DNA from: Alistipes sp.
Lineage (GTDB): Bacteria > Bacteroidota > Bacteroidia > Bacteroidales > Rikenellaceae
Direction of reading: 5' to 3'
DNA length: 64,000 nt
Assembly (NCBI GenBank): GCA_017463615.1
Contig: JAFTOU010000020.1
Location: 62,001 to 126,000, forward strand
Below the pieces are notes generated by a model that did not search any database, had not been told where the DNA came from, and worked only from the letters and a program-made list of their open reading frames with translations. Shown here in pieces: positions 1-64,000 of this stretch (position 1 is its first letter; each line of letters opens with the position of its first letter). The position numbers were made by a program, and so were the translations under genes.

Positions 1-59
1 CACTTGATAAAATATCCATATTCTAAAAGTTTTTACATACATTATATGCACAATGCGCG

Positions 60-67
60 CAAAGATA
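60..67 (-). promoter_or_regulatory. Promoter -7 box reading off the left edge
   Basis: On the minus strand this reads TATCTTTG, the Bacteroidota -7 consensus. It points towards base 1, so a minus-strand gene probably starts within the first 45 bases and continues outside the window; the ATG ending at base 42 opens a frame to the edge. Too little is visible to name the gene. Confidence 0.45.
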
Positions 68-90
68 GTTATTTTTTTTCAAAAAAACAA

Positions 91-218
91 TTTTATCGTG
101 ATAGCGGCGCATTTACTTCCGCTAACAAAAAATCCCAACAATGGCTGTACCGTCTCAGTACTATCCATCGTTGGAATTTTTTGCCGAGCGTGGTAACTGC
201 ACCACTCTGACGATAAAA
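91..218 (+). repeat. Cloverleaf-like intergenic repeat, copy 1
   Basis: A 128-bp element closed by a perfect 9-bp inverted repeat (TTTTATCGT at 91-99, ACGATAAAA at 210-218). Inside are a small AGCGG/CCGCT hairpin (103-122), a longer hairpin whose arms are near 134-143 and 164-174 with paired GTAC blocks in its apical part, a T run, and a nearly invariant block at 182-211 that begins GCCGAGCG and ends CTCTGACG. The same architecture recurs at 45534-45664 and, in part, at 49134-49220. No gene overlaps it convincingly. Function unknown. Confidence 0.75.
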
Positions 219-248
219 TGGTGCGTAGAATAGCTGACGGTGGAAGTC

Positions 249-330
249 GGATAGCGATATATTAAAGACTATTAAGGGAGATTAAGGGTTATTAAGGGTA
301 GCGCAAACTTTGTACTGCGTAGCGTCGCGC
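249..330 (+). repeat. ATTAAGGG decad repeat, copy A
   Basis: Four successive 10-base units (261-300) each start with ATTAAAG or ATTAAGG. They are preceded by GATAGCGATAT and followed by a conserved stretch containing GCGTAGCGTCGCG. A second copy lies at 5564-5650. Copies A and B have the same order and exact 10-base spacing, so this is a dispersed intergenic element rather than chance low complexity. It does not look like a coding region. Confidence 0.6.
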
Positions 331-382
331 CAGACCTTATCCGACCTTGGAGCGAAGCGACGACCTTACCCGACCTTAAAAA

Positions 383-409
383 CCGCTAACGGCCAATGGC
401 CATTAGCGG
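383..409 (-). terminator. Terminator hairpin of the rpiB-sufE-DUF2851 gene group
   Basis: A 12-bp stem with one mismatch (CCGCTAACGGCC with GGCCATTAGCGG) around a 3-base loop, followed on the minus strand by TTTTT. The hairpin includes the last codons and stop of the DUF2851 gene. It also carries the GGCCAATGGCC-type palindrome seen elsewhere in this window. Confidence 0.75.
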
Positions 410-1276
410 GCATTCTGCGCAGCGGCCGCGGAGACAGTATTCAGTCGTGATTTGGATAATGGCTTGGCTCTCAAGAGCGTTTTTAGGTTTGGAGCCTATG
501 TGTTGCCACTGGCGGGTGTAGCGGTTATCCTCGGCGGGAATCTGTCGGAGCAGTTCCATATTCTCGGCGTGGATATCTTTAGGACCGGAGCCGATGCTCT
601 GCAGGTAAGCAGCCCTCATAGGCACCACAAGGTTTATGCCCAGCAGGTGGCTCTTAGCCTTACCGATACGCTTTGGGAAGTCCAGATTTACGCCCTGAGC
701 AAAGGCGTGGTTGCTCCAGTACTCGGAGGCCTCTACGCAGAATAGCTCCTCAATATCCTTTGCGCTATTGCAGGCGACGGTACGATTGACGATAAACTCC
801 TCGTGGTGGAGCAGATTTGCCAGCTGAGAGATGCGTAGCACGGGGTGGTTGTAGGGTCTTATGGTTGTAAGGTCCCAGTCGGTCATACGCATAGAGGATA
901 GGCGGTACTTATTTGCCAGATGGTTCCAGCGCTCCTTTATATCCACCGTATAGTCATCCTCCGCATAGCGATATAGCAGCCCCGAGCCGCAGAGAAGCAG
1001 CGCCTCAAGGTTTGGCAGCGAGTGTGCCTCGCGCATTATGTGACGGTAGGTGATGGTCTCGGAGAGCTTTGTGTAGGCCTCCTTATTAGAGCCGATGTCC
1101 ATCATTCGGAGCAGCAGCCTGTAGCAGGTCTGGTTCCAGTCGTTCATACACAGCTCGTATGCGCGATAGACATCGTTGTACTTGCGGTACATACGCTCCG
1201 TTGCAACCTGTAGATAGAGGTCGCTAACCTCCTGCTCGGAGGCTGCAGCAAGTATCTCGCGGCAACGGATTTCCAT
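386..1276 (-). CDS. DUF2851 family protein, short form
   Basis: A 296-residue protein of the Bacteroidota-specific DUF2851 family, whose function is unknown. It has the typical NDWNQ...LLLRMMDIGSN region, the LEALLLCGSGLL segment, and a cysteine-containing C-terminus (EYCLRGRCAECP). From memory the usual length is about 420 residues. The conserved N-terminal part, with its GPDF and SDW..H motifs, is absent, and only 16 bases separate the ATG from the preceding gene, so the N-terminal module is really missing here. It is the last gene of the minus-strand sufE cluster. The family call is good; function is not known. Confidence 0.7.
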   Translation of the reverse strand: MEIRCREILAAASEQEVSDLYLQVATERMYRKYNDVYRAYELCMNDWNQTCYRLLLRMMDIGSNKEAYTKLSETITYRHIMREAHSLPNLEALLLCGSGLLYRYAEDDYTVDIKERWNHLANKYRLSSMRMTDWDLTTIRPYNHPVLRISQLANLLHHEEFIVNRTVACNSAKDIEELFCVEASEYWSNHAFAQGVNLDFPKRIGKAKSHLLGINLVVPMRAAYLQSIGSGPKDIHAENMELLRQIPAEDNRYTRQWQHIGSKPKNALESQAIIQITTEYCLRGRCAECPLMAIGR

Positions 1277-1292
1277 ATTTTTGCAGATTGAA

Positions 1293-1613
1293 TTACAGCA
1301 GATTAAGCTCCAGCAGCGCCTCCTCTGTCATCATACTCTTATCCCACGCAGGCTCAAATACAAGGATAACATTCACACGCTCCACACCCTTGACCTTAGC
1401 CACCTGTGTATTCACATCCTCCACAAGCATATCCGCCATAGGGCAGTTCGGAGCCGTTAGGGTCATCTGTATAGTCACCTCGCCCGAGGGATTGTAGTCA
1501 ATCTCGTAGATAAGACCCAGGTCGTAGATGTTTACAGGTATCTCGGGGTCGTATATATTCTTGAGAGTCAGGACAATATCCTTCTCAACTGCTAAAATCT
1601 CTTCAGGAGTCAT
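1293..1613 (-). CDS. DUF59/MIP18-family iron-sulfur assembly factor (SufT-like)
   Basis: A 106-residue single-domain protein of the MIP18/PaaD/SufT family, which helps mature iron-sulfur proteins in the cytoplasm. It shows the family signature: DPEIPVNIYDLGLIY near residues 22-36, and the conserved TAPNCPMAD with the reactive cysteine near residue 56. It lies 3 bases after sufE on the same strand, which supports a role in Fe-S cluster delivery. Start chosen at the only ATG that gives the family length. Whether it should be called SufT or PaaD-like cannot be decided from sequence alone. Confidence 0.85.
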   Translation of the reverse strand: MTPEEILAVEKDIVLTLKNIYDPEIPVNIYDLGLIYEIDYNPSGEVTIQMTLTAPNCPMADMLVEDVNTQVAKVKGVERVNVILVFEPAWDKSMMTEEALLELNLL

Positions 1614-1616
1614 AAT

Positions 1617-2033
1617 TTACATCTTAGTTGAAAATGCCAATGCAAAGAGTCGCATCTGCTTGATTGTTGCCAGCACACCATTTCCGCGGGTAGGGGAGAG
1701 GTTCTCCTGCAGACCTATAGCCTCAATAAAGTAGAGGTCAAGGTCTACAATCTGCTGCGGAGTACGCCCCTGCATAGCACGGATAAGGAGCGATAGAATA
1801 CCCTTGACAATTATCGCGTCGCTGTCGGCGGAGTAGTATACCTTGCCATCCTCCATACGGGCATCTACCCATACGCGGGACTGGCAACCCTCAATAATAT
1901 ACTGCTCGGTCTTGTGTGCGGGGTCTATCACGGGCAGTGAGTCGCTCATTGAGATTAGGTAGTCGTACTTGTCCAACCAATCATCAAACATCGCAAACTC
2001 CTCAATAATCTCGTCTTGTACTGTATCTATCAT
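1617..2033 (-). CDS. sufE: SufE-like cysteine desulfuration protein
   Basis: A 138-residue SufE, the partner that takes persulfide sulfur from the cysteine desulfurase SufS and passes it to the SUF scaffold. Visible features are the N-terminal DWLDKYDYLISMSDSLP helix region and the acceptor-cysteine loop IIEGCQSRVWVDAR (Cys near residue 50), both typical of the family, and full length. It is 3 bases upstream of the DUF59 gene and 3 bases downstream of the phosphatase-like gene, so very likely cotranscribed. sufBCDS are not in this window. Confidence 0.92.
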   Translation of the reverse strand: MIDTVQDEIIEEFAMFDDWLDKYDYLISMSDSLPVIDPAHKTEQYIIEGCQSRVWVDARMEDGKVYYSADSDAIIVKGILSLLIRAMQGRTPQQIVDLDLYFIEAIGLQENLSPTRGNGVLATIKQMRLFALAFSTKM

Positions 2034-2036
2034 ATC

Positions 2037-3605
2037 TTACTGTTTTTTCAATTCATAAATCACCTCGCCATCGGCGCAGTCGGGTCTTACAATACCCAGC
2101 AGTGAGGCTATTGTCACCGCTATAGATGTACTGCTCACTTGGCGCTCAATGTTTCCGTTGCCGCAGTTTGCGCCGTAGAATATCAGCGGAATATGGCGGT
2201 CGTAGTTGTATGGCGAGCCACTCTGCGCAACTTTTCCACGGCTCAGCTCACTCCAGCCGGGCTGTAGGCAGTAGAGTATATCGCCCGAGCGGCGTGGGTA
2301 GAATGAGTTTTGCAGCAGGCGCGAGTTGCGATTGCTCATAGCGCCGCCCTGCATAGCCGTTGCCGTTGTGGCTATAGCCACACCGCGGAACTGCATGGCG
2401 AATGTTGCCGCCTCGTTCTGCACCTGCGCGGTAGAGAGTTTCTTGGCGTAGATAAGGTCGCGGTTGAGGTATATCGCACCCTTGTCGCAGCTCAGTACCC
2501 AGTTACCCTGACCATACTGCGCGCTGAGGAAGGCGTTGAGGATAACCTCCGACTGCGAGGCGTTAAACTGCCTCTGGCTACTCTCCTCCGTAGCGCTATG
2601 CCCCATGCCGTGGTCGGCAGTGAGGGTTATCAGGTAGTCGCTCTTCTTGGGGAAGCAGACATCTATAATCTTCAGGAAATCGACTATCGCCGCATCTAAG
2701 CGGTAGAGCATATCCTCGTACTCCACAGAGTCGGGACCATACTTCTGGGCGATATTTCGTGGTGTGTCAAGGCAGATGTTGAGCATCTTGATGCCACTGC
2801 TCTGCTTGTCGTTCACCATATTGTCCAACGCCTTGGATGCAAAGTCAAAGAGCGCATAGTTGCCCGCAGGGGTGTGTAGCAGCTCATCTAACCAGTTGTC
2901 AGTGAGCTTCTTACTGCTGCTACCCTTAGGCTTGGCGTAGATGTCGTAGATGTGAATATCCGTAGCGCGGCTGTTGAGATACTTGCCCTTTGTCAGCTTG
3001 CCAAACCATGTGCCCGAGACCTGTATGCGGTTGAAGCCAATCTCGTTGTGGCTATTGACCCAGTCGGGCAGCTGCTTGGTGTAGCAGTGGGCGCTGTTCC
3101 AGTTGCCTAACGAGTCTATCCAGTAGCACTCGCCCCCATCTCCACATAGCACCATTGCCGAGGTGGCATTGTGGGCAATAGTTACCGTGCGGGCATTGCT
3201 GTCGGCTGTGCGCAGAGCCTGCGCGAGGGTCGTTGCCGTAAAGTGGTCGGTGGTGTAGTTACCCTTCGCATCCACGCAGAGGCGCACAACCTTGTTGCCA
3301 CTGGTGCGGTCGTACCAGCGAATGGAGGATACTCCGTGCATAGATGGAAGCGCACCCGTAGCTATTGTAGTCAGAGCCATCTGCTCCGATGTGGGTACAA
3401 AGTCGGTGTAGCACTCCGTGAAGTTCACTCCGCCACGCTTTAGGCGCATAAGTCCCTCTGCCGAGAGGTTGGCGCTGTAGCGCTCAAGGTCGGTGGCTCG
3501 CATACCGCCAACAACGATGTTTATCACCATCTTGGGCTGTGCCGAGGCGGTGATGGCGATAGATAGAGCCAGTATTGAAAGTAAAAATCTGCGCATAATT
3601 CTCAT
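2037..3605 (-). CDS. PafA/nucleotide-pyrophosphatase-like protein with degraded active site
   Basis: A secreted protein of about 522 residues with an N-terminal signal peptide (MRRFLLSILALSIAITASA). Its overall pattern is that of the PafA-type alkaline phosphatase branch: GGVNFTECYTDFVPT, ATGALPSMHGV, LTADHGMGH, and HIPLIFYG near the C-terminus. The key residues are lost when compared with PafA: the first metal Asp is Gly (VVGGMR), the nucleophile Thr is Glu (PTSE), the K/R substrate-binding pair is gone, and the D...H zinc pair is Arg and Gln (PRNIAQKYGP). Only the DH pair and the late His remain. I infer a non-catalytic, perhaps binding, protein. Start could also be the ATG at 3596. Confidence 0.75.
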   Translation of the reverse strand: MRIMRRFLLSILALSIAITASAQPKMVINIVVGGMRATDLERYSANLSAEGLMRLKRGGVNFTECYTDFVPTSEQMALTTIATGALPSMHGVSSIRWYDRTSGNKVVRLCVDAKGNYTTDHFTATTLAQALRTADSNARTVTIAHNATSAMVLCGDGGECYWIDSLGNWNSAHCYTKQLPDWVNSHNEIGFNRIQVSGTWFGKLTKGKYLNSRATDIHIYDIYAKPKGSSSKKLTDNWLDELLHTPAGNYALFDFASKALDNMVNDKQSSGIKMLNICLDTPRNIAQKYGPDSVEYEDMLYRLDAAIVDFLKIIDVCFPKKSDYLITLTADHGMGHSATEESSQRQFNASQSEVILNAFLSAQYGQGNWVLSCDKGAIYLNRDLIYAKKLSTAQVQNEAATFAMQFRGVAIATTATAMQGGAMSNRNSRLLQNSFYPRRSGDILYCLQPGWSELSRGKVAQSGSPYNYDRHIPLIFYGANCGNGNIERQVSSTSIAVTIASLLGIVRPDCADGEVIYELKKQ

Positions 3606-3621
3606 ACAGACCACAAATGTA

Positions 3622-4590
3622 CTAACTTTTTACGGAATATCGCTCAAAAATTGCACATTCGTCGCTAAAATCTACCTCCGCTATCGCTTTTGCCTCCTGG
3701 AGGTAGCGGCTGCAGAAGTTGCGGTATGCCTCGCTTGTGGGGTTTGAGGGGCGATGCGCTGCAGCATCTACCACCTGCTTTACGCGGGGCAGTAGGGCTT
3801 GAGCGCGGGGCGAGAGTGCCGCCTTTGTGAAGTGCTCCCAGATATACTCCACCGCCCGATGTGATGGGTGTACAAGGTCGTCGGCATAGAAGCGATAGTC
3901 GCGCAAGTCGTCCGTAACTATCTCGTATGCAGGGAAATACTCCGCATTTGGATAGAGTGCACAAAGCTCGGCTATAGCCACGCGCAGGGTCGCCTTGCTC
4001 AGCGAGTTTTCTGCAAGACCATCGGCTGTATGCCTTACGGGGCTGAGTGTGAAGATGACCTGCTTATCACTCAGAATACCCTCAAACAGCGGCTTGTAGA
4101 GCGCCACAATCTCCTCCACGCTGAGGCGGAAACGGGTAAACTCGCTCTGCGGAACTTTGTGACAGTTGGCAACAATCTTGCCACTGTCGTTGTGGCGGTA
4201 TACCCACGCTGTGCCGAAGGTTATAATCACACACTGGGCACTCTGCAGAGCCTGATGACCCCTTGCCGTTGCGCTCTCAAGCGCAGAGATGGCCTCCTCT
4301 ATTGTCGGACGCGCAAGGTCGGAGTGGCTATCAAGGCTGACCCACCCCTCGCTGCGCTCCACAAAGCGGCTACGCTCTGCAGGACTCTGACTTGCAAAGA
4401 ATAGTAGCGTGTCGGCTATAGAGGCGGGGTTGAATAGTATGCCCGTAGGGCAGAGCTCTATGCGAAACTTAGCGGCAGATAGTCGCTCGGCTATACTCTG
4501 CGCAAAGCAGCTGCCGAGGGCAAGGATGTTTGTGCCGTAGTCAATCTTGGCGCTAAGCTCTGTATGGTCAATCTCTGTGCGGAACTTCAT
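3622..4590 (-). CDS. GSCFA domain-containing protein
   Basis: A 322-residue cytoplasmic protein of the GSCFA family (PF08885), named for the motif that appears here as ALGSCFAQSIAERL near residues 24-37. That serine lies in an SGNH-hydrolase-like block. A second conserved stretch (VIITFGTAWVYR) and a late DDLVHPSHRAVEYIW with Asp/His fit an SGNH/GDSL esterase-like fold. The substrate is not known for the family. It follows rpiB and a terminator hairpin, and ends 16 bases before the ATG chosen for the phosphatase-like gene. Confidence 0.85.
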   Translation of the reverse strand: MKFRTEIDHTELSAKIDYGTNILALGSCFAQSIAERLSAAKFRIELCPTGILFNPASIADTLLFFASQSPAERSRFVERSEGWVSLDSHSDLARPTIEEAISALESATARGHQALQSAQCVIITFGTAWVYRHNDSGKIVANCHKVPQSEFTRFRLSVEEIVALYKPLFEGILSDKQVIFTLSPVRHTADGLAENSLSKATLRVAIAELCALYPNAEYFPAYEIVTDDLRDYRFYADDLVHPSHRAVEYIWEHFTKAALSPRAQALLPRVKQVVDAAAHRPSNPTSEAYRNFCSRYLQEAKAIAEVDFSDECAIFERYSVKS

Positions 4591-4599
4591 ACGAAAAAA

Positions 4600-4617
4600 G
4601 AGCCGACTGCGCGGCTC
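4600..4617 (-). terminator. Terminator hairpin downstream of rpiB
   Basis: GAGCCG and CGGCTC arms around a 6-base loop, followed on the minus strand by a run of six T. It sits in the short gap between rpiB and the GSCFA gene, so it would end or reduce readthrough from rpiB. Confidence 0.7.
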
Positions 4618-4624
4618 TAAGGTG

Positions 4625-5065
4625 TTATTTAACAGCTATCTTGGCGATGCGGCGCTCGTGGCGACCACCAGTCTCAAATGGCGTTGTGAGCCACTGCTCA
4701 AGGATGGCAATAGCCGTGTCGTTGTCAATAAATCGCGCTGGCAGAACCAGTACATTGCAGTCGTTGTGCTGACGGGTGATAGCAGCAATCTCTGGCAGCC
4801 AGCAGATAGATGCACGAACCTTCTGGTGCTTGTTCAGAGTGATAGCCATACCCTCGCCACTGCCACAGATGCCTATAGCGCGGTCAAACTCGCCACTCTC
4901 CAACGCCTCTGCCATCGGATGTGCATAGTCCGCATAGTCGCAACTCTCCTCCGAGTTGCAGCCGAAATCTAAAATCTCAAAACCCTTTGCCGACAGATAA
5001 CCTGTAAGCAGCTCCTTCATCTGATAACCTGCGTGGTCGGCAGCGATACCTATTTTATTGCTCAT
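4625..5065 (-). CDS. rpiB: Ribose 5-phosphate isomerase B
   Basis: A 146-residue RpiB/LacAB-family isomerase interconverting ribose 5-phosphate and ribulose 5-phosphate, which links the pentose phosphate pathway to the PRPP used by the purine and pyrimidine operons nearby. Family features: GIAADHAGYQMKE at the N-terminus, GCNSEESCDYADYAHPMAEAL, and GICGSGEGMAITLNKHQKVRA with the catalytic cysteine. Start placed at the ATG giving MSNKIGIAADHAG. The longer open frame upstream would overlap ybaN and its promoter and adds nonconserved residues. Confidence 0.93.
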   Translation of the reverse strand: MSNKIGIAADHAGYQMKELLTGYLSAKGFEILDFGCNSEESCDYADYAHPMAEALESGEFDRAIGICGSGEGMAITLNKHQKVRASICWLPEIAAITRQHNDCNVLVLPARFIDNDTAIAILEQWLTTPFETGGRHERRIAKIAVK

Positions 5066-5120
5066 AATGTTTAATTGTATGTATTGTTTGCACAAAGTTA
5101 TGTAATTTCTTTGAATTTTG

Positions 5121-5128
5121 TACCTTTG
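5121..5128 (+). promoter_or_regulatory. Promoter -7 box abutting the ybaN start
   Basis: TACCTTTG matches the Bacteroidota -7 consensus and ends only 4 bases before the ybaN ATG at 5133. No convincing -33 TTTG is found at the usual spacing. A transcript starting here would have almost no 5' leader. Confidence 0.6.
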
Positions 5129-5132
5129 TGGC

Positions 5133-5498
5133 ATGAAAATATTACTAATTGTTTTAGGCTCTATATCTTTTGGCCTCGCTGTGGCGGGAATTTTCCTGCC
5201 CCTGTTGCCCACAACACCACTCCTGCTGCTCGCCGCAGCGCTGTGGCTTAAGTCGTCGGACGGACTCTATAACTGGCTCATAAACCACCGCATTTTCGGC
5301 GAGTATATCCAGAACTTCCAGAAGCACCGCGCAATACCCCTCAAGGTCAAAATATATGCCACAACCCTCGTCTGGCTCACCATCGGCTACTGCATCTTCG
5401 CCGTCGTTAATGAGTATTGGTGGGCACAAGTATTGATGGCGCTCCTCGCCACAGCAATTACTTGGCATATACTCCATTTCAAAACACTAAAGAAGTAG
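5133..5498 (+). CDS. YbaN/DUF454 family inner membrane protein
   Basis: A 121-residue membrane protein of the YbaN (DUF454) family. The N-terminal hydrophobic segment carries the typical GIFLPLLPTTPLLLLAAALW (residues about 17-36). It is followed by a loop with HRIFGEYIQNFQKHRAIPLKVK and two more membrane spans (about 72-90 and 93-112). The family has no firm biochemical role. It is divergent from rpiB and monocistronic. An upstream TTG would overlap the promoter box, so the ATG at 5133 is preferred. Confidence 0.85.
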   Translation: MKILLIVLGSISFGLAVAGIFLPLLPTTPLLLLAAALWLKSSDGLYNWLINHRIFGEYIQNFQKHRAIPLKVKIYATTLVWLTIGYCIFAVVNEYWWAQVLMALLATAITWHILHFKTLKK

Positions 5499-5521
5499 CA
5501 GCGCTACTTCTTTAGTGTTTT
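5481..5521 (+). terminator. Perfect 19-bp terminator hairpin overlapping the ybaN stop codon
   Basis: Arms at 5481-5499 and 5503-5521 are perfectly complementary around a 3-base loop, with A-rich and T-rich ends typical of a bidirectional terminator. The left arm contains the last codons and stop of ybaN. Confidence 0.85.
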
Positions 5522-5563
5522 AATGGACAAAATCGTGCATAGGAATAAGCGACGGAGCAAGCT

Positions 5564-5695
5564 GGATAGCGATATATTAAAGGTTATTAAGGGAGATTAA
5601 GGGCTGTTAAGGGTGGTGCAAGCGTTGTGCTGCGTGGCGTCGCGGCACGCGCCCATTAGCAACCCTTAGTACTCTTTAATATCCCTTAATAAATC
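5564..5695 (+). repeat. ATTAAGGG decad repeat, copy B, with an inverted counterpart
   Basis: Four 10-base units (5576-5615) match copy A at 261-300, again followed by a stretch containing GCGTGGCGTCGCG. Here an imperfect inverted counterpart rich in CCCTTAAT follows at about 5658-5695, so the whole can fold into a long hairpin. The region between ybaN and the M49 peptidase gene holds nothing else recognisable. Confidence 0.6.
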
Positions 5696-5733
5696 TTGTC
5701 TGCACCCGACCTTAATTAACCGTAACAGCAAAA

Positions 5734-5759
5734 AAGGTATCCGCAATCGCGGATACCTT
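5734..5759 (-). terminator. Terminator of the M49 peptidase gene
   Basis: A perfect 11-bp stem (AAGGTATCCGC and GCGGATACCTT) with a 4-base loop. On the minus strand it is followed by a run of T. It lies about 30 bases beyond the stop of the peptidase gene. Confidence 0.85.
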
Positions 5760-5760
5760 A

Positions 5761-5790
5761 AGCCAATGGCCAACAGCTAACAGCTATTAG
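5761..5790. repeat. AGCCAATGGC/TAGCTATTGG low-complexity palindrome cluster
   Basis: A short run of AGCCAATGGCCAAC and AGCTAACAGC units. Similar runs occur at 47828-47850, 49218-49253 and 49352-49390, and as the GGCCAATGGCC palindrome at 391-401. All lie at the ends of genes. Confidence 0.4.
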
Positions 5791-7778
5791 TTGATAGATG
5801 GGAGGAACGAGTAGTTCTTTGAGTAGCCCAGGTGCTGCTCGGTGTAGTTTGTAGGGTAGCTGATGGTTACATCTACAATCTCGCCGTTCTTCTCAACAAG
5901 CTGGTACTCAGGGTTTACGAAGCCGCCGTAAGGCTCAATGCCAAGTGCGTAGTAGCGCTCGCGAACCTGCTTGTGGAGCTCTGGCTCAACGGTTACGCCG
6001 TACTGCTCAACAAGCTGCTTACCAGCCTCGTAGTCGCCCTCGCTCTTGATGCGCTGAACCTCATAGAGCATATCGCCGAAGAGCTTACGCAGGGCGTCAA
6101 AGTCGTTTACAACGATATACTTCTTGCCATCCTTCTCAACCCACTCGATAACATTATTCTCCTTGCCCTTCTCGTAGCACCACTCAGCAATCATCTTGCG
6201 GTTACGCATGTGCGACTCCTCAACATTCTTACCGAGCTCAATGCGAGAGAGCTGGGTCATCATACCATTCATAATATAAGATGCGTACTGAGCCTTAGCA
6301 ACATCCAGTGTAGGGATAAGACCAATCTCAACGAGCTTCTCATCGCCCAGATAGTAGAGTGCAAACAGGTCGGCGCGGGTCTCCTCAAGGGTTGAAGAGT
6401 AAGAGCCCAGCTCGGTGCCGGTAGTGCCTGGAGCGAGCTGACCAGAGCCGTGACCGAGGCACTCGTGCAGGTCGGTGTGCAGGTCGTCAGAGAGCTTGCC
6501 CCACTGCTTCATACGCTCGCGGTCCTCAGCGCGCAGAACGAACTCCTCAGCGAAGCCGTTGCCCTGGGCTGCCTTGTTGTATGCGTAGGTGATGTTGTCA
6601 ATAGTTACAGACTTTGAGCCGTACTCCTTACGAATCCAGTCTGCATTTGGCAGGTTGATACCGATAGGGGTTGCAGGGTAGCAGTCGCCGCCGAGCATAG
6701 CCACGGTGATAACCTTTGCAGATACGCCCTTAACAACTGGCTTGCGGTATGCAGGGTTGATAGGGGAGTGGTCCTCAAACCACTGAGCATTATCAGAGAT
6801 AATCTGTGTACGAGCGCAAGCAGCCTTGTCTACGAAGTTTACTACACTCTCCCAAGAGGCCTTGAAGCCCAGAGGGTCGCCGTAGGTCTCGGTAAAGCCG
6901 TTCACAAAGTCTACATTTGACTGTGTGTCCTGTACCCAAGAGATGTTGAAGGCGTCAAAGTCGCGCAGATCGCCGCTGCGGTAGTACTTAATCAGCAGAC
7001 CGATAGTGGTCTTGAGTGGCTCCTCAGCAACTGCCTCAGCCTTCTCAAGCCAGTAGACAACCTGCTCTAATGCCTGGGTGTACATACCACCAATCTTGTA
7101 GGTCTGCTCGTAAATCTTGCCGTCCTTCTTCACCAGCTTAGAGTTGAGTCCGTAAGAGATTGGGCGTGGGTCCTTAGGGTCAATCATCTTGTTGTAGAAA
7201 CGCTCTACTTCGGCCTGTGTAAGACCCTCGTAGTAGTTGCCAGCAGACTCGGCAATCATATCTACACCAGCGGTCTGGTTAAGACGCGATGCGTAGAGTG
7301 CAGGGTTGAAGATAACCTCCAGCAGCTCCTCGTGCGATACTACACCGGTATCTACGCCCTTAAGCTGCTCTGCAAACCACTCGCGAGAGAACTCTGGAGC
7401 GAACTTGTCGTTAGAGTAGTGGTGGTGGATACCGTTAGCAAACCACACCTTCTTCAGGTACTTCTCCATAGCCACAAAGTCAGCAGCGCTCTTGTCACCC
7501 TCGTAAGAGGTGTATATCTGCTCCAGCGCGCGACGGATGGTGAGGTTGTACTTGAAGTTCTGGTCAAACATAATGTCACGACCACACTTTGCCGACTCGG
7601 CAAGGTAGTAGATAGTCAGCTTCTCGTTGAGCGGAAGGTTCTCAAACTCAGGCACTTCGTAACGAATAACCTTGATGTCGTCAAACTTGTCCACAATCCA
7701 AGCCGCCTCCTTTGGCTGCTCTGTGCAAGATGTCAGAGTAAGCGCAATAAGTCCCATAGCGGTTACAAATTTTTTCAT
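5787..7778 (-). CDS. Dipeptidyl-peptidase III-like metallopeptidase (family M49), lipoprotein
   Basis: A zinc peptidase of 663 residues that removes dipeptides from peptide N-termini. The M49 signature HECLGH (residues about 437-442) and the third-ligand motif EETRAD (about 465) are present, as in the Bacteroides enzyme with HECLGH. A lipoprotein signal (MKKFVTAMGLIALTLTSC) places it on the membrane facing the periplasm or surface. Start chosen at the ATG that begins this signal; an ATG 8 codons upstream adds only polar residues. Monocistronic, with its own promoter box and terminator. Likely part of peptide scavenging. Confidence 0.9.
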   Translation of the reverse strand: MKKFVTAMGLIALTLTSCTEQPKEAAWIVDKFDDIKVIRYEVPEFENLPLNEKLTIYYLAESAKCGRDIMFDQNFKYNLTIRRALEQIYTSYEGDKSAADFVAMEKYLKKVWFANGIHHHYSNDKFAPEFSREWFAEQLKGVDTGVVSHEELLEVIFNPALYASRLNQTAGVDMIAESAGNYYEGLTQAEVERFYNKMIDPKDPRPISYGLNSKLVKKDGKIYEQTYKIGGMYTQALEQVVYWLEKAEAVAEEPLKTTIGLLIKYYRSGDLRDFDAFNISWVQDTQSNVDFVNGFTETYGDPLGFKASWESVVNFVDKAACARTQIISDNAQWFEDHSPINPAYRKPVVKGVSAKVITVAMLGGDCYPATPIGINLPNADWIRKEYGSKSVTIDNITYAYNKAAQGNGFAEEFVLRAEDRERMKQWGKLSDDLHTDLHECLGHGSGQLAPGTTGTELGSYSSTLEETRADLFALYYLGDEKLVEIGLIPTLDVAKAQYASYIMNGMMTQLSRIELGKNVEESHMRNRKMIAEWCYEKGKENNVIEWVEKDGKKYIVVNDFDALRKLFGDMLYEVQRIKSEGDYEAGKQLVEQYGVTVEPELHKQVRERYYALGIEPYGGFVNPEYQLVEKNGEIVDVTISYPTNYTEQHLGYSKNYSFLPSIN

Positions 7779-7818
7779 TTCTTTAAGTTTTATATGTTGC
7801 AAATATTATACTATGCGG

Positions 7819-7826
7819 CAAAGATA
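7819..7826 (-). promoter_or_regulatory. Promoter -7 box for the M49 peptidase gene
   Basis: Reads TATCTTTG on the minus strand, about 40 bases upstream of the chosen ATG. It lies within the short gap before the 3' end of the nitrilase gene, so the peptidase can be transcribed alone. Confidence 0.55.
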
Positions 7827-7831
7827 GCAAA

Positions 7832-8608
7832 TTATTCAATACTGAACAAATCTGCATCGCGCAGCGTTGGGAACTGCTTGCGGCGCTGTCGTAGCTCCTG
7901 CAAATCTACCTCGGCAATGGCTACACACTCGCCCTCGCCGCACTCTGCAATGCTCTGCCCAAAGCTGTCCCAGATGACCGAGCCGCCGTTGTAGTCGCAG
8001 TAGATATCTTTCCCCGTGCGGTTTACCGCCACAACAAAGGCTTCGTTCTCTATCGCTCGCGATGCCGAGAGTGTCCGCCACGCAGCAGCCCGCGGAGTAG
8101 GGAAGGAGGCGATGTAGATAATCGCATCGTACTCATACCTGCCACCTATAAGGCGATTGCGCGCAAAGACCGGAAAGCGAATGTCGTAGCAGGTCTGCAG
8201 CAGAAACTTTACCCCCTGCCACTCAACCACTACGCGCTCACTGCCCGCCGTGTAACGCTTGGTCTCGCCACCAATGCGAAAGAGGTGACGCTTGTCGTAT
8301 CGCGCCGCAATACCCTCGGGCGTTACGAAGTAGTGACGATTGTAAATCTTGCCACCCTCGCGAATGACGAGCGAGCCAGAAAGAGCGCAGCTGCGATTTT
8401 TCGCCGTTGCAACCATCCACTGTAGTGCCTCACACTCCTCCTCTGCCTGCGCAACATCCTGACCCTCAATCACAAAGCCAGTGCTCCACATCTCGGGCAG
8501 AATGTATAGGTCAGCCGCCTCGGAAGATGCAATCAACTCCTCCGCCCGCGCAATATTCGCCTTCGCATCGCACCAAACGATGTCGGTCTGAACAAGAGCA
8601 ATCTTCAT
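7832..8608 (-). CDS. Carbon-nitrogen hydrolase, omega-amidase (YafV) type
   Basis: A 258-residue nitrilase-superfamily amidase. The Glu-Lys-Cys triad is visible as LPEMWSTGF (Glu near 46), YDKRHLFRIGGE (Lys near 110) and LLQTCYDIRFPVF (Cys near 145). The closest family is YafV/NIT2 omega-amidase, which hydrolyses alpha-ketoglutaramate and ketosuccinamate and releases ammonia. That is inference from motif context. Start set at the ATG giving MKIALVQTD; ten further upstream codons are not conserved. It lies downstream of guaA, separated by a terminator hairpin. Confidence 0.85.
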   Translation of the reverse strand: MKIALVQTDIVWCDAKANIARAEELIASSEAADLYILPEMWSTGFVIEGQDVAQAEEECEALQWMVATAKNRSCALSGSLVIREGGKIYNRHYFVTPEGIAARYDKRHLFRIGGETKRYTAGSERVVVEWQGVKFLLQTCYDIRFPVFARNRLIGGRYEYDAIIYIASFPTPRAAAWRTLSASRAIENEAFVVAVNRTGKDIYCDYNGGSVIWDSFGQSIAECGEGECVAIAEVDLQELRQRRKQFPTLRDADLFSIE

Positions 8609-8624
8609 AGTGTTATTACAAAAA

Positions 8625-8644
8625 GAGCCGACTTTCATCGGCTC
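8625..8644 (-). terminator. Terminator of the guaB-guaA unit
   Basis: GAGCCGA and TCGGCTC arms around a 6-base loop, followed by TTTTT on the minus strand. It sits between the guaA stop and the nitrilase ATG. Confidence 0.7.
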
Positions 8645-8675
8645 AAGTTAGTATTACAAATGGGTGGCATAGTGC

Positions 8676-9983
8676 CTATTCCCACTCTATTGTTGCGTTT
8701 GGCTTCGGAGACATATCGTAGCAGACGCGGTTTACATTCTTCACCTCGGCGAGGATGCGGTCGGTGATGCGGCAGAGGATGTCCCAGTCGATGCGCTCGA
8801 TGGTTGCTGTCATAGCGTCCACGGTGTTTACAGCGCGGAGGATTACTGGGTACTCGTATGAGCGAGCGTTATCGCGCACACCTACACTCTTGAAGTCAGG
8901 CACCACGGTGAAGTACTGCCAAACCTTCTTATCCAGACCTGCCTTAGCGAACTCCTCGCGAAGGATAGCGTCAGACTCGCGTACAGCCTCCAGACGCTCG
9001 CGGGTGATAGCCCCCAGCACGCGCACGCCGAGACCTGGGCCTGGGAATGGCTGGCGGTATACCATCTCGTATGGCAGACCGAGCTCCAGACCGCAAGCGC
9101 GAACCTCGTCCTTGAAGAGCTGGCGCAGTGGCTCAACGAGCTCAAACTGCAGATCCTCTGGCAGACCACCCACATTGTGGTGTGACTTTACCATCTTAGC
9201 GGTCTTGGTGCCGCTCTCCACGATATCTGGGTAGATAGTACCCTGACCGAGGAAGTCAATACCGTCCAGCTTGCGAGCCTCCTCCTCAAATACGCGGATA
9301 AACTCGCTGCCGATAATCTTACGCTTCTGCTCAGGGTCAGCTACGCCCTCAAGTTTTGTGAGGAAGCGCTCTGTAGCATCTACATAGATAAGGTTTGCGC
9401 AGAGCTGGTTGCGGAACACCTCCACAACATTCTCGCTCTCGCCCTTACGCATCAGACCGTGATTTACATGCACACAGACCAAGTTCTCGCCAATAGCCTT
9501 GAGCAGCAGCGCAGCCACTACGGAGCTATCAACACCACCCGAGAGGGCAAGAAGTACCTTGCGGTTACCCACCTGACGGCGGATAAGCTCCACCTGGTCG
9601 TTCACGAAGTTGGTCATATTCCAGTTTGCCTCAGCCTTGCAGACATCAAAGACAAACTCCTTTACGGCAGCCTTGATAGCCTCTACATCGTCAGTAAACT
9701 GTGGCATCTTAACCTCGCACAGAGCCTTGCTGTGACCTGCAGCGATAACTGGGAAGCCAGCCTCGTATATCTCTGGGAGAACATCAATCTCCACACCGTC
9801 AATAACATTGTTCGGACCGCCGTTGATAATCACACCCTTAACATTTGGCAGAGCCTTGAGCTCAGCAGCGGTGATGTCGTGTGGGTATATCTCGCTGTAT
9901 ACACCAAGCGCACGGATGGCACGGGCAAGCACAGTATTCTCGTGGCTACCCAAGTCCAGAATAACAATCATGTCTTGTTTCAT
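8676..9983 (-). CDS. guaA: GMP synthase with a truncated, inactive glutaminase domain
   Basis: Converts XMP to GMP. The ATP-pyrophosphatase part is complete: LSGGVDSS P-loop at residues 147-154, then GQGTIYPD, KSHHNVGGLP, PFPGPGLGVRVLG and the C-terminal dimerisation domain ending IEWE. The protein has 435 residues against about 510-525 usually. The shortage lies in the N-terminal glutaminase: it begins normally (IVILDLGSHENTVLARAIR), but GVCYG with the nucleophile is replaced by AAGHS (81-85), and about 80 residues holding the catalytic His and Glu are deleted before the linker. The frame is open throughout, so this is a clean internal loss. I infer an ammonia-dependent enzyme unless a glutaminase subunit exists elsewhere. 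Downstream of guaB. Confidence 0.92.
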   Translation of the reverse strand: MKQDMIVILDLGSHENTVLARAIRALGVYSEIYPHDITAAELKALPNVKGVIINGGPNNVIDGVEIDVLPEIYEAGFPVIAAGHSKALCEVKMPQFTDDVEAIKAAVKEFVFDVCKAEANWNMTNFVNDQVELIRRQVGNRKVLLALSGGVDSSVVAALLLKAIGENLVCVHVNHGLMRKGESENVVEVFRNQLCANLIYVDATERFLTKLEGVADPEQKRKIIGSEFIRVFEEEARKLDGIDFLGQGTIYPDIVESGTKTAKMVKSHHNVGGLPEDLQFELVEPLRQLFKDEVRACGLELGLPYEMVYRQPFPGPGLGVRVLGAITRERLEAVRESDAILREEFAKAGLDKKVWQYFTVVPDFKSVGVRDNARSYEYPVILRAVNTVDAMTATIERIDWDILCRITDRILAEVKNVNRVCYDMSPKPNATIEWE

Positions 9984-10019
9984 AACAACCTGTAAATATA
10001 ATTTAGTAACCTAATAGTC

Positions 10020-11492
10020 TTACTCGCCGCGGGTGTAGTTAGGGGTCTCGCGGGTGATGGTGATGTCGTGTGGGTGGTTCTCAATAACGCCACTTGCAGT
10101 TACGCGGATAAAGCGAGCTGTGCGCAGTGTAGCCAAATCCTTAGCACCGCAGTAACCCATACCCGAGCGGATACCACCGATAAGCTGATATACAGTCTCG
10201 TTGAGTGCGCCCTTGAATGGCACGCGACCAACGATACCCTCTGGAACGAGCTTGTTGGCATTCTTCTCGCCATCCTGGAAGTAACGGTCTGTAGAGCCAG
10301 CCTTCATAGCGTCAATAGAGCCCATACCACGGTAGGTCTTGAACTTACGACCGTTGTAGATGATAGTCTCGCCCGGAGCCTCCTCAGTGCCAGCAAACAT
10401 TGAGCCACACATCACGCAGTCGCCACCAGCAGCCAGAGCCTTGACAATATCGCCAGAGTAGCGCAGACCACCATCAGCGATTACGGCAACATCCATATCC
10501 TTTACGGCATTTGATACATCAAAGATAGCGGTGAGCTGTGGAACACCTACACCTGCAATGATACGGGTAGTACAGATAGAGCCAGGGCCGATACCAACCT
10601 TGATACCGTCAGCACCATTCTCTGCCAGATAGCGTGCAGCCTCAGCAGTTGCGATATTACCTACGACAACATCCAGATGTGGATACTTCTCCTTGATGCG
10701 CTTGAGCAGGGTAACGATGTTCTTAGAGTGGCCGTGTGCAGAGTCAAGCACTACAGCATCTACAGACTCGGCAACCAGTGCATCTACACGCTCCATAGAG
10801 TCGGCAGTAACGCCCACACCTGCAGCTACGCGGAGACGACCCTTGCTATCCTTACAAGCATTTGGATGGTCCTGAACCTTTGTAAGGTCCTTGTATGTGA
10901 TAAGACCTACCAGATGACCCTCAGCGTCTACTACTGGCAGCTTCTCAATCTTGTTGCGAAGCAGTACCTCGGTAACATCCTCAGCCTCTGGGTTGGTGAT
11001 AGTTACCAGATTCTCGGAGGTCATAACCTCGGCAATCTGACGGTTCATATCTTTCTGGAAACGCAGGTCGCGGTTTGTAACGATACCTACCAGCATACGG
11101 TTCTCGTCTACCACTGGAATACCGCCAATCTTATTCTCGCGCATCAGTGCCAGAGCATCGCCCACGGTCTGCTCGCCAGTGATTGTCACTGGGTCGTAAA
11201 TCATACCGTTCTCAGCGCGCTTTACACGACGCACCTGAGCAGCCTGCTCGGCAATAGACATATTCTTGTGAATTACGCCGATACCACCCTCGCGAGCAAT
11301 GGCAATAGCCATCGGAGCCTCGGTTACGGTATCCATAGCAGCTGAAACAATAGGAATGTTAAGTGCAATGTTGCGTGAGAAACGACTCTTTACGCTAACC
11401 TCGCGTGGAAGTACCTCTGAGTAGGCTGGAATAAGCAACACATCATCAAAGGTCAAACCCTCTTGCTGAACTCTCTCTGTTAAAAACGACAT
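10020..11492 (-). CDS. guaB: Inosine-5'-monophosphate dehydrogenase
   Basis: Oxidises IMP to XMP, the first step of the GMP branch. Full length (490 residues): [13 protein letters not shown] at the start, two CBS domains (about 95-210), and the catalytic loop [13 protein letters not shown] with the active Cys near residue 306. Further on are the flap with GMGSIDAMK and the mobile arg region. Followed 36 bases later by guaA, so guaBA form one minus-strand unit, divergent from the purine operon. A leader of about 220 bases with a terminator-like hairpin lies between its promoter and ATG. Confidence 0.96.
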
Positions 11493-11720
11493 AACTTACT
11501 TTATTTTTATTTGTTAAACATACTCTAAATCCAAAAGGCGGGGCATAATTGTTTACAAAAAGCGAGGCACAATCGCACCCCGCTTAAATCACAAACTCCC
11601 CCACTCAGCTACGCACAGACCGCACACGCCCTTACCATTAAGCCCGAACTGCACGCTGCAAATAATCGGACCGCTAAGACGAATGTGGTTAAGTGCTCTC
11701 ATCGGTAGAATTTATTTGTG
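11493..11720 (-). promoter_or_regulatory. Structured guaB leader with terminator-like hairpin (possible attenuator)
   Basis: The 5' leader of guaB, about 220 bases. Near 11560-11585 an 8-bp stem with one G-T pair (AAGCGGGG with CCTCGCTT on the minus strand) is followed by TTTT. A second block, TGCCCCGCC (11537-11545), could pair instead with the same GCGGGG, giving mutually exclusive structures. Upstream, another hairpin (arms GTCCGA and TCGGGC) is visible near 11645-11680. It matches no riboswitch class that I recognise. Regulatory role is inferred from this layout only. Confidence 0.45.
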
Positions 11721-11751
11721 CAAAGGTAGGGATTGTTTTGCAACTAAACAA
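11721..11751 (-). promoter_or_regulatory. guaB promoter
   Basis: On the minus strand TTG (11749-11751), 20 bases of spacer, then TACCTTTG (11721-11728), a good Bacteroidota -33/-7 pair. It is divergent from the purine operon promoter about 110 bases away. Confidence 0.7.
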
Positions 11752-11853
11752 CTTTTTTTGAAGAAAAAATTGAGAAAATAAAATTTTGTTCATTTCGTTG
11801 AAAAAGTGTTGAAAAAAGTGCGCGGAAAATTTTTCTGTACCCGTAAAGTTTTA

Positions 11854-12100
11854 TATTTTTGCCGTATGAAAGAGTTTAAGGCGCATTTCGGGTTTGTTAT
11901 GGGTTCGGGAAGTGTTTTCCGAAAGTCGGCTCGGGTGTGTAAATGTGCGAAAAGATAGCCACTACAACGGATATGTTGCGGTGGCTTTTGCATTGAAAAA
12001 AGTGGGCAGATATGGCTGCGTGGTTGGAGGCTGTGCGGTATGATGATGGTGCTCACAGGGATGGTGAAAACTAAAAAATAAACTAAATAAACAGAAAACT
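11854..12100 (+). promoter_or_regulatory. Purine operon promoter and structured leader with terminator-like hairpin
   Basis: TATTTTTG at 11854-11861 is the likely -7 box; no clear TTTG stands 20 bases upstream. The transcript would then have a leader of about 230 bases. It contains an 8-bp hairpin (11904-11923) and a stronger one at 11957-11986 (AGCCAC...CAAC with GTTG...GTGGCT) followed at once by TTTTG, like an intrinsic terminator ahead of purE. No small reading frame or known riboswitch is recognised. Attenuation is inference. Confidence 0.45.
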
Positions 12101-12568
12101 ATGAAGGTAGCAGTTATTATGGGTTCTACAAGCGACTGGGGCGTAATGTCGGCAGCCGTAGAGACTCTTGAGCAGTTAGGCATTGAGTATGAGAAGCGCG
12201 TAATCAGCGCACATCGTACTCCGCATTTGATGTTTGAGTATGCAACCACAGCTCGCGAGCGTGGCATTGGTGCTATTATCGCCGGTGCAGGTGGCGCAGC
12301 ACATGTTGCAGGTGTTACAGCGGGTCTTACAACCGTGCCGGTTATCGGTGTGCCAATCAAGACCTCGGCTCTTGGTGGTCTGGACTCCCTGCTCTCTATT
12401 GTGCAGATGCCTGGTGGCGTTCCAGTATCTACAACGGCTATCAATGGTGCTAAGAATGCGGCTCTTATTGCAGCATCTATCTTTGCCCTTACCGATCCTG
12501 AGCTTGAGGCTCGCCTTATTGAGTTCCGCAAGAAGCAGACTGAGACTGTCCTTGCAGCAGAGTTGTAA
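12101..12568 (+). CDS. purE: N5-carboxyaminoimidazole ribonucleotide mutase
   Basis: A 155-residue class I PurE that converts N5-CAIR to CAIR. Motifs: MGSTSDWGVM near the N-terminus, SAHRTPHLMFEYA with the catalytic His, and IIAGAGGAAHVAGVTA. Class I enzymes normally need PurK, which is not in this window, and purC is also absent from the operon. First gene of the nine-gene purine operon, 12 bases before purL. Confidence 0.95.
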   Translation: MKVAVIMGSTSDWGVMSAAVETLEQLGIEYEKRVISAHRTPHLMFEYATTARERGIGAIIAGAGGAAHVAGVTAGLTTVPVIGVPIKTSALGGLDSLLSIVQMPGGVPVSTTAINGAKNAALIAASIFALTDPELEARLIEFRKKQTETVLAAEL

Positions 12569-12580
12569 TATCTACAGATT

Positions 12581-15500
12581 ATGAAAAACTATAGAATTTT
12601 TGTTGAGAAATATGCCGAGTTTCAGGTGGAGGCTCACGCTCTGCAGAGCGAGCTGAACGAGAACCTCGGCCTTGCAATCAAGTCGCTCCGCGTGCTGAAT
12701 GTCTACGACCTATTCGGCTTTACTGAGGAGCTTATTGAGCGTTGTCGCTATGCAGTCTTTGGCGAGATTGTCACCGACCGCGTTACCGACCAGTGCCCAC
12801 TTGAGGGTCTGAAGTATCTGGCTGTGGAGTGCCTGCCGGGTCAGTTTGACCAGCGCGCCTCTTCGGCTGTAGACTGCGTGCGCCTTATTGAGCCTACGGC
12901 AGATGTTCGCATCCGCAGCTCAAAGTTGCTTATCTTTGATAATGGCGTGTCGGATGCAGATATTGAGGCTGTGAAGCGTTACTACATCAACGCCGTAGAG
13001 TCTCGCGAGAAGGATTTGAGCCGCCTTTCGGATAACGAGCAGGCAGAGATTCGTCCTGTGCCTATCCTTGAGGGCTTTACCGATATGACCGAGGAGGAGC
13101 TTGCCCCTTACTGCAAGGCAAATTCGCTGGCTATGAATGCCGATGACCTGCGCGAGGTTGTAAACTACTTCAAGGGCGAGGGTCGTAACCCTTCGCAGAC
13201 GGAGCTTCGCATCCTTGATACATACTGGTCAGACCACTGCCGCCACACAACCTTCACTACGGAGATTACCGAGATAAAGATTGACGACTCGTTTATGAAG
13301 AACGAGTTTGAGGCTGCCCTTGCCGAGTTCGGTATGATGCGCAGTGAGCTCGGTCGTGAGCATAAGAGCCTCTGCCTTATGGAGCTGGCTACTATCGGTG
13401 CTCGCTACCTTCGTCACAAGGGTCTGCTGGATGATATGGAGCAGAGCGAGGAGAATAACGCTTGCAGCATCTTCGTAGATGTAGATGTGGATGGTCAGAC
13501 AGAGAAGTGGTTGCTCCAGTTTAAGAACGAGACCCACAACCACCCAACCGAGATTGAACCATTCGGTGGTGCATCAACCTGTCTTGGTGGTGCTATTCGT
13601 GACCCACTGTCAGGTCGTGCCTATGTATATCAGGCTATGCGCGTGACAGGTGCTGGCGATATATATAAAGGTGTTGCTCAGACAATGGCTGGCAAGCTGC
13701 CTCAGCGCGTAATCTCTCGCAAGGCTGCTGCGGGCTACTCAAGCTATGGTAACCAGATTGGTCTTGCTACTACACATGTACGCGAGATTTACCACGATAA
13801 CTATGTAGCAAAGCGCCTTGAGGTGGGCGCTGTTGTAGGTGCTGTTAAGGCTGAGAATGTTCGCCGTGAGTCTCCAGCTCCGGGCGATGTTGTACTGCTT
13901 ATGGGTGGTCGCACAGGTCGTGACGGTATCGGCGGTGCTACAGGTTCGTCTAAGCAGCATACTGCCGCTTCACTTGAGGAGTGCGGCTCGGAGGTGCAGA
14001 AGGGTAATGCTCCTGAGGAGCGTAAGATTCAGCGTCTGTTCCGTCGTGCAGATGTTACCCGCCTGATTAAGAAGTCTAACGACTTTGGTGCTGGTGGTGT
14101 GAGCGTGGCTATTGGCGAGCTTACAGATGGTCTGGATATCTACCTTGACCGCGTGCCAGTGAAGTATAGCGGTCTGAACTCTACTGAGCTTGCTATTAGC
14201 GAGTCGCAGGAGCGTATGGCTGTGGTTGTGGAGCGCAAGGATATGGAGACTATGATGGCTCTGTGTGCAGAGGAGAATGTTGAGGTTACCTATGTTGCCG
14301 ATGTGACAGATACCTCGCGTATGCGTATGTACTTCCACGACCGCCTTATCGTAGACCTCAAGCGCGAGTTTATTGATAGCGCAGGTGCAAAGCACTATAC
14401 ACAGATTACTATCCCAGCAGTAGCGGAGTGCAACCCATTTGCACGCACTGTTGAGGGCGAGAATATTGAGCAGAAGATGGTCGCTAACCTCAAGGATTGG
14501 AATGTGGTTAGCCAGAAGGGTCTTATTGAGATGTTTGACTCTACCATCGGTGCCTCTACCGTGCTTATGCCATTTGGTGGTCGTACACAGGCTACCGAGA
14601 GTCAGGTATCTGTGCAGACGCTACCAGTGCGCCATGGTAAGACCAACACTGCAAGTATTATGGCATTTGGCTACAACCCTTATATCTCAAGCTGGAGTCC
14701 ATACCACGGTGCACAGTATGCCGTTGTTGAGGCTGTGGCAAAGGTTGTTGCTGCAGGTGCACGATTTGATAAGATGCGATTCTCATATCAGGAGTACTTT
14801 GAGCGTATGACCGACCGTAGCTCGTGGGGTAAGCCTATGGCTGCTCTGCTCGGTACAATCCGTATGCAGAAGGCTCTCGGCCTGCCATCTATCGGTGGTA
14901 AGGACTCTATGAGTGGTACTTTCAACGATATCAATGTGCCTCCAACCCTTATCGCATTCGGTATCACTACTGTAGATGCTCGCACAGTTATCAGCCCAGA
15001 GTTCAAGGCTGCAGGACATAAGCTCTACCTTGTAAAGCACACTCCAAATGCGGACTATACCCCTAATTGCGACGCTCTGCGTCACAACTTCACACTGGTT
15101 ACCGACCTTGTGGAGCAGGGTAGCGTTGTTGCCGCTTACGCTGTAGGCTTTGGTGGCGTAGCTGAGGCGGTGGCAAAGATGAGCTTCGGTAATGAGATTG
15201 GTGCAGAGCTCAATATCTCTGAGAGCGAGCTGTTTGACTATAACTACGGCTCTATCCTTGTTGAGAGCACCGCGGAGATTTCGGATGCTGCAGCGCTGCT
15301 TGTGGGTCAGACCGTAGAGCAGAAGAGCATCACTGTAAATGGCACTGCTATCGCTCTGGATACCCTGCTTGAGGCAAATACAACCCGCTTTGAGAGCGTA
15401 TATCCATCTAAGGGTCTGAAGGGCGAGCCTTGCCGCGAGGCAAACTGCACCGCCGCAGCACCTAAGTACAAGGGTGGCAAGGTTGATACCGTTAAGGTCT

Positions 15501-16288
15501 ACCTGCCAGTATTCCCAGGTACTAACTGCGACTACGATACTGCTCGCGCCTTTGAGCGTGCGGGTGCAAAGACCGAGATTGGCGTATTCTGCAACCTTAC
15601 CTCGGATGCTATCTTTGACTCTATCAACCGTATGTGCGAGGCTATTGACAATAGCCACATCCTGGTACTGAGTGGTGGCTTCTCGCTCGGTGACGAGCCA
15701 GATGGTAGTGGTAAGTTTATCGCAGGCGTGCTCAACAATGCACAGGTTACCAAGTCTGTTCACGCACTGCTTGAGCGTGGCGGTCTGATTTTGGGTATCT
15801 GCAACGGTTTCCAGGCACTGGTTAAGTCGGGTCTGCTGCCTTATGGTCGCCTGGGTATGGTCACTACCGCATCGCCAACCCTCTTCCATAACGATATTCA
15901 CCGTCACATCTCGCAGATTGTAACCACCCGCGTGGGAACAACCGCTTCTCCATGGTTGTCATCATTCAAGGTGGGCGATATGCACTCTATAGCTGTCAGC
16001 CACGGCGAGGGTAAGTTTGTCGTAAGTGCAGAGCTTGCCGAGGAGCTGTTTGCTAACGGTCAGGTGGCGTTCCAGTATACAGACGCCCAGGGTCGTGTGA
16101 CTACCGATGCTCCATATAACCCTAACGGCTCGTCGTACGGTATTGAGGGTATCATCAGCCGCGACGGTCAGATTCTGGGTAAGATGGGCCATACAGAGCG
16201 ATATACCGAGGGCCTGTTCAAGAATATCGCTGGCGAGAAGTGTCAGAATATCTTTGATAACGCAGTTAAATATTTTACAGAGGAGTAA
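12581..16288 (+). CDS. purL: Phosphoribosylformylglycinamidine synthase, large single-chain form
   Basis: Converts FGAR to FGAM using ATP and glutamine. At 1235 residues it is the fused type: PurS-like N-terminus, linker, two ATP-binding synthase halves (FKNETHNHPTEIEPFGGASTC region, GGKDSMSGTF), and a C-terminal glutaminase. Unlike PurF, CarA and GuaA in this window, the glutaminase triad is intact: Cys1074 in GICNGFQ, His1204 and Glu1206 in GHTER. It therefore serves as an internal control for the loss seen in the other three. Spaced 12 bases from purE and 19 from purF. Confidence 0.96.
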   Translation: MKNYRIFVEKYAEFQVEAHALQSELNENLGLAIKSLRVLNVYDLFGFTEELIERCRYAVFGEIVTDRVTDQCPLEGLKYLAVECLPGQFDQRASSAVDCVRLIEPTADVRIRSSKLLIFDNGVSDADIEAVKRYYINAVESREKDLSRLSDNEQAEIRPVPILEGFTDMTEEELAPYCKANSLAMNADDLREVVNYFKGEGRNPSQTELRILDTYWSDHCRHTTFTTEITEIKIDDSFMKNEFEAALAEFGMMRSELGREHKSLCLMELATIGARYLRHKGLLDDMEQSEENNACSIFVDVDVDGQTEKWLLQFKNETHNHPTEIEPFGGASTCLGGAIRDPLSGRAYVYQAMRVTGAGDIYKGVAQTMAGKLPQRVISRKAAAGYSSYGNQIGLATTHVREIYHDNYVAKRLEVGAVVGAVKAENVRRESPAPGDVVLLMGGRTGRDGIGGATGSSKQHTAASLEECGSEVQKGNAPEERKIQRLFRRADVTRLIKKSNDFGAGGVSVAIGELTDGLDIYLDRVPVKYSGLNSTELAISESQERMAVVVERKDMETMMALCAEENVEVTYVADVTDTSRMRMYFHDRLIVDLKREFIDSAGAKHYTQITIPAVAECNPFARTVEGENIEQKMVANLKDWNVVSQKGLIEMFDSTIGASTVLMPFGGRTQATESQVSVQTLPVRHGKTNTASIMAFGYNPYISSWSPYHGAQYAVVEAVAKVVAAGARFDKMRFSYQEYFERMTDRSSWGKPMAALLGTIRMQKALGLPSIGGKDSMSGTFNDINVPPTLIAFGITTVDARTVISPEFKAAGHKLYLVKHTPNADYTPNCDALRHNFTLVTDLVEQGSVVAAYAVGFGGVAEAVAKMSFGNEIGAELNISESELFDYNYGSILVESTAEISDAAALLVGQTVEQKSITVNGTAIALDTLLEANTTRFESVYPSKGLKGEPCREANCTAAAPKYKGGKVDTVKVYLPVFPGTNCDYDTARAFERAGAKTEIGVFCNLTSDAIFDSINRMCEAIDNSHILVLSGGFSLGDEPDGSGKFIAGVLNNAQVTKSVHALLERGGLILGICNGFQALVKSGLLPYGRLGMVTTASPTLFHNDIHRHISQIVTTRVGTTASPWLSSFKVGDMHSIAVSHGEGKFVVSAELAEELFANGQVAFQYTDAQGRVTTDAPYNPNGSSYGIEGIISRDGQILGKMGHTERYTEGLFKNIAGEKCQNIFDNAVKYFTEE

Positions 16289-16307
16289 TATATAATATAT
16301 AGGTATA

Positions 16308-17672
16308 ATGAGTGTTTTAGGTGTTTATGGCGTAGAGCACGCCTCGTCGCTTATCTACTACGGTCTGCATACAATGCAGCACCGTGGTCAGGAGGGATGC
16401 GGTATGGTCTGCGTAGGTGAGGATGGAAAGATGTGCCGCCATCGTGGTATGGGACTGGTGTCAGAGGTCTTTAACGAGCAGAAGATTGCCTCGTTGGATG
16501 GGACTATGGGTGTTGGGCATGTGCTCTATACTGGTGCTGCTTCGCGCAGTATGGATAATGTGCAGCCGCTCTACTTCCACCACGGCTCTGGCGACTTTGC
16601 CTTGGCGCATAATGGTAATGTGGTAAATGCCGAGCAGCTGACCGACGAGCTGGAGCGAAAGGGCTCGCTCTTCCACTCCCACTCCGATGCGGAGTTGCTG
16701 GCTCACCTTATCAAGAAGGATAATCCGGACGAGCCGCGTATCTACTCAATCATTGAGGCGCTCAAGCAGATGGAGGGCGCATACGCATTTCTGATAATGA
16801 CCAAGAATCGCCTCTATGCTTGCCGCGATAGATATGGTTTCCACCCACTCTCTATCGGTAAGTTGGGCGAGGGATATGTTGTAAGTAGCGAGACTTGTGC
16901 TTTTGATACTATCGGTGCACAGTTTATCCGCGATGTGGCTCCAGGCGAGATTGTTACAATCGACCGCAAGGGTATCCGCTCGTCTATCTACTCCGACTGC
17001 TGCCAGTGCAAGATGTGCGCTATGGAGTATATCTACTTTGCCCGCCCAGATAGCGATATTGAGGGGTGCAATGTCCACGCATATCGCAAGGAGTCGGGTC
17101 GTAGATTGTTCCAGGAGGCTCCTGCCGAGGCCGATATTGTTGTCGGCGTGCCAGACTCAAGCCTCAGTGCCGCACAGGGTTATAGCGAGGCGAGTGGTCT
17201 GCCATACGAGATGGGTCTGATAAAGAACAAGTATGTGGGTCGTACATTCATCCAGCCGTCGCAGGCTCTGCGCGAGAAGGGTGTGCGTATGAAGCTATCA
17301 CCAGTGCGTAGTATCGTTAGTGGTAAGCGCGTGGTGCTTGTGGATGACTCTATCGTGCGTGGTACAACATCGCGTCGTATTGTAAATATGCTCCGCGAGG
17401 CGGGTGCTACGGAGGTGCATGTGCGTATTGCCAGCCCTACGATGACCCACCCTTGCTTCTATGGCGTAGATACATCAACCCTTGAGGAGCTGATGCTTGC
17501 CCGTATGAATGTGGAGCAGGCTTGTAAGGCTATCGGTGCAGATTCGCTGGCATTCCTCTCCTATGACTCTACGCTGCAGTCGGCTATCGGCAGAACGGAT
17601 ATGTGCTTGGCTTGCTTTGATGGCAAGTATCCAACACCTATATTCAAGAGTATTGAAGATGCAAACAAATAA
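16308..17672 (+). CDS. purF: Amidophosphoribosyltransferase lacking the glutaminase nucleophile
   Basis: Makes phosphoribosylamine from PRPP, the first committed purine step. The B. subtilis-like Fe-S type is clear: [14 protein letters not shown], cluster cysteines in [22 protein letters not shown] and [12 protein letters not shown], and the PRPP loop [16 protein letters not shown]. The nucleophile Cys that should follow the start or a short propeptide is missing: the protein begins MSVLGVYG where relatives have CGVFGIWG. An in-frame TAA at 16293-16295 excludes an upstream start. The glutamine-binding Arg is Leu73 ([10 protein letters not shown]), while HNGN and SDAE remain. I infer ammonia-dependent synthesis by an intact transferase domain. 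Confidence 0.93.
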
Positions 17673-17683
17673 ACAATAGAGAT

Positions 17684-18709
17684 ATGGCTGAAAATTATTC
17701 TAAAGCAGGTGTAAACCTGGAGGCGGGCTACGAGGTGGTACGCCGCATTAAGCAACATGTGGCATCTACTGCCCGTAAAGGTACAATGGGAAATATCGGT
17801 GCCTTCGGAGGTATGTTTGACCTCGCATCATTAGGCGTTAAGGAGCCAGTGCTTGTAAGTGGTACCGATGGCGTGGGTACAAAGCTCAAGATTGCCTTTG
17901 CTATGGACAAGCACGATACTATCGGTATTGACGCTGTGGCAATGTGCGTAAACGATGTTCTTGCGCAGGGTGCAGAGCCACTCTTCTTCCTTGACTATGT
18001 GGCTTTGGGTCACAACATCCCTGAGAAGGTTGAGGCTATCGTTGCAGGTGTTGCCGAGGGTTGCCGTCAGGCTGGCTGTGCACTTATCGGTGGCGAGACT
18101 GCCGAGATGCCAGGTATGTACGAGGGTGGCGACTACGATATCGCGGGCTTTACCTGCGGTGTTGTTGAGAAGAGCAAGCTCATTGACGGTAGCAAGGTGA
18201 AGGTGGGCGATGTGCTTGTAGGTATCGCCTCAAGTGGTGTTCACTCAAATGGCTTCAGCCTTGTTCGTAAGGTGGTTGCCGACAACAACCTTGACCTTGG
18301 CTCTACATACGAGGAACTTGAGGGCAAGACTCTGGGCGAGGCGCTGCTGGAGCCTACAAAGATATATGTTCGTCAGGTGCTTGAGGTTATCCGCAACTGC
18401 GATGTTCACGGTATCTGCCACATCACTGGTGGTGGCTTTGACGAGAATATTCCTCGCGTGCTGCACGAGGGTCAGGGTCTGGAGATTACAGAGGGTACTT
18501 GGGAGATTCTTCCGGTATTCCGCCTGCTGGAGAAGTATGGCAAGATTCCTCACCGCGAGATGTTCAACATCTTCAATATGGGTGTAGGTATGGTTGTCGT
18601 TCTTGATCAGAGTGAGGCTCAGAAGGCTATAGAGATTCTTACCGCAGCTGGCGAGAAGGCATCTGTTATTGGTCGCGTAACCGACACTGAGGGTGTTGTA
18701 ATTAAGTAA
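17684..18709 (+). CDS. purM: Phosphoribosylformylglycinamidine cyclo-ligase (AIR synthetase)
   Basis: Closes FGAM to AIR with ATP. Full-length at 341 residues. Family features: [23 protein letters not shown] (ATP site near residues 58-71), [25 protein letters not shown] and [11 protein letters not shown]. Sits between purF (11 bases) and purN (2 bases), so translation is probably coupled to purN. Confidence 0.96.
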
Positions 18710-18711
18710 CT

Positions 18712-19281
18712 ATGCACCGTATAGCTGTATTTGCTTCTGGCGCGGGGACAAACTTTGAGGCTATCGCTCAGGCGTGCATCAGTGGGCAGTTGGATGCCAC
18801 CGTGGCACTGCTTGTATGCGATAAACCAGCTGCCGAGGCTGTTGCGAGGGCGGAAAGATTGGGCATTGAGTGCTTTGCATTTAACCCTAAGGATTACGCC
18901 ACAAAGAGCGAGTATGAGCAGCAGATAGTTGCTCTACTTGATAGTCGTGGCGTAGAGCTTGTCTGCCTTGCGGGATATATGCGCATTGTGGGCGAGAAGC
19001 TACTCTCGGCTTATGGCGGCAGGATAATCAATATCCACCCATCGCTACTGCCAGCCTTTGCGGGCGCAAGGGCAGTGGAGCAGGCGATAGAGTATGGCGT
19101 CAAGGTCTTTGGTATCACTATCCACTGGGTAGACCAGACTCTGGATGGCGGAAAGATTATCGCCCAGCAGGCCTTTAACTACGAGGGTGACGATGCCGAG
19201 GAGGTGCACCGCATAGGTCAGCAGATAGAGCATAGGATGTATGTAGAAACAATAAAGAAGATATTACAAAATAAAGAATAG
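18712..19281 (+). CDS. purN: Phosphoribosylglycinamide formyltransferase (10-formyl-THF dependent)
   Basis: Formylates GAR to FGAR with 10-formyltetrahydrofolate. A 189-residue protein with the catalytic Asn-x-His in INIHPSLLPAFAG and the Asp in HWVDQTLDGG. Starts 2 bases after purM. The formate-using alternative purT is also in this window at about 40 kb, so the cell has two routes for this step. FolD, encoded in the same operon, supplies the folate cofactor pathway. Confidence 0.95.
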   Translation: MHRIAVFASGAGTNFEAIAQACISGQLDATVALLVCDKPAAEAVARAERLGIECFAFNPKDYATKSEYEQQIVALLDSRGVELVCLAGYMRIVGEKLLSAYGGRIINIHPSLLPAFAGARAVEQAIEYGVKVFGITIHWVDQTLDGGKIIAQQAFNYEGDDAEEVHRIGQQIEHRMYVETIKKILQNKE

Positions 19282-19286
19282 AAGAG

Positions 19287-20819
19287 ATGAAACGAGCATT
19301 AGTTAGTGTAAGTGACAAGAGCGGTCTTGTTGAGTTTGTAAAGGGTCTGGAGTCTTTCGGCTGGGAGATTATCGCCACTGGCGGCACACAGCGTCTGCTG
19401 GAGCAGAGTGGCGTGAAGACTATCGGCATTAGCGAGGTTACAGGTTTCCCTGAGATTTGCGACGGTCGTGTAAAGACCCTCCACCCAAAGGTGCACGGCG
19501 GTCTGCTTGCGCGTCGTGACGAGGAGAGCCACCTGCAGGCTCTGCGCGAGAATGGTATTGAGTTTATCGACCTTGTGTGCGTAAACCTCTATCCATTCCG
19601 TCAGACAATCGCAAACCCAGAGGTAACTATGGAGGATGCGATTGAGAATATTGACATCGGTGGTCCATCTATGCTCCGCAGTGCTGCGAAGAACTACAAG
19701 GATGTGACCGTGGTGTGCGACCCTGCAGACTACCAGACCGTACTGGCAGAGATTGCAGAGGGTGGTAACACTAAGGTTGAGACCCGCCTTGCACTCTCAG
19801 CTAAGGCTTATACACATACTGCACAGTATGACAGCTGCATTGCAACATTTATGCGCGAGAAGGCTGGTCTTAGCGAGAAGCTCTTCCTTGAGTTTGATAT
19901 CAAGCAGGGACTTCGTTACGGAGAGAACCCACACCAGAGCGCAAAGTTCTACTCAGACAACCAGACCACTGCATTCTCGCTCGCATACGCAGAGCAGCTG
20001 GGTGGCAAGGAGCTGTCGTACAACAATATTCAGGATGCAAACGCTGCACTGAATATCGTGCGCGAGTTTGACGAGCCATTCTGCGTAGCACTCAAGCATA
20101 TGAACCCTTGTGGTGCTGCTATCGGAAACACTATTGAGGAGGCTTGGAATGCCGCTTACGAGGCAGATAAGGTATCTATCTACGGCGGTATTGTTGCTGT
20201 AAACCGTCCGCTTACTGCAGAGGTTGCACTGGGTATGAAGCCAATCTTCCTTGAGATTGTTATGGCTCCAGACTTCACTGCTGAGGCACTGGAGATTCTG
20301 AGCGCGAAGAAGAACCTCCGCCTGCTCAAGGTTGATATGACCAAGAACGACAAGCCACTGAACCAGTATATCAGCGTTAATGGCGGTCTGCTCGTTCAGC
20401 AGCTTGACACTGTTACTAAGTCTGTGACTGAGGATATGTGCGTTACCGAGACCAAGCCTACAGAGGCTCAGCTGGTAGATATGAACTTCGGCTGGAGAGT
20501 TGTTAAGCATGTTAAGTCTAACGCTATTGCCGTTGTTAAGGACGGTCACACACTGGGCGTAGGTGCTGGTCAGATGAACCGCGTAGGCTCTGCCGAGATT
20601 GCACTCAAGCAGGCTCAGGCTGCAGGCTTTACCGAGGGGCTGGTACTTGCTTCAGACGGCTTCCTGCCATTTGACGATACCGTGGCTTTCGCTGCTCAGT
20701 ATGGCGTTACTGCTATCGTACAGCCAGGAGGTAGTATCCGCGATGAGGACTCTATCCGCAAGGCTAACGAGCTGGGTATCACTATGTTGTTTACCGGTAT
20801 GCGCCACTTCAAGCACTAA
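19287..20819 (+). CDS. purH: Bifunctional AICAR transformylase/IMP cyclohydrolase
   Basis: Carries out the last two steps to IMP. 510 residues: an N-terminal MGS-like cyclohydrolase domain (VSVSDKSGLVEFVKGL, IATGGTQRLLEQ, GRVKTLHPKVHGGLLARR) and a C-terminal AICAR transformylase domain with LRYGENPHQSA, the Lys-His pair in VALKHMNPCG, and GAGQMNRV. Five bases after purN. Confidence 0.96.
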   Translation: MKRALVSVSDKSGLVEFVKGLESFGWEIIATGGTQRLLEQSGVKTIGISEVTGFPEICDGRVKTLHPKVHGGLLARRDEESHLQALRENGIEFIDLVCVNLYPFRQTIANPEVTMEDAIENIDIGGPSMLRSAAKNYKDVTVVCDPADYQTVLAEIAEGGNTKVETRLALSAKAYTHTAQYDSCIATFMREKAGLSEKLFLEFDIKQGLRYGENPHQSAKFYSDNQTTAFSLAYAEQLGGKELSYNNIQDANAALNIVREFDEPFCVALKHMNPCGAAIGNTIEEAWNAAYEADKVSIYGGIVAVNRPLTAEVALGMKPIFLEIVMAPDFTAEALEILSAKKNLRLLKVDMTKNDKPLNQYISVNGGLLVQQLDTVTKSVTEDMCVTETKPTEAQLVDMNFGWRVVKHVKSNAIAVVKDGHTLGVGAGQMNRVGSAEIALKQAQAAGFTEGLVLASDGFLPFDDTVAFAAQYGVTAIVQPGGSIRDEDSIRKANELGITMLFTGMRHFKH

Positions 20820-20834
20820 AATATAGTTGTGAAT

Positions 20835-22088
20835 ATGGGTAAGAGAGTATTGGTCGTAGGTTCAGGTGGTCGCGAGCACGCTATCGTGGACGCCTTGAGC
20901 CGCTCGGCTCAGGTAGAGAAGATTTATTGCGCTCCGGGCAATGCGGGTATCGCCGCTCAGGCTCAGTGCGTGGCTATCAAGGATACAGATGTTGAGGGTC
21001 TGAAGGCCTTTGCCGTAGAGCAGGGTATAGACCTTACCGTCGTAGGACCCGAGGCTGCGCTGGCTGTGGGTGTTGTGGATGCTTTCCGCGCTGCAGGGCT
21101 CAAGATTTTCGGACATACTAAGGCTGCTACACGCATTGAGTCAAGCAAGGAGTTCGCAAAGCAGCTGATGGTTAAGTACAACATTCCAACGGCTGCATAC
21201 GAGGCCTTTGATAACTACGAGGATGCAAAGGCTTATGTTGCCCGCACGGGTGTGCCTACAGTTCTCAAGTACGACGGTCTTGCTGCGGGTAAGGGCGTTG
21301 TGGTCGCTATGACCGAGCAGGAGGCTGACGAGGCGCTGCGCGATATGCTGCTGGACGAGAGTTTCGGCAAGGGTCGCGTGGTGATAGAACAGTTCCTTGA
21401 GGGTCCAGAGTTTTCACTTATGTGCTTTGTTTGTGGCGATAAGCTCTATCCTATGCCTGTGGCTCAGGACCATAAGCGCGCTTACGATGGCGATATGGGT
21501 CCAAATACGGGCGGTATGGGTGCTTACACCTGCCTGCCGTTTATCACAGACCAGGATATGGAGTACGCTATGCAGAGCATTATGCGCCCTACGGCTGCGG
21601 CTATGGTTGCCGAGGGTTGCCCACTTACGGGTGTGCTCTATGGTGGACTGATGAAGACCCCAAATGGCATCAAGGTTATTGAGTTCAACGCTCGCTTTGG
21701 TGACCCAGAAACTGAGGTTGTGCTGCCGCTTATCTCAAGCGATATCTACGATATCTTTGAGGCTGTGGCAACGGGTGCTGATGCTGCTGAGCCTACTTGG
21801 GAGAGCCTTGCTACGCTGGGTATCGTGCTTGCATCTAAGGGTTATCCGGGCAGCTACGAGAAGGGCTACGCTATTGAGGGCCTGGAGGCTGTTGATGGCG
21901 TGGTGTACCATATGGGTACTGCCGCAAAGGATGGCAAAACGGTAACCGCTGGTGGTCGCGTGATGATTGTTGTCTGCAAGGCCGCAACCCTTAAGGAGGC
22001 GCACGCAAAGGCAAATGCCGAGGTCGCTAAAATCAAGTGCGACAACCTCTTCCACCGTACAGATATTGGTCACAAAGCGTTTAAGTAG
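20835..22088 (+). CDS. purD: Phosphoribosylamine-glycine ligase
   Basis: Joins glycine to phosphoribosylamine, the unstable product of PurF. 417 residues with an ATP-grasp fold: VLVVGSGGREHAI at the N-terminus, KYDGLAAGKGVVVA, HKRAYDGDMGPNTGGMGAY and EFNARFGDPETEVVLP. The ATG at 20835 is preferred over a GTG six bases upstream because it starts the conserved MGKRVLVVGSGG. 15 bases after purH. Confidence 0.95.
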   Translation: MGKRVLVVGSGGREHAIVDALSRSAQVEKIYCAPGNAGIAAQAQCVAIKDTDVEGLKAFAVEQGIDLTVVGPEAALAVGVVDAFRAAGLKIFGHTKAATRIESSKEFAKQLMVKYNIPTAAYEAFDNYEDAKAYVARTGVPTVLKYDGLAAGKGVVVAMTEQEADEALRDMLLDESFGKGRVVIEQFLEGPEFSLMCFVCGDKLYPMPVAQDHKRAYDGDMGPNTGGMGAYTCLPFITDQDMEYAMQSIMRPTAAAMVAEGCPLTGVLYGGLMKTPNGIKVIEFNARFGDPETEVVLPLISSDIYDIFEAVATGADAAEPTWESLATLGIVLASKGYPGSYEKGYAIEGLEAVDGVVYHMGTAAKDGKTVTAGGRVMIVVCKAATLKEAHAKANAEVAKIKCDNLFHRTDIGHKAFK

Positions 22089-22103
22089 CAAATAGGTAAT
22101 AGT

Positions 22104-22955
22104 ATGATTATAGATGGAAAACAGCTCTCAGCCAAGCTCAAGGAGCAGATGGCGGAGCAGGTAGTAGAGCTTAAGGCGAAGTATGGCCGTGTGCCGTCGC
22201 TGGCGGTGATACTCGTTGGCGAGAACCCTGCGTCACAGTCTTATGTGCGCGGAAAGATTAAGGCTTGCGAGGTGTGCGGCTTTGAGAGTATCCTCATAAC
22301 CCTTCCAGAGAGTGTTTCGGAGGCTGATTTGCTCGCCGAGATTGCAAAACTCAACGCAGACGAGAAGGTAGATGGCGTGCTTGTACAGCTGCCGCTGCCA
22401 AAGCATATTGACGAGGAGAAGGTTATTGACGCCATCGCCCTTGAGAAGGATGTGGATGGCTTCCACCCCGATAATGTGGCAAACCTCTGGCTCGGCAAGC
22501 CTTGCATCAAGCCTTGTACTCCAAAGGGCGTTATGCGTATGATTGAGGAGTGCGGTTTTAATGTCGCTGGTGCAAATGCTGTGGTTGTAGGTCGTAGCAA
22601 TATCGTTGGTAAGCCAATGGCAAAGCTGCTGCTGGATGCTAACGCAACGGTTACTATCGCCCACTCGCGCACCAAGAACCTTGCAGAGGTTACCCGCAGC
22701 GCAGATATCCTTATCGCTGCTGTTGGTCGTGCGCGTATGATTACTGCCGATATGGTACGCCCAGGTGCTATCGTTATTGATGTGGGTGTAAACCGCGACC
22801 AGGCTACAGGCAAGCTCTGTGGCGATGTGGACTTTGAGGCTGTGAAGGATATCGCCTCGCACATCACTCCAGTACCTGGTGGCGTAGGTCCTATGACCAT
22901 CACAATGCTTATGCAGAATACAATTGAGTGTTTTCTTAACAGACAAAATAAATAA
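22104..22955 (+). CDS. folD: Methylenetetrahydrofolate dehydrogenase/cyclohydrolase
   Basis: Bifunctional cytoplasmic enzyme making 10-formyl-THF for PurN and PurH. 283 residues with [18 protein letters not shown] (catalytic Lys near residue 53), [11 protein letters not shown], the [10 protein letters not shown] block, and the NADP site [11 protein letters not shown]. Its place inside the purine operon, 15 bases after purD and 2 before purB, fits cofactor supply to the pathway. Confidence 0.95.
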
Positions 22956-22957
22956 CT

Positions 22958-24250
22958 ATGATTGAGAGATATAGCCGCGAGGTGATGCGTAATGTATGGA
23001 CCGAGCAGAATAAGTTTAACGCCTACCTGAAGGTTGAGATTTTGGCCTCTGAGGCGTGGAGTACCCTTGGCGTAGTGCCAAAGGAGGATGTGGCAAAGTT
23101 GTGGGAGAAGGCATCCTTCTCTATTGACCGCATCAAGGAGATTGAGGAGCAGACCCGCCACGATGTTGTTGCCTTTACTCGTGCGGTGAGCGAGACACTG
23201 GGCGAGGAGCGTAAGTGGGTACACTATGGTCTTACATCTACAGATGTTGTTGATACAGCAAATGGATACCTCCTCAAGCAGGCAAATGAGATTCTTGAGA
23301 AGGATATCATTGATTTCCTTGAGGTGCTCAAGCGTCGTGCATACGAGTTTAAGAATACCCCTTGCATCGGTCGTACACACGGCATTCACGCAGATATTAC
23401 CTGCTTTGGCCTTAAGTGGGCACTGTGGTACGAGGAGATGAGCCGCAACCTTGAGCGTTTCCGCACTGCTGCTCGCGGTGTTGAGGTTGGTAAGATGAGC
23501 GGTGCTGTGGGTAACTTCGCTAATATCCCACCTGTAATTCAGGACTATGTCTGCGAGAAGCTCGGCATTGATAGCGCAAATATCTCTACACAGGTCATCC
23601 AGCGCGACCGCCACGCATACTATATCGCAACTCTCGCCGTTATTGCATCAACCCTTGAGCAGATGGCTATGGAGGTGCGCAACCTTCAGCGTACAGAGGT
23701 ACACGAGGTTGAAGAGTCATTTGGTAAGGGTCAGAAGGGCTCAAGTGCTATGCCGCATAAGCGTAACCCAATCAGTAGCGAGAATATCTGCGGCTGCGCT
23801 CGCGTGATGCGCGGATATATGGCTACCGCTTGCGAGAATGTGGCTCTGTGGCATGAGCGCGATATCTCACACTCTGCTACCGAGCGTATTATCCTTCCAG
23901 ATGCAACAGAGCTTCTTGACTATATGCTCTGCCGCTTTAAGGGTATCCTTGATAACCTCGTAGTCTTTGAGGATGTGATGATGGAGAATATCTACCGCAC
24001 TCGCAAGGTCATCTTCGCACAGCGAGTTATGAACGCCCTGATTGATAAGGGTCTTTCTCGCGAGGAGGCTTACGACACCGTTCAGCCTGTAGCTATGCGC
24101 GCAATGGCAGAGCGTGCTGATTATCAGGAACTTCTCGCCCAGAATGAGAGGGTCTCTTCACTGCTCACCCGCGAGGAGCTTGACTCTTGCTTTACTCTTG
24201 AGTACTATTTGAAGAATGTAGATTTTATATTCGGAAAGGTATTTAGATAA
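22958..24250 (+). CDS. purB: Adenylosuccinate lyase
   Basis: Cleaves SAICAR in the IMP pathway and adenylosuccinate in the AMP branch. 430 residues, fumarase superfamily: [16 protein letters not shown], the catalytic-His region RTHGIHADI, and the flexible signature loop [17 protein letters not shown]. Bacillus/Thermotoga-like length. Last gene of the purine operon, followed by a strong terminator. Confidence 0.96.
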
Positions 24251-24266
24251 GCCAAAGTGATATAAG

Positions 24267-24300
24267 ACAGACCAGCCCGCAATTTAGCGGGCTGGTCTGT
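24267..24300 (+). terminator. Purine operon terminator
   Basis: A perfect 14-bp GC-rich stem (arms 24267-24280 and 24287-24300), 6-base loop, then TTTTG. It lies 16 bases after purB and marks the edge of the A+T-rich accessory island. Confidence 0.9.
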
Positions 24301-24315
24301 TTTGTATATGTGATG

Positions 24316-24346
24316 TTGCACTAATAAAATATATTTGCTAACTTTG
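24316..24346 (+). promoter_or_regulatory. Promoter of the first secreted paralogue
   Basis: TTG at 24316-24318, 20-base spacer, TAACTTTG at 24339-24346. The segment from GCTAACTTTGTAAAACAT to the ATG is nearly the same as upstream of the paralogue at 25590, so the promoter was duplicated with the gene. Confidence 0.75.
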
Positions 24347-24369
24347 TAAAACATCAAAAATAAAACATC

Positions 24370-24921
24370 ATGAAACGAATAATATTACTTGTATTTTGCT
24401 TGTTCAGTACAATTCTTTGTTTTTCACAAACAAAACAAGATATAATTCTTGTTGGAACCTCAACGCTTATTCCGGGAGACTTTGTTGGGATATTTGACGG
24501 CTTTGAACGCTACGATATGGAAAAACGACCTTGTCATAAAGATAACCCAATATCCTTTCGAGTAGGTTTCCCCAATTTGGGGTGTGAAATTACATTCTAC
24601 CACTGGAACTATTACAATAAGAAGCGCCCAGACTTGCTTGTCTCTGATGTTAAAATATCAGATTTAACAGCTGAAACATATCCAAATGCACAAATAATCA
24701 ATATTGACGAATATTTTGTCAATAAAACGAAAGAGGATGTATGGCGATGGATGTTATATCACCATAAAAACAGAACAAAAGTATGGATTGCTGATTACAG
24801 TTTAGCATATAAATCCATAGAAAGTTTGTCTGAACCAGATATGATTAAGGTTGTGCAGGTAGAAGTATTTATATGGAGTATTCCAGAGGATTTTAGAAAT
24901 GAGATTTATCCCACATTGTAA
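24370..24921 (+). CDS. Secreted protein of unknown function, paralogue 1
   Basis: A 183-residue protein with a cleavable signal peptide (MKRIILLVFCLFSTILCFSQ). I do not recognise the family. It shares an arrangement with the protein at 25590: a QTxxDIILVGTS start after the signal, a central Lys/Arg-rich part, an (I/V)D(V/I)D(E/K)(Y/F) segment with NKTKEDVWRW, a KVWIADYS strand, and a final acidic WSIPEDF part. Its promoter is also shared. A+T-rich codon use differs from the neighbouring purine genes, suggesting acquired DNA. No catalytic motif is evident. Confidence 0.7.
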   Translation: MKRIILLVFCLFSTILCFSQTKQDIILVGTSTLIPGDFVGIFDGFERYDMEKRPCHKDNPISFRVGFPNLGCEITFYHWNYYNKKRPDLLVSDVKISDLTAETYPNAQIINIDEYFVNKTKEDVWRWMLYHHKNRTKVWIADYSLAYKSIESLSEPDMIKVVQVEVFIWSIPEDFRNEIYPTL

Positions 24922-24987
24922 GGTTATATAGTTAAGACAGAATATTTCCATATATATTGTCAATAGCCCAATATCACCTATCGTATC

Positions 24988-25428
24988 ATGAAAATATTCA
25001 GGCAAAAATTTACAAAAAGTGATTCTTTCTACACGCTAATAGTTGTATATGGTTTATTGGCAATCTTCGTAGTGCCAGCAATATTTGTATTATATAATCC
25101 ACAAAATAATACCATTGTATCAATGTCGTGTGGTGCACTAATTATCTTATTGACAATCTTCTTATCTATAAGAGCAGTGGTTGGCTGTCGTTATATAACA
25201 ATTAGTGATACAAGCCTATCGTTTATAAATCCATATCTGCACACTTACCGAGAGATATTGCTATCCGATATTACCCGAGTGAAAATAGAGGTAGGCCGAT
25301 GTGTGTTTCTCCATATCTGGAACAAACAAGGCAAACGAAATATAACTGAAATTGCATTAGTGCCTCGAAAGGATTTGAAAGAGATTGGTGAAATATTCAA
25401 AGCCAACAACATCAATATTGTCAATTAG
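24988..25428 (+). CDS. Two-span membrane protein with PH-like domain
   Basis: A 146-residue protein with two hydrophobic segments (residues about 15-35 and 43-62), then a soluble part with YITISDTSLSFINPYLHTYREILLSDI and a strand-rich end. This is the arrangement of bacterial PH-like (YdbT/DUF304-type) membrane proteins. No function can be given. It lies between the two secreted paralogues with no clear promoter of its own, so is probably transcribed with the first. Confidence 0.6.
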   Translation: MKIFRQKFTKSDSFYTLIVVYGLLAIFVVPAIFVLYNPQNNTIVSMSCGALIILLTIFLSIRAVVGCRYITISDTSLSFINPYLHTYREILLSDITRVKIEVGRCVFLHIWNKQGKRNITEIALVPRKDLKEIGEIFKANNINIVN

Positions 25429-25533
25429 TATGAGGACTTTAAGATAGAGATTCACGAATACTTTTGATTTTCGCGTAAAACGCGTAATAATAGAAATCTA
25501 TATTTTTTATCGGTGCACTAATTAGTAAAATAG

Positions 25534-25566
25534 TTTGCAGAAATTAATAATTTTTTGCTAACTTTG
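25534..25566 (+). promoter_or_regulatory. Promoter of the second secreted paralogue
   Basis: TTTG at 25534-25537, 21-base spacer, TAACTTTG at 25559-25566. It repeats the sequence context found upstream of the paralogue at 24370, including the GTGCACTAAT stretch. Confidence 0.75.
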
Positions 25567-25589
25567 TAAAACATTAAAAATAAGATGTT

Positions 25590-26135
25590 ATGAAACGAAT
25601 AACTTTAGTTCTTCTTTTATTGGCGCCAATGTATTGCTTAAGTGCGCAAACTCGTACTGATTTAGTATTTATTGGCACATCAATAGATATGCCAAAAGCA
25701 GGTGGCGAGTTGTCTGATGGACTATATAAATTAAGCTACAAAAAGCACAAGAGCAAATATGCAAAGAAAAATTCGTGTGTATATACCATTGTGTCTCAAA
25801 GTCAAGACTGGACACTGAAATTGCGTCACGCGAATTTCAAGAAGAGGTATTCTAAAGGAAGAAAAGATCTACAAGTTATTGAAATTGCTCTTCAAAATTT
25901 GTCCAAGTTGGGTAAGCTTGTGGATGTTGACAAATTTATTGCAACTAAAAGTAGTGATGATATAAACAAATGGGCTGCAGAGCTTACTTTAGGTAAAGTT
26001 AAGATTTGGGTAATTGATCGCCGAGATATACGCAGTTCTAGTTCAGATATCAATATTCCCTATAATCTTAAAGCTCATGAGTGCGAGATATGGCCGGTAG
26101 ACTTACCGATAGACGATGTTTATATAATGCAATAA
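25590..26135 (+). CDS. Secreted protein of unknown function, paralogue 2
   Basis: A 181-residue protein with signal peptide (MKRITLVLLLLAPMYCLSAQ), then TRTDLVFIGTS, a very basic middle (KLSYKKHKSKYAKKN, KKRYSKGRKD), LVDVDKFIATKSSDDINKW and VKIWVIDRRD. It is a diverged tandem paralogue of the protein at 24370; the match is best at the two ends. Unknown family and function. Followed by a strong terminator. Confidence 0.7.
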   Translation: MKRITLVLLLLAPMYCLSAQTRTDLVFIGTSIDMPKAGGELSDGLYKLSYKKHKSKYAKKNSCVYTIVSQSQDWTLKLRHANFKKRYSKGRKDLQVIEIALQNLSKLGKLVDVDKFIATKSSDDINKWAAELTLGKVKIWVIDRRDIRSSSSDINIPYNLKAHECEIWPVDLPIDDVYIMQ

Positions 26136-26140
26136 ACAAT

Positions 26141-26166
26141 AAAAAAGCACCTTATGGTGCTTTTTT
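26141..26166 (+). terminator. Terminator after the second secreted paralogue
   Basis: AAAAAAGCACC and GGTGCTTTTTT arms around a 4-base loop, a typical intrinsic terminator. Confidence 0.85.
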
Positions 26167-26256
26167 TAGGTAATACTGCCAATTACTTAATCAATTATGC
26201 TTACTTTTGTTGATAAAATGGTTATATTGAGTTGAAAGTCAATAAACATATAAAAT

Positions 26257-27426
26257 ATGAAACGACTACTGCCTCTTGTTCTTGTTATTTGTGCCGCTAT
26301 AGGTTGCACGCCTAAGCATAATCTTGAGATCAGATTAAAAGGTTTTCACAATGATACTCTGATTTTGGGTGTAATGCCATTGTCAGATTATATTGTAAAT
26401 AACTATGATAATATGCAGACACAAACCCTTGTGGCTCAAGATGGTGTTATAAAGACAAATATTCAGACAGATGATTCTGCCAAATATTTTCAGCTTATAG
26501 CAACTCAATTATCTGTGCGCGAGGGTAGAGTATCTCTTCCGACACCTGCTGGAATAATCAGAAATTTTATTACTTCCAACGACAAAATCAGAATGGAGGT
26601 AACACCATTTGACAAGCATATTGAGGTTGCAGTAAAGCGCGGCTCGCGAGCCAATAGAGATATTGCAGATGTGAGAAATCAATATCGCAAACTTGCAGCA
26701 GACTATTTTGCATTGCTTGTAGGAGATAAGGGGCATCAGTTAAGCAGGGTAGAGCGCGGAGTGGCTATACAGAATAGTCTAAATGCTATGGATAACGCGT
26801 TAATAGAGAGTATCAAAAGCAATCCGGATAGAGTCTCTTCGCTATTCCTTTTATTCAACCTAACACTTTTGCCAGACGATATTGTTAAATATATAGAGCA
26901 TCTAAAACCTACACTTTTATCTCACGAATGGGAGGATGTCAATGCTCTCTATGAAAAGACAAAACAGATGTGTGCGGTGCGATGTAAAGCAAAAAGAATG
27001 ATAGATGAAAATGGAGCGGCTTTTGACTTCACAAGCAAAGATATTAACGGCAATGAGTTTACGCTTTCATCGCTTCGTGGTAAGTGGGTTGTCTTGGATT
27101 TTTGGGGTAGCTGGTGCGGTCCTTGTATGCGCGGTGTTCCAATGATGAAGAGATATTATGACCGTTATCGTAGTAATTTGGAGATTGTCGGCATAGCTTG
27201 CAATGATAAACAGGAGCAGTGGCGTAAAGCCATAGAGAAAAACGAGATGAGTTGGACAAATATTTTTCATCCCGATGATACTCTACCTGCCAATAGCATT
27301 ATGATGAACTATGCCGTCACTAATTTTCCTACAAAGGTTATCATTACGCCAGTAGGTCGCCTGCACAAAGTTTTTGTCGGCGAGACTGAAGATTTCTACA
27401 CAGAGATAGATGCTATAATGAAATAA
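26257..27426 (+). CDS. TlpA/thioredoxin-fold lipoprotein
   Basis: A 389-residue lipoprotein (lipobox around Cys17 in CAAIGC) of the Bacteroidota thioredoxin-like group. It has an N-terminal DUF4369-like beta domain, a helical middle (about 130-240), and a C-terminal thioredoxin fold with FTLSSLRGKWVVLDFWGSWCGPC (CGPC near residues 286-289) and the cis-Pro motif NFPTK. Such proteins work in periplasmic disulfide reduction or isomerisation. The substrate is unknown. Flanked by two similar terminators, so transcribed alone. Confidence 0.82.
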   Translation: MKRLLPLVLVICAAIGCTPKHNLEIRLKGFHNDTLILGVMPLSDYIVNNYDNMQTQTLVAQDGVIKTNIQTDDSAKYFQLIATQLSVREGRVSLPTPAGIIRNFITSNDKIRMEVTPFDKHIEVAVKRGSRANRDIADVRNQYRKLAADYFALLVGDKGHQLSRVERGVAIQNSLNAMDNALIESIKSNPDRVSSLFLLFNLTLLPDDIVKYIEHLKPTLLSHEWEDVNALYEKTKQMCAVRCKAKRMIDENGAAFDFTSKDINGNEFTLSSLRGKWVVLDFWGSWCGPCMRGVPMMKRYYDRYRSNLEIVGIACNDKQEQWRKAIEKNEMSWTNIFHPDDTLPANSIMMNYAVTNFPTKVIITPVGRLHKVFVGETEDFYTEIDAIMK

Positions 27427-27445
27427 CAGGCGAGGACCTAATAGC

Positions 27446-27474
27446 AAAAAAAGCACCCTAATGGTGCTTTTTTT
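27446..27474 (+). terminator. Terminator after the thioredoxin lipoprotein gene
   Basis: A 12-bp stem (AAAAAAAGCACC with GGTGCTTTTTTT) around a 5-base loop. It is nearly identical to the one at 26141 and borders the duplicated pyrB fragment. Confidence 0.85.
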
Positions 27475-27797
27475 ATTGCTAATGCTATCTCTTACTCTGC
27501 CTTTGTGTCGCAGTAGTAGCAGCGGTGGATGCCGTTGTCGGCGGTGTAGAAGTAGCGTTCCATAGGTTCGTTGTTGGTGATGCACTTAGGGTTAGGGCAG
27601 CGCATACCTTCAACCTCGCCCTTCTCGTGGCGCTCAACCATTTGCTCGCCCTTCCAACGCATAAGCGAGAGGATAAGTGCCATACGGACAAACTTACCAT
27701 TCTCAACCTGGCGGAAGTATGCAGCGCGAGGGTCAGCGTCTACCTCGCGGGTAATCTCGTTCACGCGTGGCAGTGGGTGGAGCACAGCCATACGCTC
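27468..27797 (-). pseudogene. Duplicated 3' fragment of pyrB
   Basis: About 330 bases nearly identical to 29598-29927 (constant offset of 2130), containing the last 99 codons of pyrB including the zinc-ribbon tail and stop (open frame 27492-27791). It begins at [17 protein letters not shown] and lacks the carbamoyl-phosphate domain, so it cannot be an active transcarbamoylase. One visible change is GEVEGM for GEVKGM. The homology stops abruptly at 27797 where unrelated sequence begins. A free 99-residue peptide with the zinc ribbon could still be made if transcribed, but no promoter is seen. Confidence 0.85.
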
Positions 27798-27798
27798 A

Positions 27799-27960
27799 AT
27801 GGCTGAGTTCTACATCGGTATCGGCAAGCTCCACGCAAACACCGAGTTGCTCGAAACTATCAAAGATGCGCTCTTCTACTATGCAGAACGAATCGCAAAC
27901 ATTCAAAAGGATGTACGCGAGTTGGACGAGCTGGTAAAGAATCCAACCCGTGCTATTTAA
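27799..27960 (+). pseudogene. Truncated gene remnant at the duplication breakpoint
   Basis: Right after the pyrB fragment, a plus-strand frame encodes 53 residues starting [19 protein letters not shown] and ending ELDELVKNPTRAI. Composition is like the core genome, unlike the A+T-rich neighbours, and it looks like the helical C-terminus of a longer protein whose front was lost. I do not recognise the family. Its stop overlaps the stop of the convergent YD-repeat-like gene by a few bases. Confidence 0.4.
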
Positions 27961-28814
27961 CGATAATTATATGCGAACTCTGTCACACAACCATTATCGT
28001 CTTCATGCAACATATTGCCATAAATATCATATTTACATGTGATTTTTCTTATTAGGGTATTGTGGCTATTATAAATTGCTCGTTCTATAATATTTCCATT
28101 AGAGTCATAGGTTAGAACTACACGCTCTGTGGTGAGTTTATCTGAACCATAAGAAAGTATCTCTATTTCGTTTCCTGATGGATCGTATTTATACAGCCAT
28201 CCACCATTATACACACCATCTTCAACCTTTATCCTTTCGGTTATATTATTATTTGAATCGTATAGTATCACATATGAATACTCCCAAGCTAATGTTCCAT
28301 CCATATCATAATATGAGTGCTTAGTTTCATTACCATTATGATCATATTCGTATATTTGAGTACTCGAAGGTGTATTAATGCCCCAATATTCTATTTCTTT
28401 CTTTTGCTTAATTTTACCATCGCAAAAATAGTCATATACAGTCTTTCCGCTTAGAGAGCCATCTCTCCCATAGGAATGAATGCTAGATATTTGACCTCTA
28501 TTATCATATAAATATTTGCTTGTGTCCCATAATAAATTTTCACTATCATAGGTGATTTTCTTTACAAGCTTGTTATTTTCATCATAAAAGAAAACAACCT
28601 TTCTGATTTGCTCTTCCATATGATTACATGCAATCATTTCAACTGCATCTCCATGAGTATTAAATTTCCAAACTACACGGTTCTGCAATGAGTTTTTAGG
28701 AAAATAAACAGAAATGACTAAACTTTCAACGTTACCGTACATACTAAACCCATCTGTTCCATCTGTAAGACCTTGTCTCTGCGGAGCTTCTTTCTTTTTT
28801 ATTGTAGTATTCAT
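27957..28814 (-). CDS. YD-repeat-like (RHS-type) protein
   Basis: A protein of about 285 residues built mostly of short repeats of the form YDxxGNxxxxxxYxxDGxL (for example YEYDHNGNETKHSYYDMDGT, KYDPSGNEIEILSYGSD, TYDSNGNIIERAIYNS), like the YD/RHS repeats that form beta-shells in toxins. No signal peptide and no C-terminal toxin domain are visible. An ATG ten codons upstream is possible but would overlap the preceding gene. Very A+T-rich. It lies 10 bases downstream of a tiny membrane protein gene and may be paired with it. Confidence 0.65.
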   Translation of the reverse strand: MNTTIKKKEAPQRQGLTDGTDGFSMYGNVESLVISVYFPKNSLQNRVVWKFNTHGDAVEMIACNHMEEQIRKVVFFYDENNKLVKKITYDSENLLWDTSKYLYDNRGQISSIHSYGRDGSLSGKTVYDYFCDGKIKQKKEIEYWGINTPSSTQIYEYDHNGNETKHSYYDMDGTLAWEYSYVILYDSNNNITERIKVEDGVYNGGWLYKYDPSGNEIEILSYGSDKLTTERVVLTYDSNGNIIERAIYNSHNTLIRKITCKYDIYGNMLHEDDNGCVTEFAYNYR

Positions 28815-28824
28815 AACGTACAAT

Positions 28825-29031
28825 TTAACTAAATAACCAACCAATTAATGAAAAAAATAGTCCTATACCTATTGCGGCTAAGAATAAATGAAAGATAATA
28901 ACTCCGCAACCTACAGCACCAGTAGCCGCACCTTCCCAGGCTCCCTTTCCTTTTTCACCATCATTGGACCCCAAAAAGCCAATAATTCCTCCTATTACTG
29001 CAACAACAATAATAACAACCAACCAATTCAT
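28825..29031 (-). CDS. Small two-span glycine-rich membrane protein
   Basis: A 68-residue hydrophobic protein with a first span VVIIVVAVIGGIIGFLG, a short polar loop (SNDGEKGKGAWEG), a glycine-zipper stretch GAATGAVGCG, and a second long hydrophobic part. The family is unknown. Start at the ATG giving MNWLVV; an ATG farther up adds polar residues. Upstream of and close to the YD-repeat-like gene, so probably cotranscribed. Confidence 0.55.
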   Translation of the reverse strand: MNWLVVIIVVAVIGGIIGFLGSNDGEKGKGAWEGAATGAVGCGVIIFHLFLAAIGIGLFFSLIGWLFS

Positions 29032-29394
29032 GATAATAACTTTAGGTTTGTACATCAACTCCTATGTACGATTTACATAAAAAAGAAAGTGTGGAGTTGG
29101 TTTCGCCTATCAAAATGGAGGTTGTGGAAAGACCTGACAGTAATAAACGAATACAATGCCCCACACTTGGATAGTATGGGGTATATGCACAGAGAGTGCA
29201 TGGCCACATAGCTATACAAGAAATGAGTGCCGTTCGTTATCCTACTGTCTTGAAAACTTCCACATTTCCATTTTAGGACATCGAAAACACTTTCAATATG
29301 TCTGCTATCTCGCGGATAGCACTACAAAATTAAAAATAATTTCCGAAACGAACAACACTCTTGCGGGACATTGTTTAGTGAGAATACAAAAAAT

Positions 29395-29418
29395 GCCTCT
29401 CACAATAATGTGAAAGGC
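29395..29418 (-). terminator. Possible terminator
   Basis: GCCTCTCACA and TGTGAAAGGC pair with one mismatch around a 4-base loop, followed by a T run on the minus strand (A run at 29388-29393). It may catch transcripts that pass the first pyr operon terminator. Confidence 0.5.
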
Positions 29419-29546
29419 AAAATTATAAAGGTGTATTTATTTACACTTAATAAGACTACATGCGAAGAATAAAAACAGAGTTGAATCAATTTTGCAAGAA
29501 AAGTCGTTTTATATCCAAACAACTCAACTTGTTGTAAATAAAGAAA

Positions 29547-29576
29547 TTCGGCGGTAAATTTAATTTCACCGCCGAA
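29547..29576 (-). terminator. Pyrimidine operon terminator
   Basis: A perfect 9-bp stem TTCGGCGGT/ACCGCCGAA with a 12-base A+T loop, about 45 bases beyond the pyrB stop, with T-rich sequence on either side. Confidence 0.7.
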
Positions 29577-29621
29577 AAAGGACAGCCCCGCAGGGTACTT
29601 TTTTATTGCTGACAGTATCTC

Positions 29622-30692
29622 CTACTCTGCTTTGGTGTCGCAGTAGTAGCAGCGGTGGATGCCGTTGTCGGCGGTGTAGAAGTAGCGTTCCATAGGTTCG
29701 TTGTTGGTGATGCACTTAGGGTTAGGGCAGCGCATACCTTTAACTTCGCCCTTCTCGTGGCGCTCGACCATCTGCTCGCCCTTCCAGCGCATAAGCGAGA
29801 GGATAAGTGCCATACGGACAAACTTACCATTCTCAACCTGGCGGAAGTATGCAGCACGAGGGTCGGCATCTACCTCGCGGGTAATCTCGTTCACGCGTGG
29901 CAGTGGGTGGAGAACAGCCATACGCTCCTTAGCCAGCTTCATACGCTCGGCGTCAAGGACGAAGCAGTCCTTAACCTTGTCGTAGTCAGCCTCGCAAGCG
30001 AAGCGCTCCTTCTGCACGCGGGTCATATAGAGGATATCCAGCTCGCCGATAACAGACTCAATGCTCTCAGCCTCGGTGTACTCAATGCCGTACTTATCGC
30101 AGATGTCGGTCTTGATATAGTCTGGCAGGCGGAGCTCCTCTGGCGAGATAAGGACAATCTTAACGCCATTGTAGCGCACCAGCGCCTTGATTAGCGAGTG
30201 CACGGTACGACCATAGAGCAGATCGCCGCAGAAACCGATAGTGATATTATCTACGCCGCCCAGCTCGCGGGTTATGGTCAGCAGGTCTGTAAGGGTCTGT
30301 GTAGGGTGCGAGTGGCTACCGTCGCCAGCGTTGATAATTGGCACTGGAGAGACAGCCGAAGCTGCAAGCTGTGCACCCTCAATATGGTGGCGCATAGCGA
30401 TAATATCTGCAAAGCAGCCTACCACGCGGACAGTATCCTCTACGGTCTCGCCCTTGCTTACAGAGGACGATGCTGCATCCGAGAAGCCGAGCACATTACC
30501 ACCGAGCTCCATCATTGCCGAGGTGAAGCTCAGGCGGGTGCGGGTACTTGGCTCGTAGAATAGGGTAGCGAGCTTTTTGCCCTTCATCTTCTCGCAGTAC
30601 GCCTCGCGGTTGGCGATAATATCCAGAGCTAAAGAGACAATGTCGTCAGTCTCCTTGCGAGTCAAGTCGGTAGGGTCAATCAGGTGTCTCAT
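29622..30692 (-). CDS. pyrB: Aspartate carbamoyltransferase fused to a PyrI-type zinc ribbon
   Basis: Forms carbamoyl-aspartate. Catalytic residues are in place: EPSTRTRLSF, SVSKGE, HPTQTLTD, MTRVQKERF and HPLPR. The usual length is about 305-310 residues, but this has 356: after the last helix comes MRCPNPKCI ... HRCYYCDTK (C-x4-C and C-x2-C), the same cysteine pattern as the zinc domain of the regulatory subunit PyrI. The nucleotide-binding allosteric domain of PyrI is absent. In E. coli the zinc domain binds the catalytic chain, so the tail may stabilise the trimer or its contacts; loss of CTP/ATP control is inferred. Last gene of the operon, cut off from pyrE by a long palindrome. Confidence 0.94.
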   Translation of the reverse strand: MRHLIDPTDLTRKETDDIVSLALDIIANREAYCEKMKGKKLATLFYEPSTRTRLSFTSAMMELGGNVLGFSDAASSSVSKGETVEDTVRVVGCFADIIAMRHHIEGAQLAASAVSPVPIINAGDGSHSHPTQTLTDLLTITRELGGVDNITIGFCGDLLYGRTVHSLIKALVRYNGVKIVLISPEELRLPDYIKTDICDKYGIEYTEAESIESVIGELDILYMTRVQKERFACEADYDKVKDCFVLDAERMKLAKERMAVLHPLPRVNEITREVDADPRAAYFRQVENGKFVRMALILSLMRWKGEQMVERHEKGEVKGMRCPNPKCITNNEPMERYFYTADNGIHRCYYCDTKAE

Positions 30693-30719
30693 AGTTTTAG
30701 GGTTTTAAGTTTTTTATAT

Positions 30720-30883
30720 AGTAACTAATTTGAATTTGTTTGCGAGATTATTTAAGATTTGTTTTGTGACCATTTCTTGCTATAGTTTAAGGCGCATAGG
30801 GGTTCCTATGTAACGAGAACTATGGCAAGAAAGGGTCGTAAACAATATTAAAGAACGAAGTAAATAAGTTCAAATTAGTTACT
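30720..30883. repeat. 164-bp imperfect palindrome between pyrE and pyrB
   Basis: Outer arms of 15 bp are perfect (30720-30734 and 30869-30883); middle arms of 20 bp match at 18 positions (30768-30787 and 30818-30837); the tip is CATAGG/CCTATG around GGTT. All three share a centre near 30802. The right end covers the pyrE stop codon. In RNA it would form one long hairpin between two operon genes. It could be a MITE-like insertion, a processing site, or a partial terminator. Confidence 0.8.
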
Positions 30884-31508
30884 TAATCCAGCTCTCGTCT
30901 GATGGGTTGTTGCGGAATGCAAGGATGCGCTCCTTCCACTCTGGGGCGATGTAACCCTCCTCGGCAGCAACCTCTACAAGTGCGTCAAGGTTTGAGAGCG
31001 AGTAGTTTACGGTATTTGCAGCGGCGATACGCTCTACACCGCGCTTCATGCCGTAGGTGAAGATGCTAACGATACCCAACACCTCGGCACCAGCCTCGCG
31101 CAGAGCCTCTACAACCTCAATGCAGCTGCCACCGGTAGAGATAAGGTCCTCTACGACAACAACCTTAGTGCCCTTCTCCAGCTTACCCTCAATGCGGTTT
31201 GTACGACCGTGGTCCTTTGCGCCGCTACGAACATAACCCATAGGCATATCAAGGATAGTTGCCACGATAGCTGCGTGAGCGATACCTGCAGTAGATGTAC
31301 CCATAAGGCACTCGCACTCAGGGAAGTGCTTGCGTACAAGCTCTGCAAGACCAGCCTCAACCTTCTCGCGTGCAGATGGAGCGGTGAGAATCAGGCGGTT
31401 GTCACAGTATATAGGGCTCTTGATACCACTTGCCCAGGTAAATGGCTGCTCTGGACGCAAGAATACTGCGCTGATAGAGAGCAACTCTTTTGCAATCATT
31501 TTCTCCAT
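30879..31508 (-). CDS. pyrE: Orotate phosphoribosyltransferase
   Basis: Attaches orotate to PRPP to give OMP. 209 residues with [14 protein letters not shown] near the N-terminus, the flexible loop [16 protein letters not shown], and the PRPP-binding loop [13 protein letters not shown] (about residues 115-127). Lies 41 bases after pyrF. Its stop codon is inside the long palindrome. Confidence 0.95.
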
Positions 31509-31549
31509 AGTATATATTTTTTAAGGTTTTTTGTACTCGTTTTCTGCTA

Positions 31550-32248
31550 CTACTCGCCGATAAACTCGCGGCAGCAACGCTCATAAGCCGCTACAGGGTC
31601 GTCAGCAGCGGTTACTGGGCGACCTACGACGATGAAGTCTGAGCCAATCTCGCGTGCGCGTGCTGGGGTGGTAATGCGTACCTGGTCGTCAGCGGCTGCA
31701 TCTGCAAAGCGAATACCTGGGGTGATGGTCTTAAACTCAGCGCCGCAGTGCTGCTTCACAAGCTCAGCCTCCAGTGGTGAGCATACTACGCCATCCAGAC
31801 CCGCCTCCTTTGCATTCTCGGCATACTTGGCAATAGTGTCGTTGATAGTTGCGCCAATAAGAAGCTCGCGCTGCATACGCTCCTCGCTGGTAGAGGTGAG
31901 CTGAGTTACGGCGATAAGCAGTGGGCGGGTGCCATCTGGGCGGGTAAGACCCTCCAGGGCTGCGCGCATCATATCTACAGTACCTGCAGCGTGAACATTG
32001 GTCATATCTACATCAAGGCGAGAGAGTACGCTCATAGCCTTGCGCACGGTGTTTGGAATATCGTGCAGCTTGAGGTCAAGGAAAATCTTGTGACCACGCG
32101 CCTTAATCTCGCGTACAATATCTGGTCCGCAGGCATAGAAGAGCTCCATACCAATCTTTACAAATGGCTTACGACCAGTAAAACGGTCAAGGAAAGCCAG
32201 CGTCTGCTCTTTGCTACTGAAGTCGCAGGCAATAATTACATCTCTCAT
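31550..32248 (-). CDS. pyrF: Orotidine 5'-phosphate decarboxylase
   Basis: Makes UMP from OMP. 232 residues, TIM barrel: VIIACDFSS at the first strand, [12 protein letters not shown], the catalytic array [13 protein letters not shown], and phosphate-site motifs TPGIRF and [12 protein letters not shown]. Short B. subtilis-like form. 21 bases after pyrD. Confidence 0.95.
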
Positions 32249-32269
32249 AGTTTTAGGTATGTCTATTTG

Positions 32270-33184
32270 TTATTTTACTATTCCAATAATATCTCTAAGT
32301 CGCTCAATGCCAAGGCGTTCCATAACCTGCGGCAGAGACTCAATAATATCCTTGCAAGCAAATGGGTTGCGCAGGTTCTCGGCACCAACCTGTACGGCAC
32401 TTGCACCTGCCATCATCATCTCCACCACATCCTCAGCCGTAGCTACACCACCGCAGCCGATAACTGGTATCTTGCAGGCGTTAGTCACCTGATAGACCAT
32501 ACGCACAGCCACTGGGAAGATAGCGCGACCTGAGAAGCCACCCATCTTGTTGGCAATAACGGGACGACGACGGGCAATATCTATACGCATACCCAGCATT
32601 GTGTTTATCAGTGTAAGTCCGTCAGCACCAGCATCTTCGCACGCGCGGGCGATAGAGACAATGTCTGTCACATTTGGGCTGAGCTTGATAAATACTGGCT
32701 TGGTAGTAACAGCCTTAACGGCAGCAGTTACGGCAGCAGCGCTCTCTGGCGATGTGCCGAAGGCCATACCTCCGTTGTGGACATTTGGACAAGAGACATT
32801 AACCTCAATAATGCCCACCTGCTCCTCGCCGTCAATCTTACGGCAGCACTCGGTGTACTCCTCAATGCTAAAGCCGCTGATGTTGGCGATGATAGGCTTG
32901 CGGAAGCACTTGCGCAGCGCTGGCAGCTCGTGGCTGATAACGGCGTCAATGCCTGGGTTCTGCAGACCTACGGAGTTAATCATACCCGAACTGCACTCGG
33001 CAATGCGAGGCGTTGGGTTACCAAAACGAGGCTCAGCAGTAGTGCCCTTCACAGAGATTGAACCGAGGATATTTATATCGTATACCTCCGCCATCTCCAG
33101 TCCGAAGCCGAAGGTGCCACTTGCGGGGATGACTGGGTTGTCAAGCTCCACACCGCAGAGGGTGGTTGTTAAATCTCTTACCAT
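32270..33184 (-). CDS. pyrD: Dihydroorotate dehydrogenase, catalytic subunit (class 1B)
   Basis: Oxidises dihydroorotate to orotate. 304 residues: NPVIPASGTFGFG, the catalytic Cys in EVNVSCPNVHNGG as in class 1B enzymes, FIKLSPNVTDI, and GCGGVATAEDV near the FMN phosphate. It overlaps pyrK by 7 bases, matching the two-subunit PyrDB/PyrK enzyme that passes electrons to NAD. Confidence 0.95.
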   Translation of the reverse strand: MVRDLTTTLCGVELDNPVIPASGTFGFGLEMAEVYDINILGSISVKGTTAEPRFGNPTPRIAECSSGMINSVGLQNPGIDAVISHELPALRKCFRKPIIANISGFSIEEYTECCRKIDGEEQVGIIEVNVSCPNVHNGGMAFGTSPESAAAVTAAVKAVTTKPVFIKLSPNVTDIVSIARACEDAGADGLTLINTMLGMRIDIARRRPVIANKMGGFSGRAIFPVAVRMVYQVTNACKIPVIGCGGVATAEDVVEMMMAGASAVQVGAENLRNPFACKDIIESLPQVMERLGIERLRDIIGIVK

Positions 33185-33915
33185 AGTATCTCCTCCTTTC
33201 TAAATACAGGTCCCTCTTTGCATACTCTCTTTGCGCCCGAAGCGGTCTGGATGGAGCAACCCATACAGATACCAAATCCGCAACCCATACGCTCCTCAAG
33301 GCTAATCTCGCCAGGGATGGTGAGTGCCGAGCAGAGTGCCTTGAGCATCGGCAGCGGTCCGCAAGAGTAGAAGTAGTCGGTCTCAATGTCACTCTGAGCA
33401 ATAGCATCGGTAACAAAACCCTTGATGCCATAGCTGCCATCTGCCGTAGCAACAACAACCGTAACACCCAACGCCTCAAACTGCTCGCGGTAGAATATCT
33501 CCGCAGCGGTATTAAAGCCAAGCACAACGGTCACGCGCTTACCCTGCGCCGTAAGGTTACGCGCAAGGCGGTAGAGCGGTGGAACACCTACGCCACCACC
33601 CACAAGTAGGGCGTGGCTGCACTCTACGCTGTCGTTAAAGCCATTGCCAAGACCCGTAAGGGTGTCAATCGTAGCACCAGCACCGAGCTCTGCCATCTGG
33701 GCAGTGCCCTTGCCCACAACCTTGTATATAAGGGTAAGAGTACCCTCGTCGTAGTTGCAGACAGAGATAGGGCGGCGCAGGAACAGACCCTCTATAGAGA
33801 GCTCCACAAAGCCACCTGGGCATGTTACTGCCGAGGTGTCGCCCTGAAGAACCATCTCGTAGACCGTGTCGGTCAGAGGACGGTTGGAAACAACGGTAAG
33901 AATAGTTTGCTTCAT
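33178..33915 (-). CDS. pyrK: Dihydroorotate dehydrogenase electron transfer subunit
   Basis: Electron-transfer partner of PyrD, with FAD and a 2Fe-2S cluster. 245 residues: FAD-binding FLRRPISVCNYDE, the NAD-binding LLVGGGVGVPPLYRLA, and C-terminal cluster cysteines in ERMGCGFGICMGCSI ... KRVC. Start placed at the ATG (MKQTILTVV) just after the carB stop; the open frame extends further but would run into carB. Overlaps pyrD by 7 bases. Confidence 0.94.
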   Translation of the reverse strand: MKQTILTVVSNRPLTDTVYEMVLQGDTSAVTCPGGFVELSIEGLFLRRPISVCNYDEGTLTLIYKVVGKGTAQMAELGAGATIDTLTGLGNGFNDSVECSHALLVGGGVGVPPLYRLARNLTAQGKRVTVVLGFNTAAEIFYREQFEALGVTVVVATADGSYGIKGFVTDAIAQSDIETDYFYSCGPLPMLKALCSALTIPGEISLEERMGCGFGICMGCSIQTASGAKRVCKEGPVFRKEEILW

Positions 33916-33916
33916 A

Positions 33917-36900
33917 TTAGTTGTCGTAATCTGCGTCAATAGTTGAAACACCGAGTGTAATCTCCTCAAGCACCTGAAGCAGTACGCTTACGGTCTCAAG
34001 GGATGTGAAGATAGTCACATTGTTCTCAACCGCTGCACGGCGAATCTCGTAGCCATCAAGGCGTGCGCTGTGCTGGTTGAGGTCAATGGTGTTGATAACA
34101 TAGTTCACATGGCCACGGCAGAGTGAACGGTAGATATCGTCACTACCCTCAATGAGCTTGCTCAGCTTGCGGGTGCGGATGCCGTGTGTACGCAGGAAGT
34201 CGGCAGTACCCTTTGTAGCCTCAATATTGAAACCGAGGTTGTAGAAGCGACGGATAAGTGGCAGAGCCTTCTCCTTATCGTGGTCGGCAAGGGTGACGAG
34301 GATAGTACCGTAGTTCACTACATCCATACCCGATGCCTGCAGCGACTTGTAGAGTGCGCGGGTCATAGAGTTGTCGTAGCCGATAGCCTCACCTGTAGAC
34401 TTCATCTCTGGCGAGAGGTAGGTGTCAATACCCTTAATCTTAGCAAACGAGAATGCAGGGGTCTTGACAAAGAAGCGCTTGCGCTCACGACCGTAGACCT
34501 CGGTAATGCCCTGCTCCTTGAGCGAGTGACCCAGCATTACGCGGGTAGCAATCTTCGCCATAGGGACATTGCAAGACTTTGAGAGGAACGGTACAGTACG
34601 CGACGAGCGTGGGTTTACCTCAATAACATAGACCTTGTCCTCGTTATCAACGATAAACTGAATATTGTAAAGACCAACGATACCGATAGCCTTACCCAGG
34701 CGAACAGTATAGTCAATCATCTTCTGCTTAACAGCATCTGAGAGGCTGAACGATGGGTATACACTGATACTATCGCCAGAGTGGATACCTGTGCGCTCAA
34801 CATGCTCCATAATACCAGGGATAAAGACATCAGTGCCGTCGCAGATAGCGTCTACCTCAGCCTCCTTACCCATGATATACTTATCTACAAGCACTGGAGA
34901 GTCCTCGTTAATCTCTACGGCATTGTGCAGGTAGTGGCGCAGAGCCTGCTCGTTACCTACAATCTGCATAGCACGACCACCGAGCACGAAACTTGGACGG
35001 ACAAGCACTGGGTAACCGATATTCTCAGCTGCCGCAACACCATCCTCAATCTCGGTTACTGCCTTAGCCTGTGGCTGCGGAATACCCACCTCGCGCATAA
35101 TAGCCTCAAAGAGCTTACGGTCCTCAGCCTTGTCAATAGCCTCAAGGTCTGTACCGATAATCTTCACACCCATCTGCACCAGCGGCTTAGCAAGGTTGAT
35201 GGCTGTCTGACCTCCGAGGGTTACGATAACGCCCTCTGGCTGCTCGTGGTGGATGATATTCATCACATTCTCAACGGTCAGCGGCTCAAAGTAGAGCTTG
35301 TCGGAGATAGTATAGTCGGTAGATACGGTCTCAGGGTTGTTGTTGATGATAATAGCCTCGTAGCCAGCCTCGCGGATAGCCCAGATAGCGTGTACAGTAG
35401 AGTAGTCAAACTCCACACCCTGACCGATACGGATAGGGCCCGAGCCGAGCACTACAATCTTCTTGCGGTTTGATACAACAGACTCATTCTCAGTCTCGTA
35501 GGTAGAGTAGAAGTATGGGATGTAGCGGTCAAACTCGCCAGAGCAGGAGTCAATAATCTTGAATACAGGCTTGATGTCGTAGCTCTCGCGCAGGGTGAAT
35601 ACCTCGCTCTCGGTCATACCCCAGAGCTGACCGATATACTTATCGCCAAAGCCCAGACGCTTAGCCTCCAGCAGGGTAGCCTTGTCGCCCTTGTTCTGAG
35701 CCACGCGACGCTCCATGCGGACAATATTCTTGAACTTCTCAAGGAAGAGCATATCAACCTTCGTGCGGTCGTAAATCAGTGAGCGGTCAATGCCTCGGCG
35801 CAGAAGCTCTGCAATGGCATAGATGCGGTCGTCAGTGCCGCGGGTGATATACTGGAGCATCTCCTGAGTATCCATATCGTCAAACTTCTTGTTGTGGATA
35901 TGGCAGACACCGGTCTCAAGTGAGCGCAACGCCTTGAGCAGCGACTCCTCAATAGTGCGACCGATACTCATAGCCTCGCCCGTAGCCTTCATCTGAGTAC
36001 CCAGCTCGTTAGATGCCTCGCTGAACTTATCAAATGGGAAGCGTGCAACCTTGGTAACGATATAGTCGATAGATGGCTCGCAGCAAGCAGGCATATCCTC
36101 AATCATAATCTCGTCCAGAGTCATACCCACAGCAACCTTAGCCGTTACGCGAGCGATAGGGAAGCCGCTGGCCTTAGATGCCAAAGCAGAAGAGCGAGAT
36201 ACGCGAGGGTTTACCTCAATGATATAGTACTTGAACGAGAGTGGGTCAAGGGCAAACTGCACATTACAACCACCCTCAATCTTCAGTGCGCGAATAAGTT
36301 TGAGTGCGCTATCGCGGAGCATCTGGAACTCCTTGTTAGAGAGGGTCTGCGCAGGTGCAACAACGATACTATCGCCCGTATGGATACCCACAGGGTCTAC
36401 ATTCTCCATGCTGCAGATTGCAATCGCCGTGTCGTTCTTGTCGCGCATAACCTCAAACTCAATCTCCTTGTAGCCCTTGATACTCTTCTCTACAAGCACC
36501 TGGTGTACTGGAGATACAGCCAGCGCATTACGCATCATCTCGCGCAGCTGCTGCTCGTTGTCGGCAAAACCACCACCCGAGCCACCGAGTGTAAAGGCAG
36601 GGCGGAGAACTACTGGGTAACCAATCTTCTGAGCAACCACTACAGCCTCATCTACAGAGTATACAATCTCTGATGGGATAACTGGCTCGCCTAGCTTGAT
36701 ACAGAGCTCCTTGAACAGCTCGCGGTCCTCAGCCTGCTCAATACTCTGGAACGATGTGCCGAGAATCTCTACCTGGCACTCCTCCAGAATACCCTTCTTA
36801 GCCAGCTGCACGGCGAGGTTAAGACCTGTCTGACCACCCAGACCCGGAACGATAGCATCTGGACGCTCGTAGCGGATAATCTTTGCAACATACTCTAACT

Positions 36901-37108
36901 TCAGAGGCTCCATATATACCTTGTCGGCAATGAAGGTGTCGGTCATAATGGTTGCAGGGTTGGAGTTCACAAGGATAACCTCGTAACCCTCCTCCTTAAG
37001 TGCCAGACACGCCTGTGTACCTGCGTAGTCAAACTCTGCTGCCTGACCAATAACTATCGGACCTGAGCCGATAACCATAACTTTCTTAATATCTGTTCTC
37101 TTAGGCAT
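33917..37108 (-). CDS. carB: Carbamoyl-phosphate synthase large subunit
   Basis: Makes carbamoyl phosphate from ammonia, bicarbonate and two ATP. 1063 residues with two homologous ATP-grasp halves (VMVIGSGPIVIGQAAEFDYAG start, GGSGGGFADN, EVNPRVSRSSALASKA; second half VVLGSGPIRIGQGVEFDYS, EVNPRSSRTVPF) and a C-terminal MGS-like allosteric domain. It appears intact and can use ammonia directly, as known for this family. Overlaps carA by 8 bases. Confidence 0.96.
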   Translation of the reverse strand: MPKRTDIKKVMVIGSGPIVIGQAAEFDYAGTQACLALKEEGYEVILVNSNPATIMTDTFIADKVYMEPLKLEYVAKIIRYERPDAIVPGLGGQTGLNLAVQLAKKGILEECQVEILGTSFQSIEQAEDRELFKELCIKLGEPVIPSEIVYSVDEAVVVAQKIGYPVVLRPAFTLGGSGGGFADNEQQLREMMRNALAVSPVHQVLVEKSIKGYKEIEFEVMRDKNDTAIAICSMENVDPVGIHTGDSIVVAPAQTLSNKEFQMLRDSALKLIRALKIEGGCNVQFALDPLSFKYYIIEVNPRVSRSSALASKASGFPIARVTAKVAVGMTLDEIMIEDMPACCEPSIDYIVTKVARFPFDKFSEASNELGTQMKATGEAMSIGRTIEESLLKALRSLETGVCHIHNKKFDDMDTQEMLQYITRGTDDRIYAIAELLRRGIDRSLIYDRTKVDMLFLEKFKNIVRMERRVAQNKGDKATLLEAKRLGFGDKYIGQLWGMTESEVFTLRESYDIKPVFKIIDSCSGEFDRYIPYFYSTYETENESVVSNRKKIVVLGSGPIRIGQGVEFDYSTVHAIWAIREAGYEAIIINNNPETVSTDYTISDKLYFEPLTVENVMNIIHHEQPEGVIVTLGGQTAINLAKPLVQMGVKIIGTDLEAIDKAEDRKLFEAIMREVGIPQPQAKAVTEIEDGVAAAENIGYPVLVRPSFVLGGRAMQIVGNEQALRHYLHNAVEINEDSPVLVDKYIMGKEAEVDAICDGTDVFIPGIMEHVERTGIHSGDSISVYPSFSLSDAVKQKMIDYTVRLGKAIGIVGLYNIQFIVDNEDKVYVIEVNPRSSRTVPFLSKSCNVPMAKIATRVMLGHSLKEQGITEVYGRERKRFFVKTPAFSFAKIKGIDTYLSPEMKSTGEAIGYDNSMTRALYKSLQASGMDVVNYGTILVTLADHDKEKALPLIRRFYNLGFNIEATKGTADFLRTHGIRTRKLSKLIEGSDDIYRSLCRGHVNYVINTIDLNQHSARLDGYEIRRAAVENNVTIFTSLETVSVLLQVLEEITLGVSTIDADYDN

Positions 37109-38195
37109 TGTTGCTATCCTCCATCAGTTTAATGAATTTATCAAAAAGGTAGGTGCTGTCATTTGCTCCTGGAGCACCCTCAGGGTTGTACTGGACAGAG
37201 AATACTCTATCCTTGCGGCACTCTACGCCAACAACCATATCGCCTACGACCGTTGTGTGGCTCACCTGAAGTGCTGTACCCTCAAGCGACTGGCGATTTA
37301 CGACATACTGCAGAGCCATACCGGTGGTCTCAATACGCTTAGATATTGCGTTGCGCACCGAGCGGCTTACGCTGCGGTTGCCCGTAGGGTTTACATCGCA
37401 CTGAGCACCGTATGCCAAGCAAACGAGCAGGTGACCGAGGCTGATACCCATCATCGGCAGCTCGCCCTTGAACTCGCGGATAAGCGACACAACCTCTGGA
37501 AGCTCTGTCGGAGCACCTGGACCGTTAGAGATAAGTATGCCGTGCGGGTTGAAGCCGCGAATCTCCTCAATAGGGGTGTTGTAAGGAACGATGACAACAT
37601 TGCAACCACGACGGTTGAGCTCCTCAATAATTGTACGCTTAACACCGCAGTCTACAACCACTACATCGTACTTGTGGTTTGGTGTGCGGGAGTACCAGCG
37701 CTTGCGGCAGCTAACCTTAGCTACGACATTCTCCTCCGCTGGGGTGTTCTCAATCAGCGCAACAGCCTCCTCTACGCTCATGCTTGCATCAACGATAGCT
37801 GCACGCATAGCGCCCTTGTCACGCAGGTGACGGGTAAGTGCGCGGGTGTCAATGCCGCTGATGCCTGGGATGTTGCACTCCTCCATAATCTCAGCGATGG
37901 TCTGTGTGAAGCGGAAGTTGCTCGGTGTGGTGCAGTACTCGCGTACCACCAGACCACCGATACCAATCTGGCGAGACTCAAAGTCCTCGTCTGCAATACC
38001 GTAGTTGCCAATCACTGGGTAGGTCATAACCACCAGCTGGTTGGTGTAGCTCGGGTCGGAGAGAATCTCCTGATAGCCAACCACCGAGGTGTTGAAAACA
38101 ATGTTGCAGATGGCTGTACGGTTGGCACCAAAGCCGTGGCCGTAAAACTGCGTACCGTCTGCAAGTACTAATTTCTTGTCAGGTTGTGTTGTCAT
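37101..38195 (-). CDS. carA: Carbamoyl-phosphate synthase small subunit with inactive glutaminase
   Basis: Normally hydrolyses glutamine and channels ammonia to CarB. 364 residues; the N-terminal CarA domain is well conserved (LADGTQFYGHGFGA, VFNTSVVGYQEILSDPSY, IDTRALTRHLRDKGAMRA) and the glutaminase part keeps SNGPG. The nucleophile Cys is Ser252 (GISLGH, AGC codon at 37440-37442) and the catalytic His is Asn337 (VQYNPEGAPG, AAC at 37185-37187). The usual GGNHPV and QNHGF segments are also changed. In E. coli, Cys-to-Ser at this place abolishes glutamine use. I infer a structural subunit serving ammonia-dependent CarB. Confidence 0.94.
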   Translation of the reverse strand: MTTQPDKKLVLADGTQFYGHGFGANRTAICNIVFNTSVVGYQEILSDPSYTNQLVVMTYPVIGNYGIADEDFESRQIGIGGLVVREYCTTPSNFRFTQTIAEIMEECNIPGISGIDTRALTRHLRDKGAMRAAIVDASMSVEEAVALIENTPAEENVVAKVSCRKRWYSRTPNHKYDVVVVDCGVKRTIIEELNRRGCNVVIVPYNTPIEEIRGFNPHGILISNGPGAPTELPEVVSLIREFKGELPMMGISLGHLLVCLAYGAQCDVNPTGNRSVSRSVRNAISKRIETTGMALQYVVNRQSLEGTALQVSHTTVVGDMVVGVECRKDRVFSVQYNPEGAPGANDSTYLFDKFIKLMEDSNNA

Positions 38196-38225
38196 TGTTA
38201 TTGTGTTTATATTTTTTGTATTTTC

Positions 38226-39500
38226 TTACTTCTCACTCCAAACTACCTTACCTCCGTAGAGCGTTGCGAGGCAGCGACCGTAGAGCTCCCAACCCTCAAA
38301 TGGGGTAGCCTTACCCTTAGAGAGGAACTCGCTTGTATCAACATTATAAGGGGTTGTGATGTCAAAAATAGCAATATCTGCACGCTCACCCACGCGGAGT
38401 GCACCGCCGAGGTTGAATATACGGCGTGGATTCTCGCTCATCAGCTCAATAGCCTTCTCAATGGTGATAATGCCCGTGCGAACAAGGTGGGTGTAGATAA
38501 CTGCAAACGAGGTCTCAATGCCCACAACGCCCATGGCGCTATCCTTTAGTCCGCGACCCTTCTGCTCGGCAGTATGCGGCGCGTGGTCGGTAGCGATAAC
38601 CTCAATAGTGCCATCCTTGATACCCTCAATCAGCGCATCGCGGTCGGCAGCAGAGCGGATAGGTGGGTTCATCTTGAAGCGACCCTCCTCCTTGATATCC
38701 ATATCGGTCATCGTCAGGTAGTGCGGACCAGTCTCGCCACTCATAGGCAGCCCGCGCTCCTTAGCACGGCGCAGGGCAGCAACACTCTCGGCTGCAGACA
38801 TGTGGCAGATATGGTAGCGGCAGCCACTCTGAGCCACCAGCTCCGTATCGCGCACGATAGGACCCCACTCACTCTCGGAGCAGATGCCCTTGTGTCCGTG
38901 TGCCTTGCAGTACTCGCCATCGTGGATATAGCCGCCGTAGAGCAGACTCTCATCCTCGCAGTGCGCAGCAAGTATAGAACCCTCGGCTGCAATCGCCTGC
39001 ATAGCCTCCAGCATACGCTCCTGGCTCTGCACGCCACTACCGTCGTCCGAGAAACCTACGCAGTGGCCCTTCAGCGCAGCAACATCTACAACCTCGCCGC
39101 CACTTCTGCCCTTAGTGATGCAGGCAAATGGACGCACCTCAATCACTGCATCGCGGTCGATAATATCCTGCTGCAGCTTGAGGTTCTCAAGGCTATCGGG
39201 TGCTGGCATAAGGTTTGGCATGGTGCAGACCGTTGTAAAACCACCCCTTGCAGCGGCGGCGCTACCTGTGGCGATGGTCTCCTTCTCCGAAAATCCCGGC
39301 TCACGAAGATGCACATGCACATCGGCAAGGCCGTAGCATACTACGCACCCTGTAGCGTCAATTACGCCCATATTCTCCTCAGCCTCAATGGCTGGCTCTA
39401 TGCGCGAAATGGTGCCATTTTCAACCAGAATATCTGCCACAGCGGACGCCCCTGCGCCCACTGTAAGACCACCTTTTATCAACAATCTGCTCTCCATCAT
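38226..39500 (-). CDS. pyrC: Dihydroorotase (class I)
   Basis: Cyclises carbamoyl-aspartate to dihydroorotate. 424 residues, amidohydrolase fold: DVHVHLREPGFSEKE (metal-binding HxH near residue 60), FSDDGSGVQ, HCEDESL, GETGPHYL and ATDHAPHTAEQK. Start taken at the first of two adjacent ATGs, giving MMESRLLIKGG. The open frame extends 34 codons upstream through a terminator hairpin and is not conserved. First gene of the UMP operon, 30 bases before carA. Confidence 0.93.
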   Translation of the reverse strand: MMESRLLIKGGLTVGAGASAVADILVENGTISRIEPAIEAEENMGVIDATGCVVCYGLADVHVHLREPGFSEKETIATGSAAAARGGFTTVCTMPNLMPAPDSLENLKLQQDIIDRDAVIEVRPFACITKGRSGGEVVDVAALKGHCVGFSDDGSGVQSQERMLEAMQAIAAEGSILAAHCEDESLLYGGYIHDGEYCKAHGHKGICSESEWGPIVRDTELVAQSGCRYHICHMSAAESVAALRRAKERGLPMSGETGPHYLTMTDMDIKEEGRFKMNPPIRSAADRDALIEGIKDGTIEVIATDHAPHTAEQKGRGLKDSAMGVVGIETSFAVIYTHLVRTGIITIEKAIELMSENPRRIFNLGGALRVGERADIAIFDITTPYNVDTSEFLSKGKATPFEGWELYGRCLATLYGGKVVWSEK

Positions 39501-39645
39501 ACCCTTACGATAAAAAACAAGCGACCCATAAGGTCGCTTGATAAGTAGACAGTAAATCCGAAACGGCAGAGTCGCAACCCCAAGGCTGAGGCTTAAACGC
39601 ACACGATATGTGATTTTGAATAGTCACCGCTGGTCTACTGTTTAT
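39501..39645 (-). promoter_or_regulatory. Pyrimidine operon leader with pre-gene terminator (putative attenuator or riboswitch)
   Basis: About 145 bases between promoter and pyrC. At its 3' end a perfect 9-bp hairpin (CAAGCGACC/GGTCGCTTG, 39518-39540) is followed on the minus strand by TTTTTT, only about 18 bases before the ATG. Upstream, 7-base blocks (GTCTACT at 39633-39639 and AGTAGAC at 39544-39550) can close a roughly 95-base domain with small internal hairpins, such as CCG/CGG and CAC/GTG. It does not match the PyrR-binding loop or a riboswitch class I know. Confidence 0.55.
39518..39540 (-). terminator. Leader terminator upstream of pyrC
   Basis: A perfect 9-bp stem with a 5-base loop and a following run of six T on the minus strand. 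It lies downstream of the pyr promoter but upstream of the first gene, the position of an attenuator rather than of an end-of-operon terminator. Confidence 0.8.
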
Positions 39646-39650
39646 TGGTG

Positions 39651-39682
39651 CAAAAGTAGTAAAACTTCTGCAAATAACCAAA
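39651..39682 (-). promoter_or_regulatory. Pyrimidine operon promoter
   Basis: On the minus strand TTTG (39679-39682), a 20-base spacer, and TACTTTTG (39651-39658), a close match to the Bacteroidota consensus. It begins 2 bases after the purT stop, so the pyr operon has its own promoter separate from purT. Confidence 0.8.
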
Positions 39683-39684
39683 CT

Positions 39685-40875
39685 TTAGCGCGGTAAAATT
39701 GTATATTTTAACTTAGCGTAGGCTCTTTCTGCCTTAGCGAGCGCCAACTCTATAGTCTCGTCTGTTGCAAGGATGACTCCAAAGCGGCGATGACCCACAA
39801 CCTCTGGCTTACCAAAGAGGCGAATCTGAACACCATCCTCGGCAACCACCTGGTCAAGATTCTCAAAGACAACCTTGTCGCTGTCACCCTCTACAACAAT
39901 AGCCTTAGAGGCACTTGCGCCGTAGAAACGAACACTCGGAATTGGCAGACCAAGCACTGCGCGAGCGTGAAGCGCAAACTCCGACAAATCCTGCGAAATC
40001 ATCGTAACCATACCTGTGTCGTGTGGACGAGGCGATACCTCGCTGAAGATAACATCGTCGCCCTTGATAAACATCTCCACGCCGAAGATGCCGTAACCTC
40101 CCAGTGCACCAGTAATCTTGTGCGCAATCTCCTTAGCCTTAGCCTTAGCAACCTCGCTCATAGGCTGTGGCTGCCATGACTCGCGGTAGTCGCCATCCAC
40201 CTGGTGGTGACCAATAGGCTCAAGGATGGTAGTACCTGCGCTGTGGCGCACGGTGAGCATGGTAATCTCGTAGTCAAAGTCTACAAAACGCTCTACAATC
40301 ACACGGCCTGCACCTGCACGACCGCCCTCCTGAGCGATAGTCCACGCCTTGTCTACATCGGCTGGACTCTTTACGGTGCTCTGACCGTGACCCGACGACG
40401 ACATAATAGGCTTTACGACGCAAGGAATACCCACCTCTGCAATCGCAGCGTCAAACTCCTCGCGGGTCTCAGCAAAGCGATAGAAAGATGTTGGCAAGCC
40501 CAGCTCCTCAGCAGCCAAACGACGAATACCCTCGCGGTTCATCGTCAGCCACGCAGCCTTAGCCGTAGGAGTTACGCTGTAACCCTCCTTCTCAAGCTCT
40601 ACAAGGGTAGGGGTGGCAATAGCCTCCACCTCGGGGATGATGTAGTCTGGCTTCTCCGCCTCAATCACTGCACGCAACGCATTGCCGTCAAGCATAGAGA
40701 GCACATAGCTCTTATTTGCCACCTGCATCGCTGGTGCATTAGCGTATCTGTCGCACGCAACTACCTCAATACCAAATCGTTGCAACTCAATCGCAACCTC
40801 CTTGCCCAGCTCGCCCGAACCGCAAAGCAGAGCCTTCTTTCCTACCGATGTCATCGGTGTGCCAATCTTTACCAT
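39685..40875 (-). CDS. purT: Formate-dependent phosphoribosylglycinamide formyltransferase
   Basis: ATP-grasp enzyme that formylates GAR using formate and ATP, an alternative to PurN. 396 residues: [15 protein letters not shown] at the N-terminus, [14 protein letters not shown] (ATP-binding loop), EFD-like [12 protein letters not shown], and [13 protein letters not shown]. It stands outside the purine operon and directly upstream of the pyr operon promoter. With purN at 18.7 kb, the cell can use either folate or formate for this step. Confidence 0.95.
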
Positions 40876-40909
40876 ATATATAATAATGTGTTTGTTTTGC
40901 TTATGAGCG

Positions 40910-40917
40910 CAAAGATA
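40910..40917 (-). promoter_or_regulatory. Promoter -7 box for purT
   Basis: Reads TATCTTTG on the minus strand, about 35 bases upstream of the purT ATG. Confidence 0.6.
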
Positions 40918-41063
40918 CGAAAAAAAATTGTCTTTTGGCTATCTCGGTTCTTTTATGGGAATTTTTTTGGTTGAGGTGCGTTTAGGCATATCTTTCAATT
41001 ATGACGGAAATTTGCTTTTTTCAAAGTTTTTTTCTATCTTTACCACAAATTGTGGATTTATCT

Positions 41064-41807
41064 ATGAGAAGAGCACTCTTTTTGGCGTTGGCGTTTGTGT
41101 CGTTTACGGCGTTGGCGCAGAGCAATATAGTGGAGCGACCTGATTCGCTTACAACGGTGGTGAGGAATATCTCGGCACCTAAGACCGAGTGGCTATCGCC
41201 CTTCAACAAGGTGGTGGTAGATGGCTACATAAATGTGGTTTTCAAGCATGTGGATACAGACGAGGGTCTGAAGATTGTCTACGACACGAAGGGCAGTCTG
41301 ACCTCTCGTTTCCGCACGGGTGTGGATAAGAATGGCGTGCTGCAGATTATAGAGCGTGCCGACAGCAAGCAGCTGACAATGCCTACGGAGGTAACTGTGT
41401 GGTACAAGAATCTGGACAACATATCTGTTGCGCGTGCTACGGCGACATTTGAGGGTGTGGTGGAGTCCAAGTTATTGGATATTACCGTCAAGGCTGGTGC
41501 TGTGGTGGTGATGAACATCAACACGCTGGATGCTATGGTAAACTGTACGGGCAAGAGTCGTCTGAAGATTGGCGGACAGTCGCGCTACTTTGATGTTGAT
41601 ATATCCACAGCCAAAATGGATGGCCTTGCGTTGCAGACCGTTGCCTCGAATATAGACGCTTCGCACGAGGCTGAGGTGCGCATTGCCGTCAGCGAGCGAC
41701 TGGAGGCTGTGACAGCTACGGCAGCCAAGCTCTACTACAAGGGCAGACCTACGATTTTGAGAAATAAGAACTCGCTCTTTGGTGGCGAGATATTGGCCAT
41801 AGAGTAG
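41064..41807 (+). CDS. Secreted DUF2807 (GIN domain) protein
   Basis: A protein of 248 residues with a signal peptide (MRRALFLALAFVSFTALAQ). Its beta-helical pattern (SPFNKVVVDGYINVVFKH, then repeated short strands such as VARATATFEG, LDITVKAGAVVVMN, GKSRLKIGGQSRYFDVDIS) is that of the DUF2807/head-GIN family, common in Bacteroidota envelopes and of unknown function. Start set at the ATG that opens the signal peptide; the frame upstream covers the promoter region. It ends 3 bases before the nuclease gene. Confidence 0.78.
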   Translation: MRRALFLALAFVSFTALAQSNIVERPDSLTTVVRNISAPKTEWLSPFNKVVVDGYINVVFKHVDTDEGLKIVYDTKGSLTSRFRTGVDKNGVLQIIERADSKQLTMPTEVTVWYKNLDNISVARATATFEGVVESKLLDITVKAGAVVVMNINTLDAMVNCTGKSRLKIGGQSRYFDVDISTAKMDGLALQTVASNIDASHEAEVRIAVSERLEAVTATAAKLYYKGRPTILRNKNSLFGGEILAIE

Positions 41808-41810
41808 CAT

Positions 41811-44738
41811 ATGAAGAGTTTTCTTACGGAGCTTGCCGAGCAGCTATACGACCGCTATGGCCGTAAGATGTCGCAGGTTACAGTCCTCTTCCCTTCGCAG
41901 CGTGCCCGCCTATTCTTTACCGAGGCGCTGAGGGAGGTCTCTGGCGGTGCTGTGTGGTCGCCACGCTTTGCAACTATAGACGAGCTGATGTGTAGCATCT
42001 CGCAGCTGCACTCTGCCGATAATCTACGATTAGTCTCCGAGCTATATGTCGTATACTCCCTCCACCATAAGGAGGAGTTTGACAGCTTCTATCATTGGGG
42101 TCAGATGCTTATTGCCGACTTTGATATGGTGGATAAGTATATGGTGGATGCCGAGCAACTGTTTGTAAATATCGCCGATATTAAGGAGATTGAGTCCGAC
42201 TTGAGCTACCTGACCGAGGAGCAGCAACACTATCTTGCCCGCTTCTGGAAGAGTGTGCATACCGACCGCACTCCGAGCGAGCAGAAGGAGTACTTCCTCA
42301 AGATATGGCGCTCACTGCCAGAGATTTACACCCAGTATAAGCAGCGCCTGCGTAGCTTGGGCATTGGCTATACGGGTATGATTTATCGCGATGCTGCCGA
42401 GCGTATTGCTCAGAGCAGTAGCCTGCTGTTGGAGCAGCGCGGGTATGTAGTCGCCGGCTTCAATGCCCTCAGTGCTTGCGAGCAGCGACTATTTGACTAC
42501 CTCAAGACGGCGCACGATGCCGTTTTCGCTTGGGACTATAGCGACTACTACTACGATAACTCTGTTCAGGAGGCGGGTCGTTTTATGCGTCAGAATGTAG
42601 AGCGTTACCCATCTACGCTTAACATTTCGCACCGCGATATGCGCGAGTGTGTGAAGGGCGTTACCGTTGCCTCTACATCCACCGCAGTTGCTCAGTGTAG
42701 CTACCTGAGTACTCTGCTCACGCAGCTTGCCGAGCGCGATAAGGATGGGGAAATAAAGCCTTTAGACCGCAATACCGCCATTGTCCTTACGGACGAAAAC
42801 CTGCTTATGCCGCTGCTCTATGCACTGCCAGACGAGCTGAAGGGTACGACAGAGGATGGCAAGGCGGGCATAAATATCACTATGGGCTATCCGCTAAGGG
42901 TAACCTTCGCCTACTCCTTTGTGGAGCGACTGCTGGAGTTGCAGAGCCACGCCCGCACAACCGAGACGGGCGATACATTCTACTATGCCGATGTGGATGG
43001 TCTGCTCTCGCACCCATACCTCGCTCAGGCAGATAACAGCAATATCGCCGCTATAAAGAAGCGCATTGTAGATGAGCGCATCTATAATGTCCCCGCTCAG
43101 ATGCTCTCGGAGGTGGCTATGGCGGAGCAGATATTCACCGTTCAGCAGTCGGCTCAGGGACTGCTTAGCTACCTTGATACGGTGCTTAGCACCCTGCTGG
43201 AGGCTACGGAGGCGACCGACCAGAATCGCCTGCGCGTGGAGTATATCATCCGCATACGAACTACGCTGCGCCAGGTGGCAAATATGGTTAGCGGCTGCTC
43301 TATAGAGCTCTCTATTAAGCTCTGCACCTCGCTTATCCGTCGCCATCTGCAGCAGGTGCGCATACCGTTTGAGGGCGAGCCGCTGGAGGGTCTGCAGGTT
43401 ATGGGTATTCTGGAGACGCGAAACCTTGATTTTAAGAATGTTATCCTGCTCTCTATGAGCGATAGCAACTTCCCGGGTACGCGCATTACCGACAACTCCT
43501 ATATCCCTTACAGCCTCCGCTACGCATATAACCTGCCTACGCAGGAGCACCATCAGGGCGTATTTGGCTACTACTTCTACCGCCTTATTGAGCGCGCGGA
43601 GAGGGTATGGATGGTCTACTGCTCAACCTCCGACGAGAAGGGTACGGGCGAGCCAAGCCGTTATATCCGCCAGATAAGCTACGAGTCGGGATTGCCGATA
43701 GAGACGGTCAAGGTTGTAAATGAGGCTAATGTTGTCCGTACGGGCGCTCTGTCGGTGGTGAAGGATAGTTACACGATGCAGAAGCTGCAGCGCTATACCG
43801 ATGGTGAGAACACCCTCTCTCCTACGGCTATATCTACCTATGTCAAGTGCCCGCTGAGCTTCTACTACCACTATATCGTAGGTGTCAAGGAGCAGGATAC
43901 CCTTGAGGAGAACCTGGATAATAAGGACTTTGGAAATATCTTCCACGATGCTGCCGACCGCCTCTATCAAAAGATTAAGGGAAAGGCGGGTGTGGATGCC
44001 GAACTGGGCAGAATTACCGATGCGTGCATCAATCAGTGCGTGGATGAGGCTATTGCCAAGATATGCTTCAAGAGTGAGAGCCTTGAGGGTCATACCCTCA
44101 GTGGCGAGCTGACCATCGTCCGCCATATCGTTATCCGCTATCTGAAGAATAACCTTATCGCCTACGATAAGGCACACCCTAACTTTGTTGTCAAAGAAGT
44201 TGAGAAGACCTTTAGCCATCCGTTTACCTTTACCTCGGCAGGGCAGCAGCTTACAGTGACCCTTGAGGGTCGTGCCGATAGAATTGATAGCTTGGATAGT
44301 GGCGCACTGCGCATTATAGACTATAAGACGGGAAGCCAGAATCTTAACATCTCCTCCTTTGATAACCTCTTTAATGGCTCAGATGCTCAGCGCGAGAGTA
44401 AGCATATAAATACCCTGATGTACGCTATGATTGCCCGTCGTAAATATGGGCGCGAGGTACAGCCGGCACTCTACTTCCTGCGCTCTATGTATGATATGGA
44501 GTACTCGCCTCTGCTTTGTCACGGCGTGCCAAATTCCGATCCGGGAAAGAAGAGAAATATAATGGTGGGTATTGAGCGCTACTCGGATGTCGCAGATGCC
44601 TTTGAGAGCTATGTGCTCAAGACCTTGAGTGATATCTTTGACCCATCGGTGCCATTCTGTCAGGCGGAGGATGATAAGGCTTGCACCTACTGCGACTATG
44701 CGCGCATCTGCGATAAGGTCAAGCGTAGCTACGATTAG
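41811..44738 (+). CDS. AddB-like PD-(D/E)XK nuclease with Fe-S cysteine pattern
   Basis: A 975-residue protein related to AddB/RecB-family repair proteins. It has an N-terminal inactive-helicase-like part (VTVLFPSQRARLFFTEAL). Towards the C-terminus are EGRADRID (about 818) and IIDYKTGSQ (about 837), the PD-(D/E)XK metal-binding motif. Four cysteines frame this nuclease: one in KCPLSFYYHY (about 678) and three in CTYCDYARIC (about 959), matching the Fe-S staple of AddB. The likely role is double-strand break repair with an AddA helicase, which is not in this window. Confidence 0.85.
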   Translation: MKSFLTELAEQLYDRYGRKMSQVTVLFPSQRARLFFTEALREVSGGAVWSPRFATIDELMCSISQLHSADNLRLVSELYVVYSLHHKEEFDSFYHWGQMLIADFDMVDKYMVDAEQLFVNIADIKEIESDLSYLTEEQQHYLARFWKSVHTDRTPSEQKEYFLKIWRSLPEIYTQYKQRLRSLGIGYTGMIYRDAAERIAQSSSLLLEQRGYVVAGFNALSACEQRLFDYLKTAHDAVFAWDYSDYYYDNSVQEAGRFMRQNVERYPSTLNISHRDMRECVKGVTVASTSTAVAQCSYLSTLLTQLAERDKDGEIKPLDRNTAIVLTDENLLMPLLYALPDELKGTTEDGKAGINITMGYPLRVTFAYSFVERLLELQSHARTTETGDTFYYADVDGLLSHPYLAQADNSNIAAIKKRIVDERIYNVPAQMLSEVAMAEQIFTVQQSAQGLLSYLDTVLSTLLEATEATDQNRLRVEYIIRIRTTLRQVANMVSGCSIELSIKLCTSLIRRHLQQVRIPFEGEPLEGLQVMGILETRNLDFKNVILLSMSDSNFPGTRITDNSYIPYSLRYAYNLPTQEHHQGVFGYYFYRLIERAERVWMVYCSTSDEKGTGEPSRYIRQISYESGLPIETVKVVNEANVVRTGALSVVKDSYTMQKLQRYTDGENTLSPTAISTYVKCPLSFYYHYIVGVKEQDTLEENLDNKDFGNIFHDAADRLYQKIKGKAGVDAELGRITDACINQCVDEAIAKICFKSESLEGHTLSGELTIVRHIVIRYLKNNLIAYDKAHPNFVVKEVEKTFSHPFTFTSAGQQLTVTLEGRADRIDSLDSGALRIIDYKTGSQNLNISSFDNLFNGSDAQRESKHINTLMYAMIARRKYGREVQPALYFLRSMYDMEYSPLLCHGVPNSDPGKKRNIMVGIERYSDVADAFESYVLKTLSDIFDPSVPFCQAEDDKACTYCDYARICDKVKRSYD

Positions 44739-44742
44739 CGCT

Positions 44743-44773
44743 TTTGAACTTTGTGTATAATTTAGTATCTTTG
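44743..44773 (+). promoter_or_regulatory. rlmB promoter
   Basis: TTTG at 44743-44746, 19-base spacer, TATCTTTG at 44766-44773, about 30 bases before the rlmB ATG. Confidence 0.75.
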
Positions 44774-44803
44774 CACCCAATATAAGAACAGCTAACAGTA
44801 ATT

Positions 44804-45541
44804 ATGGCTAATAGTAACATCGTATTCGGTATTCGCCCAGTGGTTGAGGCGATAGAGTCTGGTAAGCAGATTGAGAAGATTTTTATCCGCAAGGGCGCGG
44901 AGGGTCAGCTGATGACCGAGGTGCGCGACCTCTGCTTCCGCCACCGCCTGCGTGTGCAGGAGGTCCCTGTAGAGAAGCTCAACCGCCTTACTCGCGGTAG
45001 TCATCAGGGTATCATCGCCCAGATTGCAGAGATTGAGTATGTTGAGGTGCAGGATATCCTTGACCGCGTGCCTGAGGACGAGACCCCACTCATCGTGCTC
45101 TTTGATGGCGTTACCGATGTGCGAAACTTCGGCGGTATCGCCCGCAGTGCCGAGTGCGCAGGTGCTCATGGTATCATCTCCTCGCTCAAGAGCTCCGCTC
45201 CCGTAAATGCCGAGGCTATGAAGTCCAGCGCAGGCGCTCTGGCTCGTATCCCTGTCGCTCGCGTGGGCTCTGTGCGCAACACCATTAAGGCACTGCAAAC
45301 CGAGGGCTTCCAGGTCGTTGCCGCTACCGAGCATAGCCGTAAACTTATGTACGATGCCGACCTTCGCAAGCCAACCGTCATCGTCATGGGCTCCGAGGAG
45401 AAGGGTATCTCCAAGGAGGTCCTTAAGCTCTGCGACGAGCAACTCGCCATCCCAATGATTGGCGCCATTGAGTCACTCAATGTTTCAGCTGCTGCGGCGA
45501 TTATGCTATTTGAGGTAGTCCGCCAGCGCATAGAATTTTAG
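44804..45541 (+). CDS. rlmB: 23S rRNA (guanosine-2'-O)-methyltransferase, RlmB family
   Basis: SPOUT methyltransferase that methylates a ribose in 23S rRNA (G2251 in E. coli). 245 residues: an N-terminal substrate-binding domain (NIVFGIRPVVEAIESGK, TRGSHQGIIAQI) and the knotted SPOUT domain with GVTDVRNFGGIARSAECAGA, VIVMGSEEKGIS and IPMIGAIESLNVSAAAAIMLFE. The last two codons and stop lie inside the inverted repeat of the cloverleaf-like element that follows. Converges on the patatin gene. Confidence 0.93.
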   Translation: MANSNIVFGIRPVVEAIESGKQIEKIFIRKGAEGQLMTEVRDLCFRHRLRVQEVPVEKLNRLTRGSHQGIIAQIAEIEYVEVQDILDRVPEDETPLIVLFDGVTDVRNFGGIARSAECAGAHGIISSLKSSAPVNAEAMKSSAGALARIPVARVGSVRNTIKALQTEGFQVVAATEHSRKLMYDADLRKPTVIVMGSEEKGISKEVLKLCDEQLAIPMIGAIESLNVSAAAAIMLFEVVRQRIEF

Positions 45542-45664
45542 CGTGATAGCGGCGCATTTACTTCCGCTAACAAAAAGTACCCGCAATGAGCAGTACGCAT
45601 TAGTACAGCCCATCGCGGGTATTTTTGCCGAGCGTTGTAACTGCACCACTCTGACGCTAAAATT
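45534..45664 (+). repeat. Cloverleaf-like intergenic repeat, copy 2
   Basis: A 131-bp element closed by a perfect 11-bp inverted repeat (AATTTTAGCGT at 45534-45544, ACGCTAAAATT at 45654-45664). Compared with copy 1 both sides have changed together (TATCG/CGATA to TAGCG/CGCTA). The central hairpin has different arms (TACCCGC/GCGGGTA) but is again paired, with GTAC blocks near the loop, then TTTTT and the invariant GCCGAGCG...CTCTGACG block. It probably acts as the terminator between the convergent rlmB and patatin genes. Two partial TGACGNTA tails follow, up to 45722. Confidence 0.8.
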
Positions 45665-45717
45665 GGGCGGTACATCTTGACGATAAATTAGGCGGTGCAA
45701 ATTATATCACTCTGACG

Positions 45718-46614
45718 CTATTTTGCCATCGTAATCTTCAAATCGTAGGCCAAGGTGTAGCCTTCGTCGTAGAGTCGTAGGAGTTTGCTGGTGTCGCGCT
45801 CCATGCGGCCGACCTCTATGGGGCGCAGAGGGCGGAGGACGGTAAGTTTTCCCTCGCTCTCCTGCTGCTCAATATAGGCGACCTGTTCGTTGTATATCCG
45901 ATTGCGGCACTTGATAGTCTCGCGTAGCTGTGGATATCGGCAGTAGAAGAGTGGCGGTATAATCGTGCGACCGTTGGGCTTGCGGTAGCCCCGATTGCGT
46001 GTCAGGACAACCAAGTTGTTGTCGTAACCCTCGGCGCGCGCCCTGAGTATTGGTATAGAGTCGGCAATGCCACCGTCAAGCATAGGCTCGCCATCAACAT
46101 AGCTTATGGGCGAGACAAACGGCAGACTGCTTGACGCCTTGACGATGTCAATAATTCGCTGCGGGTTGCGCTTCTCGTCGTAGTAGCACGCCTGCCCCGT
46201 ACGACAGCTTGTGGTAACCATCTCAAATCGCTCCTCGCACTCGGCATATGCCGCATAGTCGTAGGGTATAATCTGGTTGGGGAACTTGTTAAACAGCAGG
46301 TCAAAGTCCATAATGTTACCCCTGAGTATCAGGTGCTTAAAGCCTATGTAGCGATACTTCTCCAATAGGTCAATATTGCTGTACTTCGCCCTCCCTCGCT
46401 GAGCGGACATATACGACAACCCGTTGCACGCTCCCGCACTCACACCTATGGTGTAGGGAAAGCGCACGCCGCGATCCATCAGCGCATCCAGCACTCCGCA
46501 GGTAAACACCCCGCGCATACCTCCACCCTCAAGCACAAGCCCCGAGCGACTATCCAACCTATATTGCCCCTCCGACATCATCTGCTGTTTCATACTCTCC
46601 ATACTCACACACAT
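45718..46614 (-). CDS. Patatin-like phospholipase
   Basis: A 298-residue cytoplasmic protein of the patatin/RssA-YjjU group of serine lipid hydrolases. The oxyanion motif LEGGGMRGVF, the nucleophile elbow GVSAG (Ser near residue 60) and the catalytic Asp in DGGIADSIP form the Ser-Asp dyad. No signal peptide. The exact start is uncertain because several ATGs precede GLVLEGGG. The stop lies at the end of the repeat region shared with rlmB. Confidence 0.87.
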   Translation of the reverse strand: MCVSMESMKQQMMSEGQYRLDSRSGLVLEGGGMRGVFTCGVLDALMDRGVRFPYTIGVSAGACNGLSYMSAQRGRAKYSNIDLLEKYRYIGFKHLILRGNIMDFDLLFNKFPNQIIPYDYAAYAECEERFEMVTTSCRTGQACYYDEKRNPQRIIDIVKASSSLPFVSPISYVDGEPMLDGGIADSIPILRARAEGYDNNLVVLTRNRGYRKPNGRTIIPPLFYCRYPQLRETIKCRNRIYNEQVAYIEQQESEGKLTVLRPLRPIEVGRMERDTSKLLRLYDEGYTLAYDLKITMAK

Positions 46615-46696
46615 TCACGACCTAAAGTTAATAATATTCTGCTAAAAAATCAACTTTCACGCCACATTGCCCCAATATTTATGTCATAAACTTGAA

Positions 46697-46728
46697 TTTG
46701 CACTATAAATATTTTTTTACTATCTTTG
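46697..46728 (+). promoter_or_regulatory. Promoter of the TIR-domain gene
   Basis: TTTG at 46697-46700, exactly 20 bases, TATCTTTG at 46721-46728, 19 bases before the ATG. Confidence 0.8.
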
Positions 46729-46747
46729 TAGAAATATTACCCAGACT

Positions 46748-47677
46748 ATGAGCCACCAAGTATTTATAAGTTACTCTCGCAAGGATATGGATGCAGCCAA
46801 TGCTCTATGCGAGGCGCTTTATGGCGCGGGTGTAGACTATTGGATAGACCGCAATATCCACGGCTCGGCGAACTTTCTGTCGGAGATAACTCATAATATC
46901 CGCCACTGTAAGGTGGTCGTGTTCATAGCCTCTCCAAATTCGGCAGGGTCTCCTTGGACTCAGAAGGAGATACTTTTTGCCTTGAAGCACCACAAAGAGA
47001 TTATCCCATATCGTATTGGAAATTTTAGCTTTGAGGATAACGACGAGTTAGATTTTATCTTTACCAATATTCAGTGGATAGAGTCTGTTCCAGAAGTCAT
47101 TACTGCACTCGGGGCGCTTGACTGCTGTGGCAAAACTGTAATCCCAAAGCCTGCTGCCCCCGTCAAAACCTACAAGGTTGGCGACTACTACAACGACGGT
47201 GTACGCGAGGGCGTAGTCTTTGAGGTTAGTGCCGACGGTCGCCACGGCAAGATTGTGAGTATGAAGCAGTCAGCTGAATTGCAGTGGTCATCAGATAGAG
47301 GTGATAGTTTACGCTATATTGGTGCCAATAGTAAGACTGACGGTACATATAATATGGCAAAAGTCAAAGCAAGATCTAATTGGCGAGATAAATATCCTGC
47401 TTTTAAGTGGTGTGCCGACCTCGGCGAGGGGTGGTATCTGCCGTCAATAGAGGAACTTAAAACATTTACTCTTAACGATGCTGTTCATGATGCTGTAAAT
47501 CGTACACTCTCTGTAAGAGGTTGTGTGAGGTTGCGTAATATAGGCGAGTTAGGCCGTTATTGGTCGTCAACGGAGGAACTTCGATGTAGAGCGTGGTATG
47601 TCGGTATGTACAGTGGCGGCACCTACAACGACCTTAAGTATGGCATCGACTATGTGCGCGCCGTCTCCGCTTTTTAA
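46748..47677 (+). CDS. TIR-domain protein with C-terminal Lcl/DUF1566-like domain
   Basis: 309 residues. Residues 1 to about 130 form a TIR domain: VFISYSRKDMDAANAL (box 1), VDYWIDRNI, CKVVVFIASPNS, and SPWTQKEILFAL with Glu74 where NADase TIRs have their catalytic Glu. After a Pro-rich linker, residues about 145-309 resemble the DUF1566/Lcl-type domain: KVGDYYNDGVREGVVFEV, WCADLGEGWYLPSIEEL, YWSSTEE, YVRAVSAF. There is no signal peptide. Bacterial TIR proteins often act in immunity by consuming NAD; here the partner gene is missing, so that role is open. It has its own promoter and terminator. Confidence 0.82.
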   Translation: MSHQVFISYSRKDMDAANALCEALYGAGVDYWIDRNIHGSANFLSEITHNIRHCKVVVFIASPNSAGSPWTQKEILFALKHHKEIIPYRIGNFSFEDNDELDFIFTNIQWIESVPEVITALGALDCCGKTVIPKPAAPVKTYKVGDYYNDGVREGVVFEVSADGRHGKIVSMKQSAELQWSSDRGDSLRYIGANSKTDGTYNMAKVKARSNWRDKYPAFKWCADLGEGWYLPSIEELKTFTLNDAVHDAVNRTLSVRGCVRLRNIGELGRYWSSTEELRCRAWYVGMYSGGTYNDLKYGIDYVRAVSAF

Positions 47678-47701
47678 TTTAGGCTTAAGGCTTCTAATAT
47701 T

Positions 47702-47726
47702 GCGCCCGACTTTAGAGGTCGGGCGC
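47702..47726 (+). terminator. Terminator after the TIR-domain gene
   Basis: A perfect 9-bp stem GCGCCCGAC/GTCGGGCGC with a 7-base loop. No T run follows directly, so strength is uncertain. Confidence 0.6.
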
Positions 47727-47827
47727 TGGCGTTAGTCCGATGTTATTCTTTGTTATTGTAAATCGCGCACAACACTCGTTTGCTCTGCCGAGCCGCGAGA
47801 AGGAAGGGTTGCCGTAGACGAGCAAAT

Positions 47828-47850
47828 AGCTAATGGCTAACAGCCAATAA
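47828..47850. repeat. TAGCTAATGGCTAACAGCCA palindromic run
   Basis: Another member of the AGCTAATGGC-type gene-end repeats; it lies just before the smpB promoter. Confidence 0.35.
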
Positions 47851-47856
47851 AAAATC

Positions 47857-47887
47857 TTGCACTCGCGAGATTTTTTTTGTACCTTTG
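47857..47887 (+). promoter_or_regulatory. smpB promoter abutting the start codon
   Basis: TTG at 47857-47859, 20-base spacer, TACCTTTG at 47880-47887. The ATG is 5 bases later, which leaves no room for a ribosome-binding site upstream. Confidence 0.75.
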
Positions 47888-47892
47888 CGGCG

Positions 47893-48354
47893 ATGGCAGA
47901 TTATAAGAATATAAATATACGCAACAAGCGCGCGACCTTTGACTACGAGATACTGGAGCAGTATACCGCTGGCGTGGTGCTGGTAGGTACGGAGATAAAG
48001 TCTATCCGTATGGGCAAGGTATCTATGGTTGATAGTTACTGCTACTTCTCGGAGGGGGAGTTGTGGATTCGTGGTGTCAATATTGCTGAGTACAGCTGGG
48101 GCACCTGCAACAACCATATTCCTAAGCGCGACCGCAAGCTGCTGCTCACAGCCAAGGAGCTGGCGAAGCTAAGCCGTGCGACGCAGGATAAGGGCGTGAC
48201 GATTGTGGGCTTGCGTCTGTTCCTCAACGAGCGCGGGCTGGCGAAGATTGTCATCGGTCTGGGTCGTGGCCGCAAGAGCTACGACAAGCGCGAGTATCTG
48301 AAGGCCAACGATGCCCGCCGCGAGATGGACCAGGCAATGAAGCGTTATAAATAG
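47893..48354 (+). CDS. smpB: SsrA-binding protein SmpB
   Basis: 153-residue partner of tmRNA in rescuing stalled ribosomes. OB-fold features: [37 protein letters not shown], and the basic C-terminus [28 protein letters not shown]. Start placed at the ATG at 47893; an upstream frame would run through the promoter. The ssrA gene itself is not seen here. tsaB follows 30 bases later. Confidence 0.95.
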
Positions 48355-48384
48355 TAATTTGAATAGACCTCTTAATACCGCATA

Positions 48385-49089
48385 ATGGCACTCATTCTTT
48401 GTATAGAGACGGGCACTGATATCTGTTCAGTGGCACTTGTAGATAATGGCGAACTTATCTCGTTGCGCGAGTCAGACTCGGGTCGTGACCACGCCAAGAG
48501 AGTTGGCGTCTTCGTGGACGAGATTCTCAAGCAGAATGATATCCAGCCCGAGCAGTTGGATGCCGTTGCAGTAGGGGAGGGGCCTGGCTCCTATACGGGT
48601 CTGCGCATAGGCGTCAGCTTCGCCAAGGGTCTGTGCTACGGCACTGGCAAGCCACTTATCGCCGTATCTTCGCTCGCAGCCCTTACGGCTGTGGCTATGG
48701 AGGACTATCAGGCTGGTATTCTGGATGTTGATAACTGGGATCAGTCGCTGCTCTGCCCAATGATTGACGCCCGCCGTATGGAGGTCTACACCCAGATTTT
48801 TGACGCCTCAGCAAAGCCTCTCACCGAGGTCGCTGCCGAGGTTGTTACAGCGGATAGCTTCGCCGATATGCGCTCCTCTTGCAAGAACTTTATCATCTTC
48901 GGTAGCGGCGCTGCTAAGTGTGCCGACTGCCTCGGCGCAACTCTCATAAATGTAACCCCATCCGCCCGCGGTATGGCCTCCCTCGCCGAGCAGAAGTTTC
49001 AGCGCAAAGAGTTCGTAGATGTCGCCTATTTTGAGCCGTATTATCTCAAGGATTTTGTTGTGACTACTTCGCGCAAACCTCTATTTTAG
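48385..49089 (+). CDS. tsaB: tRNA threonylcarbamoyladenosine biosynthesis protein TsaB
   Basis: A 234-residue ASKHA-fold protein that dimerises with TsaD to make t6A37 in tRNA. Typical parts: LILCIETGTDICSVAL, DAVAVGEGPGSYTGLRIGVSFAKGLCYG (residues about 60-87), and PMIDARRMEVYTQIF. C-terminal half shorter and less conserved, as usual. Probably cotranscribed with smpB. Confidence 0.93.
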   Translation: MALILCIETGTDICSVALVDNGELISLRESDSGRDHAKRVGVFVDEILKQNDIQPEQLDAVAVGEGPGSYTGLRIGVSFAKGLCYGTGKPLIAVSSLAALTAVAMEDYQAGILDVDNWDQSLLCPMIDARRMEVYTQIFDASAKPLTEVAAEVVTADSFADMRSSCKNFIIFGSGAAKCADCLGATLINVTPSARGMASLAEQKFQRKEFVDVAYFEPYYLKDFVVTTSRKPLF

Positions 49090-49133
49090 GATTTGCCGTG
49101 AAAATACGGCATTAGCCGCACATCCCTTAAAAA

Positions 49134-49220
49134 TCAGCATCGGCTGTACGCTTTAGTACTATCCATCGTTGCCACTTTTTGCCGAGCGTTGTAACTGCAC
49201 CACTCTGACGATAAATTTAG
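49134..49220 (+). repeat. Cloverleaf-like intergenic repeat, partial copy 3
   Basis: Contains the long hairpin (GTACGCTTTAGTAC apical part with arms AGCATCGGC and ATCGTTGC), then TTTTT and the invariant block GCCGAGCGTTGTAACTGCACC...CTCTGACGATAAA. The 5' closing arm and the first hairpin are not conserved; a different small hairpin (GCCGT/ACGGC near 49094-49110) is there instead. It follows the tsaB stop, so it may act as its terminator. Confidence 0.65.
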
Positions 49221-49392
49221 CTGTTGGCTATTAGCTATTGGCCGTTGGCTTTTCAGCGGTGTCGGCAAGCCGACAATATTTATAGGGTGCAATTAGAACC
49301 CAACAGCTCTAACTGCACCCTATAAAAACTATCGCGTAGCGATACCTTGATATAGCCAATGGCTAATGGCTAAAAGCCAATAGCTAATAACT
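49218..49392. other. Rest of the tsaB-phosphoesterase intergenic region
   Basis: Holds two runs of the TAGCTATTGGC/AGCCAATGGC palindromic units (49218-49253 and 49352-49390) and the large terminator hairpin between them. No reading frame is supported. Confidence 0.5.
49279..49326. terminator. Bidirectional terminator between tsaB and the phosphoesterase cluster
   Basis: A 19-bp stem with one G-T-type mismatch (TATAGGGTGCAATTAGA with TCTAACTGCACCCTATA plus flanking T/A pairs) and a 10-base loop. It lies between convergent genes. Confidence 0.8.
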
Positions 49393-52161
49393 CTACTCCA
49401 TCAGCGTGTACTCGTAGTCGGCGGTGATTTTGTCGCAGGTGTATGTGCGGTCGAAGCGGTCGGTAGCCTCTACGCGGATGGTTGTAGCGTCAGGGTTCTT
49501 GAGTGTGTGGCGATACATATGGTAGCAGGCGTTGGAGTAGGAGTTGGTCTTGCCGCGGCCTACAACGCCGATATGGTAGCCGATGCTCCACCAGTCCTGG
49601 CTGGAGTCGGTAGGGATGAGGCAAGGGTAGTCGCCCAGCTTAGAGGCGTCGTACTTCTTGCTCGGGATAAGGGTCATATAGCCCGCCGATACGCCATCCT
49701 CAAAAATTTCCACCTTCCAGCTTGGGTCGGCATTGAACACATTTGCCAGGATAACATCGTCGCCCAGCTGCATATTGAAGCTCTTGCTCTCCTTGCCGCC
49801 CTTGATATTTCCGCGGTAGAGGCGCAGCTGATAGTCGCGGTCGTTCATACCCTCGTTCACGCCCATATAGTACCAATTCTTGATAGTATTACCCTCAATG
49901 TCGTATACTCCGTAGCCGTTAGGCACGCCGTCGCCGTTCATATTTGACCACCACCACTGGCCACATACAGCGCCGTGGGTGTGCTCATATACGCCACCCG
50001 AGAGTGTTGGCTCGTTGCGGTTGTAGTGGGTATGTCCCGCCATAATATGCGCCTCGTTGTACTGCTTGAGCATACCGATAACATTCTGGATATTCTTATT
50101 CTTTGAGTTGTTGAGCGGAATATGCACGCAGAAGATTACCAGCTTATCCTTCGGTACGGCAGCAAGGTCCTGACGCAGCCACTCGGTCTGCTCGTCGGTG
50201 AAGCAGAGGGTGTAGTTGCTCCACGAGGTGTTTGTGTTCCACTGCATTGTGCGCATAGAGATAATGTGCGCATCGCTGCGGTTCCACGAGTAGTTGATAG
50301 GTCCAAATACGGTCTCAAATGCGCGCTGAGCCTTGATGTTGTAGGTAGATGATGTGGCATCCGCCTCTATTGGCTGATTGGTGTGGAAGTAGGTGTAGTC
50401 GTGGTTGCCCATGGTCTGGAACACCGGCATACCAATCTTATCTGCGGCCATAAAGTCGCGCATATCGTCCATAAACGCCTCGTTGTTGCGGCTACCCTCC
50501 GAGTAGACAATATCGCCCAGCGTTACGCCATAGCAAGGAGCGCCCTTGGTCTGGGCGTGTGCACGAATCTGCGGCACAGACTCTGTGGCGAAGCGGTCGC
50601 CGTGGCGTCTGCCCTTGTTGTCGGTCTCGCGGTTATCCTTACACTGCGGGTCGGCAAGGCAGAAGAGGCTGAACTTGCTCTCCTTACCACCTGGGAGCTT
50701 TGTCAGCGTAAAGTCGTAGGTATCCTTCACAGGGTCGTAGCGGGTAAAGAAGGCTGGCTGGCCATGCTCGTTTATCGCCACCTCGCAGTCGGCAGGGGTG
50801 GAGTAGTAGATATACCAGCAGTCAAGGTGCGGATAGAGCTTGTAGTTACCCTCGGCGTCGGTCTGCACCACGCTGAAGCCATCCGATACGCTTACACCCG
50901 CAGCTGGTGTGCCGTCGGAGTAGCGGATAGTACCCTTGACATAGTCGCTCTGCGTGGAGTCTGAGAGTGAGGTGATGTATACGCGAATGTCGTCTACAAA
51001 CATACGGTTATTCTCCGTCTCGCCCAACGCACCACCGATGGCGATGCTACCATTGTGCGGAACATTGCGGAGCGTTACGGTGTACTCCTTCCAGTCGGAA
51101 GGGTAGTCGCCCTCAAGGGTTAGCGTTACGCGGTCGGTCTGGCTCAGGTAGTTCATCTTGTTGTCGCTACCAAGTGCAGCCCTTGAGAGTGCCGCAACAG
51201 CCATAAATCGCTCGCTGTCAATGGCGTTCTGATCGCCATAAGGGGCAGCCCTGAATACCACCTTGACTGTCGCCATCTTGCCCTCTGGAATAGCCGAAAG
51301 GATAGGGGTGCAGATGAATGAGCGGTTTGCAGTCGTGCCAATCTTGACATAGCCTGGGCGTGCGCATACGGAACTTCCCGTAGCGTTGCTCTTGCCGCCT
51401 ATCCAGCCCCACTTCTCTATGCCCATATCGTCCAGCAGACCCGCAAGGGTAGAGAATAGGCCAATCTCCGTGCCTGCGCCTACGCCATAGTAACCCTTGT
51501 CTGTAAGCTCAATCTCGCCCGTAGCACCTGCGCCGCTAAGCGATGTTAGCGATGCACAGTCGGTGCGCGATATACCTGCGCTGTGGCTGGTAAGGTCACC
51601 ACCATAGATTATGCCCGAGAAGTTCTCAAACAGAATAAGGTCGCCCTCCTTGGCATCGCTCGTAACAACAGCACGCTTGTCGGCCACAGAGGCTGTTGTC
51701 CTTACAGCAACAGCCTTGGCATTGACCGTAGAGTTTGTCAGGTTGCTGACCCTGACATAGTAGGTGGTTGAAGGTGTAAGCCCGCTGAATATGAAGCGTG
51801 GCGGCGTGGTGTTACTGTTGAATAACAACGCCCCATCTGCCATATTCTCCTTTATCGGACTTACACTTGTGACGATGTTCATACAAGACTTATCGCGATA
51901 GAGGGTAGCTTTGTACTTCTTTGTAATATCTGTAGTGTAGTCTGCCGCACTGTTTGGCACAACCTCGGCAAGATATGGAACATTCTCCTCCTTTACGGTC
52001 CAGGCGATAGATATGGTGGTATCCGTAGCGCTCACCTGCCGCACATTCACATTGGGGTCAATCTCCAGTGTAGATGGGTTGTTCTCCATCCCGCCATCAT
52101 CCGGTGTACATCCCACCGCGAACATCAAAACTGATAACAAAAAAGTACTAAAGCGTCTCAT
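49393..52161 (-). CDS. Calcineurin-like phosphoesterase lipoprotein C (no fimbrillin-like module)
   Basis: 922 residues, lipoprotein signal with Cys18 (MFAVGC). Order: fibronectin-III-like domain (about 35-155), a beta-sandwich adhesion-like middle (about 165-395), a carboxypeptidase-regulatory-like unit (KGTIRYSDGTPAAGVSVSDG), then the metallophosphatase core with LADPQC, TLGDIVYS, MGNHDYTY, CVHIPLNN and GHTHYNRN, and a C-terminal beta domain. Metal ligands look complete, so active; substrate unknown. Likely exported to the surface. Last of three paralogues, 15 bases after the second. Confidence 0.83.
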   Translation of the reverse strand: MRRFSTFLLSVLMFAVGCTPDDGGMENNPSTLEIDPNVNVRQVSATDTTISIAWTVKEENVPYLAEVVPNSAADYTTDITKKYKATLYRDKSCMNIVTSVSPIKENMADGALLFNSNTTPPRFIFSGLTPSTTYYVRVSNLTNSTVNAKAVAVRTTASVADKRAVVTSDAKEGDLILFENFSGIIYGGDLTSHSAGISRTDCASLTSLSGAGATGEIELTDKGYYGVGAGTEIGLFSTLAGLLDDMGIEKWGWIGGKSNATGSSVCARPGYVKIGTTANRSFICTPILSAIPEGKMATVKVVFRAAPYGDQNAIDSERFMAVAALSRAALGSDNKMNYLSQTDRVTLTLEGDYPSDWKEYTVTLRNVPHNGSIAIGGALGETENNRMFVDDIRVYITSLSDSTQSDYVKGTIRYSDGTPAAGVSVSDGFSVVQTDAEGNYKLYPHLDCWYIYYSTPADCEVAINEHGQPAFFTRYDPVKDTYDFTLTKLPGGKESKFSLFCLADPQCKDNRETDNKGRRHGDRFATESVPQIRAHAQTKGAPCYGVTLGDIVYSEGSRNNEAFMDDMRDFMAADKIGMPVFQTMGNHDYTYFHTNQPIEADATSSTYNIKAQRAFETVFGPINYSWNRSDAHIISMRTMQWNTNTSWSNYTLCFTDEQTEWLRQDLAAVPKDKLVIFCVHIPLNNSKNKNIQNVIGMLKQYNEAHIMAGHTHYNRNEPTLSGGVYEHTHGAVCGQWWWSNMNGDGVPNGYGVYDIEGNTIKNWYYMGVNEGMNDRDYQLRLYRGNIKGGKESKSFNMQLGDDVILANVFNADPSWKVEIFEDGVSAGYMTLIPSKKYDASKLGDYPCLIPTDSSQDWWSIGYHIGVVGRGKTNSYSNACYHMYRHTLKNPDATTIRVEATDRFDRTYTCDKITADYEYTLME

Positions 52162-52176
52162 TGCGAAAGTCTATAA

Positions 52177-55100
52177 TTATTTTGTCATTAACGTATAGTC
52201 GTAGTTGCCGATAATCTCCGACGAGGTGTAGGTTTTGCCGAAGCGGTCGGTTGCCTCTACGCGGATAGCCGATGCGTTAGGGTTCTTGAGGGTGTACTTG
52301 TACATGTGGAAACAACTTGTAAGGTAGTTTGCGCGTGTACCACCCACATGGCCACGACCTACAACACCGATATGGTAGCCGATAGCCCACCAATCCTGGT
52401 TGGATGCGGTAGATGGCTTTGTAGGGCTGCTCTCGCTTGAGCCCGCAGTAGGATTCTCCTTCTTGAACGACATGAGCGACATATTACCAGTGTAGGTGTT
52501 GTCCTCGTATACCTTGATGGTCCAAGTAGGGTCGGCGTTGAATACATTGGCAAGCAGTACGCCTGAGCCGTGCTGCAGGGCGATATACTCGTGTGTACCA
52601 CCGCACTTAAGGTCACCACGATAGAGGCGAATCTGGTAGTCGCGGTCGTTCTGACCTGTATTCTGACCCTTGTAGTACCAGTTTTTGATAGTATTGCCCT
52701 CAATGTCGTATACGCCATAGCCGTTAGGACAGCCGTCGCCATTTACGCGAGAGTACCACCAAGTACCGCACACGGCTGCGTGTACATGCTCAAATACGCC
52801 ACCCGAGAGTGTAGGCTCGTTACGGTTGTAGTGGGTGTGACCCGACATGATGTGGGCCTCGTCGTACTGCTTGAGCAGGTTGATTACATTCTGAACATTC
52901 TTGTTGTTTGAGTTTACAAGTGGGATATGCACGCAGAAGATAATCAGCTTGTTCTTCGGAACGAATGAGAGGTCCTGCTTGAGCCAGTTGTACTGCTCGT
53001 CGGTAAAGGCGAGGGAGTAGTTTGCGGCATTGTTGTTTGCATTCCACTGTATATTTCGCATACAAACGATGTGCGCATCGCCACGATCCCAAGAGTGATC
53101 AATAGGGCCAAATATATCCTCAAATACACGCTGAGCCTTCATATTGTAGGTAGAAGAGGTCTCGTCGGCAGAGATAGTTACACTGCTTGAGAAGAAGGTG
53201 TAGTCGTGGTTACCCATGGTCTGGAAGATAGGCATACCGATATTATCCTTTGCCATGTGGCCACGCAGATAAGGCATCTGAGCCTCGCAGTTGCGGTTAC
53301 CCTCAGAGTATGCCACATCACCCAGCGTTACACCATAGCAAGGAACGCCCTTAGTTGCAGCGTGAGCCTTGATGTCAGGCACTGCCTCGTTGTTGAAGCG
53401 GTTGCGGTGTGTAGCATCCTTACACTGTGGGTCAGCAAGGCAGAAGAGGGCAAAGTTGCTCTCCTTACCACCTGCCAGCTTCTTGAGTGTAAAGTTGTAG
53501 GTGGTCTTAGTTGTGCTATACTTTGTGAAGAATGCAGGCTGACCGTAATCGTTGATATTTACCTCGCAGTCAGCAGGGGTGGTGTAGTAGATGTACCACG
53601 CATCCTGATGAGGGTAGATGGTGTACTTACCCTGAGTGTCGGTCTGCACTACGGTAAAGCCGTCAGATACGCTTACGCCAGCAGCAGGAGTACCGTCGGA
53701 GTAGGTAATAGTACCCGTTGCGATAGGCTCCTCTGGACCATCCTCCAGTGCGGTGATGTATACGCGGATGTCGTCAAGGAACATACGGTTTGTAGTGGTT
53801 GCACTCAGAGCACCACCCAGTGCGATAGATGAGCCTGAAGGTACGCCCGTAAGGGTTACAGAGTACTCCTTCCAGTCGGATACATAGTCGCCCTCAAGGG
53901 TCAGCTGCTGCTCGTCTACAACCTCCTTGTAGGAGATAGAGTTGTCGCCCGCAAGTGTAGCGCCTGCAAGTGCCTTGACTGCCATATAACGCTCAGCGTC
54001 GTAGTCTACATTTGTCAGCTTATTATTCGCACCATAAGGGGCAGCATTGAAGACAACCTTAAGCGTTGCCAACTTACCCTTAGGGATAGAGTTGAGCACT
54101 GGAGTACAGATAAATGAGCGGTTGTTGGATGTTCCAATCTTCAGGAAGCCCGAGCGTGCGCAGATAGAGCCGCCATTAGCACCGCTCTTACCGCCAATCC
54201 AGCCCCAATCATTAACGCCCATCTCGTCAATAAGACCTGCCAGAGTGTTGAATAGACCAATCTCAGTGCCGCCATCTACGAGGTAGTAGCCTTCGCTGCT
54301 TGCAGTAATCTCGCCCTTGACATCTACGCCGTCAAAAGAGGTGAGCTTGTTGCGGTCGGTACGCGAGATACCCGCTGCGCGAGCAGCACCCTCACCCGCA
54401 TATACAAGACCTGCGAAGTTCTCGTATACAATCATATCGCCCGCCTTAGCATTTGTGGTAACCACATTCGCCTTGTTTGCAAGAGGCGCAGTGGTGGTAA
54501 TCTGTACTGGCTTGGTGTTAGAGTAGTTGTCGGTGATATTTGTAACCTTAGCGAAGTATGGGGTTGCAGACTCCAGACCGCTGAATACGAAGCGTGGAGG
54601 GCATACAGGGCTCTCAAACAGTGCCTTGTTATCATACAAGTTCATCTTCACTGGGCTTACGCTTACAACAAGGTCGGTGCAAGCCTCGTCGCGATAGAGG
54701 GCAACCTTGTACTCCTTAGTAATATCGGTGGTGTAGTCAGCTGCGCTGTTAGGGATAATCTCGCTAATGTATGGGATGTTAGCCTCGGTGATTGTCCAGC
54801 CGATAGCGATTGTAGAGTCGGTTACGCGAACAGCGCGCACATTGAGCTTGCTGTCTACCTCTGGCTCTGGGTCTGGCTCAACCTCTGGACCGTGGTTGCC
54901 GAGGTTGTAGTAGTACTCGCCCTGCTTGATAGCCTCAAGGTCGTGCACCTCGTTGAAGTCGCCAATAGCGAGCTTTACGGTATATACCTCGCCTGCTACG
55001 AACTTCTCCTCCGGCTTGTAGCAGAAGGTGTAGACGCCCATGTCGGTCAGCACCTCAAAATTAACCTTACCCGTTGCACTCTTGAAGTCCACAGCGGCGA

Positions 55101-55779
55101 TAGATGCCCAGCCGTCCTTAGATGTGCCCTGTGCAGGAGAGGTGTAGTTGAGTGTCAGCGTCTTGCTTGCAGGGTTGGTGATTGCGCCCTGCTCAAAGTC
55201 TGCCACGCCAGTACCTGCGATAGCCACCTGCTCAGCGTTGATGGTTACAGCGTTGATTGAGCGCTCCTCAGGCAGTGTGATGTCAAAGCGGATATACGCC
55301 GTAGCAGGGGTGAAGCTAAACTCGCTGTTGTCCTGACTTGTGCCGAACATCAGCAGCTTATCCTTTAGGTCTGCACCGCGAGCAGGGGCGTAGCTCTGCT
55401 CTGTAGGGATGGTTACACTAACCTTGCCCGATGCGAGCGAAGAGGCTGAAGATGGATATACAGAGTATACCACCTCCTTAGATGGGGCAAATGTACCCGC
55501 AAATGTACCTGTGGTGGTGCCCTGGCCGCGCTTGATGCTAAATACAGCACTCTTTGTAAGGTCTGTGAGCATAATCTTGTCGCTACTGCTCCAGAAGATT
55601 GACATATCGTCGTTGCTGTCAATCAGTCCGCTTGCGCGGGTAGTGTTGTTAATGGTTGCCGTTACCTGTGTAATCTCCGTCTGCGGAGGTGTCACTGGCT
55701 CGTCGTCAATTCCCTCGTCGCCACCTTTACATCCGGCAAAGAGGGCGAGGATGATTGAAATTGGAATAAATTTTTTCAT
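52177..55779 (-). CDS. Calcineurin-like phosphoesterase lipoprotein B (fimbrillin-like plus middle module)
   Basis: 1200 residues, lipoprotein Cys17 (ALFAGC). Same catalytic core and C-terminus as the neighbouring paralogues (LADPQC, TLGDVAYS, MGNHDYTF, CVHIPLVN, GHTHYNRN). It carries both extra modules: an N-terminal fimbrillin-like domain (about 35-290: TTRASGLIDSNDDMSIFW, VVYSVYPSS, VSVTIPTEQ) and the FnIII plus beta-sandwich middle also found in paralogue C. The middle of B and C is very similar (for example GIFW-type WGWIGGKS and SFICTP), pointing to recent duplication. 15 bases from C and 26 from A. Confidence 0.83.
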   Translation of the reverse strand: MKKFIPISIILALFAGCKGGDEGIDDEPVTPPQTEITQVTATINNTTRASGLIDSNDDMSIFWSSSDKIMLTDLTKSAVFSIKRGQGTTTGTFAGTFAPSKEVVYSVYPSSASSLASGKVSVTIPTEQSYAPARGADLKDKLLMFGTSQDNSEFSFTPATAYIRFDITLPEERSINAVTINAEQVAIAGTGVADFEQGAITNPASKTLTLNYTSPAQGTSKDGWASIAAVDFKSATGKVNFEVLTDMGVYTFCYKPEEKFVAGEVYTVKLAIGDFNEVHDLEAIKQGEYYYNLGNHGPEVEPDPEPEVDSKLNVRAVRVTDSTIAIGWTITEANIPYISEIIPNSAADYTTDITKEYKVALYRDEACTDLVVSVSPVKMNLYDNKALFESPVCPPRFVFSGLESATPYFAKVTNITDNYSNTKPVQITTTAPLANKANVVTTNAKAGDMIVYENFAGLVYAGEGAARAAGISRTDRNKLTSFDGVDVKGEITASSEGYYLVDGGTEIGLFNTLAGLIDEMGVNDWGWIGGKSGANGGSICARSGFLKIGTSNNRSFICTPVLNSIPKGKLATLKVVFNAAPYGANNKLTNVDYDAERYMAVKALAGATLAGDNSISYKEVVDEQQLTLEGDYVSDWKEYSVTLTGVPSGSSIALGGALSATTTNRMFLDDIRVYITALEDGPEEPIATGTITYSDGTPAAGVSVSDGFTVVQTDTQGKYTIYPHQDAWYIYYTTPADCEVNINDYGQPAFFTKYSTTKTTYNFTLKKLAGGKESNFALFCLADPQCKDATHRNRFNNEAVPDIKAHAATKGVPCYGVTLGDVAYSEGNRNCEAQMPYLRGHMAKDNIGMPIFQTMGNHDYTFFSSSVTISADETSSTYNMKAQRVFEDIFGPIDHSWDRGDAHIVCMRNIQWNANNNAANYSLAFTDEQYNWLKQDLSFVPKNKLIIFCVHIPLVNSNNKNVQNVINLLKQYDEAHIMSGHTHYNRNEPTLSGGVFEHVHAAVCGTWWYSRVNGDGCPNGYGVYDIEGNTIKNWYYKGQNTGQNDRDYQIRLYRGDLKCGGTHEYIALQHGSGVLLANVFNADPTWTIKVYEDNTYTGNMSLMSFKKENPTAGSSESSPTKPSTASNQDWWAIGYHIGVVGRGHVGGTRANYLTSCFHMYKYTLKNPNASAIRVEATDRFGKTYTSSEIIGNYDYTLMTK

Positions 55780-55805
55780 CTTTTTAGGTATTATTAGTTT
55801 GTCAA

Positions 55806-58259
55806 TTATTTCATCAGCGAGTAGTCGTAGTCGGCCGTAATGGTAGAGCAGCTGTATGTTCTGCCAAAGCGGTCGGTTGCCTCCACGCGCACAGAGGCAT
55901 TTTTGTCCTTGAGCGTGTATTTATATAGGTGGAAACCGTTGGTGTTGTAGCTTGTTCTTGAGCGCTTCTTCACACCCACATGGTAGCCGATAGCCCACCA
56001 GTCTTGACTTGAGGCCGTTGATGGCTTTGTTGGGTTGTCTATGCCCGTGCCCTTTGTTGGGGTCTCCTTCTTGTTCTTAATCATGGTCATATCGCCGCTG
56101 TAGACGCCATTCTCGTATACCTTGACGCTCCAGCTTGGGTCGGCATTGAATACATTGGCAAGGATAACCCCGTCGCCATGCTGCTGGGCGAAGTACTCAT
56201 ACTGACCACCACTCTTGTGGTCGCCACGATAGAGGCGCATCTGATAGTCGCGGTCGTTCTGACCCGTATTTACGCCCTGGTAGTACCAGTTGGTTATGGT
56301 GTTGCCCTCAATGTCGTAGACTCCGTAGCCGTTAGGACAGCCATCGCCATTGGTATTTGAGTGCCACCAAGCGCCACATACGGCAGCGTGTACATGCTCG
56401 TAGACGCCACTTGAGAGTGTAGGCTCGTTGCGCATATAGTGGGTATGTCCTGCCATAATATGAGCCTCGTTGTAGGATGCCAGCAGGGCGATAACATTCT
56501 GAACATTCTTCTTCGTTGAGTTTACTAACGGGATGTGCACGCAGAGGATAACCAACTTATCCTTAGGTACATAGCTGAGGTCTTGGCGCAGCCACTCATA
56601 CTGCTCGTCGCTAAAGCCGAGTGAGTAGTCGCCACCCGAGCTATTGCTGTTCCATAGCATATCGCGCATACAGACAATATGCGTATCGCTACGATTCCAC
56701 GAGTGGTTTACAGGGCCGAAAATATCCTCAAAGAGTCGCTGAGCCTTGATGTTGTATGTAGACGAGGTCTCGTCCGCCTCAATCGGTGCAGAGCTGTTGA
56801 AGTAGAGGTAGTCGTGGTTGCCCATGGTCTGGTAGATGGCAATTCCCGTCTTGCTCTTTGACATGTGGTCACGCATATATGGCATCTGAGGGGTAGTGTC
56901 GCTACTATCGCCCGAACTTACAATATCTCCCAGCGTTACGCCGTAGCAAGGTACTCCCTTGCTCTCTGCCAGTGCCTTGATATGAGGCACAGACTCTTTC
57001 TGGAAGCGTGAACGACCAGTAGAGTTGCTACACTGCGGGTCGGCAAGACAGAAGAGTGCAAAGCGGCTCTCCTTTCCCCCGGCGAGCTTCGTTAGGGTAA
57101 AGTTGTAGATATATCGCTCTGGCTCGTACTTGATAAAGAACTCTGGCTGTCCGTAGCTGTTTGTCACCGTCTGACAGTCGGCAGGCAGCGAGTAGTATAT
57201 GTACCACGCATCGGTGTGCGGGGTGAGTGAGTAGCGACCATTCTGGTCTGTCTGTACCACCGAGAAACCGTCGGAGATACTTACGCCAGTGGCTGGAGTG
57301 CCGTCGTCGTAGGTTACAGTACCTCGCGCAACCGTTCCAGGCTCTGGGATAACCTCTGGTATACCCTTGCTGCTGTAGAACTCGCCCTGAGAGAGTGACT
57401 CTCGGCTCTCAACCTGCACAAAGGTGTTGATGTCAAGCGTTGCGGTGTATACCTCACCTGCGGCTAAATCTCTGTCGGGGGTGTAGCAGAAACTGTACTG
57501 AGCATCTGTGGTTGTGATGTTGTAGAGTACACGAGCAGATGACTTGCTGAAGGCCGTTGGTGCTATGGCTACCCACCCCTCGGCGGTCTTGCCCTTAGGA
57601 GCACTTGCAAAGTTGAGCACCACGCTGTCGCAACCTGTGGCTGTCAGAGCTGCCGTCTGAGGGTTTAGCGACGCTGCGCCCGAAATCTTGCACTGCTCAG
57701 CCTTCATAGTAATGCTCTGGATACTCTCGGTAGGGGCAACGGTTAGGTTGAATCGTACCGCTGCAATGGCTGGTGTAAGGGTGAAGTTGTGCTTCGCATC
57801 GCCACCGCCAAAGAGGATAACCTTATCCTTGATATCCTTGCCTATGCCGTTGCTGTGGCTCTGTTCGGTAGGAATTGTTACCGATAGAGAGTTGCGGCTC
57901 TGCGCAGGGTTGAACGACGAGGCAGGGTAGAGGGCATAGAGTGCACCCTCAGCAACCTCTAACGAGCCTGTGAACGCTCCGCGATTGCTACCCTCGCCAC
58001 TATCAAGCGTGAAGGTTGCAAAGCTGTTGCGGTCGGTAACTATAATCTGGTCGCCACCGCTCCAGTATGCCGATAGATTGTCGTTGTTATCCACCACCGC
58101 ACTTACGCGGGTAGAGTTGTCTATGGTGACTGTGACCGAATTTATCGCCCCGGATGGGACAATGGGTTGCTCGTTATTACCCGTACCGTCGTCTGGCGTG
58201 GGTGAGCAGGCGATAAAAAGAAGCGAAAGAATAGTTAAAAAGAGTATACTCTTTTTCAT
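55806..58259 (-). CDS. Calcineurin-like phosphoesterase lipoprotein A (fimbrillin-like, no middle module)
   Basis: 817 residues, lipoprotein Cys18 (FIACSP). N-terminal fimbrillin-like domain (STRVSAVVDNNDNLSAYW, ALYALYPASS, LSVTIPTEQSH) is joined directly to the GTVTYDDGTPATGVSISDG unit and the metallophosphatase core (LADPQC, TLGDIVSS, MGNHDYLY, CVHIPLVN, GHTHYMRN). The FnIII and beta-sandwich middle of B and C is absent. First gene of the three-gene unit, with a promoter box just upstream. Confidence 0.83.
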   Translation of the reverse strand: MKKSILFLTILSLLFIACSPTPDDGTGNNEQPIVPSGAINSVTVTIDNSTRVSAVVDNNDNLSAYWSGGDQIIVTDRNSFATFTLDSGEGSNRGAFTGSLEVAEGALYALYPASSFNPAQSRNSLSVTIPTEQSHSNGIGKDIKDKVILFGGGDAKHNFTLTPAIAAVRFNLTVAPTESIQSITMKAEQCKISGAASLNPQTAALTATGCDSVVLNFASAPKGKTAEGWVAIAPTAFSKSSARVLYNITTTDAQYSFCYTPDRDLAAGEVYTATLDINTFVQVESRESLSQGEFYSSKGIPEVIPEPGTVARGTVTYDDGTPATGVSISDGFSVVQTDQNGRYSLTPHTDAWYIYYSLPADCQTVTNSYGQPEFFIKYEPERYIYNFTLTKLAGGKESRFALFCLADPQCSNSTGRSRFQKESVPHIKALAESKGVPCYGVTLGDIVSSGDSSDTTPQMPYMRDHMSKSKTGIAIYQTMGNHDYLYFNSSAPIEADETSSTYNIKAQRLFEDIFGPVNHSWNRSDTHIVCMRDMLWNSNSSGGDYSLGFSDEQYEWLRQDLSYVPKDKLVILCVHIPLVNSTKKNVQNVIALLASYNEAHIMAGHTHYMRNEPTLSSGVYEHVHAAVCGAWWHSNTNGDGCPNGYGVYDIEGNTITNWYYQGVNTGQNDRDYQMRLYRGDHKSGGQYEYFAQQHGDGVILANVFNADPSWSVKVYENGVYSGDMTMIKNKKETPTKGTGIDNPTKPSTASSQDWWAIGYHVGVKKRSRTSYNTNGFHLYKYTLKDKNASVRVEATDRFGRTYSCSTITADYDYSLMK

Positions 58260-58288
58260 TTTGTTAGGTTTTTAGGGTATTATCTGGG

Positions 58289-58296
58289 CAAAGTTA
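58289..58296 (-). promoter_or_regulatory. Promoter -7 box of the phosphoesterase cluster
   Basis: Reads TAACTTTG on the minus strand, about 30 bases upstream of the first ATG. No clear -33 element. Confidence 0.5.
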
Positions 58297-58350
58297 AGAA
58301 TTTTTATGGAAAATTGGTGCGATTTGCTCCATTTTGTGCTCAATATTTGT

Positions 58351-58358
58351 TATCTTTG
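58351..58358 (+). promoter_or_regulatory. Promoter -7 box of ispF
   Basis: TATCTTTG, 18 bases before the ispF ATG, divergent from the phosphoesterase promoter about 60 bases away. Confidence 0.6.
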
Positions 58359-58376
58359 TCAAAAAAATAGAGTGGT

Positions 58377-58856
58377 ATGAACTTTAGAATTGGACACGGA
58401 TATGATGTTCACGCGCTGGGCGAGGGGCTGAAACTTGTGCTTGGCGGTGTGGAGATTGAGCATACAAAGGGTTGCATTGCCCATTCGGATGGCGATGTGC
58501 TGCTGCACGCCCTTTGCGATGCACTGCTTGGCGCGGCGGCGCTGGGGGATATTGGCAAGCACTTTCCCGATAGCTCGGCTGAGTTCAAGGGTATTAGCTC
58601 GCTGCTGCTGTTAGAGCGCGTTGTGGCACTGCTTGCGGAGCAGGGTTATAGCGTTGGTAATGTGGATGTTACCATCGCTATGCAGCGCCCAAAGCTAAGG
58701 CCATATATTGATACCATGCGCGAGCGTATTGCCTCCTGTATCGGCATAGATGTAGATTGCGTTTCGGTCAAGGCGACTACCACCGAGCACCTCGGCTTTG
58801 AGGGCGAGGAGCGTGGCGTGTCGGCTACCGCTGTGGCGCTGATTTATAAGAAGTAA
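58377..58856 (+). CDS. ispF: 2-C-methyl-D-erythritol 2,4-cyclodiphosphate synthase
   Basis: Fifth enzyme of the MEP isoprenoid pathway. 159 residues: RIGHGYDVHALGEG (zinc Asp/His), GCIAHSDGDVLLHALCDALLGAAALGDIGKHFPD, and KATTTEHLGFEGEERG near the C-terminus. Full length with all metal and substrate motifs. 15 bases before pepD. Confidence 0.96.
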   Translation: MNFRIGHGYDVHALGEGLKLVLGGVEIEHTKGCIAHSDGDVLLHALCDALLGAAALGDIGKHFPDSSAEFKGISSLLLLERVVALLAEQGYSVGNVDVTIAMQRPKLRPYIDTMRERIASCIGIDVDCVSVKATTTEHLGFEGEERGVSATAVALIYKK

Positions 58857-58871
58857 CTAAAATATAACAAT

Positions 58872-60314
58872 ATGACTATTAAGGATTTACAACCAAAACT
58901 TATCTGGGAGATTTTTGACCAGATTACAGCCGTGCCTCGTCCATCTAAACACGAGGAGAAGATTATTGAGTATCTGATAGAGTTCGCTAAGAGCTACAGC
59001 CTTGATTATCAGCGCGATGAGATTGGTAATGTGGTTATTCGCAAGGGCGCAACTGCTGGCTATGAGGCTCTGCCAACCGTTATTCTGCAGTCGCACATGG
59101 ATATGGTGTGCGAGAAGAACTCCGATGTGGCTCACAACTTTGATACAGACCCTATCCGCACAAAGATTGTGGATGGCTGGGTAAAGGCAGAGGGTACCAC
59201 GCTCGGTGCAGACTGCGGTATCGGTATGGCTGCAGCGCTGGCTCTGCTTGTAGACCCTACGGTGGAGCACGGTGCTATTGAGGCGCTCTTTACCGTGGAC
59301 GAGGAGACAGGTCTTACGGGCGCTTTCAACCTCGGCGAGGGTATGCTTACGGGTAAATACTTGGTAAACCTTGACTCTGAGGATGAGGGCGAGCTCTTTA
59401 TCGGTTGCGCTGGTGGCGTGGATACGCTCGGCTATTTTGACTATGCCGTTGAGACCCTTCCTGCGGGTTATGAGTACTACCGCATCGGCATCTCTGGTCT
59501 TAAGGGTGGCCACTCGGGCGACGATATTGATAAGGGGCTGGGCAATGCCAATAAGATTTTGGCTTCGTTTCTCTACGACGCTGCCCGCTTCGGTATTCGC
59601 CTCGGAATCTTTGATGGCGGAAATCTGCGCAATGCAATCCCTCGCGAGGCTTACGCCGTAGTCGCTGTGCCAGAGCATACAGCACTGCTCTTTGAGACCT
59701 CGCTGGCGCAGTATGTCTCGGCAGTAAAGGCGCTCTATGCACCTACCGAGCCAAACCTCAAAATTACTTTAGGTCAGGCGGCTTTACAGCCTGTTATTGA
59801 TGAAGATACGCAGTCGGCTCTGCTCTCAGCTTTGGTCGGTTTGCCAAATGGTGTTATGGCTATGTCGCAGACTATGAAGGGGCTTGTTGAGACCTCTACA
59901 AACCTTGCCTCTGTGAAGTTTGCAGATGGTAAAATTGTTGTTACCACCTCGCAGCGTTCAAGCGTTGAGCGTGCTAAGCGCGACACTATGCACTCTATTG
60001 AAGCAGTGCTTGCATTGGCGGGTGCAACTGTTGAACACTCAGACGGTTACCCAGGCTGGACCCCAAACCCAGATTCAGACCTTCTGCGCTGGAGTGTGGA
60101 GAGCTATAAGGAGCTGTTTGGCTCTGAGCCTAAGGTGCGCGCTATCCACGCAGGTCTGGAGTGCGGTCTGTTCCTTGAGAAGTATCCACACCTTGAGATG
60201 GTCTCATTTGGACCAACCCTCCGCGGTGTCCACTCGCCAGACGAGCGCCTTGAGATTGATACGGTGGATAAGTTCTGGAGGCTGCTGCTTGAGTTGCTCA
60301 AGCGAGTAAAATAG
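58872..60314 (+). CDS. pepD: Aminoacyl-histidine dipeptidase (family M20)
   Basis: Zinc dipeptidase of the PepD/carnosinase type. 480 residues: IFDQITAVPRPSKHEEKI at the N-terminus, metal-binding ILQSHMDMVCEKN (His), TLGADCGIGMAAALALL (Asp), FTVDEETGLTGAF (catalytic and metal Glu), a lid domain with GLKGGHSGDDI, and a late AIHAGLECGLF. No signal peptide, so cytoplasmic peptide breakdown. Followed by a strong terminator. Confidence 0.93.
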   Translation: MTIKDLQPKLIWEIFDQITAVPRPSKHEEKIIEYLIEFAKSYSLDYQRDEIGNVVIRKGATAGYEALPTVILQSHMDMVCEKNSDVAHNFDTDPIRTKIVDGWVKAEGTTLGADCGIGMAAALALLVDPTVEHGAIEALFTVDEETGLTGAFNLGEGMLTGKYLVNLDSEDEGELFIGCAGGVDTLGYFDYAVETLPAGYEYYRIGISGLKGGHSGDDIDKGLGNANKILASFLYDAARFGIRLGIFDGGNLRNAIPREAYAVVAVPEHTALLFETSLAQYVSAVKALYAPTEPNLKITLGQAALQPVIDEDTQSALLSALVGLPNGVMAMSQTMKGLVETSTNLASVKFADGKIVVTTSQRSSVERAKRDTMHSIEAVLALAGATVEHSDGYPGWTPNPDSDLLRWSVESYKELFGSEPKVRAIHAGLECGLFLEKYPHLEMVSFGPTLRGVHSPDERLEIDTVDKFWRLLLELLKRVK

Positions 60315-60319
60315 CAAAG

Positions 60320-60347
60320 AAGGGGAGATATCAAGATATCTTCCCTT
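60320..60347 (+). terminator. ispF-pepD terminator
   Basis: A 13-bp stem with one G-T pair (AAGGGGAGATATC and GATATCTTCCCTT), 2-base loop, and a run of seven T. Confidence 0.85.
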
Positions 60348-60355
60348 TTTTTTTC

Positions 60356-60386
60356 TTGTTGGGATAGTATAATTTTTATACCTTTG
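60356..60386 (+). promoter_or_regulatory. Promoter abutting the amidase/golvesin gene start
   Basis: TTG at 60356-60358, 20-base spacer, TACCTTTG at 60379-60386; the ATG follows 5 bases later, as with smpB. Confidence 0.75.
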
Positions 60387-60391
60387 CACTG

Positions 60392-63346
60392 ATGAAACAG
60401 CTTAGGTCAATTATACTATATATTTTCGCGCTCTTTTTGGTCTCTGCAGCTTCGGCAGCTCCGCGTAGTGCTGTCAGCGAGCAGACGAAGAGCGAGATTT
60501 CGCAGACCCTGACCCGTATTCTTCAGCGCGAGGTTAAGGGTGTTAAGGCAAATGTCACCTCCGTCTATCTCAAGGGCGGCAAGGTGCGCGTTGTAACCTC
60601 TGTAGGGCTCTCTTATTACCCCGTCAGGGAGGATAATCTGCGCGCTATGTGCGACTCTGTGCGCCGTCATCTGCCCGCGAAGCTGCGGGGTAAGCAGATA
60701 GAGATATTCTCCGACTCCCGCTCGTTGGCGGACTATATTCCATACGCATATCGCAGCTCAACCAAGAAGATTACCCCATTTGTCAATAGTGCAGATGGCG
60801 GTCAGCTGGTGCGTGCCGAGCGTCCGTATAAAATTACTAAAGGCTTGACTGGTAAGCATATAGCTATGTGGCAGAGTCACGGGCGATACTTTGATGTTAA
60901 GGCTAACGAGTGGAGTTGGCAACGCTCGCTGCTCTGGCAGACGGTTGAGGATTTGTATACGCAGAGCTATGTGCTGCCCTATGTTGTGCCGATGTTGGAG
61001 TCGGCGGGCGCTACGGTTTTGCTGCCTCGTGAGCGCGATTTCCAGACCATTGAGATTATTGCCGACAACGACGGCAATGGCTATGCTGAGAGCGTAGGTG
61101 CAAATGGCTGGCAGAGCCTTGAGGGTGGTTTTGCGCATAAGAAGGAGCAATATCTTTCGGGCGAAAACCCATTTATGGATGGCACCTGCCGTATGGCGCA
61201 GACGGTTGCGGATAGCAGACAGCAGAGCCTTGCCAAGTGGTCTGCGTCGTTTGATAAGAGCGACGACTACGCCCTCTATGTGAGCTACAAATCGTTGCCA
61301 AACAGCCTTGATGGCGCACTCTATACGGTCTACCACGCTGGTGGTCAGTCGCGCGTGCGTGTCAATCAGCGAATGGGTGGCGGTACATGGATTTATATCG
61401 GCACTTACCGCTTTGCGAAGGGCGATAGTAGAGTGGTGCTGACCCTCTCAAATGCTTGCTCGTCAAGCGATTATGTCGTTACGGCAGATGCTGTGAAGAT
61501 TGGCGGAGGCTATGGAAATGTTGCCCGCACGGTTTGCGACTCGCTGCGCGTTGAGGGTGCAGATTATACGCCGATAACCAGTGGTATGCCGCGCTATTGC
61601 GAGGCTGCACGCTACTGGTTACAGTGGGCGGGCTTTGATAGTAGTGTATATATTAAGCACGACGACTGTAACGACTACAACGACGACTACAAGTGTCGTG
61701 GTGAGTGGGTAAATGCCCTTATGGGTGGCTCTGAGCGCCTTAAGGAGGAGAAGGGGCTGGGTATTCCTGTGGATTTGACCCTCGCCTTCCACTCCGATGC
61801 TGGTATTACAAACGACGATGCGACTATTGGTACGCTGGGTATATACTATACTAAATATAAAAAGGGTAAGTTTGAGGGTGGCTCAAGTCGCTTCCTCTCG
61901 CGCGATGTTACCGACCTTGTTATGTCGCAGATTGTGGGCGATATACGCGCTACCTATGAGCCTGAGTGGCGTCGTCGCGGTATGTGGAACAAGTCCTACT
62001 TTGAGGCTCGCGTGCCATCTACGCCGACGATGTTGCTGGAGTTGCTCTCGCACCAAAACCTCGCCGATATGCGATTGGGTCACGACCCTAACTTTAAGTT
62101 TGTGGTCTCGCGCGCTATCTATAAGGCTATTCTGAAACATATCTCGGCTCAGTATGGCACGGAGTACTGCGTATCGCCACTGCCGGTGCATAGCTTTGCT
62201 ACCGCTCCTGCAGGGGATGGTAAGGTGGCTCTGAGCTGGCTGCCTACGATTGATAGCCTTGAGGCTACGGCTCGCCCAACGGCCTATGTGCTCTATACTC
62301 GCAAGGGCGATGGGGGCTTTGATGGTGGCAGGGTGGTTACAGATAACTCGCTGATTGTCAGCCAAGATGCGGATGTTATTTACAGCTATCGTGTAACTGC
62401 GATAAATGCGGGTGGGGAGAGCTTTCCGAGTCAAACATTGGCGGTCTGCCAGCGTAGCGATGCAAAGGCTACGGCGATGATTGTCAATGGTTTTGATAGA
62501 CTCTCTGCTCCTGAGTGCCGCGAGGATGGTTTTCACAATGAGTTTGATAGCGGTGTTGCCTATATCCGCGATGTGGCGTTTATTGGCGAGCAGCGCGTGC
62601 ACGATATCTCCAAGCGCCGTGAGAAGGTGGAGGCTAAGGCGTTGGGCGTCTCCTTTAGCGACCGCGCGGGCGAGATTGTTGGCGGAAATACCTTTGATTA
62701 TCCATATATGCACGGCGTGAGCCTTGCCTCTGCGGGGTGTTCGTTCTACTCTACAAGCGTGGCTGCGGTGGAGAGCGGGGCTATAGATTTGTCGGGATTT
62801 AATGTTGTAGACCTTATCCTTGGCAAGCAGCGCACAACGACCGTGGGCCGAGGAGTGGTGGAGAGTAAATACAAGTGCTTCTCACTTGATTTACAGAGAG
62901 TTATCACTGATTACTTAAAGTCAAATGGAGCTCTGTTTGTTTCGGGTGCATATATCGGAAATGACCTCAGTCAGAGCGAGTTTGATACCGCTTTTGCGCG
63001 CGATGTGTTGCGCATATCCTATATGGGTAGTGGTGCGAGTGTGACCAAGCAGAACTATGTGACTACAAAGAGTCGTGCAGCTGTGCGATTGACGGATGGT
63101 GAGTATAGCTACTGCCGCGACTATCGCCCTGATTACTACGCAGTTAATTCGGTAGATGGCTTTGCTGCTACGGCTGGGGCGAAGGCTCTGATGCGCTACC
63201 CAGATAGCAACCTTGCAGCTGCTGTAGGCTACCGCGAGGAGGGTAGTGGTGCTACATTTGTTATGGGATTCCCGTTTGAGTCCATTACTGATGGTGCGCA
63301 GCGCGATAAGTTGATGAATGATATAATTAAATACCTAATAGATTAA
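60392..63346 (+). CDS. Exported amidase-like protein with golvesin-type and FnIII domains
   Basis: 984 residues with a signal peptide (ending SAASAAPRS). Related Bacteroidota proteins are often annotated as xanthan lyase or N-acetylmuramoyl-L-alanine amidase. An Amidase_3-like fold is split by an insert: first part GKHIAMWQSHGRYFD (about 152-166), a golvesin-like beta domain (ALYVSYKSLPNSLDG, GTWIYIGTYRF, VVTADAVKIGGG; about 290-370), then LAFHSDAGI (about 465) and TMLLELLSHQN (about 548) supplying the His/Glu of the zinc site. A fibronectin-III domain (about 610-695) and an unassigned C-terminal domain follow. The likely substrate is peptidoglycan or another polymer; not certain. Confidence 0.72.
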   Translation: MKQLRSIILYIFALFLVSAASAAPRSAVSEQTKSEISQTLTRILQREVKGVKANVTSVYLKGGKVRVVTSVGLSYYPVREDNLRAMCDSVRRHLPAKLRGKQIEIFSDSRSLADYIPYAYRSSTKKITPFVNSADGGQLVRAERPYKITKGLTGKHIAMWQSHGRYFDVKANEWSWQRSLLWQTVEDLYTQSYVLPYVVPMLESAGATVLLPRERDFQTIEIIADNDGNGYAESVGANGWQSLEGGFAHKKEQYLSGENPFMDGTCRMAQTVADSRQQSLAKWSASFDKSDDYALYVSYKSLPNSLDGALYTVYHAGGQSRVRVNQRMGGGTWIYIGTYRFAKGDSRVVLTLSNACSSSDYVVTADAVKIGGGYGNVARTVCDSLRVEGADYTPITSGMPRYCEAARYWLQWAGFDSSVYIKHDDCNDYNDDYKCRGEWVNALMGGSERLKEEKGLGIPVDLTLAFHSDAGITNDDATIGTLGIYYTKYKKGKFEGGSSRFLSRDVTDLVMSQIVGDIRATYEPEWRRRGMWNKSYFEARVPSTPTMLLELLSHQNLADMRLGHDPNFKFVVSRAIYKAILKHISAQYGTEYCVSPLPVHSFATAPAGDGKVALSWLPTIDSLEATARPTAYVLYTRKGDGGFDGGRVVTDNSLIVSQDADVIYSYRVTAINAGGESFPSQTLAVCQRSDAKATAMIVNGFDRLSAPECREDGFHNEFDSGVAYIRDVAFIGEQRVHDISKRREKVEAKALGVSFSDRAGEIVGGNTFDYPYMHGVSLASAGCSFYSTSVAAVESGAIDLSGFNVVDLILGKQRTTTVGRGVVESKYKCFSLDLQRVITDYLKSNGALFVSGAYIGNDLSQSEFDTAFARDVLRISYMGSGASVTKQNYVTTKSRAAVRLTDGEYSYCRDYRPDYYAVNSVDGFAATAGAKALMRYPDSNLAAAVGYREEGSGATFVMGFPFESITDGAQRDKLMNDIIKYLID

Positions 63347-63356
63347 ACCTGAACCT

Positions 63357-64000
63357 ATGAAACGACTACTTTTAGTAATCTTTGCAATCGCTTGTGCTGC
63401 AACGGCTTATGCTGTTGAGTATGCAAATGTGATTGTACCTCGCCCGCTTAGCTGTGAAGCTATAGAGGGTAGTTTTGCTCTCACTCCGAAGACCACTATT
63501 CGTGCAACTTTGCCATCGCTTGTTCCTACGGGCGAGGTATTTGCAGCAGACCTTGAGGTAGTGCTTGGTAATAAGCTGGTAGTCAAGAAGTCATCTGCAA
63601 AGAAAGGTGCTATAAATCTCGCCTTGAATAGCGCGCTTGCATCGGAGGAGTATACCCTCAAGATTACTGCCGACGGCGTATGGATTACTGGCGGCTCGGA
63701 GCGCGCCGTATTCTACGGATTGCAGAGCCTGCGCCAGATTGTTGCCGCTTCGGATATCACTGCAGCGGGTACAAAAATTTCGGCTGTTAATATTGCCGAC
63801 AAGCCCCATTTTGCATATCGCGGAGGTATGCTTGATGTCTGCCGTCACATCTTCACGGTAGATGAAGTAAAGCGTTATATAGATATCCTTGCTCTCCACA
63901 AAATCAATAAGTTCCATTGGCACTTGACCGAGGATCAGGGCTGGCGAATTGAGATTAAGCGCTACCCAGAACTCTCTGAGGTTGGAGCTTATCGCAACCA
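63357..64000 (+). CDS. Beta-N-acetylhexosaminidase (GH20), 5' part
   Basis: The frame starts at an ATG 10 bases after the previous gene and runs off the right edge (at least 214 codons). Signal peptide MKRLLLVIFAIACAATAYA, a GH20b-type N-terminal domain (VIVPRPLSCEAIEGSFALTP, ERAVFYGLQSLRQIV), then the start of the GH20 barrel (FAYRGGMLDVCRHIFTVDEV, NKFHWHLTEDQGWRIEIKRYPEL). The catalytic Asp-Glu pair lies beyond the window. It would release terminal GlcNAc/GalNAc from glycans or cell-wall fragments, which fits the amidase-like neighbour. Confidence 0.9.
   Translation, partial: MKRLLLVIFAIACAATAYAVEYANVIVPRPLSCEAIEGSFALTPKTTIRATLPSLVPTGEVFAADLEVVLGNKLVVKKSSAKKGAINLALNSALASEEYTLKITADGVWITGGSERAVFYGLQSLRQIVAASDITAAGTKISAVNIADKPHFAYRGGMLDVCRHIFTVDEVKRYIDILALHKINKFHWHLTEDQGWRIEIKRYPELSEVGAYRN

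Follow-up and report, generated by a model that had tools for sequence, protein, structure and literature searches.

The question raised by this locus is where nucleotide synthesis obtains its nitrogen in an organism whose amidotransferases have lost catalytic residues of their glutaminase domains. Transfer of the glutamine amide by way of channelled ammonia is taught as near-universal. The initial annotation of the window (the whole 64,000-nucleotide stretch of DNA analysed) had described parallel loss of glutaminase function in three enzymes with conserved synthase parts, PurF, CarA and GuaA, involving class I and Ntn domains, and had proposed an ammonia-based metabolism. Our analysis supports this reading in part, with some changes. 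All three enzymes are affected, in frames that are open as described, and both domain types are represented. The list was too short, because PyrG and both copies of NadE that we examined, encoded outside the window, are also dead. This brings the count to at least five enzymes, whose glutaminases belong to three classes unrelated to each other (class I triad, Ntn and nitrilase).

The purF gene (16308..17672, + strand) encodes an amidophosphoribosyltransferase with a conserved phosphoribosyltransferase part that matches the family profile TIGR01134 at 506.6 bits (cut-off 350). In an alignment with B. subtilis PurF, Met1-Ser2 stands at the place of Cys1-Gly2, and the N-terminal Cys nucleophile of the Ntn domain is absent, as had been claimed. 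The motif GHVRY of B. subtilis PurF is GHVLY, a change of Arg to Leu. An earlier start that would supply a Cys was ruled out by an in-frame TAA five codons 5' of the ATG (read by eye). The changes recur beyond chance. When the best 80 of 348 relatives of PurF from named genomes were compared, the Met/Leu form was present in 27 and the Arg to Leu change in a further 10. Every record of these 37 affected loci is labelled as a MAG, as might be expected if the losses were an artefact of assembly or gene calling. Such an artefact is scarcely credible, given the upstream stop and the presence of the same states in many MAGs of different projects, with differing residues and mostly intact frames. A search of the same genome with PF13522 recovered GlmS and PurF only, with no second PurF. 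In E. coli PurF, replacement of the Cys by Ala or Ser abolishes use of glutamine and leaves use of ammonia, according to a passage in PMC3261824. The same source describes, in Crenarchaeota, a PurF-like protein (PurF') that also lacks the N-terminal Cys. There it accompanies, as a second copy, a PurF that has the Cys, whereas the protein described here is the sole PurF found in its genome.

The genes for carbamoyl phosphate synthetase are carB (33917..37108, - strand) and carA (37101..38195, - strand). The small subunit, CarA, matches TIGR01368 over its full length (386.1 bits, cut-off 307.35) and has GISLGH instead of GICLGH and QYNPE instead of QGHPE. The catalytic Cys and His are therefore Ser and Asn, confirming the initial annotation, and the Glu is retained. 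CarB, the large subunit and ammonia-using partner, is full length by NCBIfam and complete, as had been noted. A single CarA was found in the genome. Human CPS1 is ammonia-only and keeps a glutaminase-like domain in which the catalytic Cys is replaced by Ser (PMC4655335, in part), the same change as in this CarA. Vertebrate CPS1 differs in being one fused enzyme for ammonia detoxification; here, CarA and CarB are separate proteins whose genes belong to a run of pyrimidine genes, and the same genome has four other affected enzymes.

The guaA gene (8676..9983, - strand) lies beside guaB (10020..11492, - strand; name read from the translation) and encodes a 435-residue GMP synthase. Its ATP-pyrophosphatase and C-terminal parts are complete (TIGR00884, 465.7 bits, cut-off 338.75) and its class I domain is truncated. 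The domain aligns only to residue 84, and the match resumes at residue 94, equivalent to E. coli residue 182; the region of the Cys, His and Glu is absent, in agreement with the claim that the triad had been lost. Of the 188 positions of TIGR00888, only 1-75 are matched (47.2 bits, cut-off 172.15), which is less than a complete glutaminase domain. No second GuaA was found in the genome. An AlphaFold2 model of this short GuaA, built from 15 close sequences, had a mean pLDDT of 59 and a pTM of 0.38, and it carries no weight in our conclusions. GMP synthases accept external ammonia in vitro (PMC10526850, in part). The ATPPase of the archaeal two-subunit GMP synthase is likewise separate from its glutaminase and able to use external ammonia in vitro (same source); the archaeal enzyme keeps the glutaminase as a second subunit, and none was seen here by PF00117.

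The two enzymes encoded outside the window are of the class I and nitrilase types. PyrG, present as one copy, matches TIGR00337 at 725.7 bits (cut-off 462.75); its catalytic Cys is Gly, and the His and Glu are kept. Five proteins of the genome match PF02540, a profile also matched by the ATPPase part of GuaA, and two of the five (L314 and L338) were examined as NadE. In the long NadE, of about 630 residues, Glu-Lys-Cys of the nitrilase triad has become Gln-Arg-Gly (LPQL, VPRSY and EVGDD in L338). The second NadE, of 529 residues, also lacks the Cys motif; its VGDD was equated with the nitrilase Cys by eye, and the pattern was found in 8 of 9 such proteins (L320 was unmatched). No intact NadE was found among these two copies. 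Single-domain NAD synthetases are a close parallel, as members of an otherwise glutamine-using family for which use of free ammonia in vivo has been reported (PMC3376133, in part). According to that source they have no glutaminase domain and are the proposed ancestral form, whereas the long NadE described here still has the domain, in a dead state.

From the known chemistry of these enzymes, loss of glutaminase activity is nearly certain to be the consequence predicted by these sequences. Continued hydrolysis of glutamine through a moved nucleophile or unusual chemistry is very improbable. There is a Ser at the CarA nucleophile position, and the N-terminal Ser of PurF could be exposed by removal of Met. 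However, the PurF Ser aligns with Gly2 and not with Cys1, and the Cys to Ser form of E. coli PurF had undetectable glutamine activity (PMC3261824, in part). The CarA position varies among relatives (G, S, D, A, N or E), NadE lost Glu, Lys and Cys together, and GuaA has no catalytic region.

Two glutaminases in the same genome are intact. PurL, the large FGAM synthase encoded immediately before purF (12581..16288, + strand), keeps the class I motifs GICNGFQ and SHGEG, as the initial annotation had stated, and the motifs were intact at 101 of 101 loci of relatives. GlmS has MCGIVGY and HTRWATHG, with its catalytic Cys and partner motifs in place; MCG and HTRWATHG were present in each of the 19 genomes retrieved, 7 of which belong to the subgroup of the window genome, and VHNG was matched in 14 of the 19. 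GlmS is patchy across the genus. CTP synthase accepts ammonia, and PurL and GlmS probably use ammonia badly or not at all. We found no passage on ammonia use by PurL in PMC3815217.

A separate glutaminase or amidase might dock onto the dead enzymes and feed them, or might increase the ammonia concentration around them, and the initial annotation had suggested a shared glutaminase. A search with PF00117 recovered only CarA, PyrG and GuaA, all dead, and no fourth protein, so a shared class I supplier was not borne out. This genome (G000) is 93% complete, and a missed paralogue is possible; no intact paralogues of purF, guaA or carA were found in it. A second type of candidate is a nitrilase-superfamily gene (7832..8638, - strand) located 37 bases after guaA, whose best NCBIfam match, PRK10438, is below the cut-off. 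Such a gene is also near guaA in loci L005, L007, L008, L009, L011 and L017 of the same subgroup. However, it was found only in that subgroup, of which L004 has none, and in no short-GuaA locus outside it (flanks of about 0.3 to 2.4 kb were scanned), and a separate glutaminase would have to serve three unrelated docking surfaces. We consider such a supplier unlikely. Neither GltB nor a true AsnB was found in the genome. It has two PF00120 glutamine synthetase-type genes, and glutamine itself is therefore still made.

Losses recur among the 101 genus genomes searched, through different residues and, in part, through replacement of GuaA by a distinct short form and of PurF by a Cys-less one. We assigned states in 85 of the 101 genomes, most of them for some enzymes only (CarA in 74, GuaA in 45, PyrG in 48, NadE in 61, PurF in 47). 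In 11 genomes all five enzymes were lost, and in a single genome, G086, all five were scored as intact. An intact PyrG (G062 and G112) or NadE (groups A2 and C) persists in some genomes that are otherwise dead. On a tree of 74 genomes, the fewest changes needed were three each for CarA, PyrG, GuaA and PurF and two for NadE. Two genomes on long branches (G102 and G090) were kept in this tree and left out of two AU tests; the clades tested were partly named after the tree was seen.

The Cys is absent from 32 of the 45 GuaA proteins examined in the genus. The short GuaA forms a separate, well-conserved lineage, with 86-96% identity to the protein described here, including in far genomes, and 46-51% identity to the long GuaA of the genus. 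Short and long GuaA occupy the same guaB-guaA locus in relatives, and the genomes with the short form are not one clade (AU p 0.00028). This combination favours replacement by a relative without a glutaminase over a recent deletion, which the lineage does not resemble. The glutaminase region is absent, as initially described, probably by a route other than recent deletion. No source outside the genus was found among 24 genomes of other families, in which identity over the synthase part was at most 53%.

Most dead glutaminase domains evolve faster than their partner domains. The ratio of glutaminase to partner-domain divergence for NadE was 2.83 and 2.29 in dead groups, compared to 0.70-0.71 in intact ones and 1.53 in intact classic genomes. 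For PyrG it was 10.2 and 3.3 (dead) compared to 1.9-2.5 (intact); the two group C genomes in which the Cys is unchanged gave 12.8, a value from one pair. For PurF it was 1.2-2.6 (dead) compared to 1.07 (intact), with dead group A2, at 1.21, no higher than intact group D (median 1.20). The exception is CarA of the own subgroup, in which the dead domain is not relaxed (0.98 compared to 1.15 in intact genomes). The living PurL domain does not evolve faster (0.71 in the own subgroup compared to 0.93), an observation that is hard to understand unless the purine pathway is in use. This bears on the possibility that salvage supplies most nucleotides and that the enzymes are heading for loss. The search for PyrG found none in 23 of the 101 genus genomes (8 of the 38 good ones); some of the pattern may therefore stem from a more general slackening of nucleotide synthesis, and the patchiness of GlmS points the same way. 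Decay is nevertheless quite unlikely overall, given the unrelaxed PurL domain, the conserved synthase domains, the conservation of short GuaA in far genomes, and the long runs of purine and pyrimidine genes kept in the window (named by reading translations).

In our judgement it is likely that free ammonia is the in vivo nitrogen source of CarAB, GuaA, PurF, PyrG and NadE, as it is for vertebrate CPS1. These enzymes would have turned ammonia-only, with cytosolic ammonia going straight into the synthase site. Their glutaminase domains are dead, through mutation, truncation or exchange for a relative without a glutaminase, but are mostly still present and were probably kept for folding, subunit contact or regulation. 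PurL and GlmS would retain glutamine hydrolysis, probably because they use ammonia poorly or not at all. The ammonia-rich ruminant hindgut may be the permissive setting, a link that is one of association, and the ATP of glutamine synthetase would be saved for each glutamine spared. The data suggest that, in an Alistipes-like ruminant-hindgut group, most glutamine-using enzymes of nucleotide and NAD synthesis have no glutamine-splitting part and use free ammonia. We lean towards the broader reading that a whole free-living gut lineage gave up glutamine as a general nitrogen donor: amidotransferases capable of using ammonia lost their glutaminases repeatedly, by point mutation, truncation or replacement, only the enzymes unable to dispense with glutamine, PurL and (where present) GlmS, keep theirs, and nucleotide and NAD synthesis run directly on environmental ammonia.

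If true, this would contradict the long-held view, recounted in a part of PMC3376133, that glutamine synthetase is the sole ATP-dependent enzyme of its kind to take free ammonia in vivo. Table 1 of that source records no PyrG (800 genomes), GuaA (730) or CarAB (600) without a glutaminase component, a survey that counted components and not residues. We found no report of a joint loss of this kind in the open-licence PMC literature. In one genome, five enzymes have lost glutaminases of three unrelated classes beside two living controls. The genomes of the genus form a natural gradation between none and all five enzymes lost, in which the order, cost and reversibility of the losses are testable, as is the part that a dead glutaminase domain plays in structure. 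NCBIfam still labels the GuaA, CarA and PyrG described here as glutamine-hydrolysing, so that the change goes unnoticed in automatic annotation, and a metabolic model of nitrogen in the ruminant hindgut would assume the wrong source.

Some relatives carry additional forms of these enzymes. An MSGFFG-type PurF-like protein (29-32% identical) was considered as an independent decay of group B PurF and rejected; it proved to be another relative without the Cys, a putative PRPP amidotransferase. No canonical PurF was present among the PF13522 matches of group B genomes. Both kinds of PurF, judged by frame length and score, are present in G073 and G095. Outside the own group, a second CarA with an intact GICLGN was seen in the sequences of these same two genomes and, as a search match only, in G097.

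Besides guaA and guaB, the window contains a purine run at 12-24 kb that we read as purE-L-F-M-N-H-D followed by folD and purB, and a pyrimidine run at 29-40 kb that includes carB and carA; gene names in both runs were assigned partly by reading of the translations. The initial annotation had claimed from sequence alone that PurF, CarA and GuaA have each lost glutaminase residues and that PurL keeps its catalytic motifs, and alignment with solved homologues confirmed both claims. In PurF, Cys1-Gly2 is replaced by Met1-Ser2, and GHVRY by GHVLY. In CarA, GICLGH has become GISLGH and QGHPE has become QYNPE. The class I glutaminase match in the 435-residue GuaA ends at residue 84 and resumes at residue 94, which corresponds to E. 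coli residue 182. The PurF frame has a stop codon five codons before the ATG, which rules out an alternative start. A nitrilase-superfamily amidase gene (7832-8638, minus strand), for which the closest NCBIfam model is PRK10438 with a score just below its cut-off, lies 37 bases downstream of guaA; such a gene is also found near guaA at six loci in relatives (L005, L007, L008, L009, L011 and L017).

The list of three affected enzymes turned out to be incomplete, as PyrG and NadE in the same genome have also lost catalytic residues. PyrG has GVGLGMHC, compared to GICLGMQC in intact relatives, with the His and Glu retained. The NadE of approximately 630 residues (L338) has LPQL, VPRSY and EVGDD where the NadE of another genome of the genus (G086) has FPEL, VPKSY and EICED, indicating that Glu, Lys and Cys are all lost. 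A second NadE of 529 residues has VGDD at the site read as the nitrilase Cys, as it does in seven of the eight other genomes examined, classic Alistipes among them, and this paralogue (L314-L321, L331) is probably a dead copy throughout the genus. CarA, PyrG and GuaA are the only PF00117 proteins in the genome. We found no GltB (PF00310) and no true AsnB (long PF00733 match) in the genome; the latter is present in 10 of the 101 genomes of the genus. GlmS is intact at its catalytic motifs. As judged from the motifs, residues for glutamine hydrolysis are kept only by PurL and GlmS among the amidotransferases seen in this genome. GlmS and PurF share one type of N-terminal Ntn domain, which places the contrast between living and dead enzymes inside a single superfamily. 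GlmS occurs patchily over the genus (PF13522 matches), and even certain near-complete classic genomes, G086 among them, have none listed; where GlmS is lacking, amino sugars may come from salvage or a reverse deaminase.

We read the catalytic residues across the genus, in genomes with a stated completeness of 63-99% and in differing numbers for each enzyme. The CarA nucleophile was gone in 47 of 74 genomes (replaced by Gly in 17, Ser in 16, Asp in 7, Ala in 3, Asn in 2 and Glu in 2), and losses were seen for GuaA in 32 of 45, NadE in 17 of 61 and PyrG in 17 of 48. Twelve of the PyrG losses were through the Cys; the other five kept the Cys and had His to Asn and Gln of GMQ to Glu. PyrG was undetected by whole-genome searches in 23 of the 101 genomes (e.g., G001, G019 and G029), and in 8 of the 38 good ones. 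The 47 genomes read for PurF comprised 18 with the Met/Leu form, 13 with an MSGFFG type, 8 with Cys/Leu and 8 intact; one with the MSGFFG type (G073) has an apparent canonical copy as well. By the criteria of this table, all five enzymes were lost jointly in 11 genomes, six from the window's own subgroup (A1) and five from group B, with the PyrG loss resting on the His in two of the 11 and PurF being of the MSGFFG type in those of group B. There were no genomes with GuaA lost and CarA intact where both were read, and losses of PyrG and NadE were confined to genomes that had also lost CarA, except for NadE-dead G036 and G017, in which CarA was not found. The order of losses looks nested in these sequences. 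In G017 (L374, L399, L282), an exception to this order, NadE has Cys to Gly with GuaA and PyrG intact. We found no report of joint loss of these glutaminases in the open-licence PMC literature.

We compared drift using the pooled distance ratio of glutaminase domain to partner domain. For NadE, the ratio was 2.83 (A1) and 2.29 (B) where dead, compared to 0.70 (A2), 0.70 (C) and 0.71 (D) in intact groups and 1.53 in intact classic genomes. For PyrG, it was 10.2 (A1) and 3.27 (B) compared to 2.45 (D) and 1.94 (classic), and 12.8, from one pair only, in group C genomes with a retained Cys. PurF gave 1.75, 1.94, 1.21 and 2.59 in affected groups compared to 1.07 in intact named loci, with a median of 1.20 in intact group D in a separate comparison. 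Dead CarA gave 2.02 (B), 1.93 (C), 1.74 (D), 1.33 (A2) and 0.98 (A1), and intact CarA 1.15. The ratio for PurL, which is alive, was not elevated in the same groups (0.71, 0.99, 0.46 and 0.90 versus 0.93). NadE and PyrG thus show relaxation, as do most groups for PurF and CarA; CarA of A1 does not. The glutaminase remnant of GuaA is strongly conserved and therefore likely has a structural role.

On a tree of 74 genomes (CarB plus the synthetase part of NadE, built by a quick method, with stars on 27 of the 71 inner branches), the fewest changes were three each for CarA, PyrG, GuaA and PurF and two for NadE, and the identity of the CarA residue changed eight times. A single clade of all genomes with short GuaA was rejected (p 0.00028), and constraining all CarA-dead genomes together gave p 0.011, in tests whose groups were named partly after the tree had been inspected. 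In 14 genomes, short GuaA proteins were 87-95% identical within and between groups, long ones 76-93%, and short versus long 46-51%; no such split was present in these genomes for CarB and NadE, and both types of GuaA adjoin guaB. We infer that an already glutaminase-less GuaA spread by horizontal replacement. The alternative is a single long branch followed by later exchanges or losses. Besides this putative replacement of GuaA, in group B a Cys-less relative stands in for the usual PurF. These MSGFFG-type proteins (L219-L231) score 186 bits against NCBIfam purF (cut-off 350), and one (L219, 473 residues) has a 12-residue stretch read as the PRPP motif.

CTP synthase accepts ammonia, which PurL uses poorly and GlmS is not known to use. 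The synthase or partner sites of the affected enzymes probably take ammonia directly, and with enough intracellular ammonia their glutamine hydrolysis would be dispensable; one ATP of glutamine synthetase would be saved per glutamine spared. Either relaxed need or active saving may be the main force behind the losses. The genome retains two glutamine synthetase-type genes (PF00120 matches), in keeping with the demand for glutamine from PurL, GlmS and protein synthesis. Ammonia use persists in E. coli PurF that lacks its Cys (PMC3261824), external ammonia serves GMP synthases in vitro (PMC10526850), and CPS1, with a dead glutaminase domain bearing Ser, takes ammonia from its surroundings (PMC4655335).

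Of 348 named PurF loci we read the best 80: 27 had the Met/Leu form, 10 kept the Cys with Arg to Leu, and 43 kept both. All 28 loci with RGIG labels and ruminant gut sites in their titles were among the 37 affected, and none among the 43 others. Because the bait was the window's own PurF and the groups are mutually related, this link counts as an association only and not as a test of ecology. A second, distant CarA (35-37% identity) was found in three genomes (L114 in G073, L115 in G095 and L401 in G097). In L114 and L115 it has GICLGN intact alongside a dead CarA, possibly reflecting re-acquired glutamine use.
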